64,000 nt of DNA. Origin: Gautieria morchelliformis. Lineage: Eukaryota; Basidiomycota; Agaricomycetes; Gomphales; Gomphaceae. Every line of letters starts with the position of its first letter. Position 1 is the stretch's first letter. Below are positions 1 through 64,000 of the stretch, one piece after another. The position numbers and the translations under genes are program-made. The DNA lies in assembly GCA_015179125.1 (NCBI GenBank), contig WHVA01000148.1:62001-126000 (forward strand), given 5' to 3'. The notes under the pieces were generated by a model, which worked only from the letters and a program-made list of their open reading frames with translations, made no database searches and was not told where the DNA came from.

Positions 1-1
1 G

Positions 2-430
2 TTGTGCAATTTGGATCAGAAGCAAGGACTATGCAATGGGACAAGGTTGCGGTTGGTGAGGATAAGCATTAGAGTGTTGGAGGTCAGGATCATCTCAGGT
101 CCATGTGCAGGAAATATTGCTTTCATCCCCAGGATCATCATTAAGCCATCAGAGGGAGAGTTGCCCTTTGTGCTGCAAAGGAGGCAGTTTCCAGTGCGTT
201 TGGCATTTGCAATGACTATCAACAAGTCTCAGGGACAGTCTTTGGGTACGGTTGGGATGGACCTGAGATATCCAGTGTTTGGACATGGTCAGTTATATGT
301 TGGTGTATCAAGAGGGACCAATTGGAACAGAGTGAAGGTCTTGCTTGAGGAGGGTTTGGACACAACCAACATTGTATATAAAGATGTATTACTTAGAGCT
401 CCTTCATTTTTTTATATCCACTTCTCGTGA
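2..430 (+). CDS. Helitron Pif1-like helicase, C-terminal part (partial)
   Basis: Partial frame of 142 residues, open to the left edge, ending at the TGA at 428-430. It is the C-terminal end of an SF1B Pif1-family helicase, which in Helitrons is fused to the Rep nickase and unwinds the transposon strand. Visible motifs are TINKSQGQSL (helicase motif V region) and YVGVSRGTNW (motif VI region). It is almost identical to the tails in Hel-C and Hel-D. The Hel-D copy stops after LLRAP, whereas here the frame runs on for several more residues, so the stop differs between copies. The start lies outside the window. Confidence 0.9.
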   Translation: MCNLDQKQGLCNGTRLRLVRISIRVLEVRIISGPCAGNIAFIPRIIIKPSEGELPFVLQRRQFPVRLAFAMTINKSQGQSLGTVGMDLRYPVFGHGQLYVGVSRGTNWNRVKVLLEEGLDTTNIVYKDVLLRAPSFFYIHFS

Positions 431-581
431 TATGGTTTATGTGTTTGGCTTCAGTTTACTTGATGCAAATTGATTACTTTGGTTTTCCCCAATGTACTTG
501 ACCTTACTGATATGTTATACTTACCAATGTGTTAGACTTACTGATGCATTTGACCTTACAGAGGCGCTTGACCTACACCCT

Positions 582-606
582 GCGCTTCGCGCGGGTACCC
601 ACCTAG
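582..606 (+). other. Helitron 3' terminus (Hel-1)
   Basis: A short GC stem-loop with loop TTC is followed by TACCCAC and CTAG (603-606), the classic Helitron 3' end. The next base is T, as expected for insertion between A and T. Confidence 0.85.
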
Positions 607-801
607 TTACTCTATTAGAAAGCAGCTCGGTGGGTTGTGGGTGTCGAGCTTATGTCAGGTTTCAGGTCAGCCTTAGTCAGCTGGCCAATCGGACGCGAGC
701 AGCGCAGCCGTGAGCATGAACGCTGCACAGCGGTCATGTGACCCGCTCGCGACCAGAGCGCGCATACGCGAGCGTGGTCTGTGCATGACACGCACGTGCG
801 G

Positions 802-807
802 TATAAA
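802..807 (+). promoter_or_regulatory. TATA box of the Hel-A promoter block
   Basis: TATAAA in the context GGTATAAAGGCCGAAC. The same block occurs at 13637-13642 in Hel-E and, more diverged, at 7448-7453 in Hel-B. An E-box-like palindrome (GGTCATGTGACC in this copy) lies about 60 bp upstream in each. A CT-rich stretch with repeated CTGTCTGCT words follows, as in a fungal transcription start region. Promoter activity is inferred. Confidence 0.5.
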
Positions 808-1374
808 GGCCGAACAGTAAGGAAGGAACGCCAGGAACCTGCCCAACCGGCATTTCCTCTCTCTGCTGTCTGCTCTGTCTGCTGTCTCCTCCTTTAGCTG
901 GCTGGCTGTCTATTGCTTTGGCTGGCTGGCTATCTATTGGATTGGCTGTCTTTCTATTGGTAGGTAATATCTTATTTTAATGCATTGCCATGTATTTATT
1001 TTATTTGTGTTGGTATTTTATTTGTTCCTTTTTTTTTCATCATATAGTATTGTCACATGTGCATTATATTTTTGTGATTTTTTCGCAAATAGATTTAAAT
1101 AACATCCAAAGACTGGTGAAAAAAATGTATTTTAATATCAATATTTTTCAGGTTTTTTCGAAAATAGACATCAATAAGTTTCCTCTAAAATTAATGACAA
1201 TAGATTCTGCCTTCAAATGTGGTTTGTTTTATTGTTTTATTTACTGTAAAGCCGCTTACCAGCCACTCCTCTCTGGCTATACTGGTGGCTGGCTTACTAT
1301 GGCTTTGGCTGGGCTCTGGGTTTCTCTGTCAGTCTCTGGGCTTCTCTGACTTTGGCTGGGCATTAATAACAGCT

Positions 1375-1800
1375 TCTGCTTCAATGTACTGTACTTTTTT
1401 GACATTTTTTCGCAAATAGATATCAATAAATTATCCTGACTTTGTGAAAATTGACAACAGCTCCAGGTTAAATGTACAGTGCATTTTTTGACATTTTTCG
1501 AAAGATAGATAATCCTAACTTTGCTAAAATTAATAACAGCTTTGTGTACTGAACATTTTTTTGACGCTTTTTCGAAAAATAGATAATCCTGACTTTGCTA
1601 AAATTAATAACAACTTCAGCTTAAACCTACTGGACATTTTTTTTTGACATTTTTCGAAAATAGATAATCCTGACTTTGCTCAAATTGATGACAGCAGCTG
1701 CTTAAATATGGTTTTCTTTACTATTTTATTTATGTTTGTATATGTCACAAAATAGATATTGATACATATCCCTGAGGTTGTTAAAAGTTAATGATAAGTA
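1375..1800 (+). repeat. Leader repeat array of Hel-A
   Basis: About four or five imperfect tandem units of 80-110 bp. Each has a T-run, TTTTCGAAAAATAGAT, ATCAATAAATT or a shortened form, CCTGACTTTGCTAAAATTAA and then ACAGC. The CTGAC followed shortly by ACAG resembles a fungal branch point and 3' splice site. Related arrays lie at 7610-8030 (Hel-B), 15405-15845 (Hel-E) and, in two-unit form, 18130-18350 (Hel-D). No coding content is seen. Confidence 0.7.
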
Positions 1801-1837
1801 ATAGCCTCTGCTTGTTTCACTTTGAGGCTGTTGGGGA

Positions 1838-2145
1838 TATGCTACACATGGGGACACATTACAAACAAGGGACTGCTATGCATGCTATAGGGGCATGCTA
1901 CACACTCTATAGGGACATGCTACACACACTATAGGGACATGCAATGCATGCTATAGGGAAACATGCTACACATGATACACTTGGGGACACGGTGCAAACA
2001 AAGGACATTCTGTACATGCTATACTTCGGGACAGGCTACAAACAAAGGACATGCTATGCACACTATACTTGAGCGACACACTATACACACTATACTTTAT
2101 GTGTGGGGACATGCTACACATGGGGACATGCTGCATGCACTACAA
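1838..2145 (+). repeat. Minisatellite, GGGACATGCTACACA-type
   Basis: Irregular repetition of GGGGACATGCTACACA and CACTATACTTG words, in units of about 17-29 bp. The same family is found at 6225-6365, 9341-9726 and 15895-16650. Its open frames are only readings of the repeat. Confidence 0.8.
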
Positions 2146-3594
2146 GCCTCGCCTGCGCTTCGCTTCAGCGAGTCTTTTGGAAAAGAGGCCTTGACGACTT
2201 GTCAGACAATCACTGATGTCAGGGTGGAACATACACCTGACAATACGCACCAACAGAAACGGGGAATGAAAGCACCGGTCTTCACGCTCGAAGCACTCCA
2301 ATTCATCTGCGAGTAGACCAACAGTGTATTCCATGAGAGGAATGTGCAGAACAATGTATGTGATGTATTGGAAATAGTCAAAGAAAGGATGAGTAAGAAA
2401 CCCAGCCATGAATGCAGGAAGAATGCCTCCTGTGAAAACGACAGGGTCTGGAGATGACTCGAAATGGGCATAACAGAGGCGTTGCCGACTTGTCTGACAA
2501 TCGCCAATGTCAAGGGAAGACTATACACATGCACTGACACTCTGAGGGTAGGAGGCAAGAAACAGCAAAGGACATGGCAGCCCAATCAGACACGAGGGTC
2601 ACGCATTAACAAATCATGATGAGTGGAAAATATGGGAGAGGAACGTAACTGTCAGATGGGTTGGCAGAATGGTGTCTGTGGATCCCATGAGAGGAACGCA
2701 CGGGTCAATGTACATGACAAATTCGAAAAACACAAACAAAGGATGTGTAAGAAGCCCCATGATAGACGACAGAATCTGTAGACATCATAGGACAAAACAG
2801 GAAAAGGAAACAATGGAGACACCAGGTTTATGAAGGTGAGACATGATACAAAAAGGCAGCTAAAGATATCGACGTTGTGAAACAATATAACACCGACAGC
2901 CATCGGAAGCCATGAAACAATCGAGACACAGGTCACATGGTACCAAAACACGGATAAATATATGCTGCAAACATGTATAGGTCGATTCATGTTCAACTCT
3001 GGACATGCAATGCATTAGACACACCAGTGGGAATGACATCATAAGCCCAGGTACTATGCAACAAATGACGAAAGATGATCCAGAAGTATAAGAAGGATGT
3101 ATGTCTCGGAACACGTAAAGTCTGAGACACAGACAGACAGAAAGAGTTTACGCCCAAAGAGGGGAAATCTGACAGAAAGGCATGGAACAGCAAACAGCGA
3201 AGATTCAGTGATCGCACTGTCATAGGAGAACGGACAACAATGTACGTTTAAAGAGCAAGATGGGAGGCAACATGACATGGGCACGTAAGCGGTGACAACG
3301 ACAGGCAATGATATGAATGTTTAAACACATACGTGCACGTTCTGAGACGTGGTCATATGGGAGTCTGTGAGAGGTGTTCTGTAAGTCGTTTGACGTATGG
3401 TAAGCATACTTTACTGAACCACTGACTCGCCCAAGCCCGTCCATATATCAACGCCAAGAACAGTCCGTGGTAGGTGAGTGATGTTGCCGCTTTTCACTGC
3501 TGTGATTCCTGAGAAAATTTGCGCTGCTTCTACAATGGGCCTCCGAGTCGCGTGCATCATGGTCGGTGGATCTTCACTGAGTCGAGCACCTCCC
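2146..3594. other. Unassigned stretch inside Hel-A
   Basis: About 1.4 kb absent from the sister Helitrons. It is rich in short overlapping frames on the - strand with hydrophobic, low-quality translations, none of which I recognise. Words such as GACTTGTCAGACAATC recur near 2195 and 2490. Base composition resembles 5741-6224 and the 33202-34038 insertion, so it may be LTR-type or other repeat DNA brought in with the captured genes. I found no clear terminal repeats. Confidence 0.4.
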
Positions 3595-3725
3595 ACCACG
3601 GATCTGTCTCCCAGTAACGCTTCGAAGCACATATAAGTCTAAGGGAATTCTCTCCTACCATGGATCTGTCTCCCAGTCATCACACTTCGAAGCACATATG
3701 ACTCCAAGGGAATTCTCTCCTACTG
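3595..3725 (+). repeat. Tandem duplication of about 66 bp
   Basis: Two adjacent copies begin near ACCACGGATCTGTCTCCCAGT and end near GGGAATTCTCTCCTAC, with small differences. The second copy runs into the coding-like stretch that follows. Confidence 0.75.
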
Positions 3726-4060
3726 TTATCCCTCTTCCACCGCCCCAGAAGTGGCTCCAATGTCTTCTCCATCGATATTTACGCCCCAGCCACATCCTAT
3801 CTGCATCACCACGCGCTCAGTACCAGAAGTCGCGCGCCCAGAGGATGCAACAACGTCCTTTGTGGGGTTCATCCTCCAGCCCCCGAGGATGCGCTACTGC
3901 GAGCAGCTCGAGTGCTTCTCGATACAATGAAATCGCCTCAGCCAGGCACTCGACCCAGTGTGCACACCTCGCAGTCCAGAATCCCAATCACCCCCGGCAC
4001 GGTCGGATGAAACACCATATCAACATTCGTACCCTGTCTACAACTGTTTTGCGTATTTGA
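3698..4060 (+). other. Coding-like segment, unidentified (possible captured exon)
   Basis: An open frame of 120 residues begins with an ATG inside the 66-bp duplication. It is rich in Ser, Pro and Arg. In an alternative frame, 3890-4010 reads EDALLRAARVLLDTMKSPQP, which looks more like natural coding sequence. I do not recognise either. It lies next to the captured TLDc and lysophospholipase pieces but on the opposite strand, so it could be another captured exon. Confidence 0.3.
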
Positions 4061-4199
4061 TGAACAATTTGTGTATCACTAGACTCCGGGCAACGTAGCT
4101 TACGGAGAGGTGGAGGTGGATTGTAGGCAACATAGCCTGCTCTATTCCGTTCCGCTCCCACATAATATGACCGCCGTTCTTCCTGCAATATCCTGAAAA

Positions 4200-4330
4200 C
4201 TTCTCGTGAATCTGATTGATAATGGAAATGGTGGGTGATGTAACATTACCTTTTTGTCGACTGCATCTATGGTTCGAGACCATCGTTCAGTAGCAGCCAA
4301 ACCCACGAGTGTTCTGGAAGCGACCGTGCT
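4200..4330 (-). other. Unidentified exon-like stretch
   Basis: Reading on the - strand, the stretch TLVGLAATERWSRTIDAVDKK spans about 4320 to 4255. It is flanked upstream by TTCCAG and downstream by AAG|GTAATG, which look like splice acceptor and donor. A following TTTTCAG near 4205 could be the next acceptor. It lies downstream of the TLDc exons on the same strand but does not match the TLDc end, so it may belong to a third captured gene. Confidence 0.3.
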
Positions 4331-4476
4331 CTAAACTTGAACCATCCGGGGACAACCGTAGTCTTCTGTAGTGACTCCCTATGTCTCATAATACAGATGC
4401 CTTTTAAGCAACGCGAAAGTGAAAATAAAAATATGAAAAAAGATAGTGGCGCCTGGGTTTTAGCCATCGATGGGAC

Positions 4477-4660
4477 CTAGTAACTATTGATCCGTCAATG
4501 AGGTTCGCGTCTAAATAAAGCCCATATTTGCCCTCGCTGAGGAACGGTATGAGATGCAAGGGAGAGATTACCAATGAAAGACCGAAACCCACCCTCCACC
4601 GAAAGAAATGAAAGTACCTTCGCACATCGACACATAATCGTTTTTACCAGTCCATTTCAT
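4477..4660 (-). pseudogene. Captured TLDc (OXR1-type) gene fragment, C-terminal exons
   Basis: Two exons of a TLDc-domain gene are visible on the - strand. The first (about 4660 to 4593) encodes KWTGKNDYVSMCEG and FISFGGG. A GT-AG intron follows (4592-4537), and the second exon (4536-4477) encodes EGKYGLYLDANLIDGS. The split Gly codon is restored exactly across the intron, giving FGGGEGKYGLYLD, the hallmark end of TLDc domains. OXR1/TLDc proteins protect against oxidative damage and bind the V-ATPase. The matching N-terminal exons lie at 5335-5735, separated from this piece by lysophospholipase sequence. The fragment has no start or promoter and is best read as Helitron gene capture. Confidence 0.75.
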
Positions 4661-5257
4661 TGCCGTCGATGCCCTGCGTCGCGATATCAAACGCTTGGTC
4701 TATGAAGGCCCGGACCTAGTATATCAGTTGCATAGAGGAGTTTTGCATCAGCGTTTAGTGTCACGCCAATCATCCTTTCAGCGCGCAGAACGCACGTCCT
4801 CAGGCGCATACGTAGTCTGCAGCGTCGGCGTGCCCGTCACGGGCGCCGCCCCATCTGCCGGCAGCCCGCCATTTGCGATGTAAATGAGCATAGGCATCTC
4901 CACCGAGTCGTTGCACCCGAAGAAGGTGGGGTGCCGCGTAAGGTTTTGCTGCACGAAGACGTCAGCTGTGGCGGGGATGGTGGGGAATGGGTAGAGGGAG
5001 CCGAATAACGCGGCGCGTTTGGCGGAATTCTGTGTAGTGGGATGGATGGAAAGATCAGATAGATGCTTTTTTTGCACCCGGGTTGATACGTACGATGAAT
5101 TCTGTGCTGTTCGCGAAGTTGTCTGCGGTATCAGCAGACTTCGAATTCCAAGCTTTTCGTGAGCAACGGCTGACAATTAAAAAAGCGGTCCCGGCGGACG
5201 TACGTCCCGCATCAATCGCAATGATAATGTCGACCGCCCTACAGACTCCTGTTCACA
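4647..5257 (-). pseudogene. Captured lysophospholipase (phospholipase B type) gene fragment
   Basis: On the - strand an exon encodes SADTADNFANSTEFI (5138-5094), preceded by IIIAIDA upstream. Together these recall the catalytic-Asp region of fungal lysophospholipases (consensus D-x-SADT). A 64-nt GT-AG intron (5093-5030) leads to an exon (from 5029) with FPTIPATADVFVQQNLTR, HPTFFGCN and IYIANGG, in the order known for the C-terminal third of the enzyme. FDIATQGIDGNEMDW near 4690-4648 fits the family's end. The enzyme family releases fatty acids from phospholipids at the cell surface. Only the C-terminal third is present. An in-frame stop lies before IIIAIDA, and a TGA at about 4778 ends the exon, so it is non-functional. 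It sits inside a split TLDc gene piece. Confidence 0.7.
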
Positions 5258-5334
5258 GTGCGTCACGGTTTTCCACAGAAATATACGTGTGGGAAACGTG
5301 AGGTCCACACAGGCTAGCAGCTGACTATACTCAC

Positions 5335-5735
5335 GAATCACCACTCCCATAGTACGCCCCAGGTGACAATCGCATTTGCTCACTCATCCAAGCTCCGAAT
5401 ATATGATCTTCAGAATCTTGTATGGCGATCAAGGTTCCAGCTACACGCACGGCACATCGTGCATAAAACGTCTGCAGGGAGACACCGTGCTGATCTAAAC
5501 TATAAAGCAAGGACCACGACTTTGCGAGACGAGGAAGGGCCCGTAGATGGGCCCGTATCTGGCAAGATAGTCAGCTAATAATGCCACATGGTGTCCTAAT
5601 TTCATGTATTATTACCTTTTCGGCAAGATGAGAAGTCAGGACTGGGGTGGTGCTGTCACGCCTTCCTGTCAGTTCGACCTTTCGCGACCCCGGTCCACCA
5701 CTTGTACGGGAGGTTGTAATGGCATCAATGAGCGT
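5335..5735 (-). pseudogene. Captured TLDc (OXR1-type) gene fragment, N-terminal exons
   Basis: On the - strand, an exon ending at 5616 encodes STTPVLTSHLAEK. A 57-nt intron (5615-5559: GTAATA, CTGAC, CAG) follows. The next exon (5558-5335) encodes LPRLAKSWSLLYSLDQHG, then DSEDHIFGAWMSEQ and GAYYGSGDS, ending at the donor GTGAGT. These are the conserved first half of a TLDc domain. The introns keep good fungal splice signals, so the piece was captured as genomic DNA, not cDNA. The expected next segment is replaced by lysophospholipase sequence, and TLDc resumes at 4660. The left limit near 5735 is the last residue that still looks coding. Confidence 0.75.
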
Positions 5736-5740
5736 GTCTT

Positions 5741-6224
5741 ACCAAGTGAGTGTTAGTTGCAATGAAAGAAACACAAACAAAAAAGAAAACCAGAGGTTGA
5801 CCTGCATGTGACATAACAGGTAAGCTGCGACAATGACAGAGAGTGAGACAAATGGACCCATGACACCAGTCTTGTGACCTATGACGACACACTCATCAAT
5901 GGTCATGAGAAAAAGAAACAAATAAGAGACGATAAGCAAGAAGAAAAAGAAATAAAAGGTGACCTGGCTCAAAAGCGACGACGGGTCAACAAAAGAAGAA
6001 CCGTTCAATAGGACATCAACCCCAACCGGTCACATCGCAAGCATGGAGCTGTAAACACATGGAAAGAAAGATGGGTGCGATACGAATGTCAGACGGCAAA
6101 AATGAAGAACCAACAGTGAGACAGATGGAGACATGGCCCAAAAAGGCTGAGAAAGCCGAGTCAAACAGGGGCAAAGGGACGCAAAATTTCACACGTCGTA
6201 TGCTTAATAGAAGAGTAATACTTC
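5741..6224. other. Unassigned A-rich stretch
   Basis: Purine-rich on the + strand (GAAAGAAACACAAAC type). No convincing frame, no terminal repeats found. It resembles 2146-3594 in style and may be the other half of the same foreign block. Confidence 0.35.
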
Positions 6225-7165
6225 AGGGAGTTACTATGCACACTATACTTGAGGACACACTATGCATTGGTGATATGCTACAAACCAGGGACATGCTATG
6301 GATGCTATATGTGAGGGACACCCTACATGTGAGGACATGCTATGTGTGAGATAGGGGACATGCAGACATGGGAGAAATTTGCAAAGTCATTACCTGTTAT
6401 GTATCGGGAATCCCGGAGTTTGGATCTAAAAAGAGAGCAGATTCAACTTATATGTTGCACCTCCAACTATCATCCTAAGTATTTCAGAGATCGGAGATCA
6501 GAAGTTGGAAGAGGTCAAGTATTGTAACTGAAGTAGGTATGAGTTCAATAATTGAGTTAAGTTGGATCAGACATTGAGTCAGAAGACAGAGATCAGAGAG
6601 ACAGAGGCCTTGCAAGTACTGGCTGTGCTAAGAACAGGAAACAGTGCAAATGGTGTCACATATTGAAGTCAATTATCTGATTGCAGAACAGAGGCATACA
6701 TGACTGGGTTTTATACAAAGAGCTGAGACAACATGTCAGAAGGTAGAGGTAAGCAATTCTGGTGCGAGTGAAAGTGACTAGGATAAATGGAGTAAGTAAC
6801 TAAGGTGGAACAAGAGGAACTACAAGGCAGTGCAGGGTAGAACTAAGAACAATGGGCAAAAGAACACGGGGCATGTAAGTCTAATTGATAGTGAACAAAT
6901 GGAAGTCCTGATGCTCCCGACTTCCTATGCTAAGGGTCAAGTACAAGTATGGAAGGCTGGTGAATAGAGTCATAAAGGGAAGCATGTGAATAGTAAATAA
7001 CAAGGGGATCAAAAGGTCAAAGTGTGGATGTTGCGGAATAGAGTCAGAGGAGGTGCGAAGGTACCAGAGTTGATCAAGCAGCATGGTCATAACATTACCT
7101 ACCTCAATGTGTTATTTAGAGCTACTTATGAGATTTACTTATCTGAATGTGTTTGACTTATCCCA
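6225..7165 (+). repeat. Minisatellite remnant and shared Helitron 3' trailer
   Basis: Positions 6225-6365 hold a short run of the GGGACATGCTA minisatellite. From about 6366 the sequence (CATTACCTGTTATGT, CAACTTATATGTTGCACC, and so on) matches 16680-17380 in Hel-E closely, so it is an ancestral part of these non-autonomous Helitrons. No open frame of note. Confidence 0.65.
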
Positions 7166-7169
7166 AGTT

Positions 7170-7262
7170 TGATTCACCCAATGCATTTGACCTTGCTGAT
7201 GCATTTGACCTTACTGATGCGCTTGACTTGCACCCCCACATGAAGCGTGAGTATCCACCTAG
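7170..7262 (+). other. Subterminal 18-bp repeats and 3' terminus of Hel-A
   Basis: Iterated TTGACCTTGCTGATGCAT units of 18 bp lead to a weak hairpin (ACATGAAGCGTG) and CCACCTAG. CTAG is at 7259-7262. The following bases are TCCCAAAGTGAAAC, the start of Hel-B. Confidence 0.75.
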
Positions 7263-7387
7263 TCCCAAAGTGAAACACAGGGGGTGGGTGGTTGTGGGCC
7301 TGCTGACCAATGCTTGGTCATTAGTTTGTCAGCGGAGCGTGCGAGCGGCACAGCCGCGAACTACAAACACTGCGCAGCAGCGTTCCA

Positions 7388-7399
7388 GGTCACGTGACC
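7388..7399. promoter_or_regulatory. E-box palindrome GGTCACGTGACC upstream of the Hel-B TATA box
   Basis: A perfect 12-bp palindrome with core CACGTG, the site bound by bHLH factors, about 50 bp upstream of TATAAA at 7448-7453. The same palindrome occurs in Hel-E at 13494-13505 and 13569-13580 and, in one base-changed form, in Hel-A. It also occurs in an unrelated LTR family (45516-45527, 54514-54525). Confidence 0.45.
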
Positions 7400-7609
7400 G
7401 GTTCACGACCATACGCGAGGGTGGTCCGTGCACGACCCTTTGCTTGGTATAAAGAGAGCAACGCTGCAGAACCGCACTCCCCACTGGTGTATTCCTGTGT
7501 TCTGGCTGTACTGGTGCTTACTATTGCTTTGGCTGGGGTCTTGGTGTCTTTCTGTGTGTCTCTGGGTGTCTCTGGGCTTCTTTGGCTGTGAATTGACACC
7601 AGCTTCTGC

Positions 7610-8030
7610 TTCAATGTCCTGTATATTTTTTTGATATTTTTTCGCAAATAGCTATCAATAAACCTAACTTGCTAACCTTAATAATAGCCAACTTAAATAT
7701 CCTGTACATTTTTTTGATATTTTTCGCAAATGGATATCAAAAATTATCCTGACTTTGCTACAGTTAATAACAACTTCTGTTTTAATGTAGTGTGTTTTTT
7801 TTTATCTTTTTTCAAAAAACAAATCTAGATATAAATGAATTATCCTGACTTTGCTAAAATTATTACACCTTCAGGTTGAATGTACTGTACATTTTTTTGA
7901 CATTTTGTCAAAAGGTAGATATCAATAAATTGTCCTGACTTTGCTAAAATTAATGCCAACAGCTTCTTAAATGTGGTTCCTTTTGCTATTTTATATATGT
8001 CACAAAATAGATACTAATACATGTCCCTGA
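7610..8030 (+). repeat. Leader repeat array of Hel-B
   Basis: About four imperfect units with TTTTTGATATTTTTCGCAAATAG, ATCAATAAATT and CCTGACTTTGCTAAAATTA, matching the arrays of Hel-A and Hel-E. Confidence 0.7.
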
Positions 8031-8055
8031 TGTGTGAGGACACGTTACATGTGGG

Positions 8056-9335
8056 TGTCATGATTCGTTTATTCTGCGAATCATCCCTCACCACACAGCG
8101 AATGACCTCCTGAACCAGCGAACGGCTTCCCGAACCAGCGAATATCTTGCCAAAATATTCGTCGCCATACTGCTTTCACATTCGCTATTCGCATCATTCC
8201 TGCCAGGACGCCAGGTGTTGGGGCCCTCATCCATCATAGAACCCATCATCTGTTAAACTCCCACTCCATGACAGACCCACATTCTCAGGATGCATTCAGA
8301 TAGTGTCAGTTGCAGCCTCCGTGCAGGTTGGACTCAATGGGACTCGTACCACTGCAGGGCAGGATGAATTAGCTTCGCTGAAGTTTTCACTACACAGTTG
8401 TCATTTCTTGTATCCAGCTATCCCTGTTTTCCCTTTCACTACCACTCTTCCATGTTCGCTCGGCTTCGCTCCATTCACTCTTTGCTCCATTCACTATTCA
8501 CCACATTCGCCAAATGACCATTCGCTACTTGCATCATTCGCCAGTAGCCATGCCATCAAACACAATAGACATCCTTTACCTGGATTGATGGTTCATCACT
8601 GGTCCTATCATGAATTGCAAGGAGGTGCAGGCTGTCATGATTCATTGATTTCTTGTACCCAGCTATCCCTGTTTTCCCTTTCACCACTCTTCCATGTTCG
8701 CTCGTCTTCACTCCATTCACTCCTCACTCCATTCGCTATTCGCCACATTTGCCATATGACCATTCGCTACTTGCATCATTTGCCAGCAGGCACGCCATCA
8801 AACACGATAGACATCCTTTACCTGGATTGATGGTTCATCACTGGTCCCATCATCTTCTCAACTCAACCCCCTTTGGGTGTTCCTATGGCCAGAATGCATT
8901 CACGGGGCATCCTACCCATAGGTCATGTGGGATCAACCCAGCAGACGAAGAGCCCGTGCAGGGTGGTGTATATGCAGGTCCCAAGGAAGAAGACTTAGGC
9001 ATCACTGGTGAGTTCTCATACTTCATCTTTGTTACCTTAGCCTTCGAGTTATTTTCTGTGCTGTCAGTGAAGGGCTCCAAAGGAGTGCCTTCACCGGCGA
9101 AAGGATTGTCGCTACTTAGACAACCTTTCCGTGACACCTTGCACGTTACATCGTCAAGTGACACGGGCTATTTCGCTATGACTGTAGATCAGGGCAAATT
9201 CCTTTCGAGTAACCCTCTTACTTCTTAACCCTTACCTCTTCGGTACTGTTCGCTGGGCGATTCGCTAGATCGCACACGCTATTCGGGCATTCGCCACTAA
9301 CATGCGATATTAACGCCCAAAATCCAATCTTCACA
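8056..9335 (+). mobile_element. Solo LTR (family L1280), inserted in the Hel-B minisatellite
   Basis: A 1280-bp block starting TGTCATGA and ending CTTCACA, flanked by the exact 5-bp duplication GTGGG (8051-8055 and 9336-9340). It is the reverse orientation of the solo LTR at 14122-15399. An internal segment of about 190 bp is duplicated (near 8403-8590 and 8652-8843). Its open frames are not real genes. It is an old LTR fossil, clearly diverged from its relatives. Confidence 0.85.
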
Positions 9336-9340
9336 GTGGG

Positions 9341-9726
9341 GACACGTTACCTGTGGGGACGCATTACGCGTGAGGACACGCTACCTGTGAGGACACGTAT
9401 GTGTGAGCACATGCTAACGCTACCTGTGAGGACATGTTACATGTGGGGACATGTTACCTGTGGGGACACACTACCTGTGAGGACACGTTACCTGTGGGGA
9501 CACGTTACATGTGGGGACACGTTATGTGTGGGGACATGCTACCTGTGAGGACACGTGACATGTGGAGACACGCTACGTGTGAGGACAGGTTATGTGTGAG
9601 GACACATTACCTGTGGAGACACGTTACATGTGAGGACATGTTACATGTGGGGACATGTTACATGTGGGGACATGTTACGTGTGGGGACACGCTACCTGTG
9701 AGGACACATTACGTGTGAGGACATGC
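9341..9726 (+). repeat. 17-bp minisatellite, about 22 copies
   Basis: Units of the form TGTGGGGACACGTTACC with G/A and T/C variants, nearly uninterrupted. Because 17 is not a multiple of 3, all frames stay open only by chance of composition. The encoded repeats (CYLWGH-like) should not be taken as protein. Confidence 0.9.
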
Positions 9727-9730
9727 TATC

Positions 9731-10062
9731 CAACTGCACTTTGGGTCTCCCCCCATTTCTGATTTTGGTATTGTTTCTGGTTCTGTGAGAGTGTCACCGG
9801 AGGATCAGCTGGCATATCGATATAACCACATTGTCAACATTCAGGATCCCCAAGATCACTATTGGATCTATTTCACAATGCACAAGCTTTGAAACCTGTG
9901 GATTATGACAATAGGCGCAATATTATAATCTCTGATGATTCAGTCAAGACCATTACCACTTTCATGTCTAGAGTCGCTGGGAAAGCCATCCCAGAGGTCA
10001 AGAGGGAGGTCTGCATGTTCAGCTGTTCCAGGGGGGCATACATGATTCATGATAATATATGA
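9731..10062 (+). other. Coding-like stretch in Hel-B, unidentified
   Basis: Two short frames follow each other. From 9731 a frame with VSPEDQLAYRYNHIVNIQ runs to a TGA at 9890-9892. An overlapping frame (9862-10062) with NIIISDDSVKTITTFMSRVA runs to a TGA. The composition looks coding and the switch looks like a frameshift in a degraded captured exon. I do not recognise a family. Confidence 0.35.
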
Positions 10063-10100
10063 ACAGGGATATAATTTGCATAATGCTTTTTATTTGCCAC

Positions 10101-10205
10101 AATGCACTTGACCTTACTGATTCACTTGACCTTACTGATGCATTTGACCTTACCTCATGAGGCATTTGACCTACACCCTCACGCGAAGCGCGGGTACCCA
10201 CCTAG
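10101..10205 (+). other. Subterminal 18-bp repeats and 3' terminus of Hel-B
   Basis: Three CACTTGACCTTACTGATT-type units, then a hairpin with loop GAA (ACGCGAAGCGCG) and TACCCACCTAG. Confidence 0.85.
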
Positions 10206-10254
10206 TCTAAGAGTGAAACGCGCTCAGTGGGTTGTGGGCGTCGAGGCTGACAAA

Positions 10255-10275
10255 TAATATTACAAATAATATTAC
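10255..10275 (+). other. Two copies of TAATATTAC near the Hel-C 5' end
   Basis: TAATATTAC occurs at 10255-10263 and 10267-10275, in a short AT-rich patch 50-70 bp from the 5' terminus that replaces sequence present in the other units. The nonamer is identical to the rolling-circle nick site of geminiviruses. In AT-rich DNA this may be chance. Confidence 0.5.
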
Positions 10276-10493
10276 GTAATAATTAGGTCAGCGGAGCGAG
10301 CGGCGCAGCCGCGAGCCTAGGCCCAGGCCCAGCCCAGACCAACCGGTCTCTGGGGCTTGCCGGTACAGCGCTGGCTGACCTGGCAGACGCTGCGCAGCCG
10401 GTCCCCTCTGCCCTCCTTCTACCATCATCCCATCCCATCCCATCCCTCCCACCACCTGCATCTCTTCTATTAACATCCTATCTAGGTTCTTTC

Positions 10494-11655
10494 TGGTGAG
10501 TTTGATGCTACTGAAACTGCCTTTTTATGTTGGTTATTTATAATTTCGCTTTTTTGGCCTTTTTTAGGCACTTTTCAAGTGATATTTGTCCTGTCACTGC
10601 TGCACTGAGTACCTGGGTGTTTCTGGTGAGTGTTATGCTATTGTACCTGCCTTTTCTTGATGCTTATTATGTTCTTTTTTGCTATAATTTCGCTTTTTTG
10701 GCTTTTTTTAGGCACTGTTCAAGTGATATTTGTCCTGTCACTGCTGCACCTGCTACCTGGCTGTTTCTGGTGAGTGTTATGGTATTGTATCTGCCTTTTC
10801 TTGATGCTTATTATGTTGTTATTTGCTATAATTTCGCTTTTTTGGCTTTTTTTAGGCACTGTTCAAGTGACATTTGTCCTGTCACTGCTGCACCTGCTAT
10901 CTGGCTGTTTCTGGTGAGTGTTATGGTATTGTACCTGCCTTTTCTTGATGCTTAATATCTTCTTTTTTGCTATAATTTCGCTTTTTTGGCTTTTTTTAGG
11001 CACTTTTCAAGTGTCATTCTTTCTGTCACTGCTGCACTTGCTACCTGGCTGTTTCTGGTGAGTGCTATGCTATTGTACCTGCCTTTTCTTGATGCTTATT
11101 ATCTTCTTATTTGCCATAATTTCGCTTTTTTGGCTTTTTTTAGACACTTTTCAAGTGACATTCGTTCTGTCACTGCTGCACTTGCTACCTGGCTGTTTCC
11201 GGTGAGTGCTATGCTATTGTATCTGCCTTTTCTTGATGCTTATTATGTTGTTATTTGCTATAACTTTGCTTTTTTGGCATTTTGTAGGCACTTTTCAAGT
11301 GACATTCGTTCTGTCACTGCTGCACTTGCTACCTGGCTGTTTCTGGTGAGTGCTATGCTATTGTATCTGCCTTTTCTTGATGCTTATTATGTTGTTATTT
11401 GCTATAACTTTGCTTTTTTGGCATTTTGTAGGCACTTTTCAAGTGCATTTGTCCTGTCACTACTGCATACCCTACCTGGGTATTATCCCCTTTCTGGTAA
11501 GTTTTTGTAACTGTATCTGCTGTTTGCAGTATTTATATTAGGATCAGCTTTGCAATCCGTCTGAGATACCCGCACAGCCTGTTTTCCCTGAGTTTGCCTT
11601 ATTCTGCTTGCGATGTAAGTCTGATATTGATATCTGTATTCTCTCTCTACTCTTA
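10494..11655 (+). repeat. Array of seven 144-bp exon-intron-like units in the Hel-C leader
   Basis: The unit repeats exactly every 144 bp (for example GT at 10626, 10770 and so on). Each has a 58-nt block between TTTTTAG and TTTCTG, then an 86-nt block starting GTGAGTG and ending TTTTTTTAG, with CTTAT as a possible branch point. This gives eight good donors (10494 to about 11492) and seven acceptors, so each unit looks like a mini-exon plus intron. Because 144 is divisible by three, an unspliced 48-residue hydrophobic repeat also reads through. I favour leader exons, because a start codon with known Helitron coding sequence follows at 11655 after a final donor GTAAGT. Confidence 0.7.
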
Positions 11656-12743
11656 TGCCTGCATTTCTCAGGGATCCATCTACCCCAGAGAGCATCCGTC
11701 GGCAGGTGCGTCAAGGTGCGAGGGAGGGGCAGGAGGTGATGACACCACCCAGTCATCGGAGAGCGCATTGGAGAGCGCATATTGGAGCTCAGAACCAGCC
11801 ACCCCCTCCACCACCGCCTTTTGCCATCCCTCACCCTCCTTCTAGAAGCAGTGCAGCCGATCCTTTTCAACAACCTGTGGCAGGGCCATCACGTCCACCA
11901 ATGCCTGCGGGGCCATCACTTGCTCCTGATCCCAGTCCTACAGAGCAGGTGGCAGCCCTTCGTGCTCAGTTAGCAGTTATCACACCATGGCAGCCCCTGA
12001 GAGGACATAGGCCAGACCCTGTACAGCCAGCTCCATTGCGCCCTCCTACGCTTGCGGAGCCATCATATCCACCTGATCCCAGTCCTGGAGAGCACGTGGC
12101 AGCCCTTCGTGCACAGTTAGCAGCTATCCCACAATTACAGCCCCTCAGAAGAAATAGGCCTGACGCTGGACAGCCAGCTCCTGTAGCAGGTTCTGCAGCA
12201 ATTGCTCAGTTGCGTGCTCAGGCGGCTGGAATTGGACAACCTGTAGTAGGCTCTACAGCGGTGGCAGATTTGCGTGCTCATGCTGCTGGGTTACAGCCTA
12301 TCCCAGCACAGCCCTTGGGAAGACACAGGCAGGCACCTTTACAACCAGCTCCTAGACCTCCTGTAGTAGGTTCTGCAGCGGTAGCAGCATTGCGGGCTCA
12401 GGCTAATGCAGTAAGACCAATGCCTCGGCTACTCCCTGCACTTCTGCGGCCTCTTCAGCGACTGCCTGCACCTCCTCAGCCTCCTCAGCCACTCCCTGCA
12501 CCTCCTCAGCCTCCTCAGCCACTCCCTGCACCTCCACAGCCTCTTCAGCCACTCCTTGCACCTCCTCAGCCTCCTCAGCCACTCCCTGTACCTCCGCAGC
12601 GTCCTCAGCGAGCTCCTCCTCCTATTCCACTCGGTCGCATTCCATGGTGTTTAGGGAGTTTCCAGGTGATGCTCAGGTCTTGCACTGTGCAAATTCCATT
12701 GAAGAATCCGACGATGCAGATCGGTATCCTCTGGAGTATCTGA
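11655..12743 (+). CDS. Helitron protein N-terminal region (Pro-rich), deletion derivative
   Basis: Frame of 362 residues starting MPAFLRDPSTPE, the same start as Hel-D (18419). Residues 30-190 are Pro/Ala-rich with repeats such as EQVAALRAQLA and VVGSAAVAALRAQA, probably coiled or disordered. Near the end come ten-residue PLPAPPQPPQ repeats. After IPLGR the frame crosses the internal-deletion junction (about 12636) and runs out of frame through helicase DNA to a stop, so the last 35 or so residues are not native. No nickase or helicase activity is possible. The ATG overlaps a possible splice acceptor (TTTCTCAG|G), so the true start could differ. Confidence 0.65.
   Translation: MPAFLRDPSTPESIRRQVRQGAREGQEVMTPPSHRRAHWRAHIGAQNQPPPPPPPFAIPHPPSRSSAADPFQQPVAGPSRPPMPAGPSLAPDPSPTEQVAALRAQLAVITPWQPLRGHRPDPVQPAPLRPPTLAEPSYPPDPSPGEHVAALRAQLAAIPQLQPLRRNRPDAGQPAPVAGSAAIAQLRAQAAGIGQPVVGSTAVADLRAHAAGLQPIPAQPLGRHRQAPLQPAPRPPVVGSAAVAALRAQANAVRPMPRLLPALLRPLQRLPAPPQPPQPLPAPPQPPQPLPAPPQPLQPLLAPPQPPQPLPVPPQRPQRAPPPIPLGRIPWCLGSFQVMLRSCTVQIPLKNPTMQIGILWSI
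12455..12612 (+). repeat. 30-bp coding repeat (Pro-Ala-Pro-Pro-Gln)
   Basis: About five tandem units of CTCCTCAGCCACTCCCTGCAC type, each encoding ten residues. A matching array lies at 19040-19195 in Hel-D, with different unit order, as expected for slippage. Confidence 0.85.
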
Positions 12744-13273
12744 ATTCCATAGAGATGGGCTGTCTTCCTCCTGCTCGCTTGGAAGTCAAGCCTGGAGTGC
12801 CTCTGATGCTGTTGTGCAATTTGGATCAGAAGCAAGGACTATGCAATGGGACAAGGTTGCGGTTGGTGAGGATAAGCATTAGAGTGTTGGAGGTCAGGAT
12901 CATCTCAGGTCCATGTGCAGGAAATATTGCTTTCATCCCCAGGATCATCATTAAGCCATCAGAGGGAGAGTTGCCCTTTGTGCTGCAAAGGAGGCAGTTT
13001 CCAGTGTGTTTGGCATTTGCAATGACTATCAACAAGTCTCAGGGACAGTCTTTGGGTACGGTTGGGCTGGACCTGAGATATCCAGTGTTTGGACATGGTC
13101 AGTTGTATGTTGGTGTATCAAGAGGGACCAACTGGAACAGAGTGAAGGTCTTGCTTGAGGAGGGTTTGGACACAACCAACATTGTATATAAAGATGTATT
13201 ACTTAGAGCTCCTTCATTTTTTTATATCCACTTCTCTTCATATGGTTTATGTGTGTTACTTGATTTTACTTGA
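12644..13273 (+). CDS. Helitron Pif1-like helicase, C-terminal part
   Basis: Frame of 209 residues beginning at MVFREFPGDAQVLHC, equal to the last third of the Hel-D helicase (36688-37259). It contains TINKSQGQSL and YVGVSRGTNW. The Walker A and B region and the Rep domain are absent. It lies in another frame than the Pro-rich N-terminal region across the deletion junction, so no fused product is expected. Like Hel-1, it reads past the position where Hel-D stops. Confidence 0.85.
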   Translation: MVFREFPGDAQVLHCANSIEESDDADRYPLEYLNSIEMGCLPPARLEVKPGVPLMLLCNLDQKQGLCNGTRLRLVRISIRVLEVRIISGPCAGNIAFIPRIIIKPSEGELPFVLQRRQFPVCLAFAMTINKSQGQSLGTVGLDLRYPVFGHGQLYVGVSRGTNWNRVKVLLEEGLDTTNIVYKDVLLRAPSFFYIHFSSYGLCVLLDFT

Positions 13274-13304
13274 TGCAAATTGGTTACTTTTATTTTCCCC
13301 AATG

Positions 13305-13365
13305 CACTTGACCTTACCGATGCGTTTGACCTATACCCCCGCGCGAAGCGCGGGTACCCACCTAG
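13305..13365 (+). other. 3' terminus of Hel-C
   Basis: TTGACCTTACCGATGCGTTTGACC is followed by the perfect 7-bp hairpin and TACCCACCTAG. Confidence 0.9.
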
Positions 13366-13636
13366 TTACACTATATGAAAGCGCCTCGGTGGGTTGTGGG
13401 CGTTGAGCTTATGTCAGGTTTTATGTCAGCCTTAGTCAGCTGGCCAATCGGACACGAGCGGCGCAGCCGTGAGCCAAGAACGCTGCGCAGCATGGTCACG
13501 TGACCGTTTGCCTTCCAAATTAGGGAAGCGGCGAGCGGCACCGCCGCGAGCATAGAACGCTGCGCAGCGGTCACGTGACCCCTTCGCGACCAGAGCGCGC
13601 ATACGAGCGTGGTCCGTGCACGACACGCGCGCGTGG

Positions 13637-13642
13637 TATAAA
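13637..13642 (+). promoter_or_regulatory. TATA box of the Hel-E promoter block
   Basis: TATAAA in GGTATAAAGGCCGAACGG, identical in context to Hel-A. Two perfect GGTCACGTGACC palindromes lie 60-145 bp upstream (13494-13505, 13569-13580). The CTGTCTGCT run that follows is expanded compared with Hel-A. Confidence 0.5.
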
Positions 13643-14121
13643 GGCCGAACGGTAAGGAGGAAACGCCAGGAACCTGCCCAACCGGCAATTCCTCTCTCTG
13701 CTGTCTGCTTTGTCTGCTGTCTGCTCTGTCTGCTGTCTGCTCTGTCTGCTGTCTCCTCCTTTAGCTGGCTGGCTGTCTATTGCTTTGGCTGGCTGGCTAT
13801 CTATTGGCTTGGCTGGCTTTCTATTGGTAGGTAATATCTTTTTTTAATGCATTGCCATGTATTTTATTTTATTTGTGTTGGTAATTTTATTGGTTCCTTT
13901 TTTTTCATTATATAGTATTGTCACATGTGCATTATATTTTTGTGATTTTTTTCGAAAATACATTTAAATAACATCCAAACACTGCTGAAAAAAATATATG
14001 TTAATATCAATATTATTCAGGTTTTTTTCGAAAATAGACATCAATAAGTTTCCCCTAAAATCAATGACAATAGATTCTGCTTTTAAATGTGGTTTGTTTT
14101 ATTGTTTTATTTACTGTAAAG

Positions 14122-15399
14122 TGTCAAGATTGGTTTTCAAGCGTTAATATCGTGTATTAGTGAACACAGCGAATGCCCGAATAACTTGTGCGAATAAGTA
14201 TGCCATTCGGCGAATAAGTGAACCAATGAATGTTCACGAAACAAGAGGGCTTGCCCGAACGGGGCTCGCCCTATCTACAGTCGTAGCGAAATAGCTCGCG
14301 GCACTTGACGATGTAACGTGCAAGGTATCGCGGAAGGGCTGTCTAAGTTTTGACGGTCCCTTCGCTGGCGAAGGTACTCCTTCAGAGCCCTTCGCCAACA
14401 GCTTAGAGAGTAGTTCGAAGGCTAAGGTAACGAAGATGAAGTATGAGAACCCACCAGTGATGCCTAAGTCCTTGGCTGGTTAAAGATAGGAATCTCCAAG
14501 GGGAGACTCAAGAAGATGATCACAGCGAGGTCAACTTTGCACAAGATGGATGACGTATGATAATTGAACTGGGGAATATACATGCGAATGTAAACTACTT
14601 ATATCTAATGCTCGTACGGTATCAGCGAATAGGAAAGAGGCCGTCACGAGTCAGGGTTGGATAGGGGTGTGCAGTCATGATACTAAGGAGATGGAATAAA
14701 CATACAATAGAGTGAGGGAGGGGTGCAAACATGAAACGACGGAGAGTAAAGGTGGTGAAGGTACTTATGTACGAAACCATGTCTTGGGACCCACATACAT
14801 GTCACCCTGCACGGACTCTTCGTCCACTGGGTCGATCCCACACAACCTATGGAAGGGACGCTCCGCGAGCATCCTTTGGCCATACGAAAACCCAAAGGGG
14901 TTGGATTTAAGAAGATGATGGGGTTAGTGATGAATCGTTACGCCGGGTAAATGGTATCGATCGTATTTGATGGCGTGCCTTGTTGGTGAAATGTGCGAGC
15001 AGCGAATAGCGGTTCGGCGAAATGCGGCGAAGGGTGAACGGAGAGAACATAGCGGAGGCGTGGCGGAAGGGAGGGGCGAAGCTGAGCGAACACAGAGGAG
15101 GAGTAGCGAATGAGGGAATGGGGGTAACAAGGTGCAGGAAATACATAAGTCATGACAATCAGATTGTCAGAACATCATCGGGAGAGGATCGAGCAGAGGA
15201 GGTGGTAGACCCAGTGATGACTTGTCAAGTTAGTCCAAAGCCGTCGGTCATGCGTTCAACGGCGTGGCGATGGTAACGGGCTCGAATCAGCGAACATCAG
15301 TTGCCGAACATGACAATGGCGATCGGAACGAGCACGGAAATGGGGTGAGAAATCTCATGACAGAGCACCTGAGTTATGAAGAATAAACGCGTCATGACA
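14122..15399 (-). mobile_element. Solo LTR (family L1280) in Hel-E
   Basis: A 1278-bp block, TGTCAAGATTGG to GCGTCATGACA, flanked by the exact duplication TAAAG (14117-14121 and 15400-15404). The empty site is seen in Hel-A near 1250, where the same flanking sequence is uninterrupted. Orientation is given by the related LTR at 42064-43324, which precedes a gag frame on the - strand. Confidence 0.9.
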
Positions 15400-15404
15400 T
15401 AAAG

Positions 15405-15845
15405 CTGCTTACCAGCCACTCCTCTCTGGCTATATTGGTGGCTGGCTCACTATGGCTTTGGCTGGGCTCTGGGTTTCTCTGTCAGTCTCTGGGCTTCTCT
15501 GGCTTTGGCTGGGCATTAATAACAGCTTCTGCTTCCATGTACTGTACTTTTTGAGATAGATGTCAATAAATTATCCTGACTTTATGAAAATTGACAACAG
15601 CTCCAGCTTAAATGTACAGTGCATTTTTTTGACATTTTTCGAAAAATAGATAATCTTGACTCTGCTAAAATTAATAACAACTTCAGCTTAAATGTACTGG
15701 ACATTTGTTTTGACATTTTTCAAAAAATAGATAATCCTGACTTTGCTAAAATTAATGACAGCTGCTGCTTAAATATGGCTTCCTTTACTATTTTATTTAT
15801 GTCTGTATGTCACAAAATAGATATTGATACATGTCCCTGAGTTTG
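15405..15845 (+). repeat. Leader repeat array of Hel-E
   Basis: Continues the Hel-A-like sequence after the LTR: GCTGCTTACCAGCCACTCC, then three or four T-rich units with ATAGATAATCCTGACTTTGC. Confidence 0.75.
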
Positions 15846-15894
15846 TGAAAAGTTAATGATAAGTAACAGCCTCTGCTTGCTTCACTTTGAAGCC

Positions 15895-16650
15895 CTTGGG
15901 GATATGCTACACATGCCATTGGGACATGCTATGCATGCTATACTTGAGGGGCATGCTACACACACTATGCATGGGGACACGCACGCTATGCATGGAGACA
16001 CGCATGTTAGGCGTGGAGACATGCATGTTGTGCATGGGGACACGCATGCTATGCTTGGGGACATGCATGTTATGTGTAGAGACACACATGTTATGCATGG
16101 GGATGTGCACACTATATGGTGGGATACACTATGCTTGGGGGACACGGTACAAACAAGAGACACACTACACACACTATGCATGGGGAAAAACAAGGGACAT
16201 TCTATACATGCTATCCTTGGGGGACATGTTATGCATAGGGGACACACATTGCACACTATACTTGAGGGAGAGGCTACACACACAATGTGTAGGGAGATGC
16301 TACACATGTGGACACACTATGCATGGGGGACACACATGCTATAATTTAGGGACATGCTACACACAAAATACTTGAGGGATATGTTATGCATGTGGGACAT
16401 GCCACACACACTGTACTTGGGGACATGCTGAATGTGGGGACACACTATGCACACTATACTTAGGGACATGTTACAAACAAGGGACATACTACACACACTA
16501 GACTTGAGGGACACACTATGCACACTATACTTGGGGACACAGTACATGTGGGGACATGCCACCTGTGAGGACACGCTACGTGTGAGGATGTGATATCTGT
16601 GAGGACAGATGAAGTGTGATGACAACTATAGGTGAGGACATGCTACATGT
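15895..16650 (+). repeat. Minisatellite of Hel-E
   Basis: About 750 bp of GGGACATGCTA / CACACTATACTTG / ATGCATGGGGACA words in units of 17-29 bp. Both strands show long open frames (up to 162 residues, rich in Cys, His and Met) that are products of the repeat only. Confidence 0.85.
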
Positions 16651-17380
16651 GGGGTAGGGGACACACAGACATGGGAGAAATGTGTAGAGTCATTACCTGT
16701 TATGTCTTGGGTTTGGCTCTAAAAGGACTGCGGCTTCAACTTATATGTTGCACCCCCAACTATCATCCTAAGTATTTTGGAGATTGGAGATCGGAAGTTG
16801 GAAGAGGTCAAGTATTACAACTGAAGAGGTAAGGGTTCAAGAATTAGGTGAAGTTGGATATCAGAAATCGAGTTGGAAGACAGAGGTCAGAGAGACAGAG
16901 GGCTTGCAAGTACTTGCTGTGCTAAGAATAGGAAACAGTGCAAAGGGAGTCACATATTAAAGTTGATTATCTGATTGTAGAACAGAGGCCTACGTGACTG
17001 GGTTTTATACAAAGAGCTGAGACAACATTTCAGAAGGTAGAGAGGTAAGCAATTCCAGTGCAAGCAAAAGTCACTAGGATACATGGAGTAAGTAATTAAT
17101 GTGGAACAAGAGGAAGTGCAGGGTAGAACTAAGAACAATGGGCAAAAGAACAAGGGGCGTGTAGGTCTAATTGATAGCAAAACAAATGGAACTTCTGATG
17201 ATCCAGACTTGCTGTGCTGACAGTTGAGTACGGAATAGGGGGAAGCATGTGAATAGGAAAGAACAAGGGGATCAAAAGGTCAAAGTGCAGACGTTGCAGA
17301 ATAGAGTTGGAGGAGGTGTGGAGGTACTGGAGTTGGTCAACCAGTATGGTCATAACATTACCTACCTTGGAATGTGTTTG
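16651..17380 (+). other. Shared Helitron trailer (Hel-E)
   Basis: Non-coding, collinear with about 6366-7140 in Hel-A. Nothing recognised inside. Confidence 0.6.
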
Positions 17381-17384
17381 ACTA

Positions 17385-17485
17385 TCCCAAGTTTGATTCA
17401 CCCAATGTGTTTGACCTTGCTGATGCATTTGACCTTACCGATGCTTTGACTTGCACCCCCACGCGAAGCGCGGGTATCCACCTAG
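17385..17485 (+). other. Subterminal repeats and 3' terminus of Hel-E
   Basis: TTGACCTTGCTGATGCAT repeats, hairpin ACGCGAAGCGCGGG, then TATCCACCTAG. Followed directly by TCTAAAAGTTAAACGGG, the start of Hel-D. Confidence 0.85.
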
Positions 17486-18418
17486 TCTAAAAGTTAAACG
17501 GGCTCAGTGGGTTGTGGGCGCTGCTGGCCAATGCTTGGTCAGCAGTTTGTCAGCGGAGCGCGAGCGGCGCAGCCGTGAGCCCCTGGCCCTACCTGCGGTT
17601 TACACCGGTCTTCTGGCTCCAGCGCTCAATGCGGCTGCGCAGCATTCTGGAGCATGAGAGCGGCACAGCTGTGAGCCCCTTATCAGCGGTTTACGCCGTT
17701 CTGCCGGCTCAGGTGCTCAAAGCAGCGCTGCGCTGGCAGAACGGTGCGCAGCCGCTTTTGCGCACTCCACCACCACCCTCCTCTCCTCTCTGCCCACTAG
17801 ATAAAATACAATTGCGTGAGAGTGAAACAATAGATAGCCTATATAGTGTAGAGCACAAAAGATCTCTTCCCAGGGAGATCTCTGCTGTGAACTATTGGGG
17901 TTGACCTCTTCAGTGAGGCAGCTTTTTCTCTGCTAAGGAGCCAGGTAGTCATCCAAGGCTGCCTTAGAGGGAGCCACAATTGCATTGCAGTTCTTTTAGT
18001 GTTGACTTGCACTACTGGTGGCTGAAGAAGACATCTCCCCAGGACCAAGGCCAGGACCTTTTACTGGAATTATTCCAGTTGGATAGCTGAAGAAGACTTG
18101 GATATTTTCATCAAAAAAACTCCCCATCCCTTCCTTGGTACATATATTTCTCTGTGGTCTGGTGTGAGCCATCTGACATTTATTTATTTTATTTTAAATA
18201 GAAATTAATAAATTCCCTTGATTTTGCCTAACAAACAAATACCCTGCCCCTGCCTGGGTACGTATGTATTTCTCTGTGGTCTGGTGTGAGCTGTGTGACA
18301 TATTTTTTAATTAGATATCAATAATTTCCCCTGACTTTGCCCAAGAAAAATTAACAATAGGGGCATCTGCTTGCAAATGTAAGTTGCATTGTGGTAGCTT
18401 GGTTGTTCCTCTAAGCTT
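17486..18418 (+). other. Hel-D 5' terminus and leader
   Basis: Starts TCTAAAAGTTAAACGGGCTCAGTGGG. GC-rich inverted words (GCGAGCGGCGCAGCC) follow. Two tandem copies of a stretch with TTTCTCTGTGGTCTGGTGTGAG and AATTTCCCCTGACTTTGCC lie at about 18130-18350. These carry donor-like GTGTGAG and branch-like CTGAC signals. No coding sequence recognised before 18419. Confidence 0.6.
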
Positions 18419-19450
18419 ATGCCTGCATTTCTCAGGGATCCTTCTACTCCAGAGAGAAATCGTCAGCAGGAGCGTGAAAGGGGAAGGGAGGAGCAAGAGG
18501 GTCATATGACATCACCCACTGATCGGAGAGCAGGTGCACTTGCTGCTGATGCTGTCAGAGCTCAGGACCAGCCTCCCCCTCCACCACAGCCTTTTGCCAT
18601 CCCTCACCCTCCTCCTAGAAGCAATGTCGCTGATCCTTTTCAACAACCTGTGGCTGGGCGATCATGTCCTCCTATCCTCGCGGGGCCACCACATCCTCCT
18701 ATGCCTGCAGGGCCTTCATGTCCTCCCAATCCCAGTCCTGGACAGCAGGTGGGAGCCCTTCATACTCAGTTAGCAGAAATACCAGCAGCACAGCCCATGA
18801 GAAGATACAGGAGGAGCCTATACAGCCACCTCCCAATCTTCCTGTGGTTGGTTCTGCAGGAATTGCACAGTTGCATGCTCAGGCTGCTGAGCAGTCTGCT
18901 ATATTGCAGCAATTGGAAAGAGGTAGACAGGCAGCTAATCCTCATGTAGTAGGTTCTGCAGGAGTGGCAGCATTGCAGGCTCAGGCCAATGCAATAAGAC
19001 CAATGCCTCCGCTACTCCCTGCACTTCTGGGGCCTCTTCAGTGACTCCCTGCACCTCCTCAGCCTCCTCAGCCACTCCCTGCTCCTCCTCAGCCTCTTCT
19101 GCAACTCCCTGCACCTCCACAGCCTCTTCTGCCACTCCCTGCACCTCCTCAGCCTCCTCAGCCACACCCTGTACCTCCGCAGCGTCCTCAGCGAGCTCCT
19201 CCTCCTATTCCACTCGGTCGCTCTAGAATAATCGAGGCAGATGTGCTGCGTCATGATCTGGGTCCCATGGTTATTCCCTGCCCTGACTGTGGAGCATTAC
19301 ACTGGATGGCAGAACATCTGCTGAGATCCTCAAATCGGTGGCCCAGATTTGGTGATTGCTGTTTAGAAGGAAAGGTGCAGCTTCCAGAGCTGCCAGTGCT
19401 CCCTCAGCCATTGAGACGGCTCTTAGAGGGCCAGGACCCTGAGGCCAAAC
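18419..19450 (+). pseudogene. Helitron RepHel protein, N-terminal region (Hel-D piece 1)
   Basis: Starts MPAFLRDPSTPERNRQQ. The Pro-rich region has repeats VVGSAGVAALQAQA, and a PAPPQ array lies at 19040-19195. Then comes HDLGPMVIPCPDCGALHWM (about 19252-19308), the CxxC motif found just before the Rep region of fungal Helitron proteins, and LLEGQDPEAK, where the copia element interrupts. The frame changes once between about 18780 and 18800, and there is a TGA at about 19040 within the Pro array where Hel-C has CGA. Hel-C shows the intact version of this region. Confidence 0.85.
19040..19195 (+). repeat. 30-bp Pro-rich coding repeat in Hel-D
   Basis: Five imperfect units of CTCCCTGCACCTCCTCAGCC type, homologous to 12455-12612. 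Confidence 0.85.
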
Positions 19451-19947
19451 TGTTGAGGACAGGAATTATAGGCAGTAGGTATGGACTTGTTGCTCAAAAG
19501 AATAGACTAGAAATTAATTCACTCTCTCAGTGAATTTAGTTGTCACTATAAATATATTATACACTACCTAGAAATTAATTCACTACAGAGGATTTCTAGG
19601 TCAATAAATCGAAAGAATGCTAGACTAATTTACTTGCCTCTCTCAGTGAATTTAGTTGTCACTGAGAGAGGGGGAAATTGTTTCACTGCGCATGTACTAC
19701 TATCCGGCCCTTTAGCGCCCAAGAGCTCGCGCGTCGAAGTCATTTCAGACTCCGCTGGGTGCAGCCGCTTGTGAAAGTAGGAATAACAAAATGAAATAGA
19801 GAGACAGGGAGTGAGTGGAAAATTTCGAAAATAACCAGAGAAATGGATGCATGATACAAGAAAAACATGAGAAGAAATTGAGAAAGCACACAACAAATTG
19901 GATATATTATGCTTGATTTTGGTGCAGGAGCATCAATGCACCCAACA
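19451..19947 (-). repeat. LTR of the copia element (3' LTR, family Lc495)
   Basis: Reads TGTTGAGGACAGG to CACCCAACA on the + strand, 497 bp. The pair is at 24205-24698. Solo copies of the family are at 37495-37992 and 46073-46559. Confidence 0.9.
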
Positions 19948-22900
19948 CGCCCCCTCAAGCTTAATATATTCCGATTTGCTCGTTGAGGATCTTCACTCTA
20001 GGACTAGAAAGTCCTTTGGTGAGGATATCTGCCAACATTTGTTCGGTTGGCAAATAAACGAGCTTGGCTTGTTGATTTTTGATTATATCTCGAAGGAAAT
20101 ATAATCTGATGTCGAAATGTTTGGTTCTCGTGTGTTGTTGAGTGCCATATGTGATGGCAATGGCTGATTGATTGTCTGAATAAATTTTGATGGGTCTGTT
20201 CAGTGGTTGGAATATTTCAGAAATAAAATGGCGCATCCAGAGAGCCTCTTTGCCTGTATGGGTCAGGGCGACGAATTCGGCTTCAGTTGATGAGAGGGCT
20301 ATTATCGACTGTTTCTGGAAACTCCATGAAACAGTGCCTCCATCAATCTGAAATAAGTATGCCGAATACGAACGCCTATGACTCTGTGAACCCCAATCCG
20401 CATCTGAATACCCCATCAAGCCATCTCGATTTCTTCCAAGTGTGAGCTTGTAATGCTTCGTGCCTTTCAAATATTTGAAGACACGTTTGACTGCATTCCA
20501 ATGTGTGCCACCTGGATTTTCGAGGAATTGCGAAAGCAATGACACCGCAAATGCAATGTCAGGTCGAGTGGCTACAGCTGCCCACATCAGTGATCCTATA
20601 GCTTGCCTGTATGGAAATTTCGACATGGCTTTCTTGCCTCTCTCTGTAGAAGGACATTGGTCTTTAGATAATTTTACGGCTGGATCAAGAGGCGTAGCGT
20701 AAGTCTTTGCATCTTCGAGATTGAATTTTTTGATGATCTTCTCGATGTATGCAGGTTGTGAAATTGCAATAGTTTTCTTCTGCCAGTCTCTTTCGATTTT
20801 GAGATTCAATAGCCAATGAATCTCGCCTAGATCTTTCATACTGAAGACCTGAGCAAGATCTCGTTTGACTTCGTCCAGGACTGACTGATTCTCAGCTGTG
20901 ATGGTGAGATCATCCACAGCTGTTGCAATGATCACATGCCCCTTTCCGCCACGTCTATAAAATACAGCCCCATCTGTGGCTGACGTAGTGAATCCTAATT
21001 TGTGGAATTCACCACTTAGACGTTTATACCATTCCCTTCCAGATTGTTTGAGGCCATAGAGTGCTTTCTTCAAAAGTAGCACTTCGTCTTTATCTCTAGA
21101 CTCATATCCATACGGCTGCTTCATGTAAATAGGTTCAGGCAGTGTAGCATTGAGGTATGCATAGTCCACGTCCATTTGATGGATAGGCCAGTCATTCCTA
21201 GCAGCAATGGCGCATATGATCCGTAGGGAGGATAACCGAGCAACAGGTGAGTATGTTCATCATAGTCGACTCCAAAGTTCTGTGTGAAGCCTTGGGCGAC
21301 CATTCTCGATTTAGGCATTATTGGTTTCCCTTCTGGGTTACGCTTCCAAAGGTAGACCCATTTATTACCGACAATATTGGCTCCAGGAGGTGGTTTGGCT
21401 CGTTCCCACACTCCCTTGTCGATTAGGGCCTCATACTCTTTGTCCATTGATTTCTTCCATATAGGATTATTCAGAGCTTCGTCTGCATTGCTAGGTTCAA
21501 TTTGACTCAAATCCGGCGCCTTGTTATTGTTTTGACCGTCGGTTAGAAACGCACTGATGGCACACTCATAGCTACTGATGCCATCAATCTCGGAGGATAA
21601 TTCTTGGTCGAATAAAATTTCTTTATGGTCCTCAACGTCCTCGTAAGCTAGCGTAGTCATATGTGCGCCAGCTTGTCTCTGGGTTTGAGATCTTGTTACG
21701 GGACCTGATGGGGCCGGCTGCACTTGTTGTTGACGGATCCTTTCGCTTCTCCTTATCGGTTCAGCTTCTCTAGGTCTGTCATCAACTCCCTGAATAGGTT
21801 GCAGCTTTTCAAGATATTCCTCTGGTGCATTTTCATCAATTTCTTCGATCTTTGCCTCTTCGCTGACTAAGCGACCGGGTACAGGCACTGATGCCGGAAT
21901 GGCCTTCTTCTCCTCTCTAGACGTAGGTAGCTTGGATTCTTCAATAGAAATGATTGGGACCTTTCCCTTCTTCATCTCTGAATCAAACACAATGTTCCGC
22001 TCGACAGAAACTTTGTGCGAGTCAGGCCAATAAATATAATGACCATGGCTCTGCGCAGAAATTCCTATCCACCGAGCTCTCTTGGCACGAGCTTCTAATT
22101 TATCTCCCTGAGTGACCTTAACATAGACTTCAGTTCCCCACGCGTGAATGTCTTTGAGATTCGGTTTCTCATGGTGGATCATCTCGTAGGGCGTTTTATC
22201 CGGTAGGGCTCTTGTGTGCGTCCTGTTCCTAAGATAATTGGCATGCTGTATTGCATAGCCCATAATATCTTAGGAAGGCCTGATTCTAACAGCATGGCAC
22301 GAGTTCTCTCAGTGAGAGTTCGGTTCAGACGTTCGGCAACACCATTAGACTCTGGTGTGTCGTGTACCGTCAACTGATGCTTCGTGCCTTGTTTGGCTAG
22401 ATGCTGTTCGAATTCAGAGCTCGTATACTCGCCCCCTCGATCAGAAACAAGTGCCTTGATGTGTACATTTCTCTGTCGAAGCATTAAAGCCTCATAGAGC
22501 TTGTACTTTGAGAATGCTTCTGATTTGTTCGCCATGAGATAGATCACCGATTCTCTTGAGTAATCATCGATAAAGGAGACATAATATGACTTCTTATCAA
22601 TTGTGAGGTGCCTTGCAGGTCCCCAGACATCAGAATAAATTCTGTCACCGAATTTTGATGTTCGGTCTCTGGGTTCTCGAGGAAGAGGTTTGCGTGCAAT
22701 CTTGGGCTGAATACACGCATCGCAGACAATTCTATCGCCTGTGGAGCTCAGTTCAATGCCCAATATCATGCCATGATTTAATAGATGTTGTAGGGACTTC
22801 CTGGTGAGATGTGCCCCATTTTTTTGATGAATTTCCATGGCAGACAAACACATATGGGCTTGAGCACTTGGTGACTGGAGGTCTAGTCGATATAAACCAT

Positions 22901-24204
22901 TGACCTTCGGTGCTTGCATCAATACCTTCCAGTAGCGTTAGATATTGTGCATTTCTGGCCACCGAGTCGAATGTCGTAGCCAGCATCATCGCACCGACCG
23001 ATCGAGACGAGGGTAGCAGCAATTTTTGGAGCATAATATGTATCTTGCAACGTGACTTCTACTGTTTTATCTCCAACCTTGTTGGATAATACAAGCAGTC
23101 CTGAACCGAAGGCATCAAAAGTGCCTTTGTTGGCTGCTCGGATAGTCCTCGGCTGTGAGAATTGACAGTAGTTCCTCAATAAATGTTTGTGAGGAGTCAT
23201 GTGCGATGTCGTTCCGGTGTCGAGTATAACTATAACTCCTGAGGATGTGCTCAAATTGAAATTAGAGCACTCGTTAAAATTGGTGAAGGCAAGATGTCCA
23301 TCACCACTTTCCTCAGAAGAGGACTCTTCTTCGGCAACATTCGCTTTTGCTTTACCCTTCTTCTTCTTCTGGCTTTGGCTTTTTTCTTCTGACGTGGTCC
23401 TTGACCTTCTTTACCACCTCCTTTAGCCCAGCAATTTCGATGGAATGTCCAGGCTTTTTGCAGTTGGTGCATACATGCGCCTTCTGCCCCTTCTGGTCCT
23501 TCTTAGTAGATGAACCAATAAACACCTGCTCTTCTTGCGGGAGTGTTTCTTCCTGTCATACTGAGCCTTTAGTACCCTAATAATATTATCAGGGACCAAT
23601 GGCATCCCGCATTCTTCAAGCGAAGTGGTAAGGGCGTTCATGACTGCCTCATAGGATGGTGGAAGTGATGCAAGGATGATGTCCATGAATTCTTCTTCGG
23701 AAACTCTGGCTCCCATCTCATTAAGACGAGCATATAGGTCTTGGGCCTTGTCCAATGATCTCTCAAGTCTCCATCCTCAGGACATCTCATACTGCGGAGT
23801 TGTCGCTGCAGGCTGGTGAGGACCATCTTGGGCTTTTTGGTCATCTCATTGACCAATGCATCCCAAGTCTCTTTTGCTGTCTTCTGCTTCTGTAGCATCA
23901 GGGCTAATGACTCTGACACTGAGACGATGATTTGGGTCTTGGCTTGTCCTTCTCTAGCAAGGTATCTCTCCAGCTTCTCCTCAGCCTTATCCATCTGAGT
24001 TCCTCAGCTTCTGTAAGAATATGGCCTGGGGGCATAACTGGAGGATCAGGAGGTCGAGTGACTCTCCCTTCTACATGCTTGAGTAGATTTTTGGACTCGA
24101 AATAGCTGATGAGAGTGGCTCGCCACAATGGCCAATTACTACCATCAGTAGCAAGCTTCTCAACACCCAATAGCTTCTCAGAAGTGTTCCGGGGCCATAA
24201 CCCT

Positions 24205-24698
24205 GTTGAGGACAGGAATTATAGGCAGTAGGTATGGACTTGTTGCTCAAAAGAATAGACTAGAAATTAATTCACTCTCTCAGTGAATTAGTTGTCACTA
24301 TAAATATATTATACACTACCTAGAAATTAATTCACTACAGAGGATTTCTAGGTCAATAAATCGAAAGAATGCTAGACTAATTTACTTGCCTCTCTCAGTG
24401 AATTTAGTTGTCACTGAGAGAGGGGGAAATTGTTTCACTGCGCATGTACTACTATCCGGCCTTTAGCGCCCAAGAGCTCGCGCGTCGAAGTCATTTCAGA
24501 CTCCGCTGGGTGCAGCCGCTTGTGAAAGTAGGAATAACAAAATGAAATAGAGAGACAGGGAGTGAGTGGAAAATTTCGAAAATAACCAGGGAAATGGATG
24601 CATGATACAAGAACAACATGAGAAGAAATTGAGAAAGCACACAACAAATTGGATATATTATGCTTGATTTTGGTGCAGGAGCATCAATGCACCCAACA
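24205..24698 (-). repeat. LTR of the copia element (5' LTR, family Lc495)
   Basis: 494 bp, about 99 percent identical to 19451-19947. Followed by the target duplication CAAAC and the resumed Helitron frame (QFRQNIRQYN). Confidence 0.9.
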
Positions 24699-24703
24699 CA
24701 AAC

Positions 24704-26585
24704 AGTTTCGCCAGAACATCAGGCAGTATAATGCGGCATTTGCATTCACTTCCTTGGGTGCCAGCTTTGACCTAGATTTGCTTCAGGGGGGTCGTGGTCC
24801 ATATGTCCTCAAGCTACAGGGCGAACTGTATCATATTCATGGCTCTCTCATCCCTAACCCTGGGAGGGAGATAAAGTATGCCCAACTTTATATATATGAT
24901 CCAGCATTGGCTTTGGCACAGAGGAACACGTGTAACCCAGGTCTGTCTCCAACTATCATGGGAGACTTGCAGGAAATGCTCCTCCTATGCAATCCTCATG
25001 TTCCCATATATAGCCAAGTGACCGAGAGGCTCAGAGCTCAGGGACAGAATGGTGAGATCCGGGCTAGGCTCACATACAGGGAACACAGGATCCTAGGAGG
25101 TATAATATCCCTACTGCGGATGAGATTGCGGTGGTTCTTCCTGGAGATGGCATCAACCCTGAACCTAGGGATGTTATTGTCCAGCTCAAAGGTGGACACT
25201 TTCAAAGGGTATCCAATATGAATCCAAACTATGCCTCTCTTCACTATGTCTTGCTCTTTCCCAGGGGAGAGTTGGGGTGGCAACCTGGTATCCGCTATCG
25301 CCAATTACCAGGCGAGCATGAGTGACGTGGGCGTGTCACCCAAATTCAGTACCATTCCTATCGTCTCTTCCAGAGACCAGAAGAACCTACAACACTCCTG
25401 CGTGCCGGCAAATTATTCCAGCAGTACATTGTAGACTCTTGGGCCACTGCAGAGCAAAGCAGGCTGTGGTGGATCAGGACAAATCAACACACTCTCTGTG
25501 CTGAGATGTATAACCAGATGATGGATGTGTTTCATTGCAATGACAATGACAGAGATCCAAACAACTTGGGCACAAGATCCAGTCTGCCTGCCACATTTCA
25601 GGGGGGGACACGGGACATGCAGGAAAACCTGCAGAACTCTCTGGCCATTTCAAGGAAGTATGATGTGGCTGATCTCTTTATTACCATGACTGCCAATCCC
25701 AACTGGCGGGAGATATTGGATGTGTTGTTGCCTGGACAAACTCCTCAGGACAGACCTGACCTGGTGTCGCGGGTTTCCAGCTCAAAAAGAAATACTTGAT
25801 TGACTTGATCGTCAAGGAAAAGATTTTTGGGGAAACCGTCGCTCGTGTCCACACCATTGAATTCCAGAAAAGGGGACTCCCACACATGCATATTCTTATC
25901 TGGTTTGAAAGAGATTCCAAGATCAGACATCCACATGAGGTGGATTCAATGATTTCAGCAGAGTTCCCTGATCCAGAGACTCATCCTGTCCTCTACTGGT
26001 TGGTCTGTGACCTGATGACACATGGTCCCTGTGGGAAAATGAATCAAAACGCACCCTGCATGGAAAATGGCAAGTGCAAGAAAAACTTCCCAAAGCCATT
26101 CTGTGAGGAAACCAGTCTGAATGAGGATGGATATCCAAAATATCGTCATTGCAATGATGGAAGGCTGCACAATGTCAGAGGTGACATGCTGGACAACAGA
26201 TGGGTTGTGCCATACTCTGCTCTGCTCTTGCTCAAATTCTGGTGTCACATCAACCCTGAACTCACCATCAATGTGAGGTGTATCAAGTATATCCACAAGT
26301 ATCTCTACAAGGGCCATGATCTGACCACCATGGAGTTTGGTTGCACCCAGGATGAAATTAAGCAGTACCTGGATGCTCGCTATGTCAGTGCTCATGAGGC
26401 CTGTTGGAGGTTGCTGGAGCAGGCCACACCCAGGTGCCTGCAGTCATGGCACTGCCAGTCCATGAAAAGGACCATCACACAATTATCTTTGATCCCAACC
26501 AGGATGTGGACAACATCCTCGAAAGGGCTGAGGCGAAAAAGGCACCGCCCATGGCTTACTTTGAGGCCAATGATATCTACCCTGA
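24704..26585 (+). pseudogene. Helitron Rep nickase region (Hel-D piece 2)
   Basis: Resumes with QFRQNIRQYNAAFAF, then GRGPYVLKLQGELYH, then NLQNSLAISRKYDVADLFITM (Helitron-like N domain). The HUH motif GLPHMHILIW is near 25875-25905, and the two-tyrosine motif KYIHKYLYKGHD near 26285-26320. These residues cut and rejoin the DNA strand in rolling-circle transposition, with metal bound by the two His. The catalytic motifs are intact, but the frame shifts about four times (near 25100, 25320, 25790 and 26420). The piece ends in MAYFEANDIYP, where the gypsy element is inserted. Confidence 0.9.
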
Positions 26586-27065
26586 TGTAAGGGCAACCCT
26601 GGCTAGTCGTGGAGATCACACTACCACACAACTGACAAGGGGAAATCCAAAGTATGTATAAATGAACAGAGCATACAAGAGAAGGGGTTCTCACCTGACA
26701 AGGGGAAATCCAAAGAGAAAAGTCTAAGGACCCCCAATGTCAGCGAGCCCGTATTATACTACGCTGCGCAGCCAGGGACAACACTTGGCACCCGCCATCA
26801 ACCCTGCATCCCCCTGACCCTTGATCGACCCTTGATGCTACCTATTATGCGAGTCGCTTGATTTCCGACACTGTTCCGGGGCGGAAGTCGGAAATTGGAG
26901 TGGAACTGGCAAGGCGAACGGAACTGGTGGAAGTTCTCCCAGAAGCGGAATCGTTCCCGAAAGCGGATGCGGAGATGGAATCGGAACCGGAAGCGGAGTC
27001 GGAAATGGAGTCGGAACTGGGTGTGGTGTCGGAACTGGAAATGGAAAACAGGGTGTCCCCTGACA
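26586..27065 (-). repeat. 3' LTR of the gypsy chromovirus
   Basis: TGTAAGGGCAACC to CCCCTGACA. Dense in CGGAA/TTCCG words. The end of the pol frame extends about 220 bp into it. Confidence 0.95.
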
Positions 27066-30000
27066 TCACCCCCCCTCTAGCGTGCTGCGTCCTCGAAGCA
27101 CGGGACACAAGGGATTGAAATGCCAGCGAGCGGATTCGGCGAGGGGCACCTGGATGTGTCCTATAGAACTCCCGGAGTTTGTCAGGAGCGGAAACATCTT
27201 GCTCCGGGACCCAAGAATTCTCCTCGTACCCATACCCTTCCCATTTCACGAGGAATTGGAGTCGTCCTCGCACAAACCGGCTGTCCAGGATCCGTTCCAC
27301 CACGTAGTGCTCTTCCCCATCTACAATTTCTGGCGGAGGTGGCGGATGAGCCTTCCGATGTGGAATTGGGTCCTCAAGCATAGGGAGTAACTTCACCACG
27401 TTGAAGACGGGGTGGAGGCGGGACATGGACATCGGAAGTCGGAGGCGGTATGCATTCCGTCCAACCCTCCGCGTCACTGTGAAGGGCCCAAGGTAGCGGT
27501 GGGCAAGCTTCTGCGAAGGGCGTGTGGTGCGGATGTCACTTGCATCTAGGTACACCTTGTCTCCAACTTGGTACTCTGGGGCAGGAACCCGGCGTCGGTT
27601 GTAGTACCTTGCCATGTCATCCTTGGCCTTCGCAAGGGCCGACTTGGCTTCCGAAAGGGTGGAGTCCATGCGGTCTCGGAACTCGTTGACCGTCTCGAGT
27701 CGGGACTCAGCCTGGCGTGGTTCGAAGCCCATCCGCGGGTGTCGTCCGGAGTCAAGCATGAAGGGAGTCTGTTGTGTGGCGGAATGGACATGGTTGTTGT
27801 ATTGGAATTCCGCCAGCGGAAGTAACTCATCCCAGTCATCCTGCCTCTCATTGACAAAGAGGCGGAGATATTGCTCTAACTCCTGATTGACCCGTTCCGT
27901 CTGTCCGTCGCCCTGCGGATGGTACGCTGTGGTGGTAGCCAGCTTTATGCCGAGCAGGCGGTAGAGCTCCCGAGTCAGTTCCGCGACAAACTGCGGACCT
28001 CGGTCGGAAACAACTTGCTTCGGGAGCCCATGCAACTTCCAGACATGTGCAAGGAACAGGCGGGCCGCTCCGAGGGCTGTGATCGTCGTGTGCGTCGGAA
28101 TGAAGTGGGACACCTTGCTCACCGAATCCACGACGTTCATGATCGCGTCGTAGCCATGAGACTCTGGGAGTTCAACGATGAAGTCGACACTGATGGTGTC
28201 CCAGCGGGATTCGGGAATCGGGAGCGGAACAAGTTCTCCGACGGGCGGACGTCGTTGCGCTTTGTTTCGGAGACAAAGGTCACACGTCTTCACGTACTGT
28301 CCGATGTAGCGGGACATCTGAGGCCACCAGTAATTCCGAGCCACTAACTCCAGCGTCTTCCACCTGCCAGCATGCCCAGCGACCCGTGTGTCATGGTGCT
28401 GGGACACGATGCGACGGCGGAGGTCCGCCCCACCCGGAACATAGACCTTGCCTCTGAAGTGGAGCAGTCCATCACGTTCCGACCATTCCGCTGCCCGTAC
28501 AGACCGTGAGTGCCCTTTCCGGAGTTCCTCCACTGCCTTCACCACCGACTCCTCCTTCTCCCCATTCCGGTACTGCCTCCGGATATCCCGGAGCATTTCC
28601 GCTTCCGCCCCAACTGCAGTTACTCCTTCTAGGGCACGGATTGCAAAGAGACTTGGGCGGAGCAGTGTCATATCCGCGTTGTCTCCACTTCCGCTTCCGT
28701 GATCCGCGCGGCGGGATAGGGCATCGGGCTTGCCCATGGTGCGGCCGGGGCGGTGGTGGAGCATGAAGTCAAACCGGGACAGGTGTAGGGACCACCGTGC
28801 TTGTCGTCGGTTCAGCTTCTTAGACGTGCGGAAATACTCGAGGTTCTTGTGGTCTGTCCAGATCTCAAAAGGGCATAGAGCACCCTCGAGGAAGTGTCGC
28901 CACTCCTCCAGTGCTCGGATGATTGCCAGCATCTCCTTGTCATGGATCTCATAGTTCTGCTCGACCGGACTAAGGCTCTTAGAGAAGAAGGCAATCGGAT
29001 GCCACCCCCCACCATCTTCCGATGACTGCTGTGACAAGACCGCTCCGGTAGCTGCGTCGGAAGAATCCGCCTCGACTCGATAAGGGCGAGCGTCGTCGGG
29101 AAAGATCAGGACCGGAGCGGAAGTGATCAGCTCCTTGAGTTTGTCAAAGGAAGTCTGTTCCGGCTCTCCCCACCGCCATCCAACCTCCTTCTTGGTGAGG
29201 TCGAAGAGGGCACGGGCGTGGCAGGAGAAGTCCTTGATGAACCGCCGGTAGAAATTGACAAACCCAATGAAGGACTGGACCTCCTTCTTGTTTCGCGGCA
29301 CGGGCCAATCCGATACACCGGAAACTTTGACTGGGTCCATTTCCACCTTCCCTTCCGACACAATCACCCCAAGATACTCTATCCGCGTCCGCTCAAATTC
29401 GCACTTTTCCGGCTTGAGACACAGGTTGTACTCCCGGAGCCGTTCCAGCACTCTCCGCACGACTTCCCGATGTTCGGACATTGTTTTCGTGAAAATGAGG
29501 ATGTCATCGAGGTAGATGCAGACAACCCCTTCTGCTATCATGTCACGGAAAATGTCATTCATCATCGTCTGGAATGTGGCGGGACTGTTGGTGAGGCCAA
29601 AGAACATGACCTGTGGCTCAAAGAGTCCTCGATTGGTGCGGAATGCGGCCTTCCACTCGTCTCCCTCTCGGATCCGGACATTGTTGAAGCCCCAGCGGAC
29701 ATCCAGCTTAGTGAAGTACCTCGCCCCGCGGAGTTGTGTGATCAGTTCGGAAATGAGTGGAATGGGGTACCGGTTCTTGATCGTGATCGCATTCAAGGCC
29801 CGGTAGTCCTGCACAAGTCTGAGCGAGCCATCCTTCTTCTTGATGAAGAACACCGGAGATGCCATGGGTGACTTGGAGGGGCGGATCCTCCCTGTACGGA
29901 GGTTTTCCGCAAGGAATGCATCGAGCTCTACCTGCTCCTTGGGTGACAGCGGGTAGACCTTGCAGTTGGTGGGCTTTGACCCAGGCTCCAACTCGATGGC

Positions 30001-30192
30001 GTGGTCCCACAGCTTCCGTGGAGGCAGGGTATCAAACGACTCCTTGGAAAAGACGTCCTCAAACTCCCGCAGGTACTCCGGAATTTCCGCCTCCACTCTA
30101 TCATACCTCTTAGAGGCTTCAGCAAGGCATTGCGAGATATTTCCGGTGGCGCGGATGTGTTCCGCCTCCGGCGGAAGGTTTACGTACAGCAA
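26845..30192 (-). CDS. Gypsy pol block: reverse transcriptase, RNase H, integrase, chromodomain
   Basis: Open block of 1115 residues. Seen in order: RT with KKDGSLRLVQDYRALN and YLDDILIF; RNase H with VEADSSDAATGAVLSQ; the integrase zinc region with HDTRVAGHAGRW and CDLCLRNK; the catalytic core with VDFIVELP and TTAYHPQGDGQTERVNQ; a chromodomain with YVVERILDSRFVRGRLQFLV and WEGYGYEENSWVPEQ. The chromodomain places it among chromoviruses, which target heterochromatin. Part of the element at 26586-32814. Confidence 0.93.
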   Translation of the reverse strand: MLYVNLPPEAEHIRATGNISQCLAEASKRYDRVEAEIPEYLREFEDVFSKESFDTLPPRKLWDHAIELEPGSKPTNCKVYPLSPKEQVELDAFLAENLRTGRIRPSKSPMASPVFFIKKKDGSLRLVQDYRALNAITIKNRYPIPLISELITQLRGARYFTKLDVRWGFNNVRIREGDEWKAAFRTNRGLFEPQVMFFGLTNSPATFQTMMNDIFRDMIAEGVVCIYLDDILIFTKTMSEHREVVRRVLERLREYNLCLKPEKCEFERTRIEYLGVIVSEGKVEMDPVKVSGVSDWPVPRNKKEVQSFIGFVNFYRRFIKDFSCHARALFDLTKKEVGWRWGEPEQTSFDKLKELITSAPVLIFPDDARPYRVEADSSDAATGAVLSQQSSEDGGGWHPIAFFSKSLSPVEQNYEIHDKEMLAIIRALEEWRHFLEGALCPFEIWTDHKNLEYFRTSKKLNRRQARWSLHLSRFDFMLHHRPGRTMGKPDALSRRADHGSGSGDNADMTLLRPSLFAIRALEGVTAVGAEAEMLRDIRRQYRNGEKEESVVKAVEELRKGHSRSVRAAEWSERDGLLHFRGKVYVPGGADLRRRIVSQHHDTRVAGHAGRWKTLELVARNYWWPQMSRYIGQYVKTCDLCLRNKAQRRPPVGELVPLPIPESRWDTISVDFIVELPESHGYDAIMNVVDSVSKVSHFIPTHTTITALGAARLFLAHVWKLHGLPKQVVSDRGPQFVAELTRELYRLLGIKLATTTAYHPQGDGQTERVNQELEQYLRLFVNERQDDWDELLPLAEFQYNNHVHSATQQTPFMLDSGRHPRMGFEPRQAESRLETVNEFRDRMDSTLSEAKSALAKAKDDMARYYNRRRVPAPEYQVGDKVYLDASDIRTTRPSQKLAHRYLGPFTVTRRVGRNAYRLRLPMSMSRLHPVFNVVKLLPMLEDPIPHRKAHPPPPPEIVDGEEHYVVERILDSRFVRGRLQFLVKWEGYGYEENSWVPEQDVSAPDKLREFYRTHPGAPRRIRSLAFQSLVSRASRTQHARGGVMSGDTLFSISSSDTTPSSDSISDSASGSDSISASAFGNDSASGRTSTSSVRLASSTPISDFRPGTVSEIKRLA

Positions 30193-30279
30193 GCGCTCCC
30201 CTTCCGTCAGAGTGTCTTCCAGGCCGAGTCGGATGGCGTCGGAATCGGAATTGGAAGGGGGATCCGGGTCAAATTCCGC

Positions 30280-30975
30280 TTACGAGTCTTCTTCTGCAAG
30301 CAGTGGATGGGGGCCGGAACGACATGTCTGTATGAGCCGTTCGGTCTTCCGCTGCTCCTGGCGCTCCTTCCGCACTTCCGACCGGCACATGTGACACTTG
30401 GCTGGACACCGACTCATCAGTACCTTCCGAGTCTGCCAATTGATCTCCGGGTTGTGCTCTTGAAGCCAGGTAAACCCGAGGATGATGTCTTGCTTCCCCA
30501 GGCTGGTGACAGCGAAGGAAGTGCGTTCCGAGTGTCCATCGTAGCGGAGAATTGTGTCCACTATCTCCGTGATGGACCCTGCCTCATTGGGGCTTCCATC
30601 CACATTGAACACCGGGATTGCACGTTGCAACTTCCGCGTCGTCAGTCGGTTCCGTTCCACATAGTCCCGGTCCATAAACTGACCAGTGGCCCCGCAATCG
30701 ACAAGGGCGGGTCCGGATTTGACTTCCGCCGTATCGGTCGTCTGGATCTCTACCTTAATGACTAGTGACTTGGGGCCAGGGGTGGCAGCAACAACATAGC
30801 GCTTCGGAAGGCGTCTCTCCCAAGGGCGGATGCGGGATGGACGGGGTGTCAGATTTGGTTTTTGTGTGACTTTATCCGGTGGGTCTGTACGAAGTGAGGG
30901 GAGTGGGGGCTTTTCATTCTCTACTTCAAGACAGGCAAACCGGTTATGTACAGGCAGCAGGGGCACACATCTCAC
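30280..30975 (-). CDS. Gypsy protease block
   Basis: Open block of 231 residues between gag and pol. VDCGATGQFMD is the aspartic protease active-site region, and ILGFTWLQEHNPEINW is the typical following motif. It overlaps the gag block end by a few bases. Confidence 0.85.
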   Translation of the reverse strand: MRCVPLLPVHNRFACLEVENEKPPLPSLRTDPPDKVTQKPNLTPRPSRIRPWERRLPKRYVVAATPGPKSLVIKVEIQTTDTAEVKSGPALVDCGATGQFMDRDYVERNRLTTRKLQRAIPVFNVDGSPNEAGSITEIVDTILRYDGHSERTSFAVTSLGKQDIILGFTWLQEHNPEINWQTRKVLMSRCPAKCHMCRSEVRKERQEQRKTERLIQTCRSGPHPLLAEEDS

Positions 30976-32345
30976 CCGCTGCGTGTCACAAAATCCGACG
31001 CATCTTCCGCTTCCGGTAGACCATGTTCCGCATTTTCGGAAAGTTCTTCCGCAGTGGGCACTCCGTTTATGTCTGCAAGTGCGAGGAACTCTGGAAGGAG
31101 CTCGAGTTTCTCCTCTGTGGTCATAAGCCGGATATCAAAGGCTTGGGGGCACTCGCGAGCATAGTGGCCTGGTTGTCGGCAGCGGAAGCAGGTGATAGTT
31201 CCGTGGCCTTTTCCGCGCATGCGGTCAACATCCATCGGGGCAGGGCCACTCTTCGAGGGAGGGGGGCTATGGTTCCTAATAGGAGCAGGCGGAGCAAGCA
31301 TCGGAAATAATTTCCGTGTGGGAATGAATGCGCTTCCGGGTTTTGGCACAGGTGGAGTAGGACGAGCGGAACTGCGTGTCGTGTTCCGACTCGTCTCCAC
31401 GAAGGCCTCATTTGCGTCCCTGTTCCGAGAAACCTTCTGCGCGGCTTGGTACCACCCTTCCGGGTCATCAAAATCCGGAGCTCCATCCCCAAGCAGCGCA
31501 ACTTGGTTCTGGAGCGTCGGATCAAGTCCTCGTCGGAATTTGATGACGATCGTCTTGTCGTCGTCATATTCCGCAAGGTCGATGAGCTCCTGGAAGCGAT
31601 CGATGTAGTCATCGACCGGATCTTTGGCCTGGTACCAGCTCGTCCCCTCGAGCTTTGTAAGGGCTGTGAGCTGCTCGTTTTTCGGGCAGAACTGGTCGGA
31701 AAATGTTTTCTCGAACGCGTCCCAGTCCCGGAAGTAGTTCCCCTTGCCCTTTGCTTCATGTCGGATCACCTTGTTTGCAAAACGGGCTGCGCGGTCCGAT
31801 TTGAAAAAGGACAATGTCCAGTGAATCCGAGCCTGGTCATTCGGAAAGAGGTCTCCGACAATTGCGAAGTAGATGCTGCATGTGTTGAAGAATGCGCGTC
31901 CCTTCTCCCGATCTCCGTCAAAGTCCGCCGGAGTTGCGGGTTTGACCTTTGCTAACTTCGCGGACATCCTCTTTTCCGCTAGTTCCGCTTTTCCGAAATC
32001 CGGATCATCCAGCATTTCATTTCCACCACCTTGTGGAATATCTAACTTAGCCAAAATCGCTTGTAAGGCTGTTTCAATCGCGTCGGTCTTCATCCGGTTC
32101 CGCGTCAATTCCTCCTCCATATTCCGAAGACGATCGTCCGGATCCATGTTGGAAGGAGAAATATGGGACGGGATTTCCAGGGTTGGGAGCTCGACGTAAG
32201 AAGAGGGGCTGTCGTACACTGTATGTGCGGAAGAGGTTGCGATCTCCGAGTCGCTGTCTCCGATTCCGAACGCACCTATGGCGAATGCAACGTGCAGTAC
32301 GACCGCCGGTCCTCTAGGGGAGAGACTTTTCTGCTGTAAGGGCAA
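30972..32345 (-). CDS. Gypsy gag block
   Basis: Open block of 457 residues. Gag capsid-like region in the middle (DWDAFEKTFSDQF, SWYQAKDPVDDYIDRFQELI), and the zinc knuckle CFRCRQPGHYARECP near the end. Starts at the LTR edge. Confidence 0.9.
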   Translation of the reverse strand: MPLQQKSLSPRGPAVVLHVAFAIGAFGIGDSDSEIATSSAHTVYDSPSSYVELPTLEIPSHISPSNMDPDDRLRNMEEELTRNRMKTDAIETALQAILAKLDIPQGGGNEMLDDPDFGKAELAEKRMSAKLAKVKPATPADFDGDREKGRAFFNTCSIYFAIVGDLFPNDQARIHWTLSFFKSDRAARFANKVIRHEAKGKGNYFRDWDAFEKTFSDQFCPKNEQLTALTKLEGTSWYQAKDPVDDYIDRFQELIDLAEYDDDKTIVIKFRRGLDPTLQNQVALLGDGAPDFDDPEGWYQAAQKVSRNRDANEAFVETSRNTTRSSARPTPPVPKPGSAFIPTRKLFPMLAPPAPIRNHSPPPSKSGPAPMDVDRMRGKGHGTITCFRCRQPGHYARECPQAFDIRLMTTEEKLELLPEFLALADINGVPTAEELSENAEHGLPEAEDASDFVTRSG

Positions 32346-32814
32346 CCCTGGCTAGTCGTGGAGATCACACTACCACACAACTGACAAGGGGAAATCCAAA
32401 GTATGTATAAATGAACAGAGCATACAAGAGAAGGGGTTCTCACCTGACAAGGGGAAATCCAAAGAGAAAAGTCTAAGGACCCCCAATGTCAGCGAGCCCA
32501 TATTATACTACGCTGCGCAGCCAGGGACAACACTTGGCACCCGCCATCAACCCTGCATCCCCCTGACCCTTGATCGACCCTTGATGCTACCTATTATGCG
32601 AGTCGCTTGATTTCCGACACTGTTCCGGGGCGGAAGTCGGAAATTGGAGTGGAACTGGCAAGGCGAACGGAACTGGTGGAAGTTCTCCCAGAAGCGGAAT
32701 CGTTCCCGAAAGCGGATGCGGAGATGGAATCGGAACCGGAAGCGGAGTCGGAAATGGAGTCGGAACTGGGTGTGGTGTCGGAACTGGAAATGGAAAACAG
32801 GGTGTCCCCTGACA
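32335..32814 (-). repeat. 5' LTR of the gypsy chromovirus
   Basis: 480 bp, one visible difference from 26586-27065. Followed by CCTGA and the resumed Helitron frame. Confidence 0.95.
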
Positions 32815-32819
32815 CCTGA

Positions 32820-33201
32820 AGCATGTGATCTGCTCTATGTGGAGTTTCCTGAGCATTTTACCTGGCAATCACAGGAAAAGGTATGGACACCACGCCAAGG
32901 AGGTTATAGCATTGGTCGCCTTCACTTTGCAAACCCTAAATCAGGAGAGAGATTTTTTGTGCGCACTCTCCTCACAGTGGTCAAGGGGGCTAGATCCTTT
33001 GAGGAGCTTAGGTCGGTGGATGGCATACAATATGCTACTTACAAGGAGGCCTGTCGTGCAAGGGGACTTCTGGATGACGATCAGGAGCTGAGGTTGTGTC
33101 TCCAGGAAGCCAGTGGCATGAAAACAGGTGCTCAGCTCAGACATCTCTTTGCCACCATCCTTGGCCATTGCAATGCATCGGGTCCCGGCAGACTATGGGA
33201 T
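32820..33201 (+). pseudogene. Helitron RepHel, region before the helicase (Hel-D piece 3)
   Basis: Resumes as EACDLLYVEFPEHFTW, then VWTPRQGGYSIGRLHFANP, FFVRTLLTVVKGARSFEEL and QLRHLFATILGHCN. This is the conserved linker between Rep and Pif1 domains in Helitron proteins. The frame is open until LWD, where the 837-bp insertion starts after the target duplication GGGAT (33197-33201). Confidence 0.9.
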
Positions 33202-34038
33202 CGGTAGGGGCGCATTGGCGCCAGTCCCCGACTCCATTGTGGGATAGGGATCATGCTGTCGATATTATTTTTTCAGACGATGTATTCTCTCGTAAGTTAC
33301 TGATTGCGTTTATATACATGTTGATATTACAGATTCAGACAACAAAATTTTTCATAAGGTCCATTTGCGTTTTTATACAGATATATTTGTTACACTTAAC
33401 ACAACAATCGGTACGAGACAGGGAAATACCGGCACCTGATGTCAAAGAAACCAAAAAGGACGCGGTGTGACATAGAACAAGGGAGCTGAGGTGATCGTAA
33501 GGAGGAGAGCACCAATGCGGAAGCACAGACGGAGGAGAGACAGCTGAAGACATAGACGAAGAAGTGGAGGGTACGTGAGTCACAAATATGGACGAGGAAC
33601 ACTAAACAAATCAAAACAACAAGGCAACGGCATGGCATAGGTCAAACAGCAATAGACACGGTCAGCCAAGAAGTGCAGAGAGGGCAAAAAGGACATACCT
33701 TGTAGATGGGATGCAGACAAGAAAAGGTGAACGGTACGCAGCAGCAAAAGGAGAGGACCACAATAAGACATTTAGAGAGAACAGGCAAAACTAATTAGGC
33801 GTGCAAGATGGCAATGAGCCCGAGATATTGATGGGATACAATGTCATCGGAGATCGACACATATAACAGCCCGAGATAATGATCGAAAGGAAAGGGACCG
33901 AGTGGTACCAGACACTGGTCACCGAACATGAATGGGATAGTAGTCACAGGCATCTTAGGAGTTAAACCTGACAAGGCACGCTAGGTATCCGACCCCCATC
34001 TTGTCGACAGAACCCTCCCCTCCTTTCAGTCGGAGTCA
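33202..34038. mobile_element. 837-bp insertion of unknown class (LTR-like) in Hel-D
   Basis: Bounded by the 5-bp duplication GGGAT (33197-33201 and 34039-34043). Removing it rejoins the Helitron frame exactly. On the - strand it starts TGACTCCGACTG with a purine-rich tract (AAAGGAGGGGAGGG), then TTCTGTCGACAAG, and it ends with ACTGGCGCCAATG. That order recalls polypurine tract, LTR and primer-binding site, which is not the layout of a normal solo LTR. No coding sequence. Confidence 0.7.
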
Positions 34039-34043
34039 GGGAT

Positions 34044-34329
34044 GGCTTCAAGGAGCACATATGTGATGATCTCAGACATCAGCTCCAAATCAGACATGGT
34101 ATTCAGGATCCATGGGACAATCAGGTTTATTATTTTGGCCTCTTTCTCCTGGAAAAAATCCTCCAGCAGGGTGGAATGTCCTTGAGCAGCTTTGATGATA
34201 TGCCTTGGGTGGCAGGTGAGTGGGAGGCCCTCATTGGAAACAGGTTCATAGCTGAGCAGAGGGACTATGACCCTGTTGAATAGAGCGACATAGCTGATGA
34301 GGAGGGTCCTAAGCTGAATGAGGGGCAAA
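34044..34329 (+). pseudogene. Helitron RepHel, pre-helicase region (Hel-D piece 4)
   Basis: Reads GFKEHICDDLRHQLQIRHG, YYFGLFLLEKILQQGG and MSLSSFDDMPW, then IAEQRDYDP, typical of the stretch just before the Pif1 Walker A motif. A TAG at about 34280 interrupts the frame. The piece ends at LNEGQ with the target duplication GCAAA (34325-34329). Confidence 0.85.
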
Positions 34330-35383
34330 TGTTAAGACCCGTTCCTGAGTGCGGACCCAAGGCCTCGGTCTCGGTTCTCACTCGATGTTACAACCGTTCA
34401 TTTCCGACTTCCGACTCTCAGTTCCGCAACACCTTCCGCCCCTATGATATTTCCGCAACACTTTCCGCCACTCCGATATTTCCGACATTCCGCCCATTGT
34501 TATATTCCCTTGTTCTTTCGACTCTATTACTCGGACCCACCTGACCCGTTTCATCGTTCATCAAAACCACATATCCGGTCACCCTTGTAATTCGTTGTCA
34601 GATATGTTTTCCCGACCCCTTGTTCTTTGCCATTGTTCTACCTTACCCTGAACCCCCCTTGTAGTCCCATTGTTCCCAATAGTTAGTTCCCACGCATTGT
34701 CTACTCGACTTCTGCTTCCTCCGGAATTTGCTTAGTACCCTGTCATTACCTGTTGTCTCAGCTCTTTGTATAAAAGCCTGTCATGTATGTCTCTTATTCT
34801 GCAATCAGATAATCGCCTTCGATACTTGATTTCCTTCGCTCCATCTCCTCTTCTTAGCACAGCGAGTCTAGCAAGATCTCAGTCTCTCTCCGCCTTCCAC
34901 CTTCCGCCTCCCACCTCAGTTCCGACTCAAGTTCCCACCAAACCTTTGGTTCAGTACTTTCCGACTTCCGACTTATTTCAGAAATACCTAGGACGATAGT
35001 TCATTGGGGGTGCAACCTACAAGTTGAAGCCGCTGTCCTTTCCAGTTCCGACTTAATGGAAATCTCAATATGTAACACTCGAGAACCTTCGGGCTTAACT
35101 CGGGTTCCCTATCGGTTCATCATTCACCCTGATCCCCATTCCGAGATAGTCCTGTTCCATTTCTGATGATTGTCCGTCGACCCTGCTTCCTGCTCGATAC
35201 GGGCATTGATGCCCTCTTTCCGTTCCTTGCAAATTAGAATATAAACCCCCCATCATGTACACTAATTCCTCAGTTCTGATATCGACTTAGATTCCTCGTA
35301 TCTTCCGCTCCTCTGTCTGATCCTTGTTTCCGAACCTCAGCTTCCAGCTGAACCCGTCTCCGATTCTGTTTCCTGACTTAACA
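34330..35383. mobile_element. Solo LTR (family L360) in Hel-D, itself carrying another solo LTR
   Basis: Starts TGTTAAG and ends CTTAACA, with an inverted 7-bp match at its ends. Flanked by the exact duplication GCAAA (34325-34329, 35384-35388). Subtracting the nested LTR and its duplication leaves about 357 bp. Confidence 0.88.
34386..35077. mobile_element. Solo LTR (family L690) nested in the L360 LTR
   Basis: 692 bp, TGTTACAACCG to ATATGTAACA, target duplication CTCGA (34381-34385, 35078-35082). Near-identical copies at 40536-41225 and 60523-61183. It holds a promoter-like TTTGTATAAAAGCC and many TTCCG words. Confidence 0.92.
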
Positions 35384-35388
35384 GCAAA

Positions 35389-35735
35389 GGTCTGCGCATG
35401 ATCAGATATTATGGTCGGCACTGACCAGAGATGCTCATGGGAAACCTGATGGACAAATGTTTTTTGTCACTGGATCAGGTGGCGCTGGGAAATCATTCAC
35501 ATGGAACACTCTAATCCACTCCTGTAGAGTGGAGAGCCTCATTGTGATTGCAGTAGCCTCATCTGCAAGGGCTGCACTTATCCTCACTAAGGGTACAACC
35601 TCTCATAGCATGCTTGGAATTCCCATTCCTGTCCATGAGCGCTCTCTCTCCTCCATCACAAAGAACTCTGGCAAGGCTGACATGCTCAGACATGCCAGTC
35701 TCCTCATCTGGGATGAGGCTGCAATGCAGCATCGC
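35389..35735 (+). pseudogene. Helitron Pif1-like helicase, Walker A/B region (Hel-D piece 5)
   Basis: Resumes as RSAHDQILWSALTRDAHG, then Walker A FVTGSGGAGKSF, then LIVIAVASSARAALIL, TTSHSMLGIP and Walker B LLIWDEAAMQHR. These bind and hydrolyse ATP. The piece is open throughout and ends at the target duplication ATCGC (35731-35735). Confidence 0.92.
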
Positions 35736-36225
35736 TGTAAGGGCAACCCTGGCTAGTTGTGGAGATCACACTACCACACAACTGACAAGGGGAAATCCGA
35801 AGTATGTATAAACGAATAGAGTACACAAGAGAGGGGGTTCTCACCTGACAAGGGGAAATCTGAAGAGAAAAGTCTAAGGACCCCCAATGTCAGCGAGCCC
35901 GTATTATACTACGCTGCGCAGCCAGGTACAACACTTGGCACCCGCCATCAACCCTGCATCTCCCTGACCTCCCTGACCCTTGATCGACCCTTGATGCCAC
36001 CTACTATGCGAGTCGCTTGATTTCCGACACTGTTCCGAGAGCGGAAGTCGGAAATTGGAGTGGAACTGGCAAGGCGAACAGAACTGGTGGAAGTTCTCCC
36101 AGAAGCGCAATCATTTCCGAAAGCGGAGGTGGAGATGGAATGGGAACCGGAAGCGGAGTCTGAAATGGAGTCGGAATTGGGTGTGGTGTCGGAACTGGAA
36201 ATGGAAAACAGGGTGTCCCCTGACA
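35736..36225 (-). mobile_element. Solo LTR of the gypsy chromovirus family in Hel-D
   Basis: 490 bp, TGTAAGGGCAACC to CCCCTGACA, duplication ATCGC (35731-35735, 36226-36230). It is a more diverged relative of the 480-bp LTRs of the young element, in the same orientation, so it is an earlier insertion reduced by LTR recombination. Confidence 0.93.
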
Positions 36226-36230
36226 ATCGC

Positions 36231-37259
36231 CATGTCATAGAGGCCATTGACATGACACTGCGGGATTTCCTTGACCAGCCTGACCGACACTTTGGTGGCA
36301 TCACAGTCGCCTTTGGAGGTGACTTTCAGCAGACTCTGCCAATTGTCCCTAAAGGCTCCAAGGAGGATATCGTGGGAGCTACCCATCAGAAGTCATATCT
36401 GTGGCCAAAGATCAAGGTCCTCCATCTGACAGAGAACATGCGGGTGAGAAATGACCCTGACAGAGCCAGGTTTGCAGAATGGCTGCAGAATGTGGGCCAG
36501 GGAAAGGATCTCCCACTAGATCATATGTTCTCACTGCCTCCTCACATGGTTTGTGGCCCTGGAATTGAAGATCTGATCCAGGAAATATACCCTGGCATTG
36601 GCAATCAAGTCCCTGCCCAGGACAATTACTTTTTGGAGCATGCCATCCTCTGTGCCAGAAACACTGAGGTCAATGAGATCAATTCCATGGTGTTTAGGGA
36701 GTTTCAAGGTGATGCTCAGGTCTTGCACTGTGCAAATTCCATTGAAGAATCCGACGATGCAGATCGGTATCCTCTGGAGTATCTGAATTCCATAGAGATG
36801 GGCTGTCTTCCTCCTGCTCGCTTGGAAGTCAAGCCTGGAGTGCCTCTGATGCTGTTGCGCAATTTGGATCAGAAGCAAGGACTATGCAATGGGACAAGGT
36901 TGCGGTTGGTGAGGATAAGCATTAGAGTGTTGGAGGTCAGGATCATCTCAGGTCCATGTGCAGGAAATATTGCTTTCATCCCCAGGATCATCATTAAGCC
37001 ATCAGAGGGAGAGTTGCCATTTGTGCTGCAAAGGAGGCAGTTTCCAGTGCGTTTGGCATTTGCAATGACTATCAACAAGTCTCAGGGACAGTCTTTGGGT
37101 ACTGTTGGGCTGGACCTGAGATATCCAGTGTTTGGACATGGTCAGTTGTATGTTGGTGTATCAAGAGGGACCAATTGGAACAGAGTCAAGGTCTTGCTTG
37201 GGGAGGGTTTGGACACAACCAACATTGTATATAAAGATGTATTACTTAGAGCTCCTTGA
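36231..37259 (+). pseudogene. Helitron Pif1-like helicase, C-terminal half (Hel-D piece 6)
   Basis: Open frame with VIEAIDMTLRDFLDQPD, AFGGDFQQTLPIVPKG (helicase motif III region), HLTENMRV (motif IV region), NSIEMGCLPPARLEVKPG, TINKSQGQSL and YVGVSRGTNW. It stops after LLRAP at 37259. The frame is also open to the left through the end of the adjacent LTR (from 36060), by chance. Hel-C and Hel-1 hold near-identical copies of the last part. Confidence 0.93.
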
Positions 37260-37339
37260 TTTTTTTATATCCACTTCTCTTGATATGGTTTATGTGTTTT
37301 ACTTCATTTTACTTGATGGAAATTGATTTGATTTTCCCC

Positions 37340-37456
37340 AATGTACTTGACCTTACTGATATGTTAGACTTACCAATGTGTTAGACTTACTGATGCATTT
37401 GACCTTACTGAGGCGTTTGACCTACACCCCAGCGCGAAGCGCGGGTACCCACCTGG
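37340..37456 (+). other. Trailer and 3' terminus of Hel-D
   Basis: Repeated CTTGACCTTACTGATATG / GACTTACTGATGCATTTGACC words, hairpin GCGCGAAGCGC, TACCCACCTGG. Ends CTGG instead of CTAG, still within the CTRR rule. Confidence 0.88.
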
Positions 37457-38068
37457 TTACTATATTAGAAAGTAGCTCGGTGGGTGGTTATGGGTGTAGT
37501 AGACAGGAATTATAGGCAGTAGGTATGGACTTGTTGCTCAAAAGAATAGACTAGAAAACAATTCACTCTCTCAGTGAATTTAGTTGTCACTGTAAATATA
37601 TTATACACTACCTAGAAAACAATTCACTACAGAGGATTTCTAGGTTAATAAATCGAAAGAATGCTAGACTAATTTACTTGCCTCTCTCAGTGAATTTAGT
37701 TGTCACTGAGAGCGGGGGAAATCTGTTTCACTGCGCATGTACTACTACCTGGCCCTTTAGCGCCCAAGAGCTCGCGCGTCGAAGTCATTTCAGACTCCGC
37801 TGGGTGCAGTCGCTTGTGAAAGTAGGAATAACAAGATGAAATGGAGAGATAGGGAGTGAGTGGAAATTTTCGAAAATAACCAGAGAAATGGATGCATGAT
37901 AGAAGAACAATATGAGAAGAAATTGAGAAACCACACAACAAATTGGATATATTATGCTTGATTTTGGTGCAGGAGCATAAATGCACCCAACAATGGGCGC
38001 GCTGACCAATGCTTGGTCATTAGTTTGTCAGCGGAGCGCGCGAGCAGTGCAGCCGTGAGCCCCTGGCC
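37457..38068 (+). mobile_element. Hel-F: 5' fragment of a further Helitron
   Basis: Begins TTACTATATTAGAAAGTAGCTCGGTGGG directly after the Hel-D end. It resumes after a solo LTR as CGCGCTGACCAATGCTTGG, matching the Hel-D and Hel-B 5' blocks up to CCCCTGGCCCTA (about 38068), where similarity stops. Confidence 0.75.
37495..37992 (-). mobile_element. Solo LTR (family Lc495) in Hel-F
   Basis: 498 bp, matching the LTRs of the copia element at 19451-24698, with duplication ATGGG (37490-37494, 37993-37997). Confidence 0.9.
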
Positions 38069-39110
38069 CTATTACACAAGACAAAGGAGGGCTGAGGGGG
38101 ATGCGGAGGAAAAGGAGAGTGAGGCAGAGGACTGGATCGGCAAGGTGTTGGAAATGGGGGTTGGGGTTAATTCATTGTGGGGAGTGACAGGAAGGGAAGG
38201 AACTGGAGAGAGAGGACACTGGGACGACAGCAGGGATGGGAGAATGAAGGGAAGGGAAGGACATGAACGGAGGAAAGAGGGGAAGGACAACGATGAGAGG
38301 AGAGTGGGGGAACAAGGTGAGGATGGGAGAGCAAAGGAAATGCTCGAGAAGAAGGGGAGAAGAAGGGGAGAGGAAGGAATGAGAGGAGTGAGGATGAAAA
38401 GGATATGGGAAAAGAGGGGAGAGTGATGGGAAGGGAAGGAGCTGAAGGGGGAGGACATTGGGACGACAGCAGGGATTGGAGGATGCAGGGAAGGGAAGGA
38501 CATGAAGGGAGGAAAGAGGGGAAGGAAAACGATGGGAGGACGAAGAAGGAGGAAGGAGAGAGCGAGAGAGCAAAGAGAAAAGACAGACAGTTTGGGAGAG
38601 CTAAGGGAAAGGACAGACAGGAGGGGAGGACAAAGAGGGAAGAAGGCGAGAATGAGAAAGCAAAGGGAACGGATGAAGGAGAAAGGGGAAATGGGAGTGA
38701 TAAGAGCAAGGGTAGGAAAGCAAAGGGAGAGGAAGGACTTGGCGGGAGAAGGAAAGGGAAGATGAGCGAGGGTAGGGGAACGAAGGGAGAGGAAGGACGT
38801 GAGGAGAGAAGGATGGGAGAGAGCAGTAGAGTGGGGAGAATGAAAGCAGAGGAGGGAAAGGACGGGAGCAGGGAGAGCATGGAGGGGGGTGAGGAGAGAG
38901 AACATGACTGCGTGCATGGGGCGCTGCGATTTCCGGTCCTTTCTCTGGCAGGTGGGGACACTGCAGACCTCCAGATTCCATGATCAGTGAGAGATGATAA
39001 GGTGGACGGGGTGTTGAAGCAGGTGCAGGTGTTTTTGGAGTTGGCATGAAAACCAGCAGTGATGGATGAGAAGTGTTTGCAATGGTTTCTCAGATATGCC
39101 TAGCTCTTTT
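38069..39110. repeat. GA-rich low-complexity tract
   Basis: Purine-rich on the + strand (GGGAAGGGAAGGACATGAA type) to about 38920. Includes two similar blocks of about 120 bp (near 38185-38300 and 38423-38538). The long Ser/Pro/Leu-rich frames on the - strand are composition artefacts. From 38920 to 39110 the sequence is mixed and unrecognised, ending with a GAAGGGGGGGAGG tract. Confidence 0.7.
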
Positions 39111-39999
39111 TCATGAAGGGGGGGAGGACTGTGGAGACAGCAGGAGACAGGGTATCATCAGTTGGTGGGCAGAAGGGCCTACTCTCACAGGGCAGACCCA
39201 ATGCATGAAGCCCATGATGTTCATGAATTGGAACTCCTGTCTTCCTCTGACCCAGATACCGGAAAGATATTTCTGTTCGTCGGGCTTGGCTGTGGCCGAG
39301 GGTCTGAGTCGAGCGTTAGCATGTGGCATAGAAGAAGGTTCGCAAGAGGAAGGGGGACGAATTGAGGTTGTAATCTGCTTTTTGCCTTGGCGCTCCCAGT
39401 AGCGATTATCAATGTGAAGAGCCTCGCGTTTGAGATCGTCGAGGCTTTCGGGACGTTCGTAGGAGAGCATGTGGTCTTTGATGCGCTTGGCGAGGCTGTT
39501 GTAGAAAGCGTCGTAAAGGGCCGCATTGTTCCACTCGACGTAAGAGGACAACTCAGCAAATGTGGTCATGTGGTGATTGACACGATGGGTGTCAAGCATC
39601 TTGAGCCTGTGAATAGCTCGCTCAGACACCTGGATGATGTCGGCCTGACCGAAAAGACGGTTAAGTTCGTCGACGAAGATAATCCAGTTGCTCCGAATGG
39701 TAGGCTCTGGGACCTGAATGAGAAAAGGTTGCCACCAGATCAAGGCAATGTCGCTGAGGTAGGATGCTGCGTAGGAGACTCGCTGTCGCTCCTGCTGGAA
39801 CTTTCGGGGCTTGTGGTCGAAGACCATAATACAACTAGCGAGGAATGTTCGGAGAAGGCGAGGTTCTTTCCCTGTGAATATGTCAGGCTTTGCAGCATCG
39901 GAATCACCATCAGGGGCTGCCTGGGGGTAGGCGAAAGGAAAGGGATAATAGGGGTTCCATGCGAACCCTGGTTGCGGCCAAGGCCCTCCACCAGGGGGT

Positions 40000-40520
40000 G
40001 GAGGTGGGCCAGGCGGTCCGGGAGGCCCGGGTGGCCCAATCGGAGGCACTCCGAAATGGGGAAATGGTGGCCCAAGAGGTGGTGGAGGAGGCGGTACAGG
40101 CCCGCCAGGTGGGGCAGGAATCTGTGCCGGAGGCTGCTGCGGGGGAGGTCATCCCGCGAAGGGGTGAGGTTGTCCCGCGAATGGAAAAGGCGCAGGTCCA
40201 CCAGGTGGGGCAGGAATCTGGGCCGGGGGGTGTTGCGGGGGAGGTTGTCCTGTGAAGGGGAGAGGTTGTCCAGTGAATGGAAGAGGTGCAGGCCCGCCAG
40301 GTGGGGCAGGAATCTGAACCGGACGCTGCTGCGGGGGAAGTTGTCCCATGAAGGGGTCAGGTTGTCCCGCGAATAGAAAAGGCTCAGGCCCGCCAGGGGG
40401 GCAGGAATCTGGGCTGGAGGTTGGTACAGGGGAGGTTGTCCCGCAAACGGGTGAGGTTGCCCTGCGAATGGAGGCGGGGCACCTCCGAATGGAAAAGCAT
40501 TCGGATCATAATAGGGCACA
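40000..40520 (-). repeat. Coding repeats of PFAGQP type in gypsy gag
   Basis: Four or five imperfect units of roughly 120 bp with GGTTGTCCCGCGAATGGAA and GGTGGGGCAGGAATCTG on the + strand, encoding Pro/Gly/Gln-rich sequence. Confidence 0.75.
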
Positions 40521-40535
40521 CCACTAATGGGATAG

Positions 40536-41225
40536 TGTTACGACTGTTCATTTCCGACTTCCGACAATCAGTTCTGCAACACCTTCCGCCCCTCCGATAT
40601 TTCCGCACCACTTTCCGCCCCTCCGTTATTTCCGACATTCTGCCCCTTGTACATTTCCCTTGTTCTTTCGACTCTATTACTCGGACCAACAGGACCCACC
40701 TCACCGTCCATCAAGACCATATATCCGGTCACCCTTGTAGTTCGTTGTCAGATATGTTTTTCCCGACCCCTTGTTCTTTGCCATTGTTCTACCTTACCCT
40801 GAACCCCCCATGTAGTCCCATTGTTCCCAATAGTTAGTTCCCACGCATTGTCTACTCGACTTCTGCTTCCTCCGGAATTTTCTTAGTACCATATCATTAC
40901 CTGTTGTCTCAGCTCTTTGTATAAAAGCCTATCATGTATGTCTGTTATTCTGCAATCAGATAATCACCTTCGATACTTGATTTCCTTCGCTCCATCTCCT
41001 GTTCTTAGCACAGCGAGTCTAGCAAGACCTCAGTCTCTCCGCCTTCCGTCTTCTGCCTTCCGCCTCAGTTCCGACTCAAGTTCCAACCAACCTCTTGTTC
41101 AGTACTTTCCGACTTCCGACTCATTTCCAAAATACCTATGACGATAGTTCATTGGGGGCGCAACCTATAAGTTGAAGCCGCTGTCCTTTCCAGTTCCGAC
41201 TTAGCGGAAATCACGATACGTAACA
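40536..41225. mobile_element. Solo LTR (family L690) in the gag remnant
   Basis: 690 bp, TGTTACGACTG to TACGTAACA, duplication GATAG (40531-40535, 41226-41230). Confidence 0.93.
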
Positions 41226-42063
41226 GATAGCCAAGACGTTGTTCGGGTGCAGGGTCAGTGTGATGTCCCTGGTCCGCCAAAGGTGCCTCACGAGGGGGAG
41301 TCAGTTGAGAACTGACTTGAGTATGGTCACTATGTACTGAATGGTGAAGACTGCGAAGAGTGCGAAGAAGCATGTGAGTGATGCGAATGAGATGAAGAAT
41401 TGTGCGAAGCAGGTGTGTGAGCCCGAGATTCCGCATGTACAGGGGTGGTATCCCTAGAGTTGAGAGGAAGTGTAGGCTGGGGGTTAGGAGGATGCTGGGC
41501 GTAGTGCATGTTGAGAAAAGGATTTGGAGTATGACTAGGCAGAGCAGGTGGCAAGTGGGGTCGTGCGAAGGGCGATTGTAATTGGAGTCCTGAAGCACCG
41601 ACAATCCGAGGGAGCCTAGAAGGATAAGGTTCTTGAAATGTGCTAGGGTTCTGTGGGCGACCGCTGGGCGAATTAGGGGCCAATAAGCGGCGTAAAGAAT
41701 TGGTACTGGGCCTGTGACTAGATATGGGAGTGCTGGCTGAAAGTGGTCGCTGAGGGGAGAAGTGCTGTTCGCCTGGAGTCAGCTGCCATTGAACGTCAAA
41801 GAGAGGAGGTGATGCGTGTTCGGGGACCGGATGGTGCGGTGTAGGCCGAGATGCAGACATGGCGACGAGGTGGGAGAAAGGCATGATGTCTTCTGTGGGG
41901 TTTTGCGAAGGGAATGAGGCGGAAGCTGTTCGCCTCTGGAGTGGTGCTGGAGTAGGAACTGGACCTGTAGAGCGAGTTCTATGGACAACAGGGTTTTCTT
42001 GTTGTGTAGATGACATGAAAAATAGGGGAATGCTTTTGACTGTAGCTGTTAGTTCAATTATAC

Positions 42064-43324
42064 TGTCAATATTGGGTTTTAGGCGTTAATATCGTGTATT
42101 AGTGAACACAGTGAATGCCCAAATAACTTGTGCAAATAAGTATGCCGTTCGGCGAATAGGTGAACCAATAAATGTTCACAAGATAAGAGGGTTGCCCGAA
42201 CGGAGCTCGCCCTATCTACAGTCATAGCGAAATGGCCCGTGGCACTTGACGATGTAACGTGCAAGGGCTGTCTAAGTAGCAACAATCCCTTCACCGGTGA
42301 AGGTGCTCCTTCGGAGCCCTTCGCCAACAGCACAGAAAATAGTTCGAAGGCTAAGGTAACGAAGATGAAGTATGAGAACTCACCAGTGATACCTAAGTCC
42401 TCTGCTGGTCGAAGATAGAAATCTCCAAGAGAAGGCTCAAGATGATGATCACAGCGAGGTCAAGTTTGCACAAGATGGACAACATATGATAATTGAACTG
42501 GGGAATATACATGTGAATGCAAACTACTTATATCGAATGCTTGTAAGGTATCAGCGAATAGGAAAGAGGCTGTCACGAGTCAGGGTTGGATAGGGGTGCA
42601 CAGTTGTGATACAACATAGATGAAATAAACATACAATAGAGTGAGAGAAGAGGGAGAACATGAAACGACGGAGAGTAAAGGTAGCGAAGGCACCTATGTA
42701 CAAAATCATGTCTTGGGGCCCACATATACACCGCCCTGCACGGGTTCTTCATCTACTGGGTTGATCCCACACGACCTACGGGTAGGACGTCCCGTGAATG
42801 CACCCTGCTCATATGAACACCAAAAGGGGGTTGGATCGAGAAGCTGATGGAGCTACTGACGAGCCATCATGCCGGGTAGGGATGTCGATCGTGTTTTGAT
42901 GGTGTGCCTGCTAGCGAATGATGCGAGCAGCAAATGGCCGTTCGGCAAAATGCGAAGAAGGGCGAATGGAGATGACATAGGGGAGGAGTGGTCAAGGTGG
43001 AGGGCGGAGCCAAGCAAACACGGGGGAGGAGTGGCGAAAGGGGAAATGGGGATAACAAGGTGCAGGAAATACACAAGTCATGACAATCCGATCATAGGAA
43101 CACCATCGAAAGAGGGTTGAGCGGAGGATGTGATAGGCCCAGCGATGACTACCAAGTCGGTCCAAAGACGTTGATCGCGCTTTTGACGGCGTGGCTATGC
43201 TAAATGGCGTGAACAGCGAAGATCGGTCACCAAACACGGAAAGGGTAATCGGAACGAACACGGAGGTGGAGTGGGGAATGGGAGAACAGAGCATCTGAGT
43301 ATGGGAAATAAATGTGTCATGACA
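42064..43324 (-). mobile_element. LTR (family L1280) next to the gag remnant
   Basis: 1261 bp, TGTCAATATTGGG to GTGTCATGACA, clearly related to 14122-15399. Its flanks do not match (TATAC on the left, TCACC on the right), so it is not a clean solo LTR. On the - strand it ends 47 bp before the gag start at 42016, as a 5' LTR would. Its other side abuts a copia pol region, which is cut there. Confidence 0.75.
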
Positions 43325-45384
43325 TCACCCTCCCTCATGTATGTTATGCCATACTCCTTCATGCATAGTAGATAACAGAAAATTATTTTTGTGGCCTCCC
43401 AGTGAGTGGCATCCGTTTGGATGTGTACTGTGCACACTTGTTGATGGCATAGGTGATGTCGGGTCTTGTTGATATGGCACAGCAGTTAAGGCTACTGATT
43501 ATCGAGGTGTAGGTGAAGTCAACGGTGACATTGGGGGAAGTGGAGATGCGTAGCTCGACATTGTGGTCCATAGGTGAACTTACGGCATGTCCTGCTGTGA
43601 TTTCAAATCATTTAGCAATGGTGTTTATGAAGGCTGGTTGGGATATGTGTATAGTACTGATGTCATGATCTCTGACGATCTGGATTCTGAGTAGTCATGT
43701 CGGGTTGCCTAGATCCTGGATGTCGAAGCTTCCCTTAATGTCAGATACCATCCTTTCCATCACGGCTGGTGAGTTTGATGCGAGGAGACCGTCCTGTCTG
43801 ACTCTTCCTCTCTGAACCCCATCTTCTCCATTTCTCCCTTCAATTTCCCGTGCCACACCCTCCCCGATTGTTTCAATCCATATATTCCCTTTTTCAGCTT
43901 GCATACCATGCCTTCCTCCCCTGGCCTCATGAAACCCTCCGGTTGTTTCACGTATACCTCGTCCTCTAACCTCCTGTTCAGATATGCCCCTTCATGTCCA
44001 CCTGTCACAATTCTAGGTTGTATTTGCTTGCCAGGGCCAGGATCATTTGGATGGATGTGAGTCTGATCGTGGGGGAGTATGTTTCCTGGTAGTTGACCCC
44101 TGAGACTTGTGAGTAGCCCTGTGCGACAAGTTGTGACTTGAACTTATCCACTTCTCCCTGATTATAGCTTTTTACTCGATACATCCACCTGCTCCCCACT
44201 ATGTTTGCGTCTGTTGGTTTCTCCGTCAACACCTGTGTGGTAACCCATCAGCGTGTTGTATTCTTCTTTGCATGCTTTCCTCCACTTCTCCATGTTCTCT
44301 GACTTCATCGCCTCTTTATAGCTTCCCAGTTCATCCTCCGCCAGTACCACAAATGCTCTTTCAGTCTCCTCAAGTTCTATCCTTCCATATGCCATTGCCG
44401 CTACCTTTGTAAGCATTGCTGTGTGCCTCTTCCCTCTCCCGTATTCAGTGTTTGATGTGTCCATCCATGGTCCCTTGGAGAATTCTTTGGGGGCCGTCTC
44501 CTCCTTTTCCTCTGCCTCTTCACTGACTTTTACCTCTCTGTTGTGATTTTCTTCTTTTCCCTCAGGTTCGGCTTCTGTGTCGAAGCTCTCCACATGTGAC
44601 TGCCACCCTCTGCCTTCTAATGCCGCCTCTATCTCCTCCTCCTCGTCTGAATCTTCGTTGAGCGTAGTTTCAATTAACGGTGTCATCTCATTGTCTTCCC
44701 CATGGGTATCTTCGTTCGTGGGTATGGGGTGTTGGATGAAAGTGAGGACTTTGCCATTGACTACCCAGAGGGAAGGGGTGTTGTCATCGTCGATGGAGTG
44801 GATCATGGTGCACTCGATTTGTTTCAGTTCATTGAATATAACGTCCCTGGATTTCATTAGTGTTCAGGTGCGAGGTATCCACACCTTGTATGCTTTCAAG
44901 TCATTGAAGTATCTGACAAATATTCCTTCGATTGACTTGAAATCTCCCTTCTTCCTGGTGGCTTTAGGTATCATAGCCCAGCACTTCGATCCATATGTGC
45001 CCAACCAATCGAGTCTAGGTCTTGTGCCCCAGAGGCTTTGTATGGGGATTGTCAAGTCTGTCTTGGAGTAGGCGGTTTTTGACGAAATTTACTGTGTGTG
45101 TGCTTGATACCCAGAAACAATTCGTTAACCCTGTGTTGTGCTGTGGTGTCAATGTGCCTTCCATGAGCGTCCTGTTATATCACTCTGCTATGCCATTATG
45201 TTCAGGAGTGTGTGGCGTAGTGGTCTCGTGGATGATACCAAGTTCTTTGCACAGACTGGTGAATTCTCTTCCCATGTATTCTCCTCCATTGTCTGTTCTG
45301 ATCCTCCTTACATCCTCCCCTCTCTGCTTCTTTAGCCATGCGATGTAGTTCTTGAAGGAATTTGTGATGGTACCACATTCTTTA

Positions 45385-46927
45385 TTTTGGAATATAATGT
45401 CAACCAGTGCCTTGAACAAGTGAAATATATTGCTTAGTGGTCGAAACCACTATATTCGCCTCTCTTCTGTGTGCTGACTAAGCCTATCGAGGCGCGTCCA
45501 GCACTGATGCAAGAGGGTCACGTGACCGTGTCGACAGAAGATTGGTGTCGATCCAAAGAATAGTCAGATCAAAAGTGTTCGCTTTTGAGGGAGTATAGAG
45601 TAAACAGTGATAGTAAACCCTCGACAAAGATTTAGAATAAACTATCAAGATCTGAGTTCTGTAGCTATCAAACAAGACTACAGTAATTTCAGGAGGCAGA
45701 AATAATCGATTCTGGATAATTTCGTTCATACATTCGTGCTAGCTATTTATACTATTTTAGTAGTAACTACCAGTACTCAAGATATTGGACAGATGGGTCG
45801 AAAAGCTGTTTGTAACTAAGGAGTGACTAATTTATAGTCATAAAGTCATGGGGTGATGGGGATGATGTTAGGATTGTCTGGGCTTTGGAATAGAGATCTG
45901 TACCTAGTATACAAAGCCCCTGTCCACATGATGTTGAGATAGTAATCAGTCAGTCGTGTCATGGAGCTCGAATAGAAAAATGGAACTATATCTGCCCTGC
46001 CTAGCATAAATGCTAGGCTTGGTGATGGGGCCGCTGTCTCTGTGCCTTTTCTGTGGGGCAGCTAATTGAGTATGTTGGGTGCATTCATGCTCCTGCACCA
46101 AAATCAAGCATAATATATTCAATTCATTGTATGGTGTTTCAATTTCTTCTCATATTGTTCTTGTACCATGCATTCACCTCTCTGGCTATTTTCGAAATTT
46201 TCCAGTCACTCCTTATCTCTCCATTTCATTTTGTTATTCCTATATTCACAGGCGGCTGCACCCAGCGGAGTTTGAAATGACTTCGACGCGCGAGCTCTTG
46301 ACCGCTAAAGGGCCGGGTGCTTGTATATGCCTTCTGAGACAGGATATACTCCTCTCTCAGTGACAATAAATTCACTGAGAGAGGCGAGTAGTATTCTTTG
46401 CATTTCCATAGCATGTTGACTGAAAATCATGTAGTGAATTTAATTCTAGGTACTGTACTAATATATAAGTGACAACAAATTCACTGAGAGAGTGAATTTA
46501 ATTCTAGCTTTCCAAGAACTCTACCGAAACTTCCCTGCCATAACCCCTAGTTGCATACAGAGTATGTGTGCTGTGGATGACATTCTCAAGTCACTCCACA
46601 GCACCCTATATTCCTGCGCAGTCTATTTGTCCTCTGCAGCGTTTGGTGCCCGCACCTGCTCGGTGCCTGTGGCCTGCACCTATCGACGTGATGGCCGATG
46701 TCATCACTCGATAGGCGGGCCGTCCCTGATCGACCGCATGTGGTCGATGCTCGAACTTCTGTATATTACCCGATCTATGGGTAATATAGCATATCGTAAA
46801 TTCATATAGTCGTCATCTGTGCCGATGTCCGTCGTAAATATAATTTCTGTTTCTTTTTCTTTCTTTATTAGTTTTTCTTATATATATATGAATGATTTGA
46901 GATGAGGTAGTTGCGTTTAACACAACA
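45385..46927. mobile_element. Solo LTR (family L1050) in the copia integrase, carrying a nested LTR
   Basis: Starts TTTTGGAATATAATG, ends TTAACACAACA, duplication CTTTA (45380-45384, 46928-46932). 1543 bp including a nested 487-bp LTR. The sister copy without it is at 54383-55433 (1051 bp), about 97 percent alike by eye. Contains the E-box palindrome at 45516-45527. Confidence 0.9.
46073..46559 (+). mobile_element. Solo LTR (family Lc495) nested in the L1050 LTR
   Basis: 487 bp, TGTTGGGTGCATTC to GTTGCATACA, duplication GAGTA (46068-46072, 46560-46564). Opposite orientation to the copia element at 19451. More diverged than the others. The empty site is seen at about 55070. Confidence 0.88.
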
Positions 46928-48470
46928 CTTTATTCTTCAGAAAGTCAATGTTGACGTATCTTGTTGCGTGATCAATCCAGGTGATGAAGTATCTATAACC
47001 TCCGACTGATGTTTCAAATGGACCGCATATATATGATGATATTATGTCTCTCATGCTCTTCAGGAGTTCCTCAACGTGTTTGAAAGGGGATCGAGTCTGT
47101 TTCCCAAAAAGGACAGTTAGCACATGGACTTGGCATCTGGTTTGTGTTAAGCTCTGGGATCCCTACGCCAGTCTGTTTCTTTTGCATCTTTTCAATTATC
47201 AATATAATGGTGTGTGCTAATCTGTGATTCCATAGGTTGAGCTCGTTGGGTTCGTTTGAGTAAGCGACTGTCTCCTTTTCTGTCTTCGTCAATGGCTGAG
47301 CCATGTAGGTGAAGAGGTTGTTGACTTTTGTTCCCCTGGATATGGCTTCACTGTCCATCAGAAGGGAAGTATCTGTTTTGCTGAAGATCACATCAACAAT
47401 AGCTGATGTTACTTGCCCTACTGATAGGAGGTTCGTGTTCAATTTTCAGACAATAATGACATCTGAGAGTGAGGGCGAGTCAGGGGATTCTTGTATGTGT
47501 GTCACTTTGGATTGTGATCCGGATTGTGCCTTTCTGATTGGCCTTGAATGTGTCACCGCTGGACATCTCGATTGATATGGTGGCCGTGGGGTGTAGTTCT
47601 TTGAATAGCTCAATGTTCCCACATAAGTGACTGGATGCTTCGGAGTCTATGAGCCACGTGTGTATGTCATGACCTATTGCTGATAGTGCTGATGTGTTGG
47701 TGGATAGAACAATGCTGTTAGCCTTCAATCTGTGCATCATAATGATGTCATTCCTTGGTACATTTGCGAATCTGGCCAAGTCAGTGTTTCCCGGTTGCTG
47801 ATCCTGAGGGGGTGGGGCCAGCCTGCCCTGCCCGTCTGGATCGTTCTTGCTCGTTGTTCCTCTGTGAGTGTTTTCCCCCCTTCTCCATGTTCCTTGGGGT
47901 GCGAGTCCACCTCCAGGCATGCAGCATCTGGCTGCGGAGTGGGTAGGCTTTCCACAGTTATTGCAGTGAAAGCTTTCTCCTCCATAGCTCTGTTGTTGCG
48001 AGGGTCTGTTTTGATATGTGGGTACCTTGTTGCTGATTGCTCTTGGGACAGGGTTGTTGGGGTGCCTTGGCGGTCTGGACTGTGTGATGAATGCTGTGGC
48101 TGCCTGCGTGGATACCTCAATGGCTCCCAGGTCAGCTTTGTGAGCTTCCAGCCTCTCCTCAATTTCGTCCGGACTCAGTGCTATCATGCATATGGTTTGT
48201 GTGATGGTCCTCCAAGACTCTGGCACGTGTCTGAGGATAGTAGCCGTGTGAGTAGAATCAGCTATGTTTTCACCCATTTTTGACAACTGATTCCTGTATT
48301 CCTACATCACAGTGATATATGCCGAGACCGATTGTCCCTCGGTCATGTGGTAATTCTTGTACCTGGTCCTGACTATGCTGATTTTGCTCAGATCGGTGGA
48401 TTTGAACTTTCTTGTCAGAACCTTCCATGCTTTTTAGCACTTGTTGGTCATGTCGATTGCCATTTGGAGC

Positions 48471-49838
48471 TGTTTTGGAACCCTTCATGACTTTGGTGTT
48501 ATTGCTAACACTTCAATCTATCAGAACGTGTCGTTTACGAGACTCAAAGAATATTAAACAATGCTGCAGCACAACTCCGGAAATAATTTAATATTTGTAC
48601 CTTGGTTGCAATCCATGTAAGAACTAGTCCAAGTTAATATGGATGGAAGGCAATGCGTTTCTTAGCAGCACTGAGCAATAAACTAAAAGACTGTAGGTTC
48701 AAGGACACTATCGGAGTCCAAGTGTATTCCAAAATATAAAGGAATGTACTTAGCAGGCGAGTTTATAAATGGATTGCCCTGATAATCTACCAGCGCACAG
48801 CAATAAAACGAGGGATGAGTTTTGTGAACAAAGCAACTTGTGAAAGTCTCTAATCAGGAAAATCGACTGACTAGATCGTCTTGGGTATTGGAGTGGGAAT
48901 GGCAAGACTTTCAATTGACAGACTCACTCTGTAGAATTACACCCGGAGGATTAGTCCAAGTGGCTAAGCAGCAAAGTAACTACTTAACAAGGAATTAGAC
49001 ACTAAAGTAAGTGAATAACCCTGGCTGGGATTAGCAGCTTAGTAAGATGCAATTCACACAAGGTCATGTGTAGGATAGAAGATGGGTAGACTGGCTGATG
49101 AAAGGCAGGCAAAAAGGGCCTCCTTTTATATTGTATTGTACAGGCGCTTAACTAAGCGGTAGGACCTTCTATCTATTAATGGAATGGGGGAATGAGTCAC
49201 GAAGAAGCTTTCAGAATGTGTGGGAAGGTTCTGTCTGACTCATAATGACTCACAGTGACTTGAAATGACTCCTACTGGTGACTCCACTAGGTTTTCCACC
49301 AATCAGGGCTTGATTAGTCATGAATGAGTCATTAATTGGACTCATGTGATTCATGACAGCTTGAGTGAGTCATGTGCGTGCATGTGACTCACCAAGGTGT
49401 GCATGAGTCGGTTGAGTCATTGAGGCTGTACAAGCAAATGCCTAGGCTTTTCAAACTCAGAGGCTGAGTCTGAAGGAGCCACCTGACCGGATTTGTGGGT
49501 GACCGCAGGTGCACAAGCCGCAAGCGTCTGGTCGGAGTTTGAAATCGGAAGTCCGAAACAGAGTTGTGGGGGCATGTGTATCCACAACTCTGCTGCACAG
49601 AAATAAGTGAGTTTGAGTGAAGACAGCCTCGGAAAAATAGGCAAAATTCATAGATAATTAGAGGGATGTTTGAATAGGCCTTATGAGGATAGTAGACATT
49701 ATTATGATGGCGATAATTGGTTATTTTAAAGGCCTTTGATGCAGACTACAAAGTTACAGAAAAGAGACAGTTGAAGGCTGGTTGAACAGCTTGAGCCGAG
49801 ACCATATAGTATGCTGGTTGAACAGCAGTTCCCATACA
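48471..49838. mobile_element. Solo LTR of 1368 bp in the copia gag region
   Basis: TGTTTTGGAACCC to TTCCCATACA, duplication GGAGC (48466-48470, 49839-49843). It contains many GACTCA/TGAGTCA words (about 49190-49430), which resemble AP-1/GCN4-type sites. No coding sequence. No second copy in the window. Confidence 0.85.
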
Positions 49839-50199
49839 GGAGCTCCGGTGATATGCAGAGTAGGATTTGGCTGTAAGCAACATTATTTTTGTCATCCCAT
49901 TCATCTTGACATTGTGCTAGGGTGGCGTTGTCGATTGTGTTGGTCCCGGTGATAGTCATCTCTTGGTTAGCGGCGGTGGGGTAAGGGTCTGTAATGTGAT
50001 GATTTTGTATAGTCCTCTGTCCCTGGCCATTGCTAACAGTTCCCTCTTCCAGGACATCCAATTGTCCTTGCCCAACTTTGGCTTTATGTCTTGGAACTTG
50101 TGGATGTTGTGTTTTGTAGTTATGTGAGTCAATACCATTGCTTGAGCCATGGTAAAGATCAGTGAGACTTTTAATCTGACAAAGTATCTAGATTGGAAG

Positions 50200-50400
50200 T
50201 GTTATGGTTTGATAGATATATGATTCAAGCTCTCAAGTAAAGCTGAATCGAGAGTGGGTTTGAAGGACAAAGGTCTGAGGGGTTTTTCATTGAGATTGTA
50301 TGCAGAAAATAGAGAATACGCAGGTATGTATGCGTCGAGACAAATAGGTTCTTGGAAGAACTCCTTTTGCACTCCGACCGCCACCATTGCTGGGGCGCAT
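50200..50400. repeat. LTR-like start bordering the copia leader
   Basis: TGTTATGGTTTGATAG begins here, 50 bp outside the gag start, in the place of the copia 5' LTR. It then shares ATATGATTCAAGCT and AAAGCTGAATC with 51312-51345. It is cut at about 50400 by the LINE fragment. Confidence 0.5.
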
Positions 50401-51294
50401 TTTCAGTTCTTCCCTTATTTCTCTTACTTCCTCTTATATTCCCATAAATATCTTAGTAGTTACATCTACCGAACGTTCTCTGCACACCTAAACCGCGAAG
50501 GCCCGGCCCGATGTTGAATGATGCGTCGACTGGCAGGTCGAAGGGCAGAAACACGCCCACGTCATGAGCGGCAGCACCACCGACCATGGCACAGGTGAGG
50601 CTAGATGCTCAGGGTCGCATCCAGCTTAGGATGGCGGCAGGCCCAGCGCGAGAGAAACAGGCTGAGCCAACAAGACGTCCCAAGAGCACGAGCGAGAAAA
50701 AGGCGCCCACCCGAGTCACCACCAGGGGAGCAGCGGCAGACGAGGAGGCACTCACTAGCGAGGAGATTAGAGACTTACCAGGGCAGGAGATAGGGAATGC
50801 AGAAGAAGGTAAGCTTTACCTTGAACGAACATTGCTGACAATACCCGGCGAGCCCTGGACGGTCGGCGGGCTGTCCACCGCCATGCTCCAGGTTTTGACG
50901 CAATACAAGGGTGTGCCACGCCAAGCGATAAACACGATCAGATCCATCGCTTTCGTGATGGAGGCGGTTGAGGATGACGCCAGATGTGAGCGGCTAGTGG
51001 GTCAAGTCAAAGCGACACTTGCAGCAGAGGGAAATGCGCTCTCGGCCAAGATCATAAAGGCCACTGCGCTCCTCGATAGGGCAGCCTCGGCAGCAGAGGA
51101 TGCAGCCAGATGTCTAATCGGGTCACTGAGGACGCGGCGGCGGTAATCCAAACCATACAGGCCGCGTTTAGCACAGTTGCCAGCTCGGCATCCCAGCTCA
51201 GCGAAACCTCGACCACATACAGGGATGCCATAATGAAAGTCTCGATGGCGGCACAGCAGACACAGGTCAACGCTGATAAGAGATGCTCCGTGTA
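50401..51294 (+). mobile_element. LINE fragment: 5' UTR and start of ORF1
   Basis: A LINE 5' part on the + strand. It precedes and includes an ORF1 start at 50586. It ends where LTR-like DNA begins at 51295. It belongs to the same broad family as the LINE at 56286-62620, but it holds the ORF1 N-terminal part that is missing there. Confidence 0.55.
50586..51146 (+). CDS. LINE ORF1, N-terminal part
   Basis: 186 residues: MAQVRLDAQGRIQLRMAAG, a basic linker, then YLERTLLTIPGEPWTVGGL, LQVLTQYKGVPRQAINTIRS and IAFVMEAVEDDARCERLV, which I recall from basidiomycete LINE ORF1 proteins (RNA-binding, before the zinc knuckles). The frame shifts near 51110-51140, and an overlapping frame (51110-51301) continues with an Ala/Ser/Thr-rich helix (AAVIQTIQAAFSTVASSASQ). 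No knuckle region follows, so it is a truncated copy. Confidence 0.55.
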   Translation: MAQVRLDAQGRIQLRMAAGPAREKQAEPTRRPKSTSEKKAPTRVTTRGAAADEEALTSEEIRDLPGQEIGNAEEGKLYLERTLLTIPGEPWTVGGLSTAMLQVLTQYKGVPRQAINTIRSIAFVMEAVEDDARCERLVGQVKATLAAEGNALSAKIIKATALLDRAASAAEDAARCLIGSLRTRRR

Positions 51295-52024
51295 TGTTTA
51301 GACTTCGTGTAGAAATATGATTCAAGCTTTGAAGAAAGCTGAATCAAATAGAGGTCGAATTGTTGAGAGAGCTGCATGTACTATGGAATGTGTATCTGAC
51401 TATGAGAACTACTTCGATTTGGAATCTTGAAATGATGGGGAGGATAAACTTCTATTATTACTACTGAACAATTACAATGTTTGGTAACTGTTATTTAGTG
51501 TTAGAAATGATATTGAGAATAATTGATTTAATCTCTTGGATGTGAGATAAATCGAGTGAGATTTTGAAGTAGACAGGTATATCTGCGCGCACAATAAGTA
51601 TGCGTGTCTTATGAGCAGTGTCGACTAAAAACTCTACTACTGTGTAAGGGGTGAAACGAAGTGTTATTCCACTACTCTTTAATTGTACACGAGACTAGAT
51701 ATTTATTGTATGTCGACGGTACTTGGCGGTCGGGAATTAATGGTGCTATACTACAGAAGTGATAGAATGGGGCGAACGGCCCATAACTATTGATAGGGGG
51801 GTCGATGCAGGTCATACGGGTTGGACTTGGAGATGGAGCGTAAAACAGGATGTGGAGACGGGTTTCGGTGAGGGATAGGGGGCATAGTCTGGGTATGGGC
51901 AGGGTTGGCTCGACGCGTCACGCCCCTTGATGGGGTCACGTGACTGATGGAAAGTAATCGACTGGGACGGGTTCGGTGGTCTTGGAAGGGGTTTTCTGGG
52001 TGTTCTGGATCGTCAAATCCCTTG
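51295..52024. repeat. LTR-like DNA, limits unclear
   Basis: Starts TGTTTAGACTTCGTGTAG and shares words with 50200-50400 (ATATGATTCAAGCT, AAAGCTGAATC) and with the L1050 LTR (GGTCACGTGAC, GACGCGTCACG). No matching duplication found, so the right end is a guess. Confidence 0.35.
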
Positions 52025-52112
52025 GTACGTGTCCCTGTGATGCCGCTTATATTGCCACCCTGGTACGTCCTACATCCTTGACCCTTTTTTTGACCTGAAT
52101 TCTTTGCTACAG

Positions 52113-52277
52113 GTTTACTTTGCGCTCAGCTCCCAGGAAGTGTTCAGCGCTGGAGGGGGAGAAAATGAGTTTGATTACTATGAGTTCTACCAAGGACTTG
52201 TGGCCACACTCGAGGAAGAGTTTTCCTCCGAGGATCGCTCTCAGGTGATAGAAGGGTGGAATAGGTATGAATTGTGA
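52113..52277 (+). pseudogene. Orphan exon-like stretch (possibly DUF6698-like)
   Basis: After TTCTTTGCTACAG (acceptor-like), 54 residues are open to a TGA: YFALSSQEVFSAGGGENEF, DYYEFYQGLVATLEEEF and SQVIEGWNRYEL. The acidic, aromatic-rich text and the F-ALSS pattern recall the C-terminal end of DUF6698 proteins of basidiomycetes, but this is from memory and weak. A possible donor GTACGT (52025) would give an 88-nt intron. No upstream exon recognised. Confidence 0.35.
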
Positions 52278-52800
52278 TATCTACTGGTCCGTTGTCGTCG
52301 ATGTCCAAGTCCCAACTGAGGGGGCCTGACCCCTGAGTGTGCAGCACACTCAGGAGTTAGTGTGCTCAGTGATATAGTATATCCATCCCGGAAGGTTCTT
52401 GCATCAGGGAAAAGGGTAACCGTAAATGCCTGAAAGCCCGAGGTTATTAATTTTCATACGCTTTCGAGCACTCTATATTTGCGGAACACTATCCAGAGCG
52501 CTCTGGACTATAGGACCCTGGGACCTAGTCTCCATCGCGTCACGCGTGAGTGGCCGGCTCTATAGTCTCAGTGCTTGTTCGCGATACCTAATTGTTCCTT
52601 TTGACTGATGGCTTTGGCTATACATCCCTTGAGGTGCGCTCTCCTGGTGCAGTAATTCTAACCACTCACACAGCCTACAGGCTGAGTTGGAGCATAGCTT
52701 CTCGCCCTCTAGATCCGCATCTGCCGCGGACACACTTTCCTGGAGAACACTGGCAACAGGCGCATGAGATTCAGATGAGTTGGCACCTCGGACAGGATGT
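52278..52800. other. Unassigned stretch
   Basis: No coding frame recognised. Contains ATCCCGGAAGGTTCTTGC near 52385, a word that returns in the hairpin at 53483-53537. Confidence 0.3.
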
Positions 52801-53306
52801 CACGCAAAGGATTCCATTAAATTCGACCCACCCGTCAAAAATTAGCGCCAAGAACCTTTGGCATTTGGCAATCCGGGTATTGAATGGATAAGTATTACGG
52901 GATTTGGAATTGTCGAAGTCCAACGTGGATATGCAAGCAGGACGCGCAAACAGAATCTTGCGGAATGACAAACTCTGGCTCCGAGGGGCACAATGGAGGA
53001 AGTGATGGCGCTGATTTAGTATTAAGACACAGGTGACGAGTTCGATAGATTTCAATTTGATATCACCAGCGTCCAGGTAACCTCTAATTTGGCCGCGTTC
53101 GACGAGTAGACTATTAGTATTGCGACATGTCATCTACGAGTCAGAAGAAGCATTACAATTGCATAACTCCCCAAGATGGGCGAAAACCCAACTCCTCTGC
53201 GACAAAATCTGTCTGCAGCGCCTGTGTGCTCGGTTTGAGGTGATGCAACCTCTTGGCGCTAATTGCTATTTTTGACGGGTGGCTCGAAAAGGAAATCTTT
53301 TGTGTG
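52801..53306. mobile_element. Inverted-repeat element, copy 1 (class unknown)
   Basis: Ends are inverted repeats of about 55 bp: 52801-52855 (CCACCCGTCAAAA and ATTAGCGCCAAGA) against 53251-53306. The interior contains GACTCCGAGGGGCACAA-like and GATATCACCAGCGTCC words, repeated in copy 2. No transposase. It looks like a MITE or a snapback unit. Confidence 0.6.
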
Positions 53307-53449
53307 CTCCACGCTGGAGTGCCAAATTTGGACTGTGCTTACTGTAACATCAGGTGCGAATCTATCTCTGTTTCAACCACGATTGTGCTGTCACACCGGC
53401 CAAGGGCTTCTGTTACTCAATACTGTAAGGGATGTATAGCCTGGCACGC

Positions 53450-54057
53450 TTTTCGATCAAGCCACCCGTCAAAAGTAGCAATCAATCCCGCAAGGTTCTT
53501 GGTGCTAATGATTGGCACCAAGAACCTTCCGGGATTGATACATGATCGAGCACACTCAGGCCCCATTAGTTGGGACTTGGACGATTATCCAAGGCCTTCG
53601 ATGACGACAGGACACGAAGGCAGGTCAGGTTTCGAAGCAATCTAGATACCTTGGCTGTCAAACCATGAATTTATATTAGACAATGTACTAATAATATGCA
53701 GGTTCATTCTCGTTTGCGCCAACAGAATCTTTCGGAATCAGGCTCAGGCTGAAACTCTGACTCGGAGGGGCACAACGGAGGAAGTGATGGCAATGATTCA
53801 GTATTAAGACACTCGTGAGCCGGGTGACGAGTTCGATAGATTTCAAGTTGATATCACCAACGTCCAGATAACCTCTAATTTGACCGCGTTCGACGAGCAG
53901 ACTCAATTGCATAGCTCCCCAAGATGGGCGAAAAACACAACCGCCATGCGACAAAATCTGTCTGCAGCGCGCTGCGCCTGTGTGCTCGGTGAGGTGACCT
54001 CTTGGCGCGAATTGCTATTTTTGACGGGTGGATCGAAAAGTAAATCCTTTGTGTGCT
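53450..54057. mobile_element. Inverted-repeat element, copy 2
   Basis: Left end 53450-53484 and right end 54001-54057 repeat the CCACCCGTCAAAA...TTTTGACGGGTGG ends of copy 1. About 300 bp of the interior (53708-54000) is a direct repeat of copy 1 (52930-53249). It additionally contains the 23-bp-arm hairpin at 53483-53537. A further half-end lies at about 54080-54115. Confidence 0.6.
53483..53537. repeat. Hairpin with 23-bp arms
   Basis: Left arm 53483-53505 and right arm 53515-53537 pair with one mismatch around a 9-nt loop. Core CAAGGTTCTTGGTGC. Confidence 0.85.
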
Positions 54058-54227
54058 GGCATCTCCAGTGAGGTATGTTGATGTGTGGCTTGAAAAGGAA
54101 ATCCGTTGTGTTACAGTGTACCTAAGCTGCCAGGCTGAAAAACACAATTTGAACGTTTGAAATTCCACTATAGTACTTAGCTCAATTTCTCTACACATAC
54201 TGCATAGTCTAATGAGGCATAAGACTT

Positions 54228-56283
54228 TGTCAAGATTTGATTTCAGTGTTTAGTATTGTGTGTCAGTGAATAAGGGATATGTGAACACAGCAAATTCCCA
54301 AATGCCTTGTGCAGTGGAGAATGTGGTTTGGCAAAGAGCGCCAAACCAGAAAAGATAGGTATAGGGTGATGCAAGTAAAGTATTTTGGAATATAATGTCA
54401 ACCAGTGCCTTGAACAAGTGAAATATAGTTCTTAGTGGTCGAAACCACTATATTCGCCTCTCTTCTGTGTGCTGACTAAGCCTATCGAGGCGCGTCCAGC
54501 ACTGATGAAAGAGGGTCACGTGACCGTGTCGACAGAAGATTGGTGTCGATCCAAAGAATAGTCAGATCAAAAGCATTCGCTTTTGAGGGAGTATAGAGTA
54601 AACAGTGATAGTAAACCCTCGACAAAGATTTAGAATAAACTATCAAGATCTGAGCTCTGTAGCTATCAAACAAGACTACAGTAATTTCAGGAGGCAGAAA
54701 TAATCGATTCTGGATAATTTCGTTCATACATTCGTGCTAGCTATTTATACTATTTTAGTAGTAACTACCAGTACTCAAGATATTGGACAGATGGGTCGAA
54801 AAGCTGTTTGTAACTAAGGAGTGACTAATTTATAGTCATAAAGTCATGGGGTGATGGGGATGATGTTAGGATTGTCTGGGCTTTGGAATAGAGATCTGTA
54901 CCTAGTATACAAAGCCCCTGTCCACATGATGTTGAGATAGTAGTCAGTCAGTCGTGTCATGGAGTTCAAATAGAAAAATGAAGCTGAATCTGCCCTGCCT
55001 AGCATAAATGCTAGGCTTAGTGATGGGGCCGCTGTCTCTGTGCCTTTTCTGTGGGGCAGCTAATTGAGTATGTGTACTGTGGATGACATTCTCAAGTCGC
55101 TCCACAGTACCCTGTGCTCCTGCGCAGTCTATTTCTCCTCTGCAGCGTTTGGTGCCCGCACCCGCTCGGTGCCTGTGGCCTGGCGCCTATGACGTCATGG
55201 CCGATGTCATCACTTGATAGGCATGCCGTCCCTGATCAACCGCACGTGATCGATGCTCAAACTTCTGTATATTACCCGATCTATGGGTAATATAGCATAT
55301 CGTAAATTCATATAGTCGTCGTCTGTGCCGACGTCCATCGTAAATATAATTTCTGTTTCTTTTTCTTTCTTTATTAGTTTTTCTTATATATATATGAATG
55401 ATTTGAGAGGAGGTAATTGCGTTTAACACAACAAAGTACCCTAATCTACAGTCAAAATGAATAGCTCACATTGCTTGATGATTCAACATGCAAGGCTTTG
55501 CAGAGAGGCTGTCCAAAGATGAACAGTCCTTTCATTGGTGATGGCTCTTGTTTTGAGACCTCCACCAACAGCATGATGAAGAAAGGGCAAAGTAGTGGAG
55601 ATGAGAGGTGAAGACTCACAAGTGAAGTCCAAGCCCTTTCTCAGAGGTAGCAGTCTAGAAGGGAGCACTCAGGATGACGATCACAATGTGGCAATGTTAT
55701 GCACAAGGCAGGATAATTGAACTGGGGAATATACATGTGAATGTAAGCTATTTATGTTACAAATATATATACGCCGCCCATCCAAACTATCACAGTCCTT
55801 TCCCACCTCCGATCCACACTGCATACACATGTCCACACCAGCCATCCGATCCCCAGCAGCCCACACTCACCTTCCCAAGCCCACGTATATCCATACAGCC
55901 CACAATAACACCATTCCAAAGAACCACGGATCGACCGTCGATACATCAAACCGCAGATACATCACTGAACCTGAGTCCATCTGATCCATGGAGTGGCACG
56001 ACGGCTAGTCCGCTGGCCACACACATTTCTTTTCTTTCTTTCCTTCGTACTCACACATCACTCACTTCTGATGCCAACACCATATGCCCCCCGTTCCATT
56101 CAATAGATAGAGTATATACACACTGCAGCAACCGGTACCCCAAACCCTGTAACCTAGACCTCACACATGTACCCTCCCATGCCGGTTACACCCCTTGCGT
56201 CCTAGCTCACTCCATGCAGTAGTTAAAAGATTGCTGTGTGTACAGTATACCACCAGTCAATTGAACTCACAATTTTCCAAGAA

Positions 56284-56285
<2 letters not shown>
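54228..56285 (-). mobile_element. Diverged L1280-type LTR, main part
   Basis: TGTCAAGATTTG, GTGTTTAGTATTGTGT and GTGAACACAGCAAATTCCC match the L1280 LTRs loosely. After the nested LTR, similarity continues to about 55745 (GATAATTGAACTGGGGAATATACATGTGAATG). The rest, to 56285, is probably LTR too. It ends at 62621-62636 (GTTATGACA) on the far side of the LINE. Frames such as 55674-56222 are not considered genes. Confidence 0.6.
54383..55433. mobile_element. Solo LTR (family L1050)
   Basis: 1051 bp, TTTTGGAATATAATG to TTAACACAACA, duplication AAGTA (54378-54382, 55434-55438). Sister of 45385-46927. Confidence 0.92.

Positions 56286-56314
<29 letters not shown>
56286..56314 (-). other. LINE poly(A) tail
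   Basis: 29 uninterrupted T on the + strand, followed by CATCATTTTATTCGACC, whose complement contains AATAAAATGATG. An intact A-run of this length suggests a fairly recent insertion. Confidence 0.9.
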
Positions 56315-56848
56315 CATCATTTTATTCGACCTTGGGCTAGGCCCATGGTGGTCGCTACATGAATTGTACTTAACATGGGTGGGCCTTTCCCCTCTCTCCC
56401 TGGTACTCCCATACCCTCTGCGTCCCCGAGCGAGCAGATGCACCGACAACGAGCCCTTCGCCCCCCGCCGGCCCGGCTCCCAGAGCCGTTTACTGCTCCA
56501 CTCTTGGCGGGATAAGTACTCTCTCTCTCTGTTTGGGTGTTCACCAGCGTGGTGGGTCAGGCTGCATAAGTGCTCGGCTGCCGGAGCGGTCTAGCACGAC
56601 AAGAGTGAGCGCCGCAGTTGAAGATATAAAGGTCCAGTGGTCTTCATGGTCTTGCTGCGTCGAGTCGATACTCACCGTTGCACGAGCTGGAGGAGGATTG
56701 GCATGATGTGATAGAATAAGATATTGTGGAGCATGTTGTGTTTGTGTACTTGGTGCGGCGAGTGAGGCGGCCCCGTGCGCCTCGGCCACGTGTCCTTCGC
56801 ATGCGTTCATCACACGTCCTTGTCTGGCAGAGTGAACTGTCGTTTGAG

Positions 56849-57169
56849 CTAAGAGGGAGGGGGGGACACATCACCGAAGGTGCCTTTCAGGCATTCTGTA
56901 GTGGCCACGAATCTCAGCAGTGCCAGCATGGAGTCTGGCTTCCCCAGCAGCTCTTTAATGGATGCAGCTTTTCGCCCCAGTTTCCTCCTTAAACTGTGTC
57001 TCGCATGCTCATGCGCCCGGCACTCGAAGAGGTAGTGGTGGGTGGACTCATCGGCCCTGGAGCAGGCCAGGCACAGTGGGGAGGGTGCGCGCTTGATCCT
57101 ATAAAGGTGCCTGTTGAGCGGCGCATGTCCTGTCCTCAGCTGCGTGATAAGGCTACTCTGCGCCCTCAT
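56849..57169 (-). pseudogene. LINE ORF2 C-terminal zinc motif
   Basis: LITQLRTGHAPLNRHLYRI, then CLACSRADESTHHYLFEC, the CCHC-like motif that closes ORF2 in Tad/I-type LINEs, then LRFVATTECLKGTFG. The 3' UTR runs from about 56848 to the poly(A) tail. Confidence 0.85.
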
Positions 57170-57238
57170 GAGGATAGCTGTGTCACCGATGTAGGTCCGT
57201 GATGGCAGCCTGTCGTCAATATTGCAGAGCCGTGCATA

Positions 57239-57982
57239 TCAAGGGGACTGCTGCCATCGCGTCCTCCAGCTCCTTCTCATCTCTGCCCTGAACACTTGCC
57301 GTGCAGCAGACAGGCTGCGCGGTAGCTGGTCAGCTTCCAGAAGGGGCGGGAGATCACTCATCTGGCTGCTATCTCCCGTTGCTGCCTTTTTAGCCTCGCC
57401 ATCCGCTTCTTCATTGCCTCTGACCTCGTCGTGGCCCAAGATCCAGGATATCGTCAGGTTTACCCGCCGCCTCCGGGATGGCGCTGCTACCCTGCAGGCA
57501 AGGTCGTGGATGTGCCCCACGATGTACTGCGCTGGCCTCAGCCTGAGGTGTGTGATGGCCTGTATGACCCCCTGGTTGTTGAGGAGGACAGTCGCCCTCT
57601 TGATTTGTTTCTCATGCCGCAATAGTTCCAGCCCCAGGACAACCCCGATCGCTTCTGCTTCATATGTGGTATGCTCGTCCAGTGTCCCCAGATGGTATCT
57701 CAGGCACGCTACCTTTCTCTCGCCCCTGTATAGCACCGCCGCCGCACCAGCTCCACCTTCCATCCCAGAGCCGTCTGTGAACACCTTGGCGTCTGCTGTG
57801 TCGGCAGCCTCATCTTCCTTGGACTCCTCCCTCGAGTCCGCTATGTTGGTCGAGTATGGCCGCAGCGCGTTGGGCGCATGTGTGTAAGGCACGATTACTT
57901 CATACCAGTCTGGCTCGAGGTTGAAGGCATGGGCCAGCACATGAAAGGGGACGGATGCCTCTTTACCAGCCGGCGGGCACAC
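57239..57982 (-). pseudogene. LINE RNase H domain
   Basis: 247 residues: KVFTDGSGMEGGAGAAAVLY (first Asp), TTYEAEAIGVVLGLELL (Glu), VLLNNQGVIQAI, and WILGHDEVRGNEEADGEAK (His and last Asp). The third catalytic position, normally DNQ, reads NNQ here. RNase H in Tad/I-type LINEs removes template RNA after first-strand synthesis. The frame is open over the whole domain. Confidence 0.85.
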
Positions 57983-58140
57983 GTGTGTAGCGGTCGGTGG
58001 AGGGGGTGAGTTTTGGGGAGAGCCGCCATGCGGCTGATCGCCTTGAAGCAGACTCTGAGGAGAAGCAGCTCTATGGGGAGCACGTTGGCATGGACCTCGA
58101 GGACGTCGCTGGCTGTCGTCCGCATTGCCCCGGTGATGGC

Positions 58141-60000
58141 TCAGGTGGCCAGCCGCTGTACCGACGTCAGTCTACGTACCACTCCCACTGACCCCAATGC
58201 CCTCTTCTTCCCCTCCTTCCTCTGGACTGGTGTGTACCATACGTCTGCTGCATATGTAAACTTAGGGATAGCGACCGCACAATATAGCTGCCTCATGTAT
58301 GTCGCTCGGACTCCTGTTGAGGGCTTAGTGAGTCTGTGAGCCAGAAGAGTCCACTTTACCGCCTTCACTACAGCCTTCTCCCCTTGCACATTCCATCTCA
58401 GCTCCTCGTCCAAGAACACCCCCAGGAATTTATGTTCCATCGAGGGCGGGACGGCCACGCCCTCATACATTAAGTCCGGCCTCGGTTCGCACATGGTTTT
58501 GCCTGGCCTAGCGGGGTCTGGGACTCTGCGACGTGAGAAGCCTATCATTTCGAACTTCGATTTTTCGAACCTGGACTGGTGAGTTTGGGTCCACTCCTTT
58601 GCCCCCCCATCTCTCACAGCATTTCCCTGATGCTCTCGTGCGCTTCCTCATATGTGTCTCCCTCTGCATATAAGTTAGTATCGTCCACATAGGCCACCGC
58701 GGCTTGTCCCTTCCCTGTGGCCACCTCCACCAAGTCTGCGTTGTAGAAGAGGTAGAGAATCATGGACAGGGGTCACCCTGTCCTAGACCATTGTCTATAG
58801 CCACCCAACCCGAAAGGAAGTTGTCGAACTTTAGTCTGGTGCACCTACCGGCCAGCATTCGCTCGACGAATTGCACGTATTTCTCTGGAATCATCCACTT
58901 CCTCATGTTGTGCAACAGACGGTCAATGAAGGCATTTGGGAATGCGCCCTCAATGTCTAAAAAGTGCATTACGGCCACCTTCTTCCTTCTCCATGCCCCT
59001 TTTATCTTGTTGACTATCAGGTGCAGGGAGTCGGTTATTGTCCTGCCAGGCCTCCCCCCGAAGTGAGCAGCTGGCAGGAGATGGTACTGTTCCGCCATGT
59101 ACATCATGTCTTCTGCCACTATGGCAGTGAGGAGCTTCCCGATCGTGTTGAGGAGAGCTATGGGGCGGTATGATTCCGGTACATCATAGGTTGCCTTGCC
59201 CGGCTTCCACAGCACGACGGTGATCCAGGATTTCCAACTGTTGCTGAACGTGTTTAGCGCGAACGTGGCCTGGAAGATGCAGAGGAGATACTCAGCGAGT
59301 AGGTCAGCCGTCTCCTTCAAGACCACATTGGATATTCCGTCATTGCCCGGGGCCTTGTGAGGCTTCAGCTTGCCCAGCTGACACCTGAGTTGTCCCTCGT
59401 GCAGCTGGAAACGGTCGTTGACTCGCTTTGGGTATTTGAAGGCTGGCGGCACCTGGGACTCAGATGGTTTGGGCGGGAAGAAAGCTGCGGTGAGGGCCTA
59501 CTCTTGGCCTTGTTGGTTTCAGCTGCGTGGGCGGTGCCATCAGGGCCGGTCGTGTGCAGTGTGGGGATCCTCGATCTGCCGCCATCTGTGGCTGGGTTGG
59601 CCAGATATTTGTTTGCCATCCAGAGCAGCCCGTCGTTGAGATCCTCTAGGTAATCTTCCCAGTGCTGTGCTTTGGCCCTACTGATCGCTTTGCTGTAGTT
59701 TTCGGTGATTTCCCTGTGTTCCTTGTGTGAGGGGTGGTCAGCAACTGCATGGTGGATGTAGGACAAGTGGTTCAGCCTGTTTTTCGCTTTGTTCAACTCT
59801 GTGAGCTCCCTACTCCACCACCTGCGAGAGTGCGGCACTGGCCTCGATAGCGGGACCACTTCATCGATAGTATCCTGTATAGCAACTGTCAACGCACTGA
59901 CCATCTCGTTGTACCCATCCAAGGTCCTTAGCTCCGTTGCCTCCGGCACATTCTCCAGCTGTTCCACCAGCTGGTCCCGGAATTGGTCCCAGTCCACCAT
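58141..60000 (-). pseudogene. LINE ORF2 linker and reverse transcriptase
   Basis: The linker block (60000-59365) has RWWSRELTELNKAKNRLNHL. The RT block (59452-58760) has KPHKAPGNDGISNVVLK, WKPGKATYDVPESYRPIALL, HFGGRPGRTITDSLH and FLDIEGAFPNAF, ending GLGQGDPCP. The catalytic AYVDD lies at about 58680-58705 in a different frame, and the thumb region (58617-58141) has KWTLLAHRL. Frame changes near 59500, 58770 and 58610 show that the copy is dead. The RT fingers, palm and catalytic Asp pair are all recognisable. Confidence 0.88.
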
Positions 60001-60033
60001 TCTGAAATTGCGGAATGGCTCCGGCCTCTTGAC

Positions 60034-61464
60034 CTACACATCGACATCTAGAGTGGTGAGTATGGGGACGTGGTCTATACCCGGCCCCCTCCTGTCTGGG
60101 GCTGTGTCGCATGTAACTATGGACTCAGCAATGTTGTCCGTGCAGAAGACGTTATCAACCCTCGTCCAGTTCTTGGTGGACATTGACTTCAGGGTAGGAA
60201 GGCGCTTTGGCAAGGTCATTACCATGTTGTAGTCTGCAAGGAGTGAGATAAGCTCCTCTGCAGCCCTGGTCGCCTCCGCCATGAACAGATGGTGGTTGCG
60301 CTCCTCGTCCCACATAGGGTGGTCCTGGTTGAAGTCGCTGCACCACATCATCGAGTCCGTTTCATGCTGAATGATGTTGTGCCATTCGGAGCCAATGTAT
60401 TCGTCAAGGGCTTGCAGAGTTGCAGAGTGCTTGCAATCGTTGTAGACATTGAATACCGTGATCTTTCCCCTTGGGTGCCTAAGCTGTACCACAGTCATGT
60501 CATTCGTCCCTCGTATTGATATTGTTACGACCGTTCATTTCCGACTTCCGACCTTCAGTTCCAAAACACTTTCCACCCCTTCGATATTTCTGACATTCTG
60601 CCCCTTGTTCTATTCCCTTGTTCTTTCGACTCTATTACTCGGACCCACCGGACCCCCCTCATCATTCATCAAGACCATATGTCCGGCCCCCCTTGTGTTT
60701 CATTGTCAGATATGTTTTCCCAACCCCTTGTTCTTTGCCATTGTTTTACCTTACCCTGAACCCCCCTTGTAGTCCCATTGTTCCCAATTAGTTAGTTCCC
60801 ACGCATTGTCTACTCGACTTCTGCTTCCCCCGGAATTTGCTTAGTACCATCACATTACCTGTTGTCTCAGCTCTTTGTATAAAAGCCTGTCATGTATGTC
60901 TGTTATCCTGCAATCAGATAATCACCTTCGATACTTGATTTCCTTCACTCCATCTCCTGTTCTTAGCACAGCGAGTCTAGCAAGACCTCAGTCTCTCCGC
61001 CTTCCGTCTTCCGCCTTCCGCCTCAGTTCCGACTCAAGTTCCAACCAACCTCTTGTTCAGTACTTTCCGACTTCCGACTCATTTCCGAAATACCTAGGAC
61101 GATAGTTCATTGGGGGCGCAACCTACAAGTTGAAGCCGCTGTCCTTTCCAGTTCCGACTTAGCGGAAATCTCGATACGTAACAGATATCTGTGACCAGGT
61201 GTTAGTGCCTAGTGCGGCGTTTACCAAGATTACAGAGCGCTTCATAGTTGTGTCAGTTAGATGAGAAGTAGGATATAGCACGCAACAATGGTGATTTGCT
61301 TTGGTGTTGCCTAGCACGTCGATGTACGGTTCCTGCAGGAGTATGAGATCCCAGTCCTTGTGGGCTGTCGAATTGATGAGATCATATTGAGCTTTGTCGG
61401 ATTTGTTTAGATTTTGTTGGTATACTCTCAGTCTCGTTGGTGTCGGTTCTATTGTATAAGGCAT
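60034..61464 (-). pseudogene. LINE ORF2 endonuclease domain, split by a solo LTR
   Basis: Right part (61464-61190): LRVYQQNLNKSDKAQYDLIN and LILLQEPYID, the EEP-type endonuclease start. Left part (60498-60034): GKITVFNVYNDCKHSATL, WCSDFNQDHPMWDE and NWTRVDNVF, with the terminal DHVPIL motif. This nuclease nicks the target DNA. It is interrupted by the L690 LTR at 60523-61183. Confidence 0.85.
60523..61183. mobile_element. Solo LTR (family L690) in the LINE endonuclease region
   Basis: 661 bp, TGTTACGACCG to TACGTAACA, duplication GATAT (60518-60522, 61184-61188). Third copy of the family. Confidence 0.93.
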
Positions 61465-62618
61465 CAGTCGTTACCTATAGGGGGCAGCCCTCGGTCTCCA
61501 TCTGTGTCGCCCCACCGGGCTATGGGACCCAGGCTCAGCCTGTTAGAGGAGGTGGCCGGGCTCTCGTGCGGCTGCAGGGCTATGTGTCGCAGCTGTCCGT
61601 CTGCTATTGGGTCCAGTGTCCGCCATTCGTAGGGCAGCATTGTCTGCTGGTACCTTCCCTTACAGTGGGTGACCTTCTCCCAGCCTCCGTTGTATTGTGG
61701 TGCAGGTGGCTGTGTGGCCAGCGGCAGCAGGGCCAGTGTCTTAGGGGGCTGTGATACGTGTGTCCACATCTCTTCTGTTGGGAAATAGGGCATCAGGTTC
61801 TCAAGCAACCTGGTGTCTAGTTCAGTGCACTTGTGCAGGAACATGGGACACGACCTAGCCCAGCTGGGATGGTTGTTGGACCTGCAGGAGATGCAATGCT
61901 GCTTGGTCTGATCGCAGGCAGAGGTCTTGTGCCGCTCACCACACGTTCCGCAGGTATCATGTCCCTGCACGCAGGTGTACGATATGTGATCCCACCCCTG
62001 GCATTTAAGGCATCGAGTCGGTTCTTTCTTGCATTTCTCCGCATATACCCTCTTTTGGCACACAATGAGGCCGCCAGTGAGGACCTTGTTGGCAATCCCC
62101 GGCGTGGTGAATGTGAGGAGCATGTGCCTGCAGGTCTGAGTGGCTGCTCTGCACTGCTTAGGCTTGATCCATCTAGCCTTGTCAATGGCCCCCTGCGGGA
62201 GCCCATTGACTTCCTCTATGCCTCATAGCTCACCTTCCCTCTCTGGCTCGAAGTTAAGGGGAACGAACTGGAGAACGAGTGGGAGCAACCTCGCTTTCAT
62301 TCTTGCATCCGGCGCTAGGGCCTCTGTGAACTGAATCCTGTGCTTGGCCTTGTTGAGCCACTTCGCCGCCTCCTCCATGCTGAGCTCGAAGATGAATCCC
62401 CCCTTGGTGAGCCGTCTCGCGCTGACTATGGTCTTTCCCTCCCCTTCATCCATGCCCTCAACAATCTCGTTTGCTCTGGATGCCAGGCCAGCGTTATCCA
62501 GGTCTGCAAGCACGCGTTCTCCCGCATTTGCGGCATCCACTAACACCTGCCTCTGCTTGACACCCTCCCTCGCGCGGACTCTAGCATCGAGGGTGGGGGC
62601 GTTTGTTGTGATAATCAA
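61464..62618 (-). pseudogene. LINE ORF1, C-terminal part with zinc knuckles
   Basis: The first block (62618-62223) reads GVKQRQVLVDAANAGERVLADL and KGGFIFELSMEEAAKWLN. The second (62123-61464) has the knuckles CLKCQGWDHISYTC, CGTCGERHKTSAC and CISCRSNNHPSWARSCP, which bind the element RNA. A frame change lies between 62223 and 62123. Missing the N-terminal half. Confidence 0.8.
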
Positions 62619-62620
62619 GT

Positions 62621-63484
62621 AAAGACAGTTATGACATCACCCCAGATCCATCTCTAAGACATGCTGATGAGACCGAAACATATGCTATCCAAAACACATG
62701 CCCACATCCATATTCAGATATATAAAGAAATCCCTGAGCCCCCTGATTCGCATATACGCGAGCCGAACCAATACAAAGCCACACACGCGTACAGGGCATG
62801 CCAAGCCGGTCGTCATTCCATTACATATATTGTTCACATCAATCTCGATCAAGGGACCAACCCGAGGCGTAGATCCCCGCTTAGGCACCTATTCATTCCC
62901 AATCAAGACATGATATGTATTCGATCGTCCCTGAGTGGCTTCAACTGCAACTCCAAGGTTTCTCTTATATATCACCTACATGCTCCACCACATCACCGTC
63001 TCATGCACAGCAACTACCTAATAATTCCTTGTAGTATTCACTCGAAGGTTCGTTCTCGACTCCACACCACTTTCCCCTATACTCCTGTGTCAGGAGCTGT
63101 GAACATCGCTTCAATGCCGAATCTCTTCCCAAGTAGTTAAATAGTTACTGTTGAAAGTAAAAGAAAAATATATGACATTAACATATCAATGACAACACAC
63201 CCACAACCCACTGACACACCAACAATCCCCCCTTCTCACGCACACACATCACGACGCTCATACCCGAGACTGCCGGATCATCACATGCTCATTCACCCCC
63301 ACTCGATTCCTACCCCCGGTTATCCCCAGAGCATTGACGGTGACGGATTTCATGACGTAAGGCATTGCCGCGTTTGGTAGCCTTGTTCGAAGTGCGTCCA
63401 TCAACAGCACTTGGCCCTTGGAATACCATATGCCAGGCCTGAATGGGTCAGTAACGTGCAGGGGCCCAATCACTGCAGGCATAT
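62621..63484. other. LTR end and unassigned stretch
   Basis: 62621-62636 is the end of the LTR begun at 54228 (GACAGTTATGACA). From 62637 a C/A-rich region carries an open frame (62661-63140) that I do not trust as coding. GTAGTTAAATAGTTACTG at about 63133 and CCAGTCAATTGAA at 63865 echo 56217 and 56254, so part of this may be another copy of the LTR interior. Confidence 0.4.
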
Positions 63485-63853
63485 AAAAGTTTTCTTGTCT
63501 GAAAAACTGTTGAAAAAACTGTAAATATTTTCCAAATATTTTTAGTGTTTTTTTACATGAAAAAACTATAATAAAATTTTGTGTTTTTATTAGAATTTGT
63601 TGAGCAAGAAAATTGTAAAAAAGTGCAAAGTTTTTTTCAGAGTTTTTTATGGGTTTCTTTGTGTTATCACAAAGAAACTTATAAAAAGACATAAAAACCC
63701 TGCAAAAAACTTTAAACTTTTTTTACAATTTTCTTGCTCAACAAATTCTAACAAAAACACAAAATTTTGTCAAAGTTTTTTACATTAAAAAGACCAAAAA
63801 ATTTTGGAATATGTTTACAGTTTTTTGAACAGTTTTTCAGACCAGAAAATTTT
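63485..63853. mobile_element. 369-bp foldback element (MITE-like)
   Basis: Nearly the whole element is one inverted repeat. It runs from AAAAGTTTTCTTGTCTG to CAGACCAGAAAATTTT, with the centre at about 63664-63667 (TTAT between GTTTCTTTGTG and CACAAAGAAAC). Arms are about 180 nt with scattered mismatches. Flanks share ATAT (63481-63484 and 63855-63858), a possible target duplication. AT-rich, non-coding. Confidence 0.85.
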
Positions 63854-63866
63854 GATATGTCTCCAG

Positions 63867-64000
63867 TCAATTGAAGTAATGTACCCAGACTAGCATCTTG
63901 GTGCGCAAAAAACTCGCAAAAGGGTTAGTAATGTCGAAAGTCACTTCATCAAAGAGGAGAAGCCGCCAATCATGTGGATGAGGGACGCATTTGCCATTGG
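63867..64000 (-). CDS. Partial open frame at the right edge, unidentified
   Basis: Open from the window edge to a TGA just before the foldback element. It encodes NGKCVPHPHDWRLLLFDEV, TFDITNPFASFLRTKMLV and WVHYF. The composition looks coding and no ATG is needed because it runs in from outside. No family recognised. It could be the 3' end of a host gene or of another element. Confidence 0.35.
   Translation of the reverse strand, partial: NGKCVPHPHDWRLLLFDEVTFDITNPFASFLRTKMLVWVHYFN

Follow-up and report, generated by a model that had tools for sequence, protein, structure and literature searches.

At this locus, unlike Helitrons of the canonical type form a head-to-tail array, and the existence of this arrangement is confirmed. 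In the window analysed, a stretch of 64,000 nucleotides (64 kb) of Gautieria morchelliformis contig WHVA01000148.1, six Helitron 3′ ends had been predicted, and all were found where expected, at 606, 7262, 10205, 13365, 17485 and 37456. A start had been claimed close behind each of them; in all six cases the next unit begins on the same strand after a gap of 0 bases. The 3′ terminus is CTRR throughout, CTAG at five ends and CTGG at one (37456), while three units start with TC and three with TTAC. All six junctions are G/T, none with an intervening A. Two types of 3′ end (A and B) and two types of start were distinguished; the three c starts are all TC, which none of the three t starts is. On the forward strand, an A-type end is followed by a t start at J1 (603–610, ACCTAG/TTAC after 606), J4 (13362–13369, ACCTAG/TTAC after 13365) and J6 (37453–37460, ACCTGG/TTAC after 37456), a B-type end by the c starts of U2 and U5 at J2 (7259–7266, ACCTAG/TCCC after 7262) and J5 (17482–17489, ACCTAG/TCTA after 17485), and an A-type end by a c start only once, at J3 (10202–10209, ACCTAG/TCTA after 10205), giving three combinations in all. 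That these are Helitrons in tandem, joined end to start, is borne out by RepHel domains, by CTRR ends with hairpins, by subterminal repeats and by the several end/start combinations joined at CTRR/T. The start motifs quoted in the original prediction hold as consensus forms; taken literally, however, there are two copies of GCTC(A/G)GTGGGTTGTGGGCG and one of TTACTCTATTAGAAAG, and the core of the second quoted form, AAAAGTGAAAC, is absent.

HMMs for 3′ ends and for starts were trained on these very sites (six of each), so that only the absence of further sites is informative. A scan of the 64 kb returned the training sites (E ≤ 7e-17 for 3′ ends, E ≤ 7e-6 for starts) and no further complete 3′ end or start, the remaining matches having E ≥ 1.7 (3′) and E ≥ 2.4 (start). 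Other matches to the 3′ model below E 1 were only partial (20–29 bases, best E 1.7e-5) and lay in an 18-bp repeat upstream of the same ends. At ≤4 mismatches this repeat, TTGACCTTACTGATGCAT, has 13 copies; every one is on the forward strand and lies no more than 110 bases upstream of one of the six ends. A 24-base 3′-end pattern, itself derived from the sites, gave six matches at ≤3 mismatches and none in each of 100 shuffles. The hairpin predicted at each end is the best fold at five of the six, but that at 7262 is degenerate (−0.2 kcal/mol, equalled by 140 of 200 shuffles). Only the hairpins at 606 (z −3.7) and 13365 beat all 200 shuffles; those at 10205, 17485 and 37456 were matched by 9, 15 and 21 of 200, respectively. 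When a perfect hairpin of 7 bp or more was required ahead of CTRR, only 13365 was returned; this setting is too strict for the other ends. The exact 23-base 3′-end pattern had no match in viral contigs or in prokaryotic genomes, neither of which is a likely place for a eukaryotic element, and Rfam at gathering scores together with a tRNA scan returned nothing.

The array comprises the RepHel-bearing units U0, U3 and U5, the presumed non-autonomous units U1, U2 and U4 and a chimeric remnant, U6, all on the forward strand. U0 (1–606) is the 3′ part of a RepHel Helitron with the helicase C-terminus in an open frame and a CTAG end, its 5′ part lying outside the window; its identity is 95.7% with U5 over 605 columns and 96.9% with U3 over 511. 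U1 (607–7262) has a TTAC start, a B-type CTAG end and the degenerate hairpin. Both its ends are homologous to those of U4 (13366–17485), likewise with a TTAC start and a B-type end, while its middle (≈2143–6219) has no match there; it has no RepHel DNA in common with U5. U2 (7263–10205), with a TC start and an A-type 3′ end, contains AT-rich repeats, a 17-bp minisatellite common to U1/U4 and a partial copy, in reverse orientation, of an LTR-like repeat (8403–9337). U1, U2 and U4 are termed ‘non-autonomous’ because they share no RepHel DNA and on the strength of Pfam scans that covered selected ORFs of U1, U2, U3 and U5. The selected U1 ORFs gave only sub-threshold Pfam matches, such as one to lysophospholipase at 4781–5176 on the reverse strand (E 0.033).

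U3 (10206–13365; TC start, A-type end) is a RepHel Helitron with an internal deletion. At its breakpoint (12638/12639), sequence matching U5 at 19221 is joined to sequence matching U5 at 36682; the Pif1 2B domain is present and a 144-bp minisatellite occupies 10539–11467. U5 (17486–37456; TC start, A-type CTGG end) owes its length of 20 kb to four LTR-type insertions and would measure ≈7.3 kb without them. In canonical Helitrons, the RepHel protein combines an HUH Rep carrying two tyrosines with a Pif1-type helicase. Pieces of the U5 gene match Helitron_like_N (E 2e-37), PIF1 (E 5.9e-26) and Pif1_2B (E 6.2e-18) in Pfam, and the Rep region aligns to Helraiser (PDB 7lcc; E 2.2e-64) across GLPHMHIL and KYIHKYLYKG. 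The gene is nevertheless broken, both by the insertions and by a frame change. In the helicase pieces of U0, U3 and U5, synonymous changes are more numerous than nonsynonymous ones (3:2, 5:3 and 4:3 at ≈98:325 sites, in pairwise comparisons that are not independent), suggesting that divergence took place between functional copies and not between local dead duplicates. When the helicase piece was compared with viral contigs, no relative was found among the four candidate stretches.

U6 (37457–38075) is the start of a further unit, in which a TTAC-type tip is fused to a TC-type subterminal region, with a solo LTR inside. With the LTR set aside, its first 26 bases match U1 at 24, U4 at 21, U5 at 16 and U2 at 13 positions. 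In gapped alignments, the next 90 bases match U5 at 75, U2 at 66 and U1 and U4 at 64 positions each. In BLAST, 37994–38071 matches U5 (90%) and 37994–38058 matches U2 (89%), with U1 and U4 not among the matches listed. The end HMMs found no 3′ end of U6 within the 64-kb window, and its extent was not traced past ≈38075. Six or seven units had been expected; five are complete, but the first is cut by the window edge and the last is without a found 3′ end. The claim that all ends are kept was slightly too strong.

Insertions were sought across the window by a single self-comparison, which would miss any insertion that has just one copy there. U4 carries a solo-LTR-like insertion (14122–15399; target duplication TAAAG), for which U1 has the empty site. 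The four in U5 are a Copia-type retrotransposon (19451–24698, reverse strand; LTRs 99.2% alike; CAAAC) and a Gypsy-type one (26586–32814, reverse strand; LTRs 99.6% alike; CCTGA), both types read by eye from the frames, a 692-bp solo-LTR-like repeat (34386–35077; CTCGA) and a solo LTR of the Gypsy-type element (35736–36225; 93% to its LTRs; ATCGC). The solo LTR in U6 belongs to the Copia-type element (37495–37992; 95.9% and 95.5% to its LTRs; ATGGG). All six insertions with target duplications in the array are in U4–U6, which make up 43% of its insert-free length (P 0.007, rising to 0.03 when the U2 partial repeat is included). This crowding in the right-hand units weakly supports leftward growth of the array, and as a signal of age it draws on six insertions, of which U5 alone contributes four, and on a pattern noticed post hoc.

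Neighbouring bodies differ, with U1/U4, U2 and U3/U5 forming three kinds. J1 and J4 are alike on both sides, as are J2 and J5, and J6 resembles J1 and J4 on the left and in its first right-hand bases. Because A- and B-type ends precede differing starts and bodies, at least four abutments look independent and can hardly have been copied from each other. In the five units with both ends, a c start is paired with an A-type end in three of three and a t start with a B-type end in two of two, as is expected if each unit is an element; by hand count such perfect pairing arises by chance once in 10, in what is a small sample.

We hold with moderate confidence that the array arose mainly by successive insertion at the exact edge of existing Helitrons, followed by later rearrangement. 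A new Helitron would insert into the A/T at the left edge of a resident one, a canonical insertion (between A and T, without duplication) that would yield a G/T junction without A. The array would thereby extend leftwards, with the oldest units at the right. Later, some neighbour pairs were possibly copied, U3 underwent an internal deletion, a deletion between GGTGGG..TGTGGG subterminal repeats common to neighbouring units may have produced U6, and LTR-type elements inserted into the units. We infer edge targeting, growth direction and the order of these events; the ends and starts, the lack of gaps between them, the unlike bodies, the chimera and the nested insertions are directly shown. Edge insertion is favoured by the 0-base junctions in six of six cases, without A, by the lack of any other complete end or start in the window, by neighbours that differ, by ends and starts that are modular and by a RepHel source at hand in U5. 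Maize offers two precedents that also count for it, in that HelAs are reported to insert preferentially near or inside other Helitrons (PMC3288121) and consecutive insertion has been proposed for a pair of unlike Helitrons with a G/T junction (PMC2267711). The original prediction had named two routes to a tandem; of these, repeated insertion next to a previous end is the better fit, whereas read-through of a single element is unsupported as the sole cause, because neighbours differ in body and end type.

Several observations count against edge insertion. Independent insertions should leave a host A between elements, as Pritham and Feschotte argued (cited in PMC2267711), and this A is absent at all six junctions, an objection that insertion at the left edge would escape. 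Three of the six starts read TTAC instead of TC; in the HELPO families of Pleurotus the 5′ end is given as T[C/G] (PMC4289320). Some maize lines carry only the left element of the pair (PMC2267711), which fits insertion of the right element at the GT that follows the 3′ end of the left one, and hence rightward growth, unless the right element was excised later. The left end of the array also lies outside the window, U0 being cut at position 1. The stronger proposition, that the host Helitron transposase prefers the donor nick site at resident 5′ edges, so that autonomous and parasitic units were added leftward in time order as a one-way stack, appears doubtful to us.

A further point against separate insertions is that a t start follows every RepHel unit (three of three), an arrangement given by 4 of 140 random orders of the units, or by 3 of 60 with RepHel fixed in first place, which hints at paired movement. 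On this, and on the confinement of TC to the c starts, one can build a composite Helitron of a RepHel unit plus a t-started passenger (U0+U1, U3+U4, U5+lost unit) that runs from a TC start to a B-type CTAG, its inner CTAG/TTAC being inherited from one read-through, so that there would be about four units, not seven. The TTAC starts may be genuine ends of transposons or, alternatively, junctions inside an element made of two parts. Read-through by Helraiser is estimated to capture flanking DNA in ≈11.7% of events (PMC4778049), and divergence at J1/J4 is equal on the two sides (14 mismatches at 124 aligned sites on the left, 14 at 137 on the right; Fisher P 0.84). Equal divergence is also seen at J2/J5, however, despite differing downstream bodies (34/299 against 11/91, P 0.85), and is not specific; at these two pairs of junctions, comparing the two sides did not tell pair copying apart from independent insertion. 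The inner ends moreover retain CTAG (two of three) or CTGG and include the two strongest hairpins (606 and 13365), whereas in a maize sample 99 of 100 internal pseudo-termini had no intact CTAG (PMC3288121), and U1 and U4 combine their t starts with B ends of their own. We regard the composite as unlikely.

Copying of a RepHel–passenger pair as a block, by unequal recombination or rolling-circle multimers, would make most junctions copies of a few events. It would account for the two-sided likeness of J1/J4 and J2/J5 and the partial likeness of J6, and recombination was active here, as the U3 deletion and the U6 chimera indicate. Homology past J2/J5 stops after only ≈97 bases, though, beyond which the bodies of U2 and U5 are unlike; the J3 combination occurs once, and distances of ≈0.05–0.20 (Jukes-Cantor) between corresponding non-coding parts argue against recent duplication. 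Block duplication has little probability as the main route. Misjoining of separate Helitron copies during assembly is very improbable: repeated ends do invite misjoins, but these usually fall in long near-identical repeats, whereas the corresponding non-coding ends here differ by several percent, three end/start combinations occur at the junctions and the nested insertions retain both target duplications. Two simpler schemes were rejected, a rolling-circle multimer of one element, since bodies and end types differ between units, and one giant Helitron whose inner ends had decayed, since the inner ends keep CTRR and are joined in three end/start combinations.

If units were added singly at the exact edge, as we favour, the array would be a dated record of Helitron targeting, against which the tandem origin (read-through, circles or self-targeted insertion) and the direction of growth could be tested. 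It also shows how autonomous and non-autonomous Helitrons come together, the source situation for composite elements with multiple termini.

The array had been called unusual. It is long and mixed, but pairs, a triple and tandem arrays have already been published, and it is a known kind of arrangement (maize, bats, one fungus) in an unusually long and mixed form. The adjacent unlike Helitrons of maize (AF466202; PMC2267711) are likewise head-to-tail, with CTAG directly followed by TC at a G/T junction, but form a pair with a TC start as against six junctions here, and the available text on them does not describe the alternation of RepHel and passenger units seen in this array. Tandem Helitrons of bats (Pritham and Feschotte 2007, cited in PMC2267711 and PMC4067079) also have perfect head-to-tail junctions without A; they are described as tandem repeats, whereas neighbours here are unlike, although distantly related Helitrons are said to adjoin each other directly at times in bats and maize (PMC4067079). 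The three tandem Helitrons of Metarhizium acridum, a single case, have non-canonical termini of the FoHeli type (PMC5148889), in contrast to the CTRR ends and mixed units described here. Plant arrays (Xiong et al. 2016, according to PMC12628747) are tandem and Helitron-derived too, but their units are truncated and many of the arrays are reported to have only one 3′ end for several 5′ ends, as against six 3′ ends here. Helraiser/Helibat (PMC4778049; PDB 7lcc) is a RepHel relative sharing the CTAG end and the hairpin, for which circles with joined ends and read-through have been demonstrated (PMC4778049); it is a reconstructed single element, whereas three of the starts in this array are TTAC.

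The six Helitron 3' ends claimed in the original prediction, at 606, 7262, 10205, 13365, 17485 and 37456, were confirmed, and at all six junctions the next unit of the head-to-tail array begins at the very next base. The layout of these ends is an 18-bp repeat, present one to three times, followed by the hairpin stretch and TA(C/T)CCACCT(A/G)G. The hairpins, which had been attributed to every end, were recovered in five of the six, two of them beating all 200 shuffles, and none was found at 7262; the motifs that had been quoted for the starts hold as consensus forms, not as literal sequence. A 24-base end pattern gave six matches in the window versus none in 100 shuffles, and each of the 13 occurrences of the 18-bp repeat falls upstream of one of these ends, at a distance of at most 110 bases. 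Searches of both strands of the 64 kb with HMMs built from the ends and from the starts returned no further complete end or start; the remaining matches were partial, on the 18-bp repeat beside the same six ends, or had E values of 1.7 or worse. At the 606 end the hairpin loop (586–588) reads TTC, and at the other five ends GAA (e.g. 37436–37438), as if the hairpin had been inverted in place.

By eye, the alignment separates the 3' ends into two types, labelled here A (606, 10205, 13365, 37456) and B (7262, 17485). The starts are either TC (c starts; 7263, 10206, 17486) or TTAC (t starts; 607, 13366, 37457). The subterminal region of the c starts, modelled without the t-started units U1 (607–7262) and U4 (13366–17485), is still detected in both (at 624 in U1 and 13385 in U4, E about 1e-7); c and t starts therefore share it.

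Units U0 (1–606), U3 (10206–13365) and U5 (17486–37456) are RepHel Helitrons, RepHel being a Rep protein joined to a Pif1-type helicase. U5 contains matches to Helitron_like_N, PIF1 and Pif1_2B, a Rep region that aligns with Helraiser (7lcc, E 2.2e-64) and, identified by eye inside 35078–35735, a Walker-like GSGGAGKS stretch. Because its Rep region is split over two frames and its C-terminus holds a stop, the U5 copy looks dead. Between two of its RepHel gene pieces, 33208–34385 is rich in stops in each of the three forward frames and may be an intron or another insertion. U3 carries an internal deletion joining sequence that matches U5 at 19221 to sequence that matches U5 at 36682; near its 5' end lies a minisatellite (144 bp, 6.5 copies, 93% matches, 10539–11467). 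In the helicase pieces, pairwise synonymous to nonsynonymous changes among the three units are 3:2, 5:3 and 4:3 at about 98:325 sites, and this synonymous excess, in small counts, suggests that the copies diverged while still functional.

U1 and U4 belong to one family, presumably non-autonomous. U2 (7263–10205), which has a c start, is related to them and has AT-rich repeats and a 17-bp minisatellite in common with them. A minus-strand open frame of U1 (4781–5176) matches PLA2_B, the lysophospholipase catalytic domain, below threshold (E 0.033) and is possibly a captured host gene fragment.

Adjacent Helitrons are known elsewhere. According to the accessible text of the sources, two dissimilar Helitrons lie side by side in maize (PMC2267711), PMC5148889 reports a tandem triplet in Metarhizium acridum along with tandem insertions in bat, Drosophila, rice and maize, plants have arrays of truncated units (PMC12628747), and circles and read-through are described for Helraiser (PMC4778049). 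PMC4067079 cites tandem arrays from bat and silkworm, as well as bat and maize cases of distantly related Helitrons directly adjoining one another. Among the literature matches listed, judged by their titles and the openings of their abstracts, a scope outside which most subscription papers fall, none shows a mixed array that retains six 3' ends, although one may have been described elsewhere.

A multimer of one circle was ruled out, since neighbouring units differ. Because t as well as c starts follow A ends, and B ends are followed by c-started units with two different bodies, at least four abutments (of the 606 type, and those at 7262, 10205 and 17485) seem to stem from separate events, even if those at 13365 and 37456 copy the one at 606. 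As chance landing on an exact edge four times was judged not credible, insertions would have been directed to the edges of existing Helitrons. They could enter at the GT after a left element's 3' end, with rightward growth, or into A/T at the left edge; the latter route requires no new rule and predicts leftward growth. Some maize lines have the left element only, according to the accessible part of PMC2267711, which favours the former route unless the right element was excised.

Alternatively, a RepHel unit and the t-started passenger following it could move as a single composite element. A t start after each RepHel unit would then be expected, as would the confinement of TC to c starts, and both are observed, the former in three of three cases (4 of 140 orders; 3 of 60 with the first fixed). 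However, the inner ends retain CTRR and the best hairpins, whereas 99 of 100 sampled internal pseudo-ends in maize lack an intact CTAG, as far as the available text of PMC3288121 tells, and we consider the composite the less likely reading. Sequence divergence to the left and right of the junctions favours neither reading.

The last unit, U6 (from 37457, recognised as far as about 38075), is mixed. With its LTR set aside, its first 26 bases are identical to U1 at 24 positions, U4 at 21, U5 at 16 and U2 at 13; over the next 90, in gapped alignments, the counts are 75 for U5, 66 for U2 and 64 each for U1 and U4, U2 by this count alone being barely above U1. BLAST of the post-LTR part matched U5 (90% over 79) and U2 (89% over 65), with neither U1 nor U4 among the matches listed. 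In the simplest reading, U6 would derive from a deletion between GGTGGG..TGTGGG repeats common to a t unit and the following c unit, which would imply that a t unit formerly stood here too.

Later insertions interrupt the array, and the look of the retrotransposons hints that the host may be a mushroom-type fungus. U5 holds four insertions, all flanked by 5-bp target duplications: a Copia-type element (19451–24698), a Gypsy-type element (26586–32814), a solo LTR of the Gypsy type and a 692-bp solo-LTR-like repeat (34386–35077; TGTTAC..GTAACA ends, duplication CTCGA); U6 holds a solo Copia-type LTR (37495–37992, duplication ATGGG). All six insertions with target duplications found in the array by self-comparison lie in U4–U6, which account for 43% of its length without inserts (P 0.007, or 0.03 with a partial repeat in U2 counted). 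This weakly favours leftward growth; the comparison is post hoc, involves few insertions, of which U5 alone holds four, and detects only those with a second copy in the window. Further copies of the 692-bp repeat occur at 40536–41225 and 60523–61183, with duplications GATAG and GATAT, the latter copy adjoining a frame that matches endonuclease-reverse-transcriptase. An inverted relative, about 70% similar, is present inside U1 and U4. Direct repeats at 45383–46927 and 54381–55433, 93–98% alike and about 9 kb apart, flank a frame that matches copia-type gag and Pol_BBD and are perhaps long LTRs.
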